Source: an uncultured Luminiphilus sp. (lineage in GTDB: Bacteria > Pseudomonadota > Gammaproteobacteria > Pseudomonadales > Halieaceae). Taken from it: a stretch of DNA of 38,143 bases. Under the pieces are notes generated by a model, which did no database searches, was not told the DNA's origin, and saw nothing but the letters and a program-made list of their open reading frames with translations. Where the stretch lies: positions 1 to 38,143 of the forward strand of contig CAJJBO010000036.1 of NCBI GenBank assembly GCA_905182485.1, given 5' to 3'. Position numbers and translations under genes: made by a program. Positions within the stretch are counted from its first letter, which is position 1, and each line of letters starts with the position of its first letter. Below are positions 1-38,143 of this stretch, one piece after another.

Positions 1-1
1 C

Positions 2-157
2 TTGACTGAGGAAGATCGACAATCGCTCGAGGCAATGCTCGTCGCGGTGGATCAATTAGCGGATCGGATCGAATCACTGGAGTCTATTTTAGAGGCGGAT
101 CATCCCGATTGGCGTCAGCAGCAGGACCGTCAAGCGAACGAGGAGAAGGGAGTATGA
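2..157 (+). CDS. pspB: Phage shock protein B, C-terminal part (5' end outside window)
   Basis: Reading from base 2 gives 51 residues up to a TGA at 155-157. The visible part is charged and helical, with a heptad-like run (AVDQLADRIESLESILE) and then the ending EADHPDWRQQ. That ending is typical of PspB, where a short N-terminal membrane helix is followed by a cytoplasmic coiled coil. PspB works with PspC to sense inner-membrane stress and release PspA-bound PspF. The stop overlaps the start of the next gene as ATGA, the usual translational coupling of pspB and pspC. The start codon and membrane helix lie upstream of the window. The call rests on the tail motif plus the pspC neighbour. Confidence 0.8.
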   Translation: MTEEDRQSLEAMLVAVDQLADRIESLESILEADHPDWRQQQDRQANEEKGV

Positions 158-617
158 GCGATCACGATCGAAAAACGTTTAGCGAAAATCGTGCCGGCGG
201 CTGGGGGATGGGGCTGTATCGAAAACGATCGGGAGGCTGGATCGCCGGTCTTTGTTCGGGCCTAGCGAGTTATTGGGATGTGCCTAATTGGGTGGTCCGC
301 TTGGCAGCGGTTGCGCTGTTGATGTTCACGGGTGCACTGGCATTTTGGCTGTACGTATTGGCCTGGGTGGCTATTGCTCCTGCGCCATCACGTTGGTCTG
401 AATCTGCGGCAAACCGCGCAGAGGTTGAGATGGAGTACGATGAGAATCGTCACGCTTATCGCCGTAAAACCCCCTGTTCCGCTTTACCGACGCCCCCTGT
501 GAGCGAATGAAAAAGGTCCAAGGCCGAATGGCGGCAGCGGTGACCCGCGTGGAAGCGATGGAGCGGTACGTGACGTCGCGGCAGTACGATCTGAATCGGG
601 AGTTTTCCAAGCTCTAG
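154..617 (+). pseudogene. pspC: Phage shock protein C, interrupted by a frameshift near 470
   Basis: ATG 154 overlaps the pspB stop, so it is preferred over an upstream in-frame ATG at 109. The N-terminal 75 residues form a PspC domain: LYRKRSGGWIAGLCSGLASY, then a hydrophobic membrane segment (VVRLAAVALLMFTGALAFW). The reading frame ends at 510 with an unrelated tail. In the next frame, bases about 470-617 encode NPLFRFTDAPCERMKK followed by a helix ending MERYVTSRQYDLNREFSKL, which is the normal PspC C-terminus (MERYVTS is characteristic). Adding one A to the A-run of the aaaaccccc tract near 467-474 restores a single protein of about 154 residues. This may be a homopolymer sequencing error or a real mutation. 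PspC is an inner-membrane stress sensor. Confidence 0.85.
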
Positions 618-730
618 TCGCTGTTCGAGGCATTCAAAAGGGCGTTAAGAGGCCCTCAGCAAGCCCTAAAGCAAGAGAAGCCCTGAAGGAGCGGCTAAGA
701 AAGGGGGCGTTAATTGAGGGCGCTAAAAAG

Positions 731-1573
731 GTGCCGTTAGCGACCGTCATCGCTCATAATAGCCCGATGACGCTGATGTTCTCCCACGCTAACGGTTACC
801 CCCCGGGATCTTACCGTGTCCTACTCGAAGCCCTAGAGGGGACGATGGCTGCGCCGGTCGTGAGCCATGCGCATCGCCCGCTGACGACGGACCAGTCGGC
901 GCCCGTTTTTCTGTCGTGGTACGAGTATGCCAATGATCTGATTCAACGCATTGAGCGCGAATCCCTCGGGCCGGTTTGGTTGGTGGGCCATTCCATGGGG
1001 GGTGCCACTGGGGTGCTGGCGGCCGCTAAAAGGCCGGATTTATTCAGCGGCCTGATTGGTCTCGATCCCGTCTTGCCGCGGACAAAATTGTGGTTTTGGT
1101 CGCGGGTGGTGAGTTGGGTTAAACCCGACGCGGTCCCAATCGTAAAGCGCGCCTTGGCACGCCCGCACGATTTTGACAGTCAATCGGCGGCGTTCGATTT
1201 TTATCGCGGCAAGCGCGTATTCAGTGGTCTCAGCGATGAGGTGCTGATGGATTACGTGAAGGCGGGCCATCAGCTGGGCTCCGATGGGCGCGAGCACTTG
1301 CGCTACAGCGGCGCGTGGGAGGCGTGTGTGTATCGATCGGTGCCTCGTATTCGTCCGGCATTAAAGGCACTGCAATGCCCTACATTAATCATTGCAGGTG
1401 AGCAGTCGCAAATACTGACGCCAGAGACCTTGTCTTGGCTTAATGGATTGAATAGCCGGCTGACTACCGCATCGCTGCCGGGTGGGCATCTGCTGCCCCT
1501 CGAGTCACCCGCGATCTGTGCCGAGGCCGCGGCGACCTTTATCCGCGCTCAAGAGGCATCCCATAAGCCATGA
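731..1573 (+). CDS. Alpha/beta hydrolase
   Basis: A 280-residue single-domain alpha/beta hydrolase. The N-terminus carries the oxyanion-side motif FSHANGYPPGSY (residues 17-28). The nucleophile elbow is GHSMGG at 86-91 with Ser88. The late strand-loop GGHLLPLESP gives the catalytic His253. The acid is probably in IAGEQ near residue 224, a Glu where Asp is usual. The chosen start is GTG 731, with a purine-rich stretch (ttgaggg) about 10 bases upstream; ATG 767 is an alternative, but it would remove the first 12 residues. The stop overlaps the ATG of the ceramidase gene (ATGA), so the two were probably cotranslated. The substrate is unknown: esterase, lipase or C-C hydrolase are all possible. 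Confidence 0.85.
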   Translation: MPLATVIAHNSPMTLMFSHANGYPPGSYRVLLEALEGTMAAPVVSHAHRPLTTDQSAPVFLSWYEYANDLIQRIERESLGPVWLVGHSMGGATGVLAAAKRPDLFSGLIGLDPVLPRTKLWFWSRVVSWVKPDAVPIVKRALARPHDFDSQSAAFDFYRGKRVFSGLSDEVLMDYVKAGHQLGSDGREHLRYSGAWEACVYRSVPRIRPALKALQCPTLIIAGEQSQILTPETLSWLNGLNSRLTTASLPGGHLLPLESPAICAEAAATFIRAQEASHKP

Positions 1574-3654
1574 CGGATTTTAGGATGGCCATTCGCGGCG
1601 CCGTAAGCCGATGGACTGGGCGTCCTGGCATCGTCGGCGTGGGTCTCGCATTGCTTTGCGGGTTCGCCCTGTACCGGAGCCGGTGCTGGGGCAGCAACCG
1701 CACCACGCGCAAACGCCCTACCTGATTGGACGGGGTATGGCAGATATTACCGGTCCAGCAGTGGGCATGCCCTTGTGGGGGTTTGGCCGGCCCGATCAAA
1801 TCAGCTGAGGGAATCCACATTCGCCAGCGGTCGCGCGCGTTCATTATCGTGCAGGCCAGATGATGCGGCGCAGCGGCTGGTGTTTGTCAGCGCCGACTTA
1901 GGCAGCATAGATCACCATATGACCTGGCAGTTGTTGACCGCTTGCAGCTGCGCTATGGAAAAACCTACACCCTCGATAATGTGATCATCAGTGCCACCCA
2001 TACCCATGCCGGCCCCAGCGGGTATTGGCAGTCGCGCACAGACACCGGCCTCGATGGGGGGCATTACCCCGAGCACTTTGACGCGATTGTCAGCCGGCAT
2101 TACCGCCTCTATCGTGCAGGCCCACCAGGATTTGCAGCCCGGCAACATCTTGATCAATACGGGCCGTGTGGCAGACGCGGGCGTGAATCGGTCGGCGATC
2201 GCTTATCAGGAAAACCCCCAGAGCGAGCGCGACCGCTACGGCGAAAATACCAATACCGCCATGACCCTGCTCAAGTTTGTGGGCAACGACGGCGCACTGG
2301 GCATGATCAATTGGTACGCCTTGCACCCGACGGCGATGAACTATTACAACCGCCTTATTTCTGGCGACCACAAAGGTTATGCCTCGCTGCAAATGGAAAA
2401 AAGCGAAGGCACTCGCTACGCATCAACCGACGATTTTGTGGCCGCGTTTGCCCAGTCGGACCCGGGAGATGTCACACCTAATACCAACCTAGACAATACC
2501 GGCCCCGGGGAAACAGACGTGAGAGACCACGCGTATTATGGGCCAGCGCCAGCTGGTGGTTGCGCAGACGTTGTTCGATGAGGCGGACGAGAGCGCTAGC
2601 CGGAGTGATCGATGCACGTCGTCTCTATGTTGATTTAAGTGATTACGCCGTCGGCGACGACTTCACCGGCGCGGGCACGCAAACTACCTGCCCCTCGGCC
2701 TACGGCTATTCCTTTGCCGGGGGCTCTACAGAAGACGGGGGCGGACACTTTTTGTTCCGCGAGGGTATGACCGAGCAGAGTGTGTGGCGGGACTGGTTGA
2801 TTCGACTCATCATTGGGGCTCCCGAGTGGACCGAACCGGTGAAAACGTGCCAACGGCCCAAGGCGATCTTACTGGAAACCGGTACGGGTTCGCCGCCTTT
2901 GCAATCTCAGATACGCTCTATCACCGTGGCTCGTATCGGTCAGCTGGTGCTGCTCGCCTTACCTGCAGAGGTGACGACAATGGCAGGTAGACGCTTGCGT
3001 GATACGGTCATGCGCGAACTGGGGGATTGGGCAGAGCACATTGTGCTGGTGGGCTACGCCAATGGCTATGCGGGGTACATCACGACACCCGAAGAATATG
3101 GGTTGCAGCAGTACGAGGGCGGTCATACGTTGCATGGGCGCTGGACGCTTCCCGCGTATCAGCAGATCGTCAGTCAACTGGCACAAGCGCTGGAGTCAGG
3201 CGCTGCCGGTGGTAAACGACTTGCCCTACGACGATTGGCGAGGACAGTCCGTGGGGCTGTCCTTACCCGAGAGCGTCCGAAGCCGCCACCCGATGGCGCG
3301 AAGCTGGGCGATTCGCTTACTTCAATGGCCGCTCGATACGATCCGGGAGAGACGGTGACCGCGCGATTTTGGTCGGCGAATCCCACGGCAAATTTCCCCA
3401 AGCAGGACAACTACCTCTTAGTTGAGCGCAAAACCGGTGGCGGCTGGCGCGGGGTTGCCGATGACGGCGATTGGACGACTTGGGTGCGCTGGCAGCTTGA
3501 CGCTCAGGCATATGTTGCCGAACTGAGCTGGGCGATACCTCAGAGCACGCCGCTTGGTGATTACCGTGTCTCACACTTTGGCTTGGATACCACGGGTTCC
3601 GCGTTTAGTGGGACATCGTCTGTTTTTTCCATCTCGGAGGAAAGTGGCCGTTAG
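1570..3654 (+). pseudogene. Neutral ceramidase-like gene broken by multiple frameshifts
   Basis: Neutral/alkaline non-lysosomal ceramidase hydrolyses the amide bond of ceramide and is normally exported. The conserved blocks are all present in order but in different frames: an N-terminal hydrophobic segment from ATG 1570; YLIGRGMADITGPAVGMPLW (about 1720-1800); EGIHIRQRSRAFIIVQ (from 1804); RLVFVSADLGSIDHH (from 1856); the metal-site block IISATHTHAGPSGYW (from 1942); an SGDH block and FAQSDPGDVTPNTNL (1991-2520); GQRQLVVAQTLFDEADE (from 2532); and DARRLYVDLSDY through the C-terminal domain with PAEVTTMAGRRLRDTV and TTPEEYGLQQYEGGHTLHG (2600-3654). At least seven frame changes are needed, near 1700, 1803, 1855, 1935, 2095, 2525 and 2600. 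Another compensated pair is possible around 3210-3290, where an alternative frame reads NDLPYDDW. No intact product can be made from the sequence as given. Confidence 0.85.
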
Positions 3655-3941
3655 CGGGGGTAGTAAGCAGCCCGGCTTCTGCTGTCAAAGCAGATAGGCG
3701 GAGTCCACTGTCGCATGACCCCCGCTAAAGGTGTCTGTTCAGAGAAAAAAGGGAACGCCGCCTCACCAGTAGTGTGGTCATTTGCGTTGCTGCAAAACAG
3801 AGAGCAGTCACGAGAGCGATGATGCAAGGTGCGCGTGCACGCAATCGGTTTGCGGACTGCTGCGGCGATAACGCGGTGGACGTCGAGTGCGCTGTGCACT
3901 AACGTCACCCGTCTTGGTCGGTTTTTAAGGGGTGTTTTGAG

Positions 3942-4796
3942 GTGAGCTGGAACCGCCAAGCAGTGTCACAAGACGAGCATTTTCCGGTCGCTGTGATTGC
4001 GAGCGACCGTAGACTGACATTTTCCACCGCGAAGGATTTCGATCGCGCTTGGGAGCTCGGCATTTTTTATCTCAAAGTGCCCGAGCATCTTGACCTCGAG
4101 AGCGCTCGCCAATTTGGTAGCGAGTTACTCGCCTTGGATAGCCCATACCGCAGCATTCAACAATATGGCGCCCTTGAAGGGTTCATCGCGCTTAAGAACA
4201 ACCAGCAAACCAAAGTAGCGTTACGCCGTCAGCATTGGGATCAGCACTATCCTGCAGAAATAAGCGAGTTTGGTCGCCAACTCGACCGTATTGGTATTGC
4301 CATCCTTCGTGAAGTGTTTAGCCAATCTGGCATTCCTGAACCACTGTGGGACGATGCGTCGGGCGGCTATTCCTCGGGGGAGGGCACCGCATTTCTGAAT
4401 TTCGTCCACTACGACACCCGCAATCCAGATTTTGGATTACACCCCCACACTGATTACGGTTTCGTCACGATCCTCGATGCGACGACGCCCGGGCTTCAGG
4501 TTGAGGTCAACGGTCGGTTCGAAGATGTGCCGGTGCTCCCCGGTCATTTTGTGATCAATTTTGGCGAGGCATTGCACTTCATCACGGCCCACTCAGAACG
4601 CGCCGTCGGTGCGGTAGTGCATCGAGTCCTGAGCCAGCAATCGGCTGATCCGATCCGCCAGAGCATCGTTTACTTTGCCAATCCCGACCTCGATGGCAGG
4701 CTGTGGCAATACGATGCGAAAGGAGACGTTAAAGGAAGCTCTTCCGTGCAGGACTTTTTCGCTATTTTGGAGAAAAACCTCACCCAGTACCGCTAG
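3942..4796 (+). CDS. 2-oxoglutarate/Fe(II)-dependent oxygenase, isopenicillin N synthase-like
   Basis: A 284-residue protein with the double-stranded beta-helix metal site of the IPNS/2OG oxygenase family. HTD at residues 169-171 (context LHPHTDYGFVTIL) gives the proximal His and Asp. AVVHRV gives the distal His227, and R239-x-S241 (PIRQS) is the expected 2-oxoglutarate-binding pair. The GLQVEVNGRFEDVPVLPGH strand between them is typical. Such enzymes hydroxylate, desaturate or cyclise small molecules; the substrate cannot be read from sequence. The start is GTG 3942 after a purine-rich aaggggt at 3927-3933; no in-frame ATG lies close by. It stands alone downstream of the broken ceramidase and converges on the amidohydrolase gene. 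Unlike its left neighbours it has no frame lesions. Confidence 0.85.
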   Translation: MSWNRQAVSQDEHFPVAVIASDRRLTFSTAKDFDRAWELGIFYLKVPEHLDLESARQFGSELLALDSPYRSIQQYGALEGFIALKNNQQTKVALRRQHWDQHYPAEISEFGRQLDRIGIAILREVFSQSGIPEPLWDDASGGYSSGEGTAFLNFVHYDTRNPDFGLHPHTDYGFVTILDATTPGLQVEVNGRFEDVPVLPGHFVINFGEALHFITAHSERAVGAVVHRVLSQQSADPIRQSIVYFANPDLDGRLWQYDAKGDVKGSSSVQDFFAILEKNLTQYR

Positions 4797-4800
4797 CATC

Positions 4801-4843
4801 GATAGACGCTTAGGCAACCGAATAAAGCGCCGAGCGGTCTATC
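4801..4843. terminator. Candidate bidirectional hairpin between convergent genes
   Basis: The arms GATAGAC (4801-4807) and GTCTATC (4837-4843) are perfectly complementary, and an inner pair GCTT (4808-4811)/AAGC (4825-4828) can extend the structure. It fills the gap between two convergent stop codons, where a shared terminator is expected. There is no clear T-tract on either side, so a classical intrinsic terminator is not proven. Confidence 0.3.
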
Positions 4844-6059
4844 ACTCATCCCATAAGCCGGGAAACAGACGGATCGCATTGTCGCGCAAGATCTTTTGGC
4901 GAAGGGTTTTTCGTTCGGGGTTGGCAGTGGTGATCAATACCTTCGCGAGCGAAGCGCCCAAATGATAAAACGGCCAGTCTGTGCCAAACAGTAAGCGATC
5001 CACATCGGTGCTTTGAATCATGGTTTCGAGCATGGTCAGGCTTTGTCCATGAATACCAAGCCATGCGTTATCGTAGCGTGCAGCGAGCGCAATCATCGCC
5101 TCACTGTCACGGGCACCCGCATGCCCGAGGATAAATTGCAGGTTCGGAAATTCGGCCAGCGCGGCTTCGTAGTGCCGGGGAAGGGCGTAACGGTGGGATG
5201 ATTCGGGTTCAATGCCGGCTCTGCCACCATGGAAAAAAACCACCAAGCCCAAAGTTTGTGCCTCGGCGTAAAGGTCCATCAGCGCCGGCTCGTCGGGATA
5301 AAATCGCTGAACAGTAGGATGCAGTTTGATGACGCGCCCGCCCCGAGCTGCACCTCGACGCATTTTTTTCACTGCGTCATCTGCGTGCGGGTGCGTTGAG
5401 AACCCGACGTGTAAACGCCTAGCTTCTTGCGCGGTGTTAACGGCTGCATACCAGTCTTCGAAGAGCTGGTCACCAAAAGGCAACCCCAGCTTGATGGGCA
5501 GCAACATTGCGTGTTGTACGCGCATGGCATCCATCTCTCGCAGCAGGTTGGGAATGGTCTGCGTTTTGGCAGACTCACTCCCCCACAGGCCCTGCGCGAT
5601 GGTGCCCGTTGTCAAATAATCGAGCGCTTGCCTAGAAAAGTTGCCGTTAATGTAAGTATCTAGGTCGAGGGGGCAGCCCGGCGTCGATCCATCACAGTCC
5701 AGTAGATGTTTGACGCGGGGCGTTGTTGCGAGCAGATCGAGGTGGGGTCTAAACAAAACAGACATGCCCAAGTGGCAGTGCACATCAATCGAATAGGGTA
5801 CTTCATCGTCGATGCAGCGGAGGGCGCCGTTAGCATCAAGATCAAACCACGGTAGCTGAGCGAGCCCTCGATAGCCGGGATAGACATGGCGTCCATAGGG
5901 GCCGCGGCCGCGTGTTTGCTCCTCTAGTGCCCGTTGTTGAGCGAGTAACTCAATATCCGCTTGAGCGTAACGCTGTGGCGGCGGCGAATCGCAGCCCGGC
6001 AGTGCCAGGCCGAGGGCGGCGGCACCGCTGCCCAGCAAGAATTGTCTTCGACTGCGCAT
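4842..6059 (-). CDS. Tat-exported amidohydrolase family protein (probable lipoprotein)
   Basis: Starting at the ATG whose first base is 6059, the protein has 405 residues. It opens with a twin-arginine signal (SRRQFLLGSG, R4-R5), a hydrophobic stretch and a lipobox LPGC with Cys23. It is therefore probably folded in the cytoplasm, exported by Tat and lipid-anchored. The amidohydrolase TIM-barrel motifs follow: HCH (His94, His96), KLHP (Lys245, His247), FFHGG (His277), LGHAG (His313) and GTDWPF (Asp361), with a closing DNAIRLF helix. This is the PF04909-type group that includes decarboxylases and lactone hydrolases. Upstream in-frame starts at 6068 and 6113 would bury the RR motif behind extra residues, so they are less likely. 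The reaction is unknown. Confidence 0.85.
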   Translation of the reverse strand: MRSRRQFLLGSGAAALGLALPGCDSPPPQRYAQADIELLAQQRALEEQTRGRGPYGRHVYPGYRGLAQLPWFDLDANGALRCIDDEVPYSIDVHCHLGMSVLFRPHLDLLATTPRVKHLLDCDGSTPGCPLDLDTYINGNFSRQALDYLTTGTIAQGLWGSESAKTQTIPNLLREMDAMRVQHAMLLPIKLGLPFGDQLFEDWYAAVNTAQEARRLHVGFSTHPHADDAVKKMRRGAARGGRVIKLHPTVQRFYPDEPALMDLYAEAQTLGLVVFFHGGRAGIEPESSHRYALPRHYEAALAEFPNLQFILGHAGARDSEAMIALAARYDNAWLGIHGQSLTMLETMIQSTDVDRLLFGTDWPFYHLGASLAKVLITTANPERKTLRQKILRDNAIRLFPGLWDE

Positions 6060-6456
6060 CGGGTACATAGGATTGGGCAAAGCTATTGTCCTCAGCAAGA
6101 CTTTCACCAGCAAGGTACCACGACGGCCGATGCCGCTCCGCCAGGCCGAGGACCCAATCCAGATTTTTAGGCTTAGAAGGATTACCCAAAACAGGCTGAG
6201 GCCTGTTTCGTCTCTTAGGTCAATGCGCTTGGAGCACTAGGTGTCAAAAGCTCTTTTGGCCTCTTTTGTTAGCGCTGCCGACTTTTACCATGTCAAGGAC
6301 GACTGGCCGCACCAAGACACACGCGGACGCACTAAAACTAGCGGCAACTGAGTAATAGATCAATCGCTGATAAAGACGCGCCCAACGAACCTGAGCATTT
6401 ATGCCATCTACTATAAGCTACGATATGTGGTTGCAATAAGTGCTACTAATGGCAGG
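6060..6456. other. Intergenic region with a partial repeat copy
   Basis: No credible gene lies in these bases. The left part must hold the promoter of the Tat amidohydrolase, though no clear boxes were recognised. The stretch 6277-6328 is a fragment of the dispersed repeat described separately. The right part (6350-6456) is moderately AT-rich and leads into the 3' end of the SCP2-like gene. Confidence 0.6.
6277..6328 (-). repeat. Partial copy (D) of the tRNA-Val-like border repeat
   Basis: These 52 bases differ from 11519-11570 at only 5 positions by hand alignment. They share taccatgtcaaggacgactg and accaagacac. The T-arm and CCA part seen in copies A and C is missing, as is the left inverted-repeat end. 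On the minus strand the fragment starts near the right terminal repeat and runs through the anticodon-loop-like TTGACAT. It is in the same orientation as the other copies and sits at the left border of the molybdenum hydroxylase module. Confidence 0.8.
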
Positions 6457-6804
6457 TTAACCGATGTCGCCTTCTTGTAAAGAAGGGAAAAGCGAGTGCA
6501 TTTTCATGAGGAGCTTTGTTTCACCTTCGAACCGCAACTTTCTCAGGAAAAAAGCCTGTGGCCCCTTTAGTTTTCCGATCGCCATGCCGATATATGTTTC
6601 ACTGGACATTCTTAATGTCAGCGTTGGCGACTCTTCTAATCCCTCATTAGCACTGCATTGACCATTGGTAATATGCAGCACAAAGTTGCCACCTCCCTGC
6701 CCGTTGATTAGGAACTGTACCGTCGCCTCGAGCCCAATCGCTTTTTCCGCAGCAAATCTTGTGGGCATGCCGAATATTAAGTCTTTTATTTTGACATCTG
6801 CCAT
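6457..6804 (-). CDS. SCP2 sterol-binding domain protein
   Basis: From the ATG at 6804 the protein is 115 residues, the size of a stand-alone SCP2 domain. The pattern fits the fold: an N-terminal helix, strands around VQFLINGQGGGNFVLHITNG, then TLTLRMSSETYIGMAIGKL and the closing FEGETKLLMKMHSLFPSL, corresponding to the family's helix with the KxEGD-like turn. SCP2 domains bind lipids or acyl-CoAs in a hydrophobic tunnel and often accompany steroid or fatty-acid catabolism. A longer frame starting at TTG 6873 adds 23 unsupported residues and was not chosen. It is divergently arranged with the methyltransferase gene; only 93 bases separate the two starts. Confidence 0.7.
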   Translation of the reverse strand: MADVKIKDLIFGMPTRFAAEKAIGLEATVQFLINGQGGGNFVLHITNGQCSANEGLEESPTLTLRMSSETYIGMAIGKLKGPQAFFLRKLRFEGETKLLMKMHSLFPSLQEGDIG

Positions 6805-6897
6805 GTGACCGCAACGTGATACCCTGATTCTTGAAGGTAACTTGATCCGTACCGAAAGACCACCGGCCCACAAATAATAAATATCCGGAGGTGAATA

Positions 6898-7506
6898 GTG
6901 GATGCCCGTCTAATTTTGGCGACTTTTGTGACGCTGGTGCTACCAGCGGTGATGGCGTTCTGGATAACGATTCATGGGTGTCTTAGGTTTTGGCGCAAGG
7001 CGGGTGTGGTGCCTGCTTATAGTGCCGCGGCTATCGCTATGACAATCGCCGCATGGTTTGCATGGTATTGGCGTCAGCAGTTGCTGGGGTCTGACCTGGG
7101 ATTTAGCTGGCTGACTGTCATTCCAGGGGTTTTGATCTATGCCGTCTCAATCTGGCTCTCAAAATCTGTTCGAGAGCACTTAAGCCTCAGCACTTTTGCG
7201 GGGGTTCCAGAGATAAAAAACAGTTCTCAATGCCTTATCACCGAAGGTCCGTATACGGTCGTGCGCCACCCAAGGTATACCTTGGTGATCGTCGGCATCA
7301 TAGGATGGTGTCTCGTTTGTAACTTCTTGGGAACCTACGTGGTAGGTGTAATTGCTATATGCGGATTTTATTTAATAGCAGTCCTCGAGGAACGTGAGCT
7401 TCAGCAAAGATTCGGACAAGCGTATTTCGACTATCAGACTAAAGTTCCTCAGATCATCCCCACCTTTGCTGGGTTAGTGAGCTTTTTCCGCTTGAGAAAA
7501 GCGTGA
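6898..7506 (+). CDS. Membrane methyltransferase, ICMT/PEMT-type
   Basis: A 202-residue protein with about five hydrophobic segments and the C-terminal signature of the isoprenylcysteine carboxyl methyltransferase/phospholipid methyltransferase superfamily: GPYTVVRHPRY (117-127), EERELQQRFG (164-173) and YFDYQTKVPQIIP. These residues bind S-adenosylmethionine at the membrane face. Start GTG 6898 is preceded by a strong ccggagg six bases upstream. Only six bases separate its stop from the molybdenum hydroxylase genes, so it is probably cotranscribed with them. The substrate is unknown. Bacterial members methylate lipids, isoprenoids or small thiols, so protein prenylcysteine methylation should not be assumed. 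Confidence 0.75.
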   Translation: MDARLILATFVTLVLPAVMAFWITIHGCLRFWRKAGVVPAYSAAAIAMTIAAWFAWYWRQQLLGSDLGFSWLTVIPGVLIYAVSIWLSKSVREHLSLSTFAGVPEIKNSSQCLITEGPYTVVRHPRYTLVIVGIIGWCLVCNFLGTYVVGVIAICGFYLIAVLEERELQQRFGQAYFDYQTKVPQIIPTFAGLVSFFRLRKA

Positions 7507-7512
7507 ACTAGT

Positions 7513-8445
7513 ATGGATGTGGTCTCGCCCCTCAAACTTGTCGTTAACCGAAGCGCACACGAGATCAACGTTAGCAACTCCGACACGTTATTGACGGTTC
7601 TGCGAGATAATTTGGGTGTCAAGAGTGTCAGGAAGGGGTGTGACAGTGCTCAGTGCGGTAGTTGCACCGTGCTCCTGGATGGCAAGTCGGTAAAGAGCTG
7701 TTCAGTTCTGGCGCTTCAGACACAGGCTCAGTCGGTTATCACAGTCGACGGTTTGGCCGAAGCTAATCGTCTGGGTTCTCTGCAAAGTCATTTCGGTGCA
7801 AAGCACGCACTGCAGTGCGGTTTCTGTACTCCCGGCATGTTGCTCAACGCATCCGAATACCTGGTCCAAAACTCCGATCCGGATCCTGCTCGAATCCGTC
7901 AACAGTTGCGTGGAAATCTATGCCGCTGCACCGGTTACCAAAACATAGTACGCGCGATCAGTTCAGCGGCTAAAGGCGACGATTATGACGAGTCTGAGTC
8001 TCTGAATCTTTGCACGCACCCTGGTCGTGTTGAGGACTCCCGACTGTTGCGTGGAGAGGGGACTTTCACTGACGATATCGAGTTGCCTGGTCAACTTTAT
8101 GCTGGCTTCCTCCGTTCCGAAGTGGCCTATGCGGAGATAAAGAAGATAGATCTATCCGCTCTCAAGGAACTCGTTGGGGTCTGTGCCGTATTTACTGAGC
8201 AAGACGTTTTGTCTGATGGTCTCATGCCCCCTACTTGCAGCTGGCAAATCACGGATGTTTCTGGAGAGCCTATGCGTTCAAAAAGCAGACCGCTCCTCAG
8301 CAGTAAGAAGGTCAAATATGTGGGGCAGCCGATGGCTATGATCGTTGCCACCTCCCGGAAAGTCGCGCAGCAAGCGCTAAAGAAAATCAAAGTCCACTAC
8401 AGTGAATCCAGACCGGTTATCGATCTTAATTCGGCATTAAAATGA
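7513..8445 (+). CDS. Molybdenum hydroxylase [2Fe-2S] subunit fused to the N-terminal domain of the large subunit
   Basis: Residues 1-150 form a complete CoxS/XDH-type iron-sulfur subunit. The plant-ferredoxin cluster ligands are C43, C48, C51 and C63. The second domain carries C102, C105, C137 and C139 (QCGFCTPGM, GNLCRCTGYQNIV). From about residue 170 the chain continues as the beginning of a CO dehydrogenase-type large subunit: RVEDSRLLRGEGTFTDDI, YAGFLRSE, KVKYVGQPMAMIVATS. This is the a/b hammerhead domain. It stops at ALK exactly where the molybdopterin-binding part should follow, and that part starts in another frame with a 4-base ATGA overlap. Either this is an unusual domain split or a frameshift. 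Electrons should pass from molybdopterin through both clusters to FAD. Confidence 0.85.
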   Translation: MDVVSPLKLVVNRSAHEINVSNSDTLLTVLRDNLGVKSVRKGCDSAQCGSCTVLLDGKSVKSCSVLALQTQAQSVITVDGLAEANRLGSLQSHFGAKHALQCGFCTPGMLLNASEYLVQNSDPDPARIRQQLRGNLCRCTGYQNIVRAISSAAKGDDYDESESLNLCTHPGRVEDSRLLRGEGTFTDDIELPGQLYAGFLRSEVAYAEIKKIDLSALKELVGVCAVFTEQDVLSDGLMPPTCSWQITDVSGEPMRSKSRPLLSSKKVKYVGQPMAMIVATSRKVAQQALKKIKVHYSESRPVIDLNSALK

Positions 8446-10337
8446 TTAATATTGTAGACAGCAACGCTGCTTTCAATTGGCAATTGGGGGATGAAGAAAC
8501 AGTCGAACGGGCGTTTAGCTGTGCGGAGCACGTTTCAGCGACGCAGATAGTGAATAACCGTTTAATAGCGGCACCATTGGAGACGCGAGCAGCCAATGGT
8601 AAATATGACGAATCTACCGGGCGATACACCCTTTATGCCACCACCCAGAACCCGCACATATTGAGGCGAGTTCTGGCTGAAGAGGTAGGTATAGCGCCAG
8701 AGCATATGATCGACGTGCTCTCAAAGGATGTTGGAGGTAGTTTCGGTTCTAAAATCTTTGTCTACGGGGAGGAATGTCTTTGCCTGTGGGCGGCGCGAAA
8801 GTTAAATGCGCCGGTCAAGTGGTCTGCAACCAGAGGAGAAAGCTTTGCAGCTGATGTTCATGGAAGAGACCACCTTACGGAGGCGGCTATAGCGCTTGAT
8901 AAAGATGCTCTTATTACCGCAATCAAAGTCAATACACTGGCCAATTTAGGCGCGTACCTTTCACCGTTTGGTTCGCTAGTTCCCACCTATAACTACGCAA
9001 TGATGCTAGCGGGGCCTTACTCAATTCCCAATGTCTTTGCGGAGGTGACAGGTATGTATACGAACACCTCACCCGTCGACGCCTATCGCGGAGCGGGAAG
9101 GCCAGAGGCAACCTTCGTAGTTGAAACGCTCATTGATAATGCCGCGAATGAGCTAGGTCTGGATCCTGTTGAGTTAAGGACTCGGAATTTAATTCAGCCC
9201 GAGCAAATTCCGTATCAAACGCCGACAGGTCTTGTTTTTGATTCTGGAGACTTTCCAGCACACTTTGAAAAAGCGATTGAGCGTGCCAAATATTTTCAAT
9301 TTAACGAAAGACAACAAAAAAGCTTAAGGCAGGGCAAGAGACGTGGTGTTGGAATTTCAAACTATGTCGAAGCTTGCGCAATAGGGCCTTCTGCTATCGC
9401 AGGTGTCCTGGGCGCTGATTACGGTCTATGGGAATCAGCCACTGTTAGGTTCCTACCCACGGCTAAACTTGAGGTTGTTACGGGGTCCCATTCTCAAGGG
9501 CAAGGTCACGAAACCACTTTTGCTCAGGTTGCGAGCAGTGCGCTTGGGATACCGCTAGCAGATATTTCTGTGCTCCACGGTGACACTCGCTGTACCCCTG
9601 TGGGTATGGGGACGTATGGCTCAAGATCTCTCTCAGTTGGTGGTTCGGCCGTTGTTTTAGCCGCCGAAAAACTCATCGAGAAGGGACGAGCGATTGCAGC
9701 CCATTTTTTTTACTGCCAATCATCGGAAGTGGAGTTTGCGTCTGGTGTATTCAAGCACGCCGATGGTGAGGATCAAATGTCGATTCAAGAAATAGTCCGC
9801 ATCGCCCATGCTCCTCACAATTACCCTGAGGATCTTGAGCCCGGGATGGAGGCTACCGCGTTTTACGATCCGAAAAACTTCACCTATCCGTCCGGTACAC
9901 ACATTTGTGAGGTGGAGATTGACCCTGATACTGGATCAGTAGCAGTGGTTAACTACACAGCGGTCGACGACTTCGGTGTGGTAGTGAATAAATCTATCGT
10001 AGAGGGGCAGTTGCATGGCGGTATCGCTCAGGGTATCGGCCAAGCGCTATGGGAGCATGTGAAATACGATTGCGAGACAGGAGAATTGATTACCAAGTCT
10101 TTCAAAGAATATGCCGTTCCGAGGGCCGAGCAGCTTCCCTCATTTGATATCTCTTTTACCCAGACTCCCTGTGAACATAACCCTCTTGGAGTAAAAGGTT
10201 GCGGAGAGTCAGGAGCAATAGCAGCACCACCAGCGGTAATGAATGCTATTTACTCCGCGTTGGGAGAGCGCGTATCAATGCCCGCGACTCCTGAAAAGAT
10301 TTGGCGCTGTATCAAAAAGTCTGCAGGGGGGGGCTGA
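8442..10337 (+). CDS. Molybdenum hydroxylase large subunit, molybdopterin-binding part (CoxL/XDH family)
   Basis: 631 residues that begin inside the normal large-subunit sequence (FNWQLGDEETVERAFSCAEH) and run to its natural end. Family marks are NNRLIAAPLETRA, the molybdopterin loop DVGGSFGSK (96-104), AYRGAGR (214-220), SHSQGQGHETTFAQV, GMGTYGSRSLSVGGSA, and the catalytic loop GVKGCGESG with the general-base Glu589. AYRGAGR is the form-II-like motif rather than the AYxCSFR motif of true aerobic CO dehydrogenase, so oxidation of CO is not expected. Hydroxylation of an aldehyde, N-heterocycle or other CH group is more likely. The start overlaps the previous gene's stop (ATGA). Order here is S-L-M. 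The last codons run through a tract of eight G residues. Confidence 0.85.
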   Translation: MINIVDSNAAFNWQLGDEETVERAFSCAEHVSATQIVNNRLIAAPLETRAANGKYDESTGRYTLYATTQNPHILRRVLAEEVGIAPEHMIDVLSKDVGGSFGSKIFVYGEECLCLWAARKLNAPVKWSATRGESFAADVHGRDHLTEAAIALDKDALITAIKVNTLANLGAYLSPFGSLVPTYNYAMMLAGPYSIPNVFAEVTGMYTNTSPVDAYRGAGRPEATFVVETLIDNAANELGLDPVELRTRNLIQPEQIPYQTPTGLVFDSGDFPAHFEKAIERAKYFQFNERQQKSLRQGKRRGVGISNYVEACAIGPSAIAGVLGADYGLWESATVRFLPTAKLEVVTGSHSQGQGHETTFAQVASSALGIPLADISVLHGDTRCTPVGMGTYGSRSLSVGGSAVVLAAEKLIEKGRAIAAHFFYCQSSEVEFASGVFKHADGEDQMSIQEIVRIAHAPHNYPEDLEPGMEATAFYDPKNFTYPSGTHICEVEIDPDTGSVAVVNYTAVDDFGVVVNKSIVEGQLHGGIAQGIGQALWEHVKYDCETGELITKSFKEYAVPRAEQLPSFDISFTQTPCEHNPLGVKGCGESGAIAAPPAVMNAIYSALGERVSMPATPEKIWRCIKKSAGGG

Positions 10338-11122
10338 ACATCTCCTCGATATTCCATAGCCCTGCAACGATCATCGATGCTGAGGCAATTTATCGCGAGG
10401 CTAAAAAGCCGATTTATCTGCACGGTGGTCAAGAGGTGGTTCTGCGTCTTCAAAATGACTTGGCAGATATCTCTGACTTAATAGACATATCCAATATCGA
10501 TGAGTTGCATGGCCTTCACAAAGAGGGCTCCACCCTATCAATTGGTGCGGGCGAAAATCATGCTGCGATAGCGGGGTCAGGCCTGGTTGCTCAAAAAGCC
10601 CCGGTATTGTGCGAGCTTGCCTCGAACATTGGTGATTCACAAACGAGAAATAGAGGAACGATAGGTGGCGCTATAGCGTCTAAAACACGGTCTTCAGACT
10701 GGAACGCAGCTTTGCTTGCCTTGGATGCAACGATCCACACAACAAAAACCAGTCACATGGCTGAAGACTACTTTTCCAGAGGAGGTTTAACAGCGGGAGA
10801 GCTCATAACCAAAATATGCTTTGAAATTCCGTCTAAGGGCATTTATTTGAAACAAACTAGAGCGTCTAGCACCGATGCTTTAATAGGTGTTTTAGTGAGC
10901 AGATTGGAGAAAAAATGTCGAGTCGCTATCGTCGGGTCGCAGAGAGTAGCCTTTCTGTGCCCAGCGCTGGAGGCTGCTTTAAGTGCAAAATTTCATCAGG
11001 ATGTGTATGACCAGAGTCATATTCCTGAGGGCATATTGGCTGACAATGCCGACGCTAGCCTAGAGTACCAACTGAATCTAGTAGAGGTCCTCTGTAAAAG
11101 AGCTATCAGTAGTTGTGCTTAA
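10301..11122 (+). CDS. Molybdenum hydroxylase FAD-binding subunit (CoxM-like), divergent
   Basis: This gene follows the large subunit and has the FAD subunit pattern: FHSPATIIDAEAIYREA at the N-terminus, the FAD loop LHGGQEVVLRLQ, LSIGAGENHAAIA, and RNRGTIGGAIASK with DWNAALLALDATI. The usual D-P after the GTIGG loop is not seen, and the C-terminal CO_deh_flav_C region is weakly conserved, so it is a distant member. The start is uncertain. The open frame begins at TTG 10301, inside the previous gene, but homology starts only after the eight-G tract at 10326-10333, near CTG 10334, which overlaps the TGA of the large subunit. Either an atypical start or a homopolymer-length error is possible. 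Its role is to pass electrons from the iron-sulfur clusters to an acceptor. Confidence 0.7.
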   Translation: MALYQKVCRGGLNISSIFHSPATIIDAEAIYREAKKPIYLHGGQEVVLRLQNDLADISDLIDISNIDELHGLHKEGSTLSIGAGENHAAIAGSGLVAQKAPVLCELASNIGDSQTRNRGTIGGAIASKTRSSDWNAALLALDATIHTTKTSHMAEDYFSRGGLTAGELITKICFEIPSKGIYLKQTRASSTDALIGVLVSRLEKKCRVAIVGSQRVAFLCPALEAALSAKFHQDVYDQSHIPEGILADNADASLEYQLNLVEVLCKRAISSCA

Positions 11123-11663
11123 GACATCGGTTTTAACGCAGTGATTAAAGCGGAGGTGCATAGCGTGATCTCGCAGATTACAGATCATTACTCATCGATT
11201 GCTGCCACTGTGGTCGACAACGAGAAGCGTTTTGTCACGGGACAGAACCAAAACTCCAGCCATGACCGCTCAGAAGATCATGGCCATTTTGGAGGAGCTT
11301 GTTCAATAAGAAGTCGTCTGACGGCAGATTTTCTGGGGATGGACCCCTGAGACGAGCACTTTATATCTGATAATTGCCCGACAGCGTTTCAATTCATCAA
11401 TCACTACCTTTGCGCGGTAGCGTCCACGCACAGAAACACGCCAAAACGCACGATTGTGCGATCTATAGTGTTTTCAATGACTTACAGTTCATTTGGTAGG
11501 ACCAGGCGGATTCGAACCGCCGACCTCTACCATGTCAAGGACGACTGGCCACACCAAGACACGCGTGGACTCCCCTTGAAATAGCAGGATTCGAGGCGAT
11601 TAAGTCAGAATTCCAACCCTTTTATTTTCGGGGGCTTGGTAGAAAAAAAGTGCTACCGATAGG
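11123..11663. other. Intergenic region containing repeat copy A
   Basis: No gene is supported. Weak open frames exist (for example 11141-11350 on the plus strand), but they lack a recognisable domain and ribosome-binding site. The region holds the best copy of the border repeat (11405-11570). It is followed by about 90 bases leading to the 3' end of the crotonase gene. Confidence 0.6.
11405..11570 (-). repeat. Border repeat, copy A, with tRNA-Val-like 3' half
   Basis: On the minus strand, from 11570 downward, the element begins with GTCCACGC. It continues through an anticodon-loop-like TTGACAT (GAC, Val), GGTAG, a perfect T-arm (GGCGG-TTCGAAT-CCGCC), an acceptor-like TGGTCCTA and CCA at 11496-11494. 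About 65 bases later come GCGTGGAC and CTACC-GCGCAAA-GGTAG. GTCCACGC (plus strand 11422-11429) and GCGTGGAC (11563-11570) are terminal inverted repeats 149 bases apart overall. The tRNA 5' half is absent: the bases before the loop do not form a full anticodon stem and no AGGACCA acceptor strand exists. It is therefore not a functional tRNA gene. Copies B, C and D share this orientation. Confidence 0.85.
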
Positions 11664-12455
11664 TTATTGGTCTTTCCAAATCGGTGATCTTTTTTCAAGA
11701 AATGCATTTATGGCTTCCCTCGCGTCCGCCGTACCCGCAACAAGCGCTTGCTGGCGGTCTTCAAGTGCCATAGCGGCATCCAATGACGGGGCGTCAATAC
11801 TTAAGTTCAAGCCGTCCTTGGTTAATCGCAACCCCATTGGGGAAGTGAGAAGCATCTCGGCAATATAACTCTCGGCTGCGGCTGTCAGCTCTTCCTCAGC
11901 GACCACGTCAGATACTAGGTTAATCCTCAACGCACGGTCCGCATCAATGAACCTTCCGGTCATCATTAGTTCACTGGCTACTGATAAACCGACCAGTCGC
12001 GGTAACAGGTAACTGCAACCCATATCGCATGCAGTTAAACCGGCGCGGATATAAGCGGCATTCATTTTTGCGGTGGTTGCAGCAATCCGAATGTCTGAGG
12101 CGAGTGCGAGACTAAATCCACCGCCGCAAGCGGCGCCTTGGATCAATGAAATAATGGGCTGCGGGCAACGGCGCATCGCTCGATAAATATCAGAAATGTT
12201 ACGCTGCATGGCGAGTAGCGCGCTCGGTGAATCGCTAGTTCCCCATCCTTCCGATTGCAAATCCAGCCCTGCACAGAAGGCCTTGCCATTGGCTCGGAGT
12301 ACGACAATGCGCACATCTTGTCGGGCTTTGAGAGTATCAAATGTCTCTCTCAAAGCGCTGACCAAAGGTTCATTCATTGCATTTAACGCTTTGGGCCGAT
12401 TCATAGTCAGCCAAAGCGTTTCGCCTTTAAGCTCTCTCAGCAGTGTGTCAGTCAC
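11664..12455 (-). CDS. Enoyl-CoA hydratase/isomerase family protein (crotonase fold)
   Basis: 263 residues with the crotonase oxyanion-hole elements AFCAGLDL (59-66) and QGAACGGGFSLALASDIRIA (106-125). The later segment YIRAGLTACDMGCSYLLPRLVG has an Asp (144) near the position used by dienoyl-CoA isomerases. It lacks the paired glutamates of classical 2-enoyl-CoA hydratase, with Tyr135 at or near the first. Isomerase, hydrolase or lyase chemistry on a CoA ester is as likely as hydration. It is the last gene of the five-gene minus operon mutase, B12 subunit, MeaB, acyl-CoA dehydrogenase, crotonase, and starts 49 bases after its neighbour. The start is GTG, with aggga about 10 bases upstream on the minus strand. 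Confidence 0.85.
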   Translation of the reverse strand: MTDTLLRELKGETLWLTMNRPKALNAMNEPLVSALRETFDTLKARQDVRIVVLRANGKAFCAGLDLQSEGWGTSDSPSALLAMQRNISDIYRAMRRCPQPIISLIQGAACGGGFSLALASDIRIAATTAKMNAAYIRAGLTACDMGCSYLLPRLVGLSVASELMMTGRFIDADRALRINLVSDVVAEEELTAAAESYIAEMLLTSPMGLRLTKDGLNLSIDAPSLDAAMALEDRQQALVAGTADAREAINAFLEKRSPIWKDQ

Positions 12456-12504
12456 GGTGTCTTGTCCCTGCAGGATGGTGAATGCTTGAGTCGGTTAGCG
12501 CTTT

Positions 12505-13641
12505 TTACAGTGAGCGCGCTATCAAGAGTCGCATAATCTCTGATGTGCCTCCATGAATAGTATCGATACGCGAGTCTTTGTATAACTGTGCAATCGGGTA
12601 TTCATTCATCCAGCCGTAGCCACCGAAAAACTGTACGCAGCGGTTTATACCGTCTACCTCGCGCTCGGTTATCCATAGCTTAGCCATGGAGGCAGTAGCA
12701 GCATCTAACTCGCCCTGAAGTAATAAATTCGTGCAGTGATCGAGAAAGGCTCTGCCAATCGTGACTTCGGTTTTTATATCGGCCAAAGAGAACGCGGTAT
12801 TTTGAAAATCCAGTAATGACTGACCAAAGGCCTGACGCTCTTTGGTGTACTCAACCGTAAGGGTCAGCGCACGTTCGAGCATACCAAGGCCCATCACCGC
12901 GATACCGAGTCGCTCCTGTGGCAATAACGCCATCAATTGCGCAAAACCTTTACCGGGCACGCCACTCAGAACGTTACCGAGAGGGAGTCTTACATCTTCA
13001 AAAAAAAGCTCCGATGTGTCTTGTGCATCGCGGCCGACCTTATCGAGATTTTTGCCGCGCGTGAAGCCTGCTCGGTCACCCTCCACGAGGAAAATAGAGA
13101 TCTTGTCTGGGCCGTCCTCCATTTCGGTTTTGGCACAAAGCAATACCAAATTCGCCATCTGGCCATTAGAGATAAATACTTTACTTCCGTTGATGACCCA
13201 CTCGTCACCATCCCGAACTGCGCGGGTTCGCATGCCTTGGAGGTCCGAGCCTGCTCCGGGTTCAGTCATGGCAATGGCTAAAATCGCATCGCCAGAGACC
13301 ACTTTGGGTAACCACTGGGTTTTCTGATCGGGTGTGCCATGCTCTATCAAATAAGGCGCCGCGATCATGTTATGAACGGGTACGCCCCAACCTTCAAGGC
13401 CGCGCTCGGCAAAAGCTTCCATAATTGCCCGCTCGTAGCGGAAATCCACACCCAAGCCGCCGTGTTCCTCCGGTACCAGAACCCCGAGCATCCCAAACTC
13501 GCCAGCTGCTAACCACGCATCGCGATCTACTTGCTTATTTTGATTCCAGCGTTCAATGGTCTTTGGTGGCGCGGTCTTGTTTAGGAAAGCCGAAAGGCTA
13601 TTCCGAAAAATAGCCAGTGCTTCATCACTTTCTGTGGGCAT
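12505..13641 (-). CDS. Acyl-CoA dehydrogenase
   Basis: 378 residues with the three-domain acyl-CoA dehydrogenase layout. The N-terminal helical domain includes LGVLVPEEHGGLGVDF. The middle beta domain has AIAMTEPGAGSDLQGMRTRA and WVINGSKVFISNG. The C-terminal helical domain has ERLGIAVMGLGMLERAL, QFFGGYGWMNEYPIAQLYKDSRI and ends IHGGTSEIMRLLIARSL. The position that carries the catalytic Glu in medium-chain enzymes (E of EGTSEI) is Gly here, so the base is probably elsewhere, as in isovaleryl- or long-chain-type enzymes. It forms an alpha,beta-double bond in an acyl-CoA with FAD and passes electrons to ETF. Its operon position suggests a branched or cyclic acyl-CoA in the same pathway as the mutase. 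Confidence 0.9.
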   Translation of the reverse strand: MPTESDEALAIFRNSLSAFLNKTAPPKTIERWNQNKQVDRDAWLAAGEFGMLGVLVPEEHGGLGVDFRYERAIMEAFAERGLEGWGVPVHNMIAAPYLIEHGTPDQKTQWLPKVVSGDAILAIAMTEPGAGSDLQGMRTRAVRDGDEWVINGSKVFISNGQMANLVLLCAKTEMEDGPDKISIFLVEGDRAGFTRGKNLDKVGRDAQDTSELFFEDVRLPLGNVLSGVPGKGFAQLMALLPQERLGIAVMGLGMLERALTLTVEYTKERQAFGQSLLDFQNTAFSLADIKTEVTIGRAFLDHCTNLLLQGELDAATASMAKLWITEREVDGINRCVQFFGGYGWMNEYPIAQLYKDSRIDTIHGGTSEIMRLLIARSL

Positions 13642-13667
13642 TATGCATTCTCGTTAATGAAAAGGGC

Positions 13668-14621
13668 TCAGTCTAGTTTGGTCATATGCGCAAAAAGGTC
13701 GTTTCTTAGCGCCTCAATAGTCAGATCTCCGGCCAGAGTGCTAAGGACCTGATTGCCGCCGCGGTCACTGCGCCAATAGGCGCTAATCCGATCGTCAAAA
13801 TCGCGTTGCAAGATCCGCATCAGTAAGCGACGACGTCTGGAGAGCAGCTTTTGCTCAATTAATCCGACCGCTTGTGCGTCCTTTAAGTAATCTTTTATTC
13901 CTTGCCATAGCGACTCAACACCATCTTGCTTGACTGCAATGGTATCGAAAATCTGAATCGGCACCGGAGAGTGCATTAGTGATAGAGAATCCTGAAGGTC
14001 GGCACGAGTTTGTTGGGCGCCATCTTTGTCGGCTTTGTTAATGACGAACACATCGCCGGCTTCCGTGAGGCCGGCTTTGTTTGCTTGAAAGGTATCTCCC
14101 CAGCCTGGATTTAATATGACAGTAACCACTGTCGCTAAATCCATCACTTCCAGCTCTACCTGACCGATGCCGAGTGTCTCCAGCAGAATCAGTGGCCAAC
14201 CACAGGCCTCGAGCAACTGAATGGCAGTTGATGTGGCTCTCGCCAAACCACCACTCTCGCCTCTCGATGCCATTGATCGGATGAACACCCGATCTCCCAG
14301 ACCATGGCTTTGCATGCGGACACGGTCACCCAATAATGCCCCGCCGGAGAATGGCGATGACGGGTCCACCGCCAGCACCGCTGTTTTTTCATAGGATGCA
14401 GTGGTGTGAGAAAGCAGGGCGCTGATAAGGGTAGACTTACCGGCACCAGGTGGCCCCGTGATACCAATAACAAGCGATGTGGCTTGCCCGCCTGCTAATG
14501 AGGTGCGTATCTCATTTTCTACTTTTGAATCCCGCTCGATTTTGCTCAGAAGACGGGCAAGGCTGGAACGTTCTCCCTCCACAGCAGATTTGAGTAACGT
14601 CTGCGTCGTTGGCTCGCCCAT
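13668..14621 (-). CDS. meaB: MeaB/ArgK-type GTPase, chaperone of the B12-dependent acyl-CoA mutase
   Basis: 317 residues of the MeaB G3E GTPase family. The Walker A loop is GPPGAGKS (56-63). VDPSSPFSGGALLGDRVRM (85-103) is highly characteristic. Switch elements SRGESGGLA and the base-specificity motif NKAD follow. MeaB proteins guard and repair adenosylcobalamin-dependent acyl-CoA mutases by gating cofactor loading. The gene lies directly after the cobalamin-binding subunit, five bases after its restored reading frame, and before the acyl-CoA dehydrogenase. This supports a dedicated chaperone for the unusual mutase encoded upstream. The usual TRGxLGGLA reads SRGESGGLA here, a mild variation. 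Confidence 0.9.
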   Translation of the reverse strand: MGEPTTQTLLKSAVEGERSSLARLLSKIERDSKVENEIRTSLAGGQATSLVIGITGPPGAGKSTLISALLSHTTASYEKTAVLAVDPSSPFSGGALLGDRVRMQSHGLGDRVFIRSMASRGESGGLARATSTAIQLLEACGWPLILLETLGIGQVELEVMDLATVVTVILNPGWGDTFQANKAGLTEAGDVFVINKADKDGAQQTRADLQDSLSLMHSPVPIQIFDTIAVKQDGVESLWQGIKDYLKDAQAVGLIEQKLLSRRRRLLMRILQRDFDDRISAYWRSDRGGNQVLSTLAGDLTIEALRNDLFAHMTKLD

Positions 14622-14626
14622 GGTTG

Positions 14627-15003
14627 TTATTTGATACCGGTCAGCTGCTCTGCGGCATCCACAATATGCATATATTCTGCGCCGATAGATAAACCTCTAC
14701 ACCCAGCGCTTCGAGTTGTTTGGCGGCGTGGGGCGGGATTGTGCCGCCAGCGAATATGGGTAGGCCAGGGCGTACCGCTTGGACGTTTTCTATTGATCTA
14801 ATAGCCACGTCAATGTGGCCGCCGATATTGAGACCTACAAGGTCTACGTCTTCGTCGACGGCTGAGGTAACGATATCGTCGGTGTTGGCCATACCAATCA
14901 TGATGACCTCGAAACCGGCATCGCGTAAGGCTCTGGCGACAATTGTTGGTCCGCGCCAGTGCCCATCAAGGCCCGTCTTGGCCATTAATATCCGTTTTTG
15001 CAC
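14627..15003 (-). CDS. Cobalamin-binding subunit of acyl-CoA mutase, 3' end frameshifted
   Basis: A stand-alone B12-binding domain, as in two-subunit isobutyryl- or hydroxyisobutyryl-CoA mutases. KTGLDGHWRG contains the base-off motif DxHxxG (Asp13, His15, Gly18). His15 should replace dimethylbenzimidazole as the lower cobalt ligand. VDLVGLNIGGHID and FAGGTIPPHAAKQL complete the Rossmann core. As read, the frame ends at 14641 with NICILWMPQSS, which is foreign to the family. In the next frame the bases down to 14627 read IGAEYMHIVDAAEQLTGIK, the expected last helix. A one-base indel near 14690 explains this. The core is intact, so the shortened form might still bind cobalamin, but the missing helix makes that doubtful. 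Confidence 0.85.
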
Positions 15004-15024
15004 CCTAGTCTCCCCAAGCAGACA

Positions 15025-16656
15025 TCACGTTTGTATCGGTGTATCCCAGTTTCCAAAAACGTCCCTATAAACGTCACCAATCTCACCCAACGTCACTTCG
15101 GCAGACATAGCTTCCATCATCGCAGGCATAATATTCGCATCACTTCGGCAATCAGCCTCTAGCTGTTTTAGCGCGGAGGCGGCGCCTGCCTCATGACGCG
15201 TTCTTAGCACTTCTTTAAGGCGCTGTGTTGCCACATCAAAGGCATCATCGGTTCCCATAAAGCCATCAACCTCGAAGGGAGATCCGTCGTCCTTAAAGCA
15301 ATTCACGCCAATGACCTGTTGATCGCCGCGCTCCATATCCATGAACTCCTGATACTGATTCTCGGAAGCGCACGCGTGTAACCATCCTGAATCCAAAGCA
15401 GCCAGATAACCTCCTTGCTTCTGGATCTCATCAAAAAATATCCACGCCTTTTCAGCTAGTTGAGCAGTGAGTGTTTCAATGTAGTAAGAACCGCCCAAAG
15501 GATCAGTCACGTTGGATATCCCGGTCTCTTCCTGCAAGATTTGCTGAATTCTGACTGACATCTGATGTGCATGCTCAGAAGGAATTGACAGGGCCTCGTC
15601 GTAACCTGAAACACCCAGCGACTGCACACCTCCAAAAACGGCACCCAGTGCCATCAAGGTTCCCCTGACAATATTATTGAGCGGCTGTTGGTAGGTCATT
15701 TTGGATCCGGCCGTGACACAGTGAATGCGCAGATTAGCCACTTTAGGGTCACTAATACCGTAGCGTTTGTGCAAGAGGTCGGCCCACATGAGCCTCGCGG
15801 CCCTCATCTTACAGGCCTCCTCAATGAACTCGATTGATGCTCTGAAACTGACCCCACCGCAGGCCCGGGCAGCTCTAGCTAAATCGACGCTACCTCTGCG
15901 CCTGATCTCGTCCAGATACTCAACGGCATTGGCGAATAAGACACCTAACTCTTGGTCCGGAGTCAGTCCCGTGTCCGCAGCGTTATAACCGGCGATTGAT
16001 ACTGGTACCCAGTAAGGCAGATAGCGATCACAGAATTCGATAATGTCTGCATTAAACCGCAGGCCCGGCTGAGTAGGGATCTGCTCTTTTGTGACGCACC
16101 CCAAGTAAGTGAGGTTAAAATCGCTCTGTCCAGTGCCGGGTAATTTTTCGAGATCGAAACCCCGCTGTTTTGCGACTGTCCAATAAGATGCAAGGGCGAA
16201 TGGCGCGTGTTGAACAACAGCGCCCCCTGCATGACCAAAACTGCTGCCTATGGGCAAGCCATCCATGCAGATAGCCGTATCACGAATACTTTGCATGACG
16301 GCACCTGTTAATCCCACATCTTCACGTCGTGCCACTACCTCCGGGTGGTCCACGTTGTAACAGTGATCGCCAGTGTTGCGATCATGTTCCATGATGAACC
16401 CCGTTTCGCCATTTTTTAGCAGAAACTTTATCCGTTCATTCTCGTCTTCCGGCTTACCAAATCCGCTGAGCTGGAAAATCCGCCAGGGTTTACTGCGATA
16501 GCCTGACGGATGAAAGCCACGATGGTAGGGCGCATCGCCGGGGTTCGACGTTACTCTGGACCTGTGTTCTTGTGGGATATCACTCTCGGTATAAAAGGAT
16601 TTCAGCTCGATACCAGAGCGCGAGTAGACGGCTTTATCGGTAGGCGATTTCTGCAT
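15025..16656 (-). CDS. Divergent B12-dependent acyl-CoA mutase, large subunit
   Basis: 543 residues matching the TIM-barrel part of methylmalonyl-CoA mutase without the B12 domain, which is a separate gene 21 bases downstream. Collinear blocks include a GTGQSDFNLTYLG loop, a LRFNADIIEFCDRYLPYW segment, TGLTPDQELGVLFANAVEYL, SSxxS-like and LGGSYYIETLTAQLAEKAW. By my alignment, key residues differ from known members. The Tyr89 position of methylmalonyl-CoA mutase is Leu63 (FQLSGFG). The otherwise conserved His244 of SGYHMxExG is Asn225 in IAGYNAADTG. Arg207, which holds the carboxylate in methylmalonyl-CoA mutase, appears kept as Arg200. It should rearrange a carbon skeleton of an acyl-CoA by radical chemistry, but the substrate is probably none of the textbook ones. 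It is the first gene of the minus operon. Confidence 0.85.
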   Translation of the reverse strand: MQKSPTDKAVYSRSGIELKSFYTESDIPQEHRSRVTSNPGDAPYHRGFHPSGYRSKPWRIFQLSGFGKPEDENERIKFLLKNGETGFIMEHDRNTGDHCYNVDHPEVVARREDVGLTGAVMQSIRDTAICMDGLPIGSSFGHAGGAVVQHAPFALASYWTVAKQRGFDLEKLPGTGQSDFNLTYLGCVTKEQIPTQPGLRFNADIIEFCDRYLPYWVPVSIAGYNAADTGLTPDQELGVLFANAVEYLDEIRRRGSVDLARAARACGGVSFRASIEFIEEACKMRAARLMWADLLHKRYGISDPKVANLRIHCVTAGSKMTYQQPLNNIVRGTLMALGAVFGGVQSLGVSGYDEALSIPSEHAHQMSVRIQQILQEETGISNVTDPLGGSYYIETLTAQLAEKAWIFFDEIQKQGGYLAALDSGWLHACASENQYQEFMDMERGDQQVIGVNCFKDDGSPFEVDGFMGTDDAFDVATQRLKEVLRTRHEAGAASALKQLEADCRSDANIMPAMMEAMSAEVTLGEIGDVYRDVFGNWDTPIQT

Positions 16657-16688
16657 TTTTCTGCCGCTTTTTTAATTTTTTAGGTCGG

Positions 16689-16739
16689 TTGATACTCGAA
16701 GCATACAATAATTTACTTATCAGTACTGCATTGATACTC
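16689..16739. promoter_or_regulatory. Candidate operator/promoter region between divergent units
   Basis: The 114-base gap between the mutase and Fe-alcohol dehydrogenase starts contains an inverted repeat TATCA-N9-TGATA (16718-16736), a suitable size for a TetR dimer. It also has a direct repeat TTGATACTC at 16689-16697 and 16731-16739. A TetR gene lies in the adjacent plus unit. The strong ribosome-binding site aagaggag follows at 16757-16764. Assignment as operator is an inference from position and symmetry. Confidence 0.4.
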
Positions 16740-16770
16740 TCTGGTTATAAATACAAGAAGAGGAGCGTTA

Positions 16771-17949
16771 ATGTTTTCTGCTGATAATGCCACGCTGGGC
16801 CTGACGGCAACTGAGCGAGTTCATATAGGCCGCAGGGTGGCCGACACGTTGGCAGGAGAAGTCCGGACTTTGGGCGCCAAACGTGTATTCCTTCTGGTCA
16901 GCACCACTCTCAGAAACTCCACAGACGAAATCAGTGAAATAGAAGCTGCATTGGGAGATTCGGTAGCATGTGTATTCGATGGTATCAGGGCCCATGCTCC
17001 GAGATCAGATGTCCTCGCTGCCCTTGAGGCGGCTCGAGCAGCAGACACTGACCTAATCATTACCGTAGGGGGTGGCTCCGTTACTGACGCGGGTAAGGTC
17101 ATTGCGCTAGGCTTGAAACACGGCTTCCAGAAACACGAGGACTTCGAGGGTTTCTATGTCTACGTCAACGAGACCGGTGAGACGGTAGTCCCGCAGTTTG
17201 ACGCGCCGGAGATCAGGGTCATTTGTTGCCCAACGACTCTCTCGGGTGGCGAATTTAACACTATGGGAGGCGTCACGGACGACAAGGACAACAAAAAGCA
17301 GGGCTATACACACAGGATGATGGCTCCGATAGCAATTGTCCTTGATCCTGCTCTGACGATTCATACCCCTGAGTGGCTCTGGTTTTCTACCGGCGTTAGA
17401 GCGCTTGATCACGCTTTAGAGGCGCTTGGGTCGACCCACTCAAATCACTTTTGTGACGGAATCGCAGGAAGCGCAATCAGATTATTAAGCAGCGCGCTGC
17501 CCGATGTAAAAGCTAACGGTGCAGATCTCGACGCGCGTTTGCGTTGTCAGGTAGGGGCCTGGCAATCCATGATTCCAGTCATTGGGGGTGTGCCAATGGG
17601 CGCGAGCCATGCGATTGGGCATGTGCTGGGCGGCACTGCTGACGTGCCTCACGGTTATTGCTCTTGCGTAATGGCTCCCTCGGTGCTCGCCTTCAACGAA
17701 TCAGTCAATGGCGATAAGCAAAAGCAGATTAGTATTTGCATGGGCCAGCCAGATCGCGCTGCCAGTGAAGTTGTTGATGAATTTATCACAGCATTGGGAA
17801 TGCCACGAAGTTTAACGGCTGTCGGTATTACCGAGGAGCAATTAGATCTCATTGCTGAATATACCATGCTGGATTTTTGGTCTCGCACGAATCCGAGGGA
17901 GATAGAGGGTCCGGCAGACGTACGGGGTATTTTAGAGATGGCCCTCTGA
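16771..17949 (+). CDS. Iron-containing alcohol dehydrogenase / maleylacetate reductase family
   Basis: 392 residues with the group III alcohol dehydrogenase layout. The NAD(P)-binding domain has VGGGSVTDAGK (99-109) and CCPTTLSGGEFN (152-163). The metal domain has GVRALDHALEAL (His214), GASHAIGHVLGG (His280, His284) and PHG (His294). It should oxidise an alcohol or reduce an aldehyde, ketone or maleylacetate-like compound. ATG 16771 is preceded by aagaggag, a strong ribosome-binding site. It heads the plus unit and is divergent from the mutase operon. The TetR gene follows three bases after its stop. Substrate unknown. Confidence 0.85.
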   Translation: MFSADNATLGLTATERVHIGRRVADTLAGEVRTLGAKRVFLLVSTTLRNSTDEISEIEAALGDSVACVFDGIRAHAPRSDVLAALEAARAADTDLIITVGGGSVTDAGKVIALGLKHGFQKHEDFEGFYVYVNETGETVVPQFDAPEIRVICCPTTLSGGEFNTMGGVTDDKDNKKQGYTHRMMAPIAIVLDPALTIHTPEWLWFSTGVRALDHALEALGSTHSNHFCDGIAGSAIRLLSSALPDVKANGADLDARLRCQVGAWQSMIPVIGGVPMGASHAIGHVLGGTADVPHGYCSCVMAPSVLAFNESVNGDKQKQISICMGQPDRAASEVVDEFITALGMPRSLTAVGITEEQLDLIAEYTMLDFWSRTNPREIEGPADVRGILEMAL

Positions 17950-17952
17950 CCG

Positions 17953-18663
17953 ATGAACAACGCAGCTACCAAGACTGATCTTGATCTCAAAAGCGAAGTA
18001 TCAGACTTCAAGAGAAGACGCATTCGCGAGGAGGCATGTGACCTTTTTTATGAGATGGGTTACGAGAGCACAACTCTTGACGCTATTGCGCAACGGCTCA
18101 AAGTTACCAAGCCTTATCTCTACAAGCATTACGCGAATAAGCGAGAGCTCCTGTATGACATTTGCAGGACTGGTATTGCGCGCTCATTAGAGGCTGTCAC
18201 GGCTTCTTGCTTTCAAGGAAGATCCTGTTCAGAAAAACTTCAGGGGCTGGCTGAGTCAGTGCTGGAAGTTATTTTCGAACACCAGAAATTTATTGTCGTG
18301 TACACGCGAGAAGAGAAAAATCTGCAGCCAGACGAAGTGAGGGCAATTAGAGATCAGCGGAAACTGTTCGATCACCAGTTGGCGGAGTTGCTTCGAGAGG
18401 GCGATCAAGCTGGCGAATTTCAGGTTTCTGATCCCCTTCTCACTGCCAATACAATTGGCGGCGTTGTCACCTGGATAGCGCTGTGGTACTCGCCGGATGG
18501 CAAAAGATCAAAATTGGAGATACTTACACATACGCTGGAGATGATCTCTAAGGTTGTTACACCAAAAACCCCGCTTCACCCCTTGAACAACCGATCCCAG
18601 CAACCAGCCCAATATTCTGGCGTTGCATCGATTAGTGCTAAGCGAGGCAAGGCAGATGAGTGA
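17953..18663 (+). CDS. TetR/AcrR family transcriptional regulator
   Basis: 236 residues. The N-terminal part (about 20-70) has the TetR helix-turn-helix: ACDLFYEMGYESTTLDAIAQ, LKVTKPYLYKHYANKRELLY. The C-terminal ligand domain is variable, as expected, with an extra polar tail of about 30 residues. TetR proteins of catabolic clusters usually repress until an acyl-CoA or pathway compound binds. The gene lies between the Fe-alcohol dehydrogenase and acyl-CoA ligase genes and overlaps the ligase by 8 bases. The inverted repeat at 16718-16736 is a likely target. The ligand is unknown. Confidence 0.9.
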   Translation: MNNAATKTDLDLKSEVSDFKRRRIREEACDLFYEMGYESTTLDAIAQRLKVTKPYLYKHYANKRELLYDICRTGIARSLEAVTASCFQGRSCSEKLQGLAESVLEVIFEHQKFIVVYTREEKNLQPDEVRAIRDQRKLFDHQLAELLREGDQAGEFQVSDPLLTANTIGGVVTWIALWYSPDGKRSKLEILTHTLEMISKVVTPKTPLHPLNNRSQQPAQYSGVASISAKRGKADE

Positions 18664-20270
18664 GGGGCGGACTGTGATTGCTGATCCCAGGGTGGTTCCC
18701 CGAGATCGCTGTGTCACTCGGTATTTGCTTGATGACTTCGCACAGACGCAACCAAATAAAGAGTTCGCCGTATTCCAAGACGGAGATGTTTGGTCTTACG
18801 AAACCGTGAGGGAAAAGGTCCGTGCACTCGCCGCGGGCTTTGCCAAGCAGGGAGTTGCGCAAGGCGATCACGTGGCAGTCTGGATGTTTGATAGTAAAGA
18901 AGCCATTCTGACTTTTTTCGCGATCAATTACTTGGGTGCAGTTTTTGTTCCTCTTAATACCGCATTTAAGGGGCAGGTCCTCAGTCACGTCTTAACCGTC
19001 TCGGACGCATCGCTCATGGTGGCGCATGGACAGTTGCTCGAGCGCCTTGACGCGACAGAGGCGGCCAGTATTTCTAAAATCATTTACTTGGGCGCCAACA
19101 CCGGCGCATCTGGTCTTGAACTCGTCGAATACTCAACGGTCTCAGGTGAGATTACGGCGCCTCCAGCGTTATTGAAGCCCATTGAGCCGTGGGACACGCA
19201 ATCGATCATTTTCACCAGTGGCACAACCGGGCCCTCAAAAGGCGTGCTGTCGTCGTATCTCCATATTTTCACAAATGCTGGACCAGAAATAGGTGTTGCT
19301 TCAACGAAAGCCTTTCCTCATTAATATGCCGATTTTCCATATTGGTGGCATGGGCGTCATTTTTGTCATGTTGTGTCGTGGCGGATCGATTGCGGTCATG
19401 GATGGATTCGATACCGAGCAGTTTTGGCCTTTTGTAAAGGAAAGTCAGACCAGCGCTTTTTTCCTGCTCGGTGTTATGACTACATTCTTACTTAAAAAAG
19501 AGCCATCGGAGCAAGACAAGGACCACAATGTCCGACTCGCCTTTATGGTGCCACTGACCGAGACCTGCACCGAATTCCATGAGAGATTCGGAATTGATGT
19601 TTATACGATTTTTAATATGACCGAAATCTCATCGCCAATTGTTTCTGATCCCAATCCGACCAAACGTGGCACGTGCGGTAAGAAAAGGGATGGTGTGGAC
19701 GTGAGGCTCGTCGATGAAAACGATTGCGAAGTGGCGCTTGGTGAGATCGGTGAAATGATTGTAAGAACTGATCGGCCGTGGGGCATGAATAGCGGCTATT
19801 ACAAAAACCCAGTGGCTACAGCAGAGGCTTGGCGTAACGGGTGGTTTCATACAGGAGACTGCTTTCGTCAGGACGATGAGGGCTATTTTTACTTCGTTGA
19901 TAGAATGAAAGACGCGATGCGTCGTCGAGGTGAGAATATCTCGTCATTCGAGGTGGAAGCCGAGGTGGTCGCTTATACCGACGTGAGGGAAGCCGCTGCC
20001 TACGCTGTCCCCAGTGACATTGGTGAGGACGACGTCATGATCTCGGTGGCGCCCGTCGCAGGTAAAGAAATTGATCACGCTACGTTGCTGAATTTTTTGG
20101 GGGATCGTATGCCTTATTTCATGATTCCTCGGTATATCAGAGTCCTTGATGAATTACCAAAAACGCCTTCAGCCAAGGTCATGAAGCACGTTCTTAGGTC
20201 TGAGGGAGTGACACCTGAGACTTGGGACCGCGAACAGCACAAAAAAATTTTAAAAGAGAAAAAAAATTAG
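18656..20270 (+). pseudogene. AMP-dependent acyl-CoA ligase interrupted by a frameshift near 19310
   Basis: ATG 18656 overlaps the TetR stop. The first frame carries the N-domain up to the AMP-binding loop IIFTSGTTGPSKGV and then ends at 19324 with a foreign tail (STKAFPH). The remaining two thirds continue in another frame from about 19310: FLINMPIFHIGGMGVIF, then IFNMTEISSPIV, GWFHTGDCFRQDDEGYFYFVDRMKD, RRRGENISSFEVE and the terminal lysine segment LPKTPSAKVMKHVLR. The GMTEIS-like block and overall pattern resemble the carnitine/crotonobetaine-CoA ligase branch. A one-base indel near aaagcctttcc rejoins one enzyme of about 537 residues. It would activate a carboxylic acid to its CoA thioester. 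It may be a sequencing error, since the rest is well conserved. Confidence 0.85.
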
Positions 20271-20312
20271 ATGACGCGTAACCAACGAATATAATGTGAT
20301 AAGGGATAAATC

Positions 20313-22511
20313 ATGACAAATAAAAACTGTACACAGGCATTGGGTTTAGGACTGTTATTTATCGCCAATTCGTGGAGTGCCCTGGCTCAGGAAAGCGCCT
20401 TAGAAGAGGTAGTGGTGACGGCTACCAAGCGTTCTGTGGCATTACAGGATCTTGCTGGCTCCGCCAATGTATTGGGAGCCGACAAATTGGGGCCAGGTGG
20501 TATCCAAGAGGTTCGGGATATGCAAGTCGATATCCCCAATCTGTCTATAGGCGATCAATTCGGTTTTGCCCGGGTATTCATGCGCGGTATTGGCATGACA
20601 AGTATTGATATTGGTGGAGAGGGTGCGGTCGCTTTTCTTCAGGACGGCGCAATTATTCCCAGACCGGCAGCTCAATTAATGGGTATGTTTGATCTGGATC
20701 AGGTGGAGGTACTGCGTGGTCCGCAGGGCACCCTCTACGGCCGAGGTGCAACAGGGGGTGCAATCAACATGGTGACCGCGAAACCCGGTGAAGAGTTTGG
20801 CGGGTATCTGAGCGTAACCGCGGGCAACTATAGCCTCGCCCAGTTTAAAGGCGCCATCGATGTGCCGATGGGGGATGCGTTATCGATGCGTATAGCGGCT
20901 AGCCTCGATAGCAGGGATGGATACGGCAACAATATCTTCACGGGTTCAGATATCAACGACCGCGATGCTAGTGCTTATCGAGCAACCTTTGTTTATGACG
21001 ATGGCGGACCCCTTAAGGCGACTCTCTCTGCACAATACTACGAGGAGGATGATAATAACTATGCCTTCAGTTACTTCGGTCAGTCGCAGGGATCAAGTAT
21101 ACCTGTCCCCTTCGGAGTGCCGATCCTCGGTGGCAATACCGTCGGAATGGTGGGTGGCGACTTCTACGATATTAATTCCGATCAGGAACCTATCAATGAT
21201 CGCGATGGTCAGCTAATCAACCTGACGATTGACTATGCTTTTGACGATAGCTGGAGTCTGAAGTCCATCACTTCTTCGCAAAGTATGGATCGATTTCTCC
21301 GGGATGATCTCGACTCAACTGACGCCAATTTGTTTGGGCAGAATAACTACACCGAGGAGAGTGACTCGTTGGGTCAAGAGCTAATCCTTAACTTTTCGAA
21401 CGATCGGCTCGATGTGCTTAGCGGGGTGATGTATTTCGAGGAGGAGCTATACGGGGAGGTTAGAGTCCCGCTTACCAATCTATGTTTTCTTCTCGCACCC
21501 GATGCCTGTGGTACCCCGGTGGGAGAATTCCTTAACAGCGGAAACTACCTTCAGGACGGAGATATAGATATCGAAGCCTGGGGTGCTTATGTTGAAGGCA
21601 CCTATAGTCTGTCCGATGCTTGGTCAGTTATTGCTGGTCTGAGGTATAACTACGAAGAGAGGGATGGAACGGGCTCCTTTATATTTGATGCTATCGGTCT
21701 TGATGTTCCAACGAATCAGCGCGAAAGTTGGAATGATTTAACGCCTAGGGTGACCCTTCAATACTCCCCCAATGACAATATGATGCTTTATGCCACCTAC
21801 ACTGAGGCGTTCAAGTCCGGAGTGATTAATACCGGTAGTACGAGCCCACCCCTAGATCCAGAGACTGTTGACGCATTTGAGATAGGCCTTAAAGGCCAGA
21901 ATGGCAGTGGTACCTTGAGATACTCTGTCGCCGCGTTTTTCTATGATTATCAGGACATGCAGATATCCTTTGTCGACGAGACAAGCACGGTGTCAACAAT
22001 CAATGCTGCAGAGGCCGAGAACACAGGCCTAGAACTGGAGTTGGAAGGAAACTTTGAGAACGGGTTCTCCTTTGATTTTTATCTGACTTACCTTAGCGCG
22101 GAGTATCAGGAGTTTTTCAACGGTGATTACGCTAATGGCTTCGCGATTGCTGATCTTAGCGGCAATAACCTGCCGAACGCACCGGAGAGCACGGCAAAAC
22201 TAGGACTAAATTGGGAGGGTCAAGTGGGTAACGGTGTCCTGCGACTGCGTGGTGAGGCTTATTACCAAGACGATGTCTACTTCACGGAATGGAATCGACC
22301 AGATGCATACCAAGCTTCTTACGAGCAATACAATGCATCGGCCGAGTACTCGTGGAATGACCAGTGGCAACTGAGCGTCTGGGGACGGAATCTAAGTGAT
22401 GAAGAAGTGATGTCTAATAATATTATCACTGCCCCACTTTATGACTCTCTCCGAGTGGGTGCGGTATTACCTCCGCGTACCTATGGAGCTACCCTTACCC
22501 TCCAGTTCTAG
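20313..22511 (+). CDS. TonB-dependent outer-membrane receptor
   Basis: 732 residues. The signal peptide (1-25, ending SALA before QES) is followed by a TonB box EEVVVTATKR (31-40). The plug domain holds VEVLRGPQGTLYGRGATGGAINM. A large set of amphipathic strands follows, ending in the outer-membrane sorting signal GATLTLQF with a terminal Phe. Such receptors import large or hydrophobic molecules using TonB energy. It sits between the acyl-CoA ligase and P450 genes, so it probably imports the module's growth substrate rather than iron; that is inferred from context. It starts 42 bases after the ligase stop, with ataaggga before the ATG. Confidence 0.9.
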   Translation: MTNKNCTQALGLGLLFIANSWSALAQESALEEVVVTATKRSVALQDLAGSANVLGADKLGPGGIQEVRDMQVDIPNLSIGDQFGFARVFMRGIGMTSIDIGGEGAVAFLQDGAIIPRPAAQLMGMFDLDQVEVLRGPQGTLYGRGATGGAINMVTAKPGEEFGGYLSVTAGNYSLAQFKGAIDVPMGDALSMRIAASLDSRDGYGNNIFTGSDINDRDASAYRATFVYDDGGPLKATLSAQYYEEDDNNYAFSYFGQSQGSSIPVPFGVPILGGNTVGMVGGDFYDINSDQEPINDRDGQLINLTIDYAFDDSWSLKSITSSQSMDRFLRDDLDSTDANLFGQNNYTEESDSLGQELILNFSNDRLDVLSGVMYFEEELYGEVRVPLTNLCFLLAPDACGTPVGEFLNSGNYLQDGDIDIEAWGAYVEGTYSLSDAWSVIAGLRYNYEERDGTGSFIFDAIGLDVPTNQRESWNDLTPRVTLQYSPNDNMMLYATYTEAFKSGVINTGSTSPPLDPETVDAFEIGLKGQNGSGTLRYSVAAFFYDYQDMQISFVDETSTVSTINAAEAENTGLELELEGNFENGFSFDFYLTYLSAEYQEFFNGDYANGFAIADLSGNNLPNAPESTAKLGLNWEGQVGNGVLRLRGEAYYQDDVYFTEWNRPDAYQASYEQYNASAEYSWNDQWQLSVWGRNLSDEEVMSNNIITAPLYDSLRVGAVLPPRTYGATLTLQF

Positions 22512-22540
22512 AGCCTATTAGCTGGAGAGGATGTCAGCAC

Positions 22541-23770
22541 ATGACACACTTTAGTTTTAATCCGATGGATCCTGAAATGCTTCAGGATCCTTATCCCACC
22601 TTCCAGAAACTGCGCGATACAGACCCTATTCACCGATCTGATCTTGGCTTCTGGGTCGCCACTCGCTACGAAGACTGTCGCTCTGTCCTGATAGATAAAG
22701 AATTTGGACAGGGCGACTTCTCCAAAAACATTCAGCTCTTCTATGACGATTCTTTCGATGTATTAGCCCAGCCGGCATACGCTTGGCTTTCCCGCGTTTT
22801 CGTGATGCAAGATCCGCCCCAGCACACTAGAGTCCGGGACCTTGTTGCTGGAGCGCTGACACACAAACGCGTTAGGGAAATGGCTCCTCGAATACGGCAA
22901 TTGGCGAGGCAACAGCTACATCAATTCGCTAAAAGCGACGACGGAAATTTTATTACTGACTTCGCCTACTTGTTTCCTACTCTGGTGATGTGTGACATGT
23001 TGGGGATGGAGGAGGGGGAGTTTTCTTGGGAGTTGTTAGCTGAACTCAATCAAGCAGTAGCAGACACCTTTCCCGTTTTTGAAACGCGAGCGCTGGCGCC
23101 AGAAGAGCTTGCCCTGGCAAATAGCCAGATGGAGTTCCTGACTGAGTTTTTTGACGACCTGTTTCAACGGCGTAAGAAAAATCCCCGAGACGATCTCACA
23201 ACAGCTATGGTCAAGGCAGGTGATGGCGGCGATGCGTTAACAAAAGAAGAACTGAGCACCTCCGTTATTGGCCTTTTCGGCGCTGGATTTGAGACGACGG
23301 CCCACATGATAGGGAACGGACTTTTTTGTCTTGGAGACAATCCGGACCAACGGCGTAAATTGCAGGGCAACATCGATTTGGTCGACGCCGCCGTGGAAGA
23401 AATTCTACGCTATGAATCATCTTTGCAAGCGACATATAGAACCGCTCTGGAGCCGAGAGAAATTGCGGGGCAGAAAATCGAGGTCGGTGATCGCGTGTTG
23501 ACTATTGTCGCGGCGGCCAATCGAGACGAGCGTCATTTCGATAATCCAGAAGCATTTGACATCAGCCCAAGAGAACAGAAACCCTTAACTTTTGGCGGCG
23601 GGATCCATTACTGCGTTGGCGCTGCACTAGCTCGGTTGGAGGGCAGAATATTTTTGGAGGAACTTTTTTCACAATACCCCAATTTTTCAGTAGATGTAGA
23701 GTCAGCGCGTCTCCGTGGAGCTTTTTTATTTCGCGGTTATCAGGATTTAAGGGTGCAGCTGAGGGGTTGA
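22541..23770 (+). CDS. Cytochrome P450
   Basis: A 409-residue soluble bacterial P450. The C-helix region is DPPQHTRVRDLV (91-102). The I-helix oxygen-binding motif is GAGFETTAH (247-255). The K-helix ExxR is E287-R290. The heme loop is FGGGIHYCVG with the cysteine ligand Cys358. It uses electrons from a ferredoxin system that is not encoded in the window. The gene lies 29 bases after the TonB receptor and 3 bases before the flavin monooxygenase, so it is probably in the same transcript. It likely hydroxylates the imported compound or an early intermediate. CYP family cannot be assigned by eye. Confidence 0.92.
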   Translation: MTHFSFNPMDPEMLQDPYPTFQKLRDTDPIHRSDLGFWVATRYEDCRSVLIDKEFGQGDFSKNIQLFYDDSFDVLAQPAYAWLSRVFVMQDPPQHTRVRDLVAGALTHKRVREMAPRIRQLARQQLHQFAKSDDGNFITDFAYLFPTLVMCDMLGMEEGEFSWELLAELNQAVADTFPVFETRALAPEELALANSQMEFLTEFFDDLFQRRKKNPRDDLTTAMVKAGDGGDALTKEELSTSVIGLFGAGFETTAHMIGNGLFCLGDNPDQRRKLQGNIDLVDAAVEEILRYESSLQATYRTALEPREIAGQKIEVGDRVLTIVAAANRDERHFDNPEAFDISPREQKPLTFGGGIHYCVGAALARLEGRIFLEELFSQYPNFSVDVESARLRGAFLFRGYQDLRVQLRG

Positions 23771-23773
23771 GCG

Positions 23774-24842
23774 ATGCGATCTGAACAGCATCAGAAACTG
23801 GCTCTTGGGCTCTTTATGCCCAATTGTTCAAACATGCCCTCAATTTCAACTCACCGCGTTGTGGAAGACCAATGGACTTATGAACACAACGAAGCCATAG
23901 CACTCGCTGCAGAGGGTTATGGCTTTGATTATTTGTTTCCGGTATCACGCTGGCGAGGTTTTGGTGGGGAGACCAATTTCCTGGGTACCTCTCTTGAAAC
24001 GACGACTTGGGCAGCAGCCCTTTTGCGAGCAACTAGCTCGATTCAAGTATTTTCAACCGTTCATATTCCGCTCTTTCATCCCTTTGTCGTTGCAAAAATG
24101 GGTTCTACGCTGGCGCAGATGAGCGGTAATCGGTGGGGATTAAATATCGTGAGCGGATGGAGTCAAAGAGAATTCGGCATGATGGGAGTGCCCAAAGCGA
24201 ACGTTTTGTCGCCGTTACGAGCGGACCAGTTGTTTTGTGGAAATTCTCAGAAAACTTTGGACGGCCAGCGAGCAACCCTTTGACTACGAATGTGACTGGT
24301 ATTCGGTGAAGGGCGGAGAGTCCTCGCCTGTGCCAGATAGTCACCCCATGATCGCTAATGCAGGTGTATCCGAGGACGCAAAAAACATGACGGCTCGATT
24401 GTGCGATTGGGCCTTTATCTCTACTCCTTCTGTCGAGGCAGTTAGGCCGACGATTATAGATATTACTCAAAAAGCGAGGGAGCACGGGCGCTCAGTCAAA
24501 ACCGCGATATTTCCATTCCTGATCTGGGGGCAATCGAGGGCTGAGGCTGAGGAGCGCCTGGCCGCGATAATCGCAGAAAAGGACGGGGTTGCCACCGCAA
24601 ATTGGCTGAATGACCTAACTGCTGGCAGTGGATCGTTCGACACGTTTACATCTGACATGTTGGCGGCCTCCGGGGGCGGGGTGCACATGGTTGGCACCGC
24701 AGACGATGTTGCCGAGCAACTTGTAGAAGCCCACCGGTTGGGAGTGAATGCGGTGATGCTGACATTCCCAGAATATCTTGCTGATCTGCATCGATTTGCA
24801 AAAGATATCCAACCCATCCTGTCGAGGGCTGGTTGTATTTGA
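23774..24842 (+). pseudogene. Luciferase-like flavin monooxygenase, frame broken near 24200-24235
   Basis: The first frame (from ATG 23774) reads GLFMPNCSNMPSIS, YLFPVSRWRGFGGETNFLG, VFSTVHIPLFHP and WGLNIVSGWSQREFGMMG. This is the LLM family close to SfnG or pyrimidine-oxygenase-like members, which use reduced FMN. After GVPKAN the frame runs into an unrelated end at 24283. The expected continuation RRYERTS, VEILRKLWTASEQPFDYE is in another frame and runs to 24842, including HPMIANAGVSEDAKNM, HMVGTADDVAEQL and LGVNAVMLTFPEYLADL. One or two small indels within about 24200-24235 account for the break. Restored length is about 355 residues, normal for the family. It is the last gene of the plus unit. 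Confidence 0.85.
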
Positions 24843-24880
24843 GTGGATGGGGCGACGAGGCCGCAGATCTGCCGGGTCAT

Positions 24881-25142
24881 TACCTTCACGCAGTAGTGTC
24901 CACGCACAGAAACACGACAAAACGCACCGTCTCAAATAATAGTAAAGTTCATGGCAATAGAGACGTAAGAATTTGTTAGGACTAGGTGGGTTGTCTTAAA
25001 TCGTCATTGCCTCTGGCGATTGAAATCTGCGGGCGCCTGTGCGTCGCTCCGGTGGACAAAAACGCTCATTTGGTCGCGTTTGTTGAGCCGCTGGCCTCTG
25101 CGATGTCAAGTCCGATTGCCCGCACCAAGACACTTGCCCGCG
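24881..25142 (-). repeat. Border repeat, copy B, degraded and interrupted
   Basis: The left part matches copy A closely (tagtgtccacgcacagaaac, keeping inverted-repeat end GTCCACGC at 24898-24905). A worn version of the CCA/acceptor/T-arm block is at about 24974-24995 (ttaggactaggtggg). After about 100 unrelated bases the anticodon-loop region reappears at 25092-25130 (gatgtcaag, caccaagacac). The right inverted-repeat end is not recognisable. Spacing from the left block to the CCA-like block is about 93 bases, as in copies A and C. Confidence 0.65.
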
Positions 25143-25206
25143 CATAAGGGGCGGGTCGTTTTCTGATAATGACGCTCCGTCAACGGGCCCTGCGCTATCC
25201 AGCCGA

Positions 25207-25375
25207 TACCTTTGCGCGGTAGTGTCTATGCAAAGAAACACGTCAAAACTCGCGATTTCGAAAAAATAAAGGTTAATAAAAAAAGAGGCTTAAAAAATTG
25301 GTAGGACCAGGCGGATTCGAACCGCCGACTGCTACCATGTTAAGGCCGATTGGCCGCACCAACACACGCGTAGAC
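25207..25375 (-). repeat. Border repeat, copy C, with tRNA-Val-like 3' half
   Basis: This has the same order and spacing as copy A. On the minus strand it shows an anticodon-loop-like TTAACAT (AAC), GGTAG, a perfect T-arm, TGGTCCTA and CCA ending at 25299. Terminal inverted repeats are GTCTATGC (25224-25231) and GCGTAGAC (25368-25375). Compared with copy A, one C-G pair has become T-A at both ends, a compensatory change, and another pair becomes T-G. This argues that pairing of the ends is selected or recently generated as a unit. The element spans 152 bases between its ends. Confidence 0.85.
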
Positions 25376-25574
25376 ATCGGAAGCCCTTGAGTAATCTTGG
25401 GGCGAATTAAAAGCAGTGGGTCGTCATTTTGCATCGGCGAGAATGCATAAGGCATCGCTTGTGCACATCTGCGCGCTTTCTGCCGAGGACCCCATTTTTG
25501 CGTCATTACATGGAGGCTAATCGCTTCAACACCGGTTTTTACAAATCTTTTTTTCTGTGGTGCCGACGCGGCTT

Positions 25575-26345
25575 TTATTGGGCCAAAAATCCTCCGTCAA
25601 CAGGATATACGCTGCCGGTGCAGAAAGATGCGTCGTCGCTCGCTAGGAAGGCCACCATCGCCGCCACCTCGTCATCCGTTCCATATCGCTTCATAGCAAT
25701 TAGCGACTCGAAACCTTCTTTAGCAGCGTCGGGCGCGCCTGGCGCCGCCTGCTCCTCTATGGATCTCATCATTGCGTTGTCGATTGGGGCAGGTGCTATT
25801 GCGTTCACACGGACTCCCTGCTCTGCGAGTTCGAGCGCTGCGACTTCAACAAGACCGACGATCGCATGCTTGCTTGCCGTATAGGCACCCAAACCCGGAA
25901 CACCAACTTTTCCCGTCACGGAACTCGTCACTATCACGGACCCTCCACTGTGCAGCATGTGTGGGATACAGTGCTTCATCGTTAGCCAAGTTCCGCGAAT
26001 GTTTGTATTTTGCACCGCGTCGAATTCGTCTTGCTCTATTTCCAGAAGCGGCTTAATGGAACCCTCAAAACCTGCGTTGCAGAACAAAATATCAATTCCC
26101 CCCATCTCGGAGATGCTCTGCTCCGCTAGTGCTTTGCAGTCCGCTTCGCTAGATATATCAGCTGGACATATATGGACCCTATCGTTATCTAATTTGTCCG
26201 CAAGTTCCGATAACCGGTTACTTGATCGTGCAGCAAGCATCACTGTAGCTCCCTCCGCAAGTAGCCGTCGCGCTGTAGCCTCACCTATGCCGCCAGTTGC
26301 TCCTGTAATTACAGCCCTTTTGTCATTGAGTCGCGTTATTTCCAT
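25575..26345 (-). CDS. Short-chain dehydrogenase/reductase
   Basis: 256 residues, a classical SDR. The cofactor loop is TGATGGIG (14-21), followed by NAG (90-92) and the catalytic Ser142, Tyr155 and Lys159 in YTASK. The C-terminal PVDGG motif (VYPVDGGFLAQ) closes the fold. The residue after the second strand (AARSSNR) suggests NADP as well as NAD is possible. It would interconvert a hydroxyl and a keto group. It is the last gene of a three-gene minus unit behind two dikinase-type proteins, 28 bases after the nearer one, so it may act on the same substrate. Confidence 0.9.
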   Translation of the reverse strand: MEITRLNDKRAVITGATGGIGEATARRLLAEGATVMLAARSSNRLSELADKLDNDRVHICPADISSEADCKALAEQSISEMGGIDILFCNAGFEGSIKPLLEIEQDEFDAVQNTNIRGTWLTMKHCIPHMLHSGGSVIVTSSVTGKVGVPGLGAYTASKHAIVGLVEVAALELAEQGVRVNAIAPAPIDNAMMRSIEEQAAPGAPDAAKEGFESLIAMKRYGTDDEVAAMVAFLASDDASFCTGSVYPVDGGFLAQ

Positions 26346-26373
26346 AATCTTTCCTAGTGTTTTTGCGTCCTGG

Positions 26374-27927
26374 TCAGTCGTTCTCTTCAGCCCAAGCTTT
26401 GAGTTGCTCTAAGTAAGGGTCCTCAGCGACTGAGCTAAGAAGTTTGCCTAAATAGACCTCTCCGGTACTGCCATTAACGGTGATGGTATCTCCTGCTTGG
26501 ACTTTGACTGTGCCAAACGCCAAGCCATCTTTAGTGAACTGCATGGCTGCGGCGCCAACTACAGCGGGCAGGTTCCAATCTCGGGCGACAACTGCGGCAT
26601 GACTCATTAAGCCGCCAAGTGAGGTGAGTATGCCGTTCGCAACCGCCATGCCATGAACGTCAGCGGGCGAAGTCTCGCGTCGAACCAGCACGACTTCTTT
26701 GCCTTCTTCTGTTGCCTCAATTGCCTCCTCAGAGGTGAATACAGCAATACCGCAGGCAACACCGGCCGACGCCGCGATACCCGTAGTTATTGGTTTTTTC
26801 TTATCAGCAAGGATTTTTGTGGAGGGCTGTTCCGCCGCAAGTGACGCAGCCACTTTGGCAAGCGCCTCCTTCTTATTGAGATTAAAACGATTCGATTTCG
26901 CCAGTTCTACCGCAATTCGTGATGCAGCCCCGGCGGTCCGTTTGCCAACTCGCGCTTGCAAGATCCAAAGTTTGTCCTGCTCCACAGTGAATTCCACGTC
27001 GACCATATCCTGATAAAAAATTTCCAGATGTTCGAGGTGAAGCTCGAGTTCCTGATATGCCGAGGGAAGCGTAGTGGCGAATTCAGAAATGTCTGAAGTC
27101 ATACTGTCGCCTGCCACGACATCATCACCTTGAGCATTGCTGATCCAATCGCCGCAAACTTTTTGTTCGCCGGTATTGGGATCGCGGCTAAATGCCACGC
27201 CAGTTCCTGAGTTTGCACCTTTATTGCCAAATACCATCGCTTGCACGGTCACGGCTGTGCCCAGCGAGTCGGGCAAGCCTGTTTTTTTCCGATAAGCCTG
27301 CGCAGTTGAGCTGTGACTAGATCGGATGACCGCATGAATACACTGGTCAAGTAAATAGCGGGTGTCACATAGGCGTTCGGCACCAATCTTCCCACTTGCG
27401 AGAGTTTCTAGTTGTTCTGTGTGGTCGGCTAGATCCTTATTTTCTTGCGCTTGCGCGTCGAGCACAGAATGGTCGATGCACAATATAGATTTGCAGAAAC
27501 CTTCAAGAAACCGCTGATAGGAGTCCAAAGCAAAAGGACGATTGCCTGTGATGTCGGTCAGTGCTGGCAGTGTCAGCGGCGTGACGCCGACGTTTAATAT
27601 TGTCTCCATCATTCCCGGCATTGAAATACTTGCTCCTGACCTCACTGCGAGGAGGAGTGGGTTGTCGGCGTCGCCCAGCCCTCTACCAGTTTCTTTCTCC
27701 AGTCTAGCGATCGCAGTATCTAATGCCGCGGTGAAGTCCTCAGTGACGCCGGTTGTGTCCAAGACCCGGCAGGCGTCCACCCCAATTGTGAACCCGGCAG
27801 GCGTTGGAAGACGAAGCTTCGATGTCATTGCCCAAAGACTTGCTCCTTTGCCACCAACAACCTCTGAAACCTCAGCAATGGTGCCGGGGTGGGGATGATC
27901 AAAGTGGAAGATCATCTCGTCGTTCAT
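26374..27927 (-). CDS. PPDK-type ATP-grasp protein with phosphohistidine domain (dikinase component 1)
   Basis: 517 residues. The N-terminal two thirds is the pyruvate phosphate dikinase nucleotide-binding domain: GGKGASLWAM (25-34), PTPAGFTIG, LAVRSGASISMPGMMETILN (93-112), and the distal ATP-site segments VEFTVE and LQARVGKRT. The C-terminal part is the swivelling phosphohistidine domain with GGLMSHAAVVARDW, phospho-His443. The PEP/pyruvate TIM barrel of real PPDK (about 870 residues) is missing. It can therefore make a phosphohistidine from ATP but cannot use pyruvate, as in rifampicin phosphotransferase or phenylphosphate synthase systems. It overlaps the partner gene by ATGA, which fits a two-component enzyme. 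Confidence 0.85.
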   Translation of the reverse strand: MNDEMIFHFDHPHPGTIAEVSEVVGGKGASLWAMTSKLRLPTPAGFTIGVDACRVLDTTGVTEDFTAALDTAIARLEKETGRGLGDADNPLLLAVRSGASISMPGMMETILNVGVTPLTLPALTDITGNRPFALDSYQRFLEGFCKSILCIDHSVLDAQAQENKDLADHTEQLETLASGKIGAERLCDTRYLLDQCIHAVIRSSHSSTAQAYRKKTGLPDSLGTAVTVQAMVFGNKGANSGTGVAFSRDPNTGEQKVCGDWISNAQGDDVVAGDSMTSDISEFATTLPSAYQELELHLEHLEIFYQDMVDVEFTVEQDKLWILQARVGKRTAGAASRIAVELAKSNRFNLNKKEALAKVAASLAAEQPSTKILADKKKPITTGIAASAGVACGIAVFTSEEAIEATEEGKEVVLVRRETSPADVHGMAVANGILTSLGGLMSHAAVVARDWNLPAVVGAAAMQFTKDGLAFGTVKVQAGDTITVNGSTGEVYLGKLLSSVAEDPYLEQLKAWAEEND

Positions 27928-29699
27928 TCGAGAATAGTGACGGTGCCGGTGCTACCGTTGACCTCGATCAGTGCCCCGTCCGGTATCAGGCTGGTCGCAT
28001 TTGTCGCTGAAGTAACGCATGGCACACCCAGTTCTCTCGCGACGATCACGGCATGGCTGATGGTAGCTCCAACGTCTACCACGACCGCCGATACGGCTGA
28101 AAATAGCGGGGTCCAAGAAGGATCAGTGTGTCGCGCGACGAGCACGTCTTGTGGTTGCAGATCCCCAGGATTCGACGGATCAGAAATCACCTTAGCTCTG
28201 CCTATGTAGGTCCCCGCGCAGCCAGGTTGACCCGTAATGATCTGAGTTGATGAGTGGTCTGTTGCCTCTCTCTCACGCCATTTGTTGAGCGGTGGGACGA
28301 TAGAGTCAATGATGAAAGGTGGGTCCAGACTTGCCAGCCGTTCACTCTCTTTTTTTCGATTACTGACTAATTCCCTAGCGTTAAGGGAGTTATCAAGGAG
28401 CTGCGTCCACTCGTTGACCATCAGCATTGAGAAGTCCTGTGGAGCGCTGAACACGTCTTCTGCGGCGTATCTTGCCCCGAGTTCCCACATTGGCATTCGC
28501 ATTTCGTGAGTAAGAATTGCGCAGTTTGTTCGAGTTCGCTCTCTGGCAGCGAAAAAAGTACGAGCAGCAGCCAAGGCGGCACTGAACTGACCGAGTAGCT
28601 CGGTGTCCTCTTTGAGTCTTGATTGGACTTCCGCGATAGCGGCTTCCCTGTGCTCACGTCGGCTCGCCAGCCTGGCGTCAGGAGAGGCATCTTCTTCTCC
28701 TTTGGCCATGATGGTTAAGGCAGACAGGGGTGCTGTGGGATCGAGTTCCCAGCACCTGGATGCAACTTCCCATTCATTCGGACCTCGAAATCCAAATTCA
28801 TCGATGAAGATTTGAAATTTGAACCGGAACTCCTGGCAGTCTGGATTCGGATCAGTAGCAATAACATCCAAAGTCGCGGGGTGTATGTCGTCGAGATACC
28901 GAGACAAGCGTTCGCTAGCTCGCACTAGTCTTCCCAGCTCCCAAAGTCGCTTTGCGGGAAGTGCAGAGTCCACTTCTCCGTCCACTGTCAATATGTCAGC
29001 ACAGAGCTCGCTAGCGCCTATGGCGTCGCAAACCTGAGCAATCACGCCACTGGGTATCATCGAATGGTAAGTAGCCATGATGTGTCGAATCCACAAAGGC
29101 TCCCAATGCTGTTCACAGATGTCGAGACAACGCTGGAAGAGGTCCCTATCTGAGAGCTGTCCTAAGTTGGGTCGCTCATTGCGAAGCTTTATTAATTTGC
29201 CTCGGGTTTCCAATAGCTCCGGCATGCTCGGAGATGATAGGACCCAAGAAATTGTCTCGGAAAGTTGTTGCTCATGTTTAGCGGATGAGTGCGAGATCTC
29301 TGCCACATAGGGAGGCACGTCGGGCTGTTCTCCAAAAAAACTGGCATCAATAGCCTCAGGGGACAGTCCTGGTGCCCGTGTCCCAAAAATTCTCGACGCC
29401 GATACATTGAGGTAGCCGTAGCCGCCAAAAACACTCAGCATTTCCATGCGATTAGGAGTGAACTCTTCAAGATCGAAAGCACCAAGATTAACCAGAGCTT
29501 GCCGCCACCCGGGTTCTGAGTGGGGGATGCCCCACAAAGTCCATGAAAAGGGTTTTACGACCTCCGGAAATACCTCGCCAATGTTAGCTCTTGTAAATAT
29601 CGGGAACTGGGAGGAGGGCTCATTGTCGACGGGCCACCTGCTTTTCGACAGGCTGTCCCTAGTGATATCTGCGACAGCTACGTTTCGATCGTAACCCAT
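27924..29699 (-). CDS. PEP-utilising mobile-domain protein with large acceptor-like region (dikinase component 2)
   Basis: 591 residues. The C-terminal 100 or so form a second phosphohistidine domain: DVLVARHTDPSWTPLF, then VGATISHAVIVARELGVPC with phospho-His549, and GALIEVNGSTGTVTIL. The N-terminal 450 residues begin FTRANIGEVFPEVVKPFSWTLWG. That opening is typical of the region before the His domain in rifampicin-phosphotransferase-like proteins, where the acceptor binds. No ATP-grasp domain is present, so it should depend on the partner encoded next. It is the first gene of the minus unit, divergent from the second TetR gene. A role in phosphorylating a hydroxylated pathway compound is likely but unproven. 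The upstream gap has candidate operator palindromes. Confidence 0.8.
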   Translation of the reverse strand: MGYDRNVAVADITRDSLSKSRWPVDNEPSSQFPIFTRANIGEVFPEVVKPFSWTLWGIPHSEPGWRQALVNLGAFDLEEFTPNRMEMLSVFGGYGYLNVSASRIFGTRAPGLSPEAIDASFFGEQPDVPPYVAEISHSSAKHEQQLSETISWVLSSPSMPELLETRGKLIKLRNERPNLGQLSDRDLFQRCLDICEQHWEPLWIRHIMATYHSMIPSGVIAQVCDAIGASELCADILTVDGEVDSALPAKRLWELGRLVRASERLSRYLDDIHPATLDVIATDPNPDCQEFRFKFQIFIDEFGFRGPNEWEVASRCWELDPTAPLSALTIMAKGEEDASPDARLASRREHREAAIAEVQSRLKEDTELLGQFSAALAAARTFFAARERTRTNCAILTHEMRMPMWELGARYAAEDVFSAPQDFSMLMVNEWTQLLDNSLNARELVSNRKKESERLASLDPPFIIDSIVPPLNKWREREATDHSSTQIITGQPGCAGTYIGRAKVISDPSNPGDLQPQDVLVARHTDPSWTPLFSAVSAVVVDVGATISHAVIVARELGVPCVTSATNATSLIPDGALIEVNGSTGTVTILE

Positions 29700-29727
29700 C
29701 GAATTTGCTCCAAAAAATTAATGATAT

Positions 29728-29756
29728 TGACATCAGTGTCACTGAAAGGTATACCT
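29728..29756. promoter_or_regulatory. Candidate TetR operator palindromes in divergent promoter region
   Basis: Between the divergent dikinase and TetR starts there is an inverted repeat TGACA-tcag-TGTCA (29728-29741). Six bases later comes a perfect 10-base palindrome AGGTATACCT (29747-29756). Both lie within 60 bases of the dikinase start, where a repressor could block transcription. No confirmed -35/-10 boxes were identified. Confidence 0.45.
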
Positions 29757-29840
29757 AATTCGGTGCGTTGGCAATCCATAGTCCGCGTACTTTGAATATT
29801 CGACGCAGTGTCTCGCGATATCCAGAATTGGAAACAGTCC

Positions 29841-30638
29841 ATGACCTCACATTTAATTAAACAGGCACCAGAGTCGAATAGGAACGCTACTGCAGGGCGC
29901 GATGAGGGATACCCTCGCCAGCTCAGCGGAAGGCAAGCGTTGAGTGACCCTGACCTTCGCACAGTCATCGGGATAGAGGAGGTCACGCTTAAGAGCCGCA
30001 AAGCAAGACAGATGCAAGAAAGGCTTCTGAAATCAGCTGCTGTTGTTTTCTCCCGCAAGGGTTACACGGCTACGTGCATAGCTGATATCACAGCTGTCGC
30101 TGGAGTTGCTCACGGCTCCTTTTACCGCTATTTCGAACATAAAGATGGCGTACTGCAAGAATTGCTAGTGGGGCTCTATGCGGAATTGGCGCAGGCAACA
30201 AGAGATGCTTCGAGTGCCGAGGATGACGATATGCCGCCAAGCGAGAGCCGCTTACGGGGATTCAACATCCGTTTTTTTCATGAGTATGCAAGTCGCCGAG
30301 GACTCCTAAGGGTGGCGAGGGAGGCGGCAGCTAGTTCTGTAGATGGGCGATTCAGAGACATTTGGTTCCTAATGAGAGGAAGATTCATTGATCGCACGAA
30401 GAAGCTGATTCAGCGCATGCAATCTTATGGTATGGCCATGGGATTGGACGCAGAGCTGACAGCCGAGGCTCTTGGGTCGACCTCAGAACAAATGGCTTAC
30501 GTTTTGGTGGGCTTGCCAGAATCTGTTCCAGACAGCGACCGACTCACGGCAATAGGTTTGGCGTGTCATGAAGTTTGGTCTCGAACGTTGTTTCCTTCAG
30601 CTGACAATGCGCTTACTGAAACTGAAGATGTCCTCTAG
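29841..30638 (+). CDS. TetR/AcrR family transcriptional regulator
   Basis: 265 residues from ATG 29841; an in-frame GTG at 29808 would add 11 residues. After an unusually long polar N-terminal extension of about 55 residues comes the TetR DNA-binding domain: LLKSAAVVFSRKGYTATCIA, DITAVAGVAHGSFYRYFEHKDGVL. The ligand domain follows and ends with an acidic tail. The divergent arrangement with the dikinase unit and the palindromes between them suggest it controls both directions. It overlaps the P450 gene by 11 bases. The long extension is predicted to be disordered from its composition and may not be translated if an internal start is used. Confidence 0.88.
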   Translation: MTSHLIKQAPESNRNATAGRDEGYPRQLSGRQALSDPDLRTVIGIEEVTLKSRKARQMQERLLKSAAVVFSRKGYTATCIADITAVAGVAHGSFYRYFEHKDGVLQELLVGLYAELAQATRDASSAEDDDMPPSESRLRGFNIRFFHEYASRRGLLRVAREAAASSVDGRFRDIWFLMRGRFIDRTKKLIQRMQSYGMAMGLDAELTAEALGSTSEQMAYVLVGLPESVPDSDRLTAIGLACHEVWSRTLFPSADNALTETEDVL

Positions 30639-31806
30639 CTTACCCAGTTTATTGGACGTGGAGCTCTTCACCGATCGCAAGGAGCATGACTGTTTTGATC
30701 TCTATCGTGCACAGTCCAAACCCCCTCATCACATTGGCCCCGAGCCTAATGAGGGCTTCTATGTGCTGACTCGGCACAGCGACGTTTGGGAGGCGGCAAC
30801 TAATACTGAGAAATTTAAGTCCGGGCTAGGCACGCAGATAGCGAATAAACGGGCTGAGGGAAATGGTGCGCCAAGTGTGCATAACGCTGATGCGCCGTAT
30901 CACAGGCATTTGCGCGACTTTGGACGCCGCGCTTTGGCGCAGCCGCTGTTAGATATCCGCCGGCCGCGGATCCGAGAAATCGTCCGCTCTGTAATTTTGG
31001 CTGCGCCAAAAAATGAAGAATTCGATTTCGTTGAACGAGTGGCATTGGAAATTCCAATGACTGTTTTTGGCGAGGTGTTAGGCATTCCAGCTGAAGACAG
31101 AGCAAAATTGGTTAGAGCGGCGAATACTATGAGTAGCGTACTCGCCACGCCGGGCGAGCAGGATCGGTGCAGGTCTGAGCTGTTTTCGTACTTTCGTGAA
31201 CTAGCAGCTGAGCGTCGCAGGCGACCGGGTGACGATGTTGCTTCTGTTTTGGTTTCACCCAATGACTCCGGTGAGCAACTGAGTGATGAGGAGCTAGATG
31301 CGTATTTCTTGTTATTGGTTATCGCCGGTAATGAAACAACCCGATTTCTTCTGGCGGGTGGCTTTGAGCAACTTCTATTGCAACCCGGCGCTATGGAGCA
31401 GCTCCGCAGAGAGCCATCGCTAATTCCAAGCGCTATAGAGGAGATGATTAGGTGGGTAACGCCTGTCATTCACATGAGAAGGACGGTAACAGAAGATACG
31501 CAAGCTTTTGGGATGGATGTAGCGGCCGGCTCAAAGTTTGTACTCTATTTCAGCGCAGCAAATAGAGATCCTGAAGTCTTTGATAGCCCTCACACCTTCC
31601 GCTTAGATCGAACGCCGAACAAGCATGTGGGGTTTGGTGCTGGCCATCACTTTTGCATGGGCGCCTACTTAGCAAGGTTGGAGGCGCAGATTTTTCTGGA
31701 AGAATTCCTGTCGATAACCCGCAACTGCGAGCTTACTGCTGGGGGCGAGCGCATTCCGTCTTATTGGTTTGCGGGTTTGCAGCGCCTCCCTGTGAGGTGG
31801 TCTTGA
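30628..31806 (+). CDS. Cytochrome P450
   Basis: 392 residues from ATG 30628, chosen over the upstream ATG 30568, which lies inside the TetR coding region and adds unconserved residues. The I-helix motif is AGNETTRFLL (from 233). ExxR is E272-R275. The heme loop is FGAGHHFCMG with Cys343. The C-helix region HNADAPYHRHLRDFGRRAL corresponds to the usual HxxxR. It is distinct from the P450 at 22541. It is cotranslated with the preceding TetR gene and the following SDR gene (overlaps on both sides). The substrate is unknown; position suggests hydroxylation of the imported compound followed by alcohol oxidation by the SDR. Confidence 0.92.
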   Translation: MSSSLPSLLDVELFTDRKEHDCFDLYRAQSKPPHHIGPEPNEGFYVLTRHSDVWEAATNTEKFKSGLGTQIANKRAEGNGAPSVHNADAPYHRHLRDFGRRALAQPLLDIRRPRIREIVRSVILAAPKNEEFDFVERVALEIPMTVFGEVLGIPAEDRAKLVRAANTMSSVLATPGEQDRCRSELFSYFRELAAERRRRPGDDVASVLVSPNDSGEQLSDEELDAYFLLLVIAGNETTRFLLAGGFEQLLLQPGAMEQLRREPSLIPSAIEEMIRWVTPVIHMRRTVTEDTQAFGMDVAAGSKFVLYFSAANRDPEVFDSPHTFRLDRTPNKHVGFGAGHHFCMGAYLARLEAQIFLEEFLSITRNCELTAGGERIPSYWFAGLQRLPVRWS

Positions 31807-32591
31807 GCTTTGAAAATAAACACATGTTAGTGGTTGGCGCGGCGACTGGTATTGGTGCCGCCTTGGCGGCATCGCTGCGCGCCAACGGTGCCAACGTAGT
31901 AGGGATGGATTGCCAAAAGATGGAGGGCTCATCCTCCATCGCTATGGATTTAGCGCAGCCGGAATCTATTGAATCCGCTGTTCGTAAATTGCCAGCTGAT
32001 ATAGATGCTGTGGCCTACGTGGCGGGCGTGCCTGCTACCGCTGACCCCGCCGATATTCTGCAAGTTAACTTTTTAGGGTTGAGATCGCTTTTTTTGGCTC
32101 TGCGTCCGAAGCTGTCTGCGCAGTCATCTGCGGTTTTTGTTTCTTCAATTACCGCACGCCGGTGTGATTGGTCGGATGAGGATTTAGAGGCCTTGATCGC
32201 GGCTCCAGCTAAAGTTGCACTCGAAATGTTGCGTTCAAAGAGTTTAGACGGGGTGGCTGCTTACCAGTTATCCAAGCGGATGCTTAACTATTGGGTAAAG
32301 AGCCGCTTAAGGGCCTTCGTGGCCGAGGGCATCAGAGCGAACATTGTAAGCCCGGGGCCCGTTCAGACAAAAATCCTAAAGGATTTTGAGGAGAGTATGG
32401 GCAGATCTCGTATTGAGGCGGCATCGAAACTAGTGGGCAGACATGGACAGCCAGGGGAGATCGCAGAGGTGATTACTTTTCTTTTGAGTGAACACGCATG
32501 TTGGATCTCGGGAGAAGATCTTCGAGTGGACGGAGGGTTTTCTTCGCTACGAGAGGCAAATGATCATGGTCCGGGGCTGGACCTAGGGTAG
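31803..32591 (+). CDS. Short-chain dehydrogenase, 3-alpha-hydroxysteroid/coniferyl-alcohol dehydrogenase-like
   Basis: 262 residues from TTG 31803, which overlaps the P450 stop as TTGA and gives the usual start SFENKHMLVVGAATGIG; ATG 31824 is a shorter alternative. The cofactor loop GAATGIG is at 12-18, the catalytic Ser near 115, Tyr154 and Lys158 in YQLSK, and the C-terminal VDGG. The shortened middle (DIDAVAYVAGVPA, VNFLGLRSLFLAL, VFVSSITARR) resembles the 3-alpha-hydroxysteroid/coniferyl-alcohol dehydrogenase branch, so a bulky alicyclic or aromatic alcohol is plausible. That branch assignment is by eye only. It is in an operon with the P450. Confidence 0.85.
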   Translation: MSFENKHMLVVGAATGIGAALAASLRANGANVVGMDCQKMEGSSSIAMDLAQPESIESAVRKLPADIDAVAYVAGVPATADPADILQVNFLGLRSLFLALRPKLSAQSSAVFVSSITARRCDWSDEDLEALIAAPAKVALEMLRSKSLDGVAAYQLSKRMLNYWVKSRLRAFVAEGIRANIVSPGPVQTKILKDFEESMGRSRIEAASKLVGRHGQPGEIAEVITFLLSEHACWISGEDLRVDGGFSSLREANDHGPGLDLG

Positions 32592-32606
32592 CTGAGGGGC
32601 CTTCAT

Positions 32607-33191
32607 ATGCAACTGATACTGATTCGCCATGGTGAGCCCGACTTGTCCGCTAGCAGCGTTGACCCGCCGCTATCGGAGAAGGGAATTCGGCAAGCACAAG
32701 AGACTGCCGCGAGACTGTCACAAGAGGCAATTGACGCGCTTTTCACCAGCCCACTCTTGCGAGCACGTCAGACACTTGAGCCCTTAGCGAAAAGAATCGG
32801 GCTTACTCCAGAGGTTGTGGAAGGTGTAGCCGAAATCGACTATTGGGGCGGTCGCTATCTCAGCGTAGAGGAGCTCCGTAAAGCTGGTGGTGCTGCATGG
32901 GAAAGCTTTCTGCGCGACCCTGTCGGCACTCTTGGCGGAGATGAGAAAGCCTTTCGTCAAACGGTCACCAATGCGGTGAGAGGTTTGACACAACGGGGTG
33001 TTAAGCGTGTCGCTGTTGCTACTCATGGCTTTCCCATCAATGTCATGCTTTCTGAACTCTTGACCATGGATGGGTTGACCAATTTTACACCACATCACGG
33101 CTCGGTAACGCGATTACATGCAGACGAAGCGGGTCATTTGCGTGTTTTGAGCATTAACGAAATGACGCATATCACCAGGGATGCTCACTGA
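32607..33191 (+). CDS. Histidine phosphatase superfamily protein (phosphoglycerate mutase-like)
   Basis: 194 residues. It starts with LILIRHGEPDL, where His8 is the phosphate-accepting residue. It has the conserved arginine segment TSPLLRARQTLEPLA (Arg53 region), an acidic EIDYWGG near 76-82 and the second catalytic His140 in ATHGFPINV. These enzymes remove phosphate from small molecules or proteins. Its presence in an operon facing a dikinase pair suggests it could hydrolyse the phosphorylated intermediate or undo a dead-end product; this is inference. The ATG follows cttcat and a gagggg about 8 bases upstream. The stop shares one base with the next gene's ATG (TGATG). Confidence 0.85.
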   Translation: MQLILIRHGEPDLSASSVDPPLSEKGIRQAQETAARLSQEAIDALFTSPLLRARQTLEPLAKRIGLTPEVVEGVAEIDYWGGRYLSVEELRKAGGAAWESFLRDPVGTLGGDEKAFRQTVTNAVRGLTQRGVKRVAVATHGFPINVMLSELLTMDGLTNFTPHHGSVTRLHADEAGHLRVLSINEMTHITRDAH

Positions 33192-34714
33192 TGCACTTGA
33201 GTGTGGTTGCGACAGAAACACCGCATAAGACAGCGGTGGTGCTTGGTAACACTCGAGTAAGTTACGGCGCTTTGGATGCGGCGTCTCGGCGTATCGCGGT
33301 GTCTTCACGGCACTCTGGGTTGAGCCGCGGGGATGTTATGGGGGTCATGATGTCCACCGGCCCTGAAGTCGTTGCAGCTATTGCCGCTGGGCAAAGATCA
33401 GGGCTTTACTGCCTCCCGTTAGGGCCCAAACTTACAGCGTCAGAACTCAGGTACATCCTCGAAGACAGCGGTGCAAAGCTTCTGATCACCGACAGCGAGA
33501 ATGAGGACAAGGTTTTTGCCGCTGCCCTCGGTATTCCTGGGCTGACAGTCACCTCTATTGCCACCATTGATCATTTATTTAAATTAGAGGACTGCCCTCT
33601 CGATCCTGACCCGGTGGAGGGGGGAGATATCCTCTACACGTCAGGGACCACTGGCTTGCCCAAAGGTGTGCGACGTCCGTTAGGGTTTAAACCGCTCGGT
33701 TCTGACTTGAGAAGAGCGCAGAGGCTTCGTGAGTTGTTTGCTATGGATGCCGACACCGTATTTTTTTCGCCTGCGCCCCTCCATCATGCCGCCCCGCTGC
33801 GCTTTTCTATGGATCTACTCCGGTTGGGCGGCACTTTGGTGTTGAACTCCCACTTTAATGCCAAGGCCGCATTACGCCTCCTCGTGAAAGAGAGAGTGAC
33901 GCACAGCCAATGGGTACCAACCATGTTTGTCAGGATCTTGGCGGAGCGTGACGCGAATTTCGGAGCGCCGTCGCACAGAGTAGCGATTCACGCTGGAGCG
34001 CCCTGCTCAGTTGAACTCAAGAAGGAGATGATTTCTTGGTGGGGACCAATACTTCATGAGTATTACTCGGGCACGGAAAGCATTGGATTCACGCACATCA
34101 CCAGCGAAGAGTGGTTAAAAAAAATGGGTTCGGTCGGTCGCCCGTCGGGTTGCGACATACACATTCTTAATGACGAAGCGGTGCCGCTACCGGCAGGCCA
34201 CAGAGGTAAAGTATTTTTTTCTGGTCGTGAGGCAGTTGCTTACCACAACGACGCGAAAAAAACTGCCGCGGCACTCTCTCCACAGGGTTATTCCACCATG
34301 GGCGATCTGGGCTATCTAGATGACGATGGATACTTGTTCTTAACCGACAGAGAGGCGTTCACGATCATATCGGGTGGTGTCAACGTGTATCCGAGAGAAG
34401 TTGAGGAGGCTATCAGCAATGACAGCCGAGTAGCCGAAGCTGCGGTGTTTGGTTCCCCTGATACTGACTTGGGTGAGGTGGTCACGGCGGTCGTGGAGTT
34501 GCAACAGGGTTGCGAGCCGACGCTAGAAGTTGCAAAAACGATAAGAGAGCGCCTCAGAGCTCAGCTATCCCCTTATAAATTGCCCCGTAAATTAGCTTTT
34601 GTTGACCAGATGCCACTGACCGATAGCGGCAAAATTCACAAAGCGCGCATACGTAACACTTGGGAATCTCAATGTGACCATGTCTACGGGCGCACTGCGT
34701 TGGATGAGAAATAG
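33191..34714 (+). CDS. AMP-dependent acyl-CoA ligase (ANL superfamily)
   Basis: 507 uninterrupted residues. The AMP-binding loop is ILYTSGTTGLPKGVRRP. The adenine-binding motif is YYSGTESIGFTHI. STMGDLGYLDDDGYLFLTDRE holds the ribose-binding Asp. The hinge and C-domain carry GGVNVYPREVEEAI and the catalytic-lysine end LTDSGKIHKARIR. It activates a carboxylate through an acyl-adenylate to acyl-CoA. It is a second, different ligase from the broken one at 18656. Tight spacing on both sides places it in the long plus operon. Substrate not readable; bile-acid/aromatic/terpenoid acids are all possible. Confidence 0.9.
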   Translation: MHLSVVATETPHKTAVVLGNTRVSYGALDAASRRIAVSSRHSGLSRGDVMGVMMSTGPEVVAAIAAGQRSGLYCLPLGPKLTASELRYILEDSGAKLLITDSENEDKVFAAALGIPGLTVTSIATIDHLFKLEDCPLDPDPVEGGDILYTSGTTGLPKGVRRPLGFKPLGSDLRRAQRLRELFAMDADTVFFSPAPLHHAAPLRFSMDLLRLGGTLVLNSHFNAKAALRLLVKERVTHSQWVPTMFVRILAERDANFGAPSHRVAIHAGAPCSVELKKEMISWWGPILHEYYSGTESIGFTHITSEEWLKKMGSVGRPSGCDIHILNDEAVPLPAGHRGKVFFSGREAVAYHNDAKKTAAALSPQGYSTMGDLGYLDDDGYLFLTDREAFTIISGGVNVYPREVEEAISNDSRVAEAAVFGSPDTDLGEVVTAVVELQQGCEPTLEVAKTIRERLRAQLSPYKLPRKLAFVDQMPLTDSGKIHKARIRNTWESQCDHVYGRTALDEK

Positions 34715-34716
34715 GT

Positions 34717-35334
34717 ATGCGGGACCAATTAATTCACGTTTTATCGATTAAGGGTTTTGCACGGGAGGAAATCCTTGCGAAGTCGCTCGGGCTGGGAGTC
34801 GCGGAATTGGAGTCGATGGCAGAGAGCCTTACCCAGGAAGGTCTTCTGGAGAACTCTCGAATAGGCATAAAGTTGACCGAAAAAGGCAAGGCTGCTGCTG
34901 CCAAAATCTCGGAGGACGTCAGAGAAAAGGCGGATCTGGCGGCTTTGGAAGCTTTTTATCTGGAATTCACGCCAATCAATCAAGATTACAAAAAGGGCGT
35001 TAGCGCTTGGCAGATCAAAACGGTAGGGGAATCCGCAGAGCCAAACGACCATAAAGATGCGGCATACGATCAGCAAGTTTTGGCAGAGATGTTCAAGGGT
35101 CACGATTCGCTCAATGACCTTATAGCCATCCGCCTGACTTCATGCCCTTTGCTGGAGGATTATGCCCGCCGACTTAACCAAGCCTATGCAAATATAAATG
35201 CAGGTGATCACCAATTTGTTACCGGTGCACTAATCGACAGTTACCACACTGTCTGGTTTGAGTTCCATGAGGCCTTGATTCGTTTGTCAGGTAGGGATCG
35301 AGCAACTGAAGCTGCAGCAGGCAGGGCAGATTAG
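34717..35334 (+). CDS. Winged-helix protein with conserved C-terminal domain of unknown function
   Basis: 205 residues, two bases after the ligase stop. The first 70 residues look like a MarR-type winged helix: FAREEILAKSLGLGVAELES, then LTQEGLLENSRIGIKLTEKGKAAAAK. The remaining 130 residues are not a standard effector domain. They contain AFYLEFTPINQDYKKGVSAW, NDHKDAAYDQQVLAEM and a striking IDSYHTVWFEFHEALIRLSG near the end, with several His, Asp and Trp residues that look functional. I have the impression that this C-terminal pattern recurs next to dikinase-type proteins in other bacteria, but I cannot verify it here. It could be a regulator or a third component of the phosphorylation system. 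Confidence 0.6.
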   Translation: MRDQLIHVLSIKGFAREEILAKSLGLGVAELESMAESLTQEGLLENSRIGIKLTEKGKAAAAKISEDVREKADLAALEAFYLEFTPINQDYKKGVSAWQIKTVGESAEPNDHKDAAYDQQVLAEMFKGHDSLNDLIAIRLTSCPLLEDYARRLNQAYANINAGDHQFVTGALIDSYHTVWFEFHEALIRLSGRDRATEAAAGRAD

Positions 35335-35336
35335 AG

Positions 35337-36686
35337 ATGGCGTTCATAGGACATCTGCTGGGTGAGCAACTGGATTTTCCCGGGGAGGATCACCAACGGC
35401 AGTCTACCGTAGATGATTCAAGCTTGCGGCCGTGGACTGAGGCCGCGCCCGATGTCTTTGATCCGTTACTTGGGCAATTGAAAACTCTGAACCTAAGGGC
35501 AGAGGCCGATCTAACAGCCCGGAGCGCAGCACTGCTTCAGCTTGCGACGGACCTTGAACGTGACGCAGCCCTCCTAGCACGGCTGATCACTATGGAAAAC
35601 GGCTGCCCCAATGCTCAGTCCGAGGCTTTGCAGGTGCAATCCGCGGTAGCCCTGATTCGGTCACTGGTGGACCAGGCTAGCGAGTTTGCTTTTACCGAGG
35701 TGCGGAGCGGTGCTCGTGGCGGGAAAGTCAGAATTGACCGGCTCCCGATTGGCATCGCCTTAGGCATCGTGCCCTGTAATGTTCCAATCTTTTTGGCTTG
35801 TCTGAAGCTCGCCACTGCTCTGCTTGCGGGTTGCCCGGTGGTTTTGAAACCCAGCCCTGAGAATGTCGACTCGATGGCTTGTTTCAGCCGTTACCTTGCA
35901 CGTATGGATTTGCCGGCGGGCGCGGTCAATTTAATTTTAGGTGGCCGTATTTTAGGTGATCACTTGGTGCGCAATGACGTATTCCGAAAGGTCAGCTTTA
36001 CGGGCAGTTCTGCGTCCGGGCTCGCAGTCGCTCAGTTGTGTGCGCAACGCTTTGCTCGCGTGACGCTAGAGTTAGGTGGCAAATCTAGTGCGATTTTACT
36101 CGATGACGTAGATTTTACCGAGGTGAAGGATCAGCTTTGGCTGGCGATGCTGCAGAACAATGGGCAGGTGTGTGGCGCTCAGAGTCGAGTCCTCATTCCG
36201 AAATCCCGCGCGCCCGAACTACGGGCAGCCCTTCGTGAGATGTTCGAGGAGACGGTGGTTGGAGACCCGCGATTACCTGAAACCGGGGTTGGGCCAGTAG
36301 TGACCGCGGCGGCAGCTAACAGAATTAGAAATACCTGTACCGAGTCCGCCAGCCAAGGTGCGGTGCTGGTCAGCGGCACTAGGGAAGAATCGGATGAATC
36401 CGCAACGGTGTCCCCAAGATTGTACGAAGTTGAGGATTCTGTTGCGGACGTTTGGAATGAGGAATTATTTGGTCCAGTTGCGTGTCTGCGCGTCTACGAC
36501 ACCGAAGAGGAAGCGGCTGGATGGGCAAACCAGTCACGTTATGGACTGTCAGGGTCGGTTTGGTCAAGCAATACCGATCGTGCGCTTCGGGTGGCGCAAC
36601 AGCTGAAAACCGGAACAGTCGCTGTGAACTCTAAAAAAATTCTGGATTTTGTGGCGCCTTTTGGCGGCTGGGGCCAAGGGGGATAG
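35337..36686 (+). CDS. Aldehyde dehydrogenase family protein, C-terminus truncated
   Basis: 449 residues with the aldehyde dehydrogenase core: PCNVP with Asn148, KPSPENVDS, FTGSSASG (221-228), ELGGKSSAIL with the general-base Glu245, NNGQVCGAQSR with the nucleophile Cys279, and EELFGPVACLRVY. The chain ends at PFGGWGQGG, where full-length members continue for another 25-40 residues (the SGxGRExG turn and last strand needed for dimer packing). The stop lies one base before the ATG of the next gene, at an abrupt change to AT-rich DNA. Loss of the end therefore seems tied to a recombination junction. NAD(P)-dependent oxidation of an aldehyde to an acid would fit between the alcohol dehydrogenase and ligase steps, if the truncated enzyme still works. 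Confidence 0.85.
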   Translation: MAFIGHLLGEQLDFPGEDHQRQSTVDDSSLRPWTEAAPDVFDPLLGQLKTLNLRAEADLTARSAALLQLATDLERDAALLARLITMENGCPNAQSEALQVQSAVALIRSLVDQASEFAFTEVRSGARGGKVRIDRLPIGIALGIVPCNVPIFLACLKLATALLAGCPVVLKPSPENVDSMACFSRYLARMDLPAGAVNLILGGRILGDHLVRNDVFRKVSFTGSSASGLAVAQLCAQRFARVTLELGGKSSAILLDDVDFTEVKDQLWLAMLQNNGQVCGAQSRVLIPKSRAPELRAALREMFEETVVGDPRLPETGVGPVVTAAAANRIRNTCTESASQGAVLVSGTREESDESATVSPRLYEVEDSVADVWNEELFGPVACLRVYDTEEEAAGWANQSRYGLSGSVWSSNTDRALRVAQQLKTGTVAVNSKKILDFVAPFGGWGQGG

Positions 36687-36687
36687 C

Positions 36688-38143
36688 ATGAACAATATTT
36701 TACTTAAACCTCTTTTTGAAAAGAAAGCAGATCCATTAACCTTATTACTAAGGGACATCTTTAAAGACAATAAATATGCAATGTCATATTTAGGTGCTTT
36801 ATCCATTGGCCTTGGTTTTTCTCAAATTAATACTCTAAATGCTGAAGAAGCTGATTCGAGTGTAGAAGAAATAATAGTTACAGCTTCAAAAAGAGCAACT
36901 AATATTCAAGATTTACCTATGGCAGTTCAAGCTATTGGTGCAGAAGAATTGTAGAGACTAGCGACCTAATGGGTGCCATACCCAATATTCAGGTCACTAG
37001 TGCTTACGGACGAACCCAGCCAAATTTTTCAATAAGAGGTATATCGGTTGCTAATGAGTTCTCTGCGGCAACGGCATCGCCCGTTGGGGTCTACGTTGAT
37101 GAGGTTTATCAGAGCTTTAGAGCATCGCATGGGCAACAGCTATTCGATCTGGAAAGCGTCGAAGTTTTAAGGGGTCCACAGGGCACGCTCTATGGCCGAA
37201 ATACGACAGGCGGTGCGGTCAACGTGAACACCATCAAGCCGAGTCTTGATGAAGGGATGTCAGGCTTTCTGAATGCCAGACTGGGCAACTACTCATACAC
37301 AGACTTCACCGGAGCAGTGGAAGCGACGATCATTCCAGGTGAGCTCGGCGTGAGGCTATCGGGCGCAGTGTCGGAGGCAGATGGTTATGTGGACAACACA
37401 TTGCTGGGCACTGATCACCCTCAGACCTCGTCCACTGCGGGCCGCCTCTCAGTTTTGTGGCGTCCCTCCGATAAGACTGACATTCACGCAAAGGTTTATT
37501 GGGCAGAAAATGATCCACGGCAGGATATTGCGTTTGGTGCTGGCTACCTTGAGGGTGGTGCGAACGCTACTGGTGTGCCGCTGATCGCCAGCCCAGATAT
37601 GGAGTCTGTGGCCTCTGACACGTCTGGTGTGTATTTCACAAGCAGCGAGGGGGTCAGCTTGACTGTAGAGCATGAGATAAACGACTCATGGTCTTTCACA
37701 GGCATATTCGGTTACGACGAGGGCGAGTACCAATTATCACCGTTTGAGTGTGACGGCTCCGCGGTCGACGTATGCGCGATCCGATATTATTCCGAGAGCG
37801 AAAGTTACAATGTTGACCTGCGGTTGGATTTTAAGAGTGATCGACTGAGTTTTATTGGCGGTATTTACACGGGATCCGATGAAATTTTCACTGCTAATGA
37901 GCCGGACTTTTTTGGCTTCCTACAGCCTTTACTCTCCTCTTTCGGCGTGCCTGATAACTACTTTAATCCATCGATCGCCGTTGGCAACTCATTGTCCACC
38001 GTGCCTCTCTTCGCGGCGGTGCCGGGGCTGGACCCGACTGATCCTGCTAATTGCGCGCCGATCAACGTTAACCCAAACGGATTCTTTGATGCGCGATCGC
38101 TCATTGCATTTAATACTGACGTTGCACTGACTAACAGCGCTGG
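36688..38143 (+). pseudogene. TonB-dependent receptor, chimeric 5' end, frameshifted at 36951, continues past window
   Basis: ATG 36688 opens an AT-rich stretch encoding a signal-like N-terminus (MNNILLKPLFEKK, then YLGALSIGLGFSQINTLNA) and a TonB box VEEIIVTASKRATNIQDLPM, ending GAEEL and a TAG at 36954. In the next frame from 36951 the plug continues: ETSDLMGAIPNIQ, RTQPNFSIRGISVANEF, VGVYVDEVYQSFRASHGQQL, VEVLRGPQGTLYGRNTTGGA, and then beta-strands to the window end, open throughout. Several residues normally found between AEEL and the DL..IPN block are missing. By hand count 36721-36960 is about 33% G+C, while the next 60 bases are about 53%. The first 88 residues therefore look imported. 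Without frame restoration no receptor is made. Confidence 0.85.

Follow-up and report, generated by a model that had tools for sequence, protein, structure and literature searches.

tRNA-Val pieces as apparent recombination borders between metabolic gene clusters in Luminiphilus

What are the pieces of tRNA-Val that lie, all in one direction, between the catabolic gene clusters of an uncultured Luminiphilus sp.? The window, the whole 38,143-nt stretch of DNA analysed here, carries four of them (Table 1), grouped by a repeat search as families D1-D3. They are attachment-site junctions that join a 30-bp element arm to two parts of tRNA-Val(GAC), its anticodon arm and its 3' half, and some add a second CTACC-N7-GGTAG site. 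In this region, which the tRNA-Val pieces punctuate, whole metabolic clusters seem to have been inserted, traded among species, and once relocated; we therefore read the pieces as the recombination borders of a system for modular gene exchange. Most probably, they are att junctions within a series of tandem site-specific integrative modules that has tRNA-Val(GAC) as its anchor.

Table 1. Junctions, modules and flank of the window.
Feature	Position	Strand	Composition
Flank past the array	2623..6142		ceramidase, 2OG-Fe(II) oxygenase, amidohydrolase
Partial junction	6277..6328	-	left arm at 6299-6328, anticodon-arm core, no remaining T-arm
Molybdenum-hydroxylase module (Mo)	6457..11122		SCP2, PEMT, [2Fe-2S]/Ald_Xan_dh, MoCoBD, FAD_binding_5
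Intact junction, copy A	11401..11573	-	left arm 11541-11570; core: anticodon arm with 7-nt loop TTGACAT at 11532-11538; tRNA-Val 3' half to CCA ~11491-11540, then right arm; second site CTACC-GCGCAAA-GGTAG at 11404-11420
Mutase/P450 module P	11664..24842		enoyl-CoA hydratase, acyl-CoA dehydrogenase, MeaB, methylmalonyl-CoA mutase, Fe-ADH, TetR, AMP-binding, TonB receptor, P450, luciferase-like
Degraded junction	24877..25136	-	left arm and decayed core 25062-25136, T-loop insert, right arm; decayed second site CTACT-GCGTGAA-GGTAA near 24880-24896
Intact junction, copy C	25206..25375	-	left arm 25346-25375; loop TTAACAT at 25337-25343; tRNA-Val 3' half; right arm; second site CTACC-GCGCAAA-GGTAT at 25206-25222
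Dikinase/P450 module A	25575..38143		SDR, PPDK_N/PEP-utilizers, TetR, P450, His_Phos, AMP-binding, Aldedh

BLAST of positions 11401-11573 against the organism's own genome matched seven places, two on contig C24 and five rows in the window that represent the four copies: besides the query, 25207-25375 (E 1.4e-28), 6277-6328 (E 5.6e-14), and the degraded copy, split into 24877-24927 and 25085-25133. An earlier note, made from the letters of this DNA, had described four same-direction intergenic copies, and the repeat search and BLAST bear this out: all are on the minus strand and occupy the gaps 6113|6457, 11122|11664, and 24842|25575 between open reading frames (ORFs) of at least 120 aa. Only an opposite-strand ORF (24467-24907), which itself overlaps the main gene, enters the degraded copy. 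The tRNA anatomy that the note ascribed to copies A and C was also recovered: positions 11405-11570 and 25207-25375 lack a 5' half and run from an anticodon loop, which reads TTGACAT or TTAACAT, through a T-arm that pairs to the 3' strand of the acceptor and CCA; ARAGORN and Rfam called no tRNA in the window. The conserved stretch extends ~30 bp upstream and ~100 bp downstream of the tRNA part. Inside its T-loop, the degraded copy holds ~90 extra nt, which by eye resemble a repeat 3' of intact tRNA-Val genes in relatives; rtT or another known RNA was rejected as their identity, as Rfam at its gathering cutoff recognised three tRNAs only in four loci. Chance is excluded as the source of the repeats because the 33-nt left-arm-plus-core pattern (up to three mismatches) occurs in 13 of 57 genus genomes and the reversed pattern, run as a control, in none of them.

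An intact tRNA-Val(GAC) gene was found in the same metagenome-assembled genome (MAG; 69.6% complete), at C24:19326-19402, on a contig other than that of the window; it is followed by the right arm of a junction, and 7 kb on lies a further junction. C24 shares no 15-mers with the two 300-nt ends of the window. Their linkage relies on G004:C247, a contig of a relative, in which DNA with 94.5% identity to the window flank follows, ~30 nt apart, DNA homologous to parts of C24:26735-28370.

Most genomes compared are incomplete assemblies of many contigs. Congener arrays contain up to seven sites including the tRNA (~67 kb), with every site in the tRNA direction, and those in G034, G021, G006, G035, and G077 are headed by tRNA-Val(GAC). 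Within the 18 fetched regions with at least two sites, none of the 61 sites (intact tRNAs counted) was discordant. Homology-block ends within arrays fall at most 60 nt from a core in 61 of 141 cases, and random placement (2000 times) gave a mean of 3.58 and a maximum of 16; 48 of the 90 merged borders lie away from both the core and the second-site distance. These site and border counts omit arm-only and T-arm-only matches, and the sites found later (G069:C104, G029:C3, G061:C35, and G004:C247) stand outside them.

The same modules recur between junctions in an order that varies among species. Module F comes first behind the tRNA in G000 and behind module A in G029; module C is ahead of A in G034 and G029 and behind it in G021; module E occurs in G029 and G018 and adjoins tRNA-Val in G069. 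The copies cluster as arrays at tRNA-Val and are not randomly scattered, no single syntenic arrangement holds in all relatives, and the shuffling that the note had envisaged is seen between species. Core decay increases with distance from the tRNA in G021 and G035 and not in G034 and G029, and an age gradient along the arrays was rejected on this mixed trend. The spacers at the two ends differ in most modules, a difference not expected from conservative recombination with homologous overlap.

The modules of the window have varied settings elsewhere. The Mo module, which lies between junctions in the window, ends at a junction in G061:C37, is off-array in G021:C12, and has a partial copy in G034 (C39, a 5.5-kb contig). 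Module P, junction-flanked in the window, is off-array and junction-free in G034:C3 and G029:C3. Where P and Mo lie off-array, no arm remnants (up to nine substitutions) were found around them. The proposal that the repeats border the modules is supported; these two modules also exist in relatives off-array with no detectable junction. Module A is broken off by the contig end in the window and is flanked by a junction at either end in G034, G021, and G029. The junction preceding it in these three genomes carries a native-type tRNA terminator, and module A may therefore once have been ordinary DNA downstream of the tRNA.

Compared as sequences, these genomes demonstrate junction anatomy, modularity, and differing orders, and also a near-identical module in three species. 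This 4.8-kb module B has 99.5-99.8% nucleotide identity among them and its conserved flank 88.5-90.7%; the similarity stops inside the junction. Alignment likewise demonstrates a single off-tRNA placement. One species has the 13.5-kb module J within its tRNA array; a second species (G029:C3) has it off-tRNA, at an anticodon-arm mimic that is vacant in the species with J in its array: the G029:C3 flanks of J, when joined, match one continuous stretch in two relatives, G034 and G069, that reads CTACC-TTGTAAA-GGTAG. The two J copies are unevenly alike, with 88-90% at their ends and 65-75% in three pieces of the middle, and TTATAA stands at both ends of J in G029:C3. The mimic place is also occupied in one further case (G024:C92, G036:C496), which contains an arm fragment and is too decayed for a clean unit to be read. 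Perfect CTACC-N7-GGTAG sites number 31 in 1,274,756 fetched bases versus 1.2 expected at equal base frequencies, and comprise 17 tRNA-Val genes, 13 unit borders (one inferred), and one that is neither. The 7-nt spacers at module starts are variable.

A tyrosine-recombinase family has strong homologs in five of 57 congeners (E ≤ 1e-100) and two of 244 order genomes (E ≤ 1e-40), and adjoins tRNA-Val(GAC) in all seven; one copy is broken by stops, and PF00589 is the only Pfam match. A tRNA-linked integrase, for which the note had proposed to look, exists in relatives, and the organism's own MAG, at its given completeness, has no match to the family; its contig C19 has one partial PF00589 match. 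No intact family member was found in the most module-rich arrays (G034, G021, G029), in which an integrase-like N-terminal remnant, identified by eye, lies behind the tRNA. Viral origin was considered and rejected: the exact 33-nt left-arm-plus-core pattern had no matches in viral contigs, and the integrase profile found there two fragments of 24% identity only. Conjugation families were absent from seven G006 and three G035 proteins (Pfam) and from three G077 proteins (PADLOC).

In the mechanism that we propose, the tRNA-Val-linked tyrosine integrase would act on half-sites CTACC and GGTAG and recombine the 7 bp of the anticodon loop that they enclose. It would be carried by some elements and is absent or decayed in most arrays observed. 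The end of the integrated unit would be the conserved arm (GTCCACGCGTGTCTTGGTGCGGCCAATCGG, or a second arm family), and each unit would make the tRNA whole again with a 3' half of its own, such that repeated insertion would leave 3'-half fragments in a single orientation. Integrase-free cargo between junctions could then come and go, change its order, or transfer to a different CTACC-N7-GGTAG site. We infer this integrase to be the catalyst of the recombination, and likewise the movement of cargo, whether in trans or together with neighbours in cis, and the mode of DNA passage between cells. Counting against the model are the missing or decayed integrase, the borders away from cores, the native-type terminator ahead of module A, the junction-free copies of P and Mo, the uneven J copies, and the differing spacers. 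The earlier note is partly supported overall; its tRNA-integration origin stands, the excision that it suggested for the 5-kb and 13-kb blocks is hypothetical, and the sites go beyond the tRNA 3' ends that it described, comprising left arm plus core and, in one junction class, a second CTACC-N7-GGTAG.

The sites may instead be fossils, a tentative alternative in which the islands came by integrase and later shuffling was mostly RecA exchange between ~170-bp repeats, including uptake of repeat-flanked DNA. The repeat copies are long enough for homologous recombination, the T-loop variants look as if the T-arm of the tRNA had swapped sequence with the repeat downstream, and the lack of an intact integrase in most arrays would fit; against such exchange stand J in G029:C3, at a place that visibly resembles the array site only by CTACC-N7-GGTAG, and the many borders positioned at the core or second site. 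It is quite unlikely that the cargo consists of transposon-like units with a 6-bp target duplication and hairpin-like CTACC-N7-GGTAG targets: the identical 6 bp flanking J and the varying spacers agree with this, but the ends of J are by eye not inverted repeats, the target mimics the tRNA anticodon arm, which the tyrosine integrase family adjoins, and Pfam identified no transposase among the 30 window proteins scanned. Already disfavoured, and highly improbable, is a free-standing tRNA-derived interspersed repeat that spread itself and separates operons by accident, for although copies outnumber integrases and no gene lies between two window copies (24.9-25.4 kb), nearly all of the 28 left-arm copies in 13 genus genomes are junctions with a tRNA 3' part (the few others include G029:C3, G061:C35, and a G059 contig end), directions agree within a region, and coincidence with synteny breaks is frequent.

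Site-specific integration at tRNA-Val(GAC) could, more elaborately, be a two-level cassette system with the tRNA anticodon arm as primary site, which we regard as doubtful. An integrase element and a ~115-bp remnant would restore tRNA-Val, and integrase-free operon cassettes (GGTAG...cargo...arm-CC), joined by a variable 7-nt spacer, would be insertable, exchangeable, and exportable to any CTACC-N7-GGTAG mimic without overlap homology, forming an integron-like pathway platform. Integrons are marked by an IntI integrase and foldable attC sites, and tycheposons by conserved tycheposon genes next to a tRNA-targeting tyrosine recombinase.

On the best reading, the arrays grew by tandem accretion of site-specific modules, many of them integrase-free; additive flexible islands and Dehalococcoides ssrA islands are known examples of this kind, and the border anatomy is new. 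In the passages compared, Dehalococcoides ssrA islands (PMC3146451) are similarly tandem and downstream of one RNA gene, with 3'-end direct repeats within 100 kb, a conserved motif adjoining each repeat, an integration module in only some islands, and cargo much more similar than the integration module. They differ in using a serine recombinase in the tmRNA T-loop, whereas here a tyrosine recombinase family lies beside tRNA-Val, the putative crossover is in the anticodon loop, and there is a second CTACC-N7-GGTAG site. Flexible genomic islands of Alteromonas (fGI1; PMC4119200), Actinomarinales (fGI1; PMC7771536), and Methylophilaceae (fGI-2; PMC10872708) share a conserved tRNA targeted by successive cassettes, or tRNA-fragment direct repeats at variable islands; the passages compared describe neither the arm, overlap, and second-site anatomy nor an off-tRNA mimic with an empty-site control, both present here. 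As far as these sources were compared, ICESt1 cis-mobilizable elements and tandem accretion (PMC3146451) also involve integrase-free att-bounded units between related att sites, and Salmonella genomic island 1 (PMC2297512) also has a secondary chromosomal site and tandem integration, but is one mobilizable resistance island and not a multi-module metabolic array. Tycheposons, likened by description (PMC10872708), share the tRNA border, tyrosine recombinase, and metabolic cargo, unlike which the arrays here are dominated by integrase-free repeated modules. GInt recombination, in the part of the source compared, requires four essential genes (PMC5385486).

The junctions provide precise, testable borders for the passage of whole catabolic clusters among species within a genus, and the tRNA mimic offers both an empty and an occupied state in nature. 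If the second site and the variable spacer are functional, this would be a relaxed-overlap tyrosine integrase that trades operon-sized cassettes.

The window is contig C36 of its own metagenome-assembled genome (2.17 Mb, 42 contigs), and its three modules (molybdenum-hydroxylase, Mo; mutase/P450, P; dikinase/P450, A) are set apart by four minus-strand repeats. In minus-strand orientation, an intact copy comprises a left arm (GTCCACGCGTGTCTTGGTGCGGCCAATCGG, consensus by eye), a core CC-TTGACAT-GGTAG corresponding to the tRNA-Val(GAC) anticodon arm, the tRNA 3' half through CCA, an AT-rich right arm, and a second site, CTACC-N7-GGTAG, ~120 nt past the core. We call such borders junctions; the intact tRNA and an additional junction lie on contig C24 of the same genome (table). 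By eye, a repeat downstream of tRNA-Val accounts for the extra T-loop sequence in the degraded window copy; it matches nothing in Rfam except tRNAs. Behind intact tRNA-Val genes (G016, G031, and G077) this repeat terminates in the tRNA's last ~20 nt, which we take to be an rtT-like arrangement. Two window enzymes (table) are each split into two overlapping ORFs matching consecutive parts of a single Pfam profile, reflecting either decay or an assembly frameshift.

Locations of junctions, modules, and associated features (Gxxx:Cn, contig n of a related genome)
Feature	Location	Content
AMP-binding enzyme	window 18623-20270	split ORF
Luciferase-like monooxygenase	window 23774-24842	split ORF
tRNA-Val(GAC)	C24:19326	intact, right arm behind
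Additional junction	C24:26368	
tRNA-Val to next junction	G077:C1 ~750.7-776.2 kb	integrase, HmaABC-like defence operon
Repeat 3' of tRNA-Val	G077 ~776.2-776.7 kb	
Module J	G034:C8 54.9-68.3 kb	
Module J counterpart	G029:C3:128261-141735	left end CTACC-TTATAAA-GGTATTGATCA; right end left arm-CC-TTATAAG-CGTAG
Start of module E	G018:C28 ~13341	CTACC-ATCGAAG-GGTAG
Possible off-tRNA module	G061:C35 ~3084-10256	CTACC-CCTCCAT-GGTAGTGATC at one end; left arm + CC-TTGACAT at other

A search with one window junction (11401-11573) matched 41 of 58 genomes, many via the tRNA alone; the left-arm-plus-core pattern occurred in 13 of 57 genus genomes, and its reversed control in none (0/57). We scored 75 sites in 32 regions (fetched stretches plus the window, counting intact tRNA-Val genes), and strand was never discordant among the 61 sites of the 18 regions with at least two. 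The G034 array has seven sites over 67 kb, the tRNA being the first.

Between junctions, shared blocks reappear in differing order (module letters are our labels; x and y are additional genes): tRNA-B-G-C-A-H-I-J in G034, tRNA-B-y-A-D-C in G021, B-E-D-C-A-F-x-I in G029, and tRNA-F (C24) and A-P-Mo (window) in the genome studied here. The G029 tRNA and array are on separate contigs; at the end of C28, the tRNA is followed by the first part of B. Within arrays, 61 of 141 homology-block ends fell no more than 60 nt from a core, where 2000 random placements gave 3.58 on average (sd 2.74) and never more than 16, and 21 more lay 60-230 nt downstream, in the second-site zone (random mean 4.95, maximum 17), although these ends are not independent because the same module is compared across several genome pairs. 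After merging, 30 of 90 borders were at the core, 12 at second-site distance, and 48 at neither. Against a simple story, the two ends of most modules carry differing spacers, and the junction preceding A has a native-type terminator in three species. In G018, module E begins with no tRNA 3' half before it, on its sequence a module-to-module junction without a tRNA piece.

Perfect CTACC-N7-GGTAG sites numbered 31 in 1,274,756 fetched bases, against 1.2 expected at equal base frequencies; the fetched bases are array-enriched, and the count is therefore not genome-wide. Seventeen are tRNA-Val genes, eight are second sites 115-126 nt past the core, two are ends of near-identical integrase segments (G035 and G066), two are left ends of E (G018 and G069), one is the probable left end at G061:C35, and one, in G025:C25, is unexplained. 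A near-strict second site (NTACC-N7-GGTAN) stood behind 10 of the 68 sites that could be scored, against 147 of 20,000 control windows drawn at random from the same regions, and thus marks one junction class, not all.

Integrases use anticodon arms as a standard target. G006 and G035 encode PF00589 proteins of ~300 aa starting 90-97 nt behind tRNA-Val, and searching the 57 congeners with a profile built from them gave strong members in five (G006, G035, G066, G077, and G005) and weak matches (E 1e-14 to 5e-12) in G025, G074, and G002. Across the order, 2 of 244 genomes match at E <= 1e-40, one through a fragment interrupted by stops. All seven strong members adjoin tRNA-Val(GAC). The distance from tRNA to next junction is 9.1 kb in G006 and 25.5 kb in G077. 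Set against G001, the G035 integrase segment sits exactly from the tRNA 3' end to a CTACC-N7-GGTAG; the ~115-bp piece that G001 carries thus seems to be a remnant sharing its ends. By eye, solely the start of the integrase gene remains behind the tRNA in G034, G021, and G029. The profile found no member in the window's own genome, which counts against a simple story.

Module J of G034 has a counterpart outside the G029 array, the copies sharing 88-90% identity over their two end portions, 8.2 and 1.8 kb long, and 65-75% over three pieces in between. Once joined, the G029 flanks correspond to an unbroken stretch in G034:C3 (819/819 nt, 85%) and G069:C22 (814 nt, 85%), which reads CTACC-TTGTAAA-GGTAG, an off-tRNA mimic of the anticodon arm. 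The same locus in G024:C92 and G036:C496 holds left-arm fragments and a gene also present in G061:C37, so this mimic may serve as a recurrent hotspot. The G061:C35 stretch is possibly a second off-tRNA module; tRNA calling on 40 kb fetched around it returned none.

Module B, by eye an ABC transporter operon, is 99.5-99.8% identical over 3.9-4.8 kb across G034, G021, and G029, with 88.5-90.7% in one conserved flank and 74-79% in the nearer flank. Per 100-nt window, identity is 97-100% in its body and a lower 84-97% across the 300 nt that follow the tRNA, and similarity drops to background past the core (versus G021) or past the right arm (versus G029). Module E, the sole module from tRNA-Val to a native-type junction in G069:C104, is 91% identical between G069 and G029, with 74-80% upstream of the tRNA.

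Islands arranged in tandem at RNA genes and bordered by repeats are an established phenomenon: ssrA islands of Dehalococcoides (PMC3146451), additive islands of Alteromonas and Actinomarinales (PMC4119200, PMC7771536), and islands of Methylophilaceae (PMC10872708). The tRNA-Val array is described nowhere among the matches listed, which is weak evidence of absence.

Away from arrays, P is 92.5% identical over 13.2 kb between G034:C3 and G029:C3, with 8.9 kb more synteny on one side and none within the fetched stretch on the other. Arm remnants were found neither around these copies nor around Mo in G021:C12, both counting against a simple story. P and Mo may represent native operons that the array has captured, or else modules with decayed junctions.
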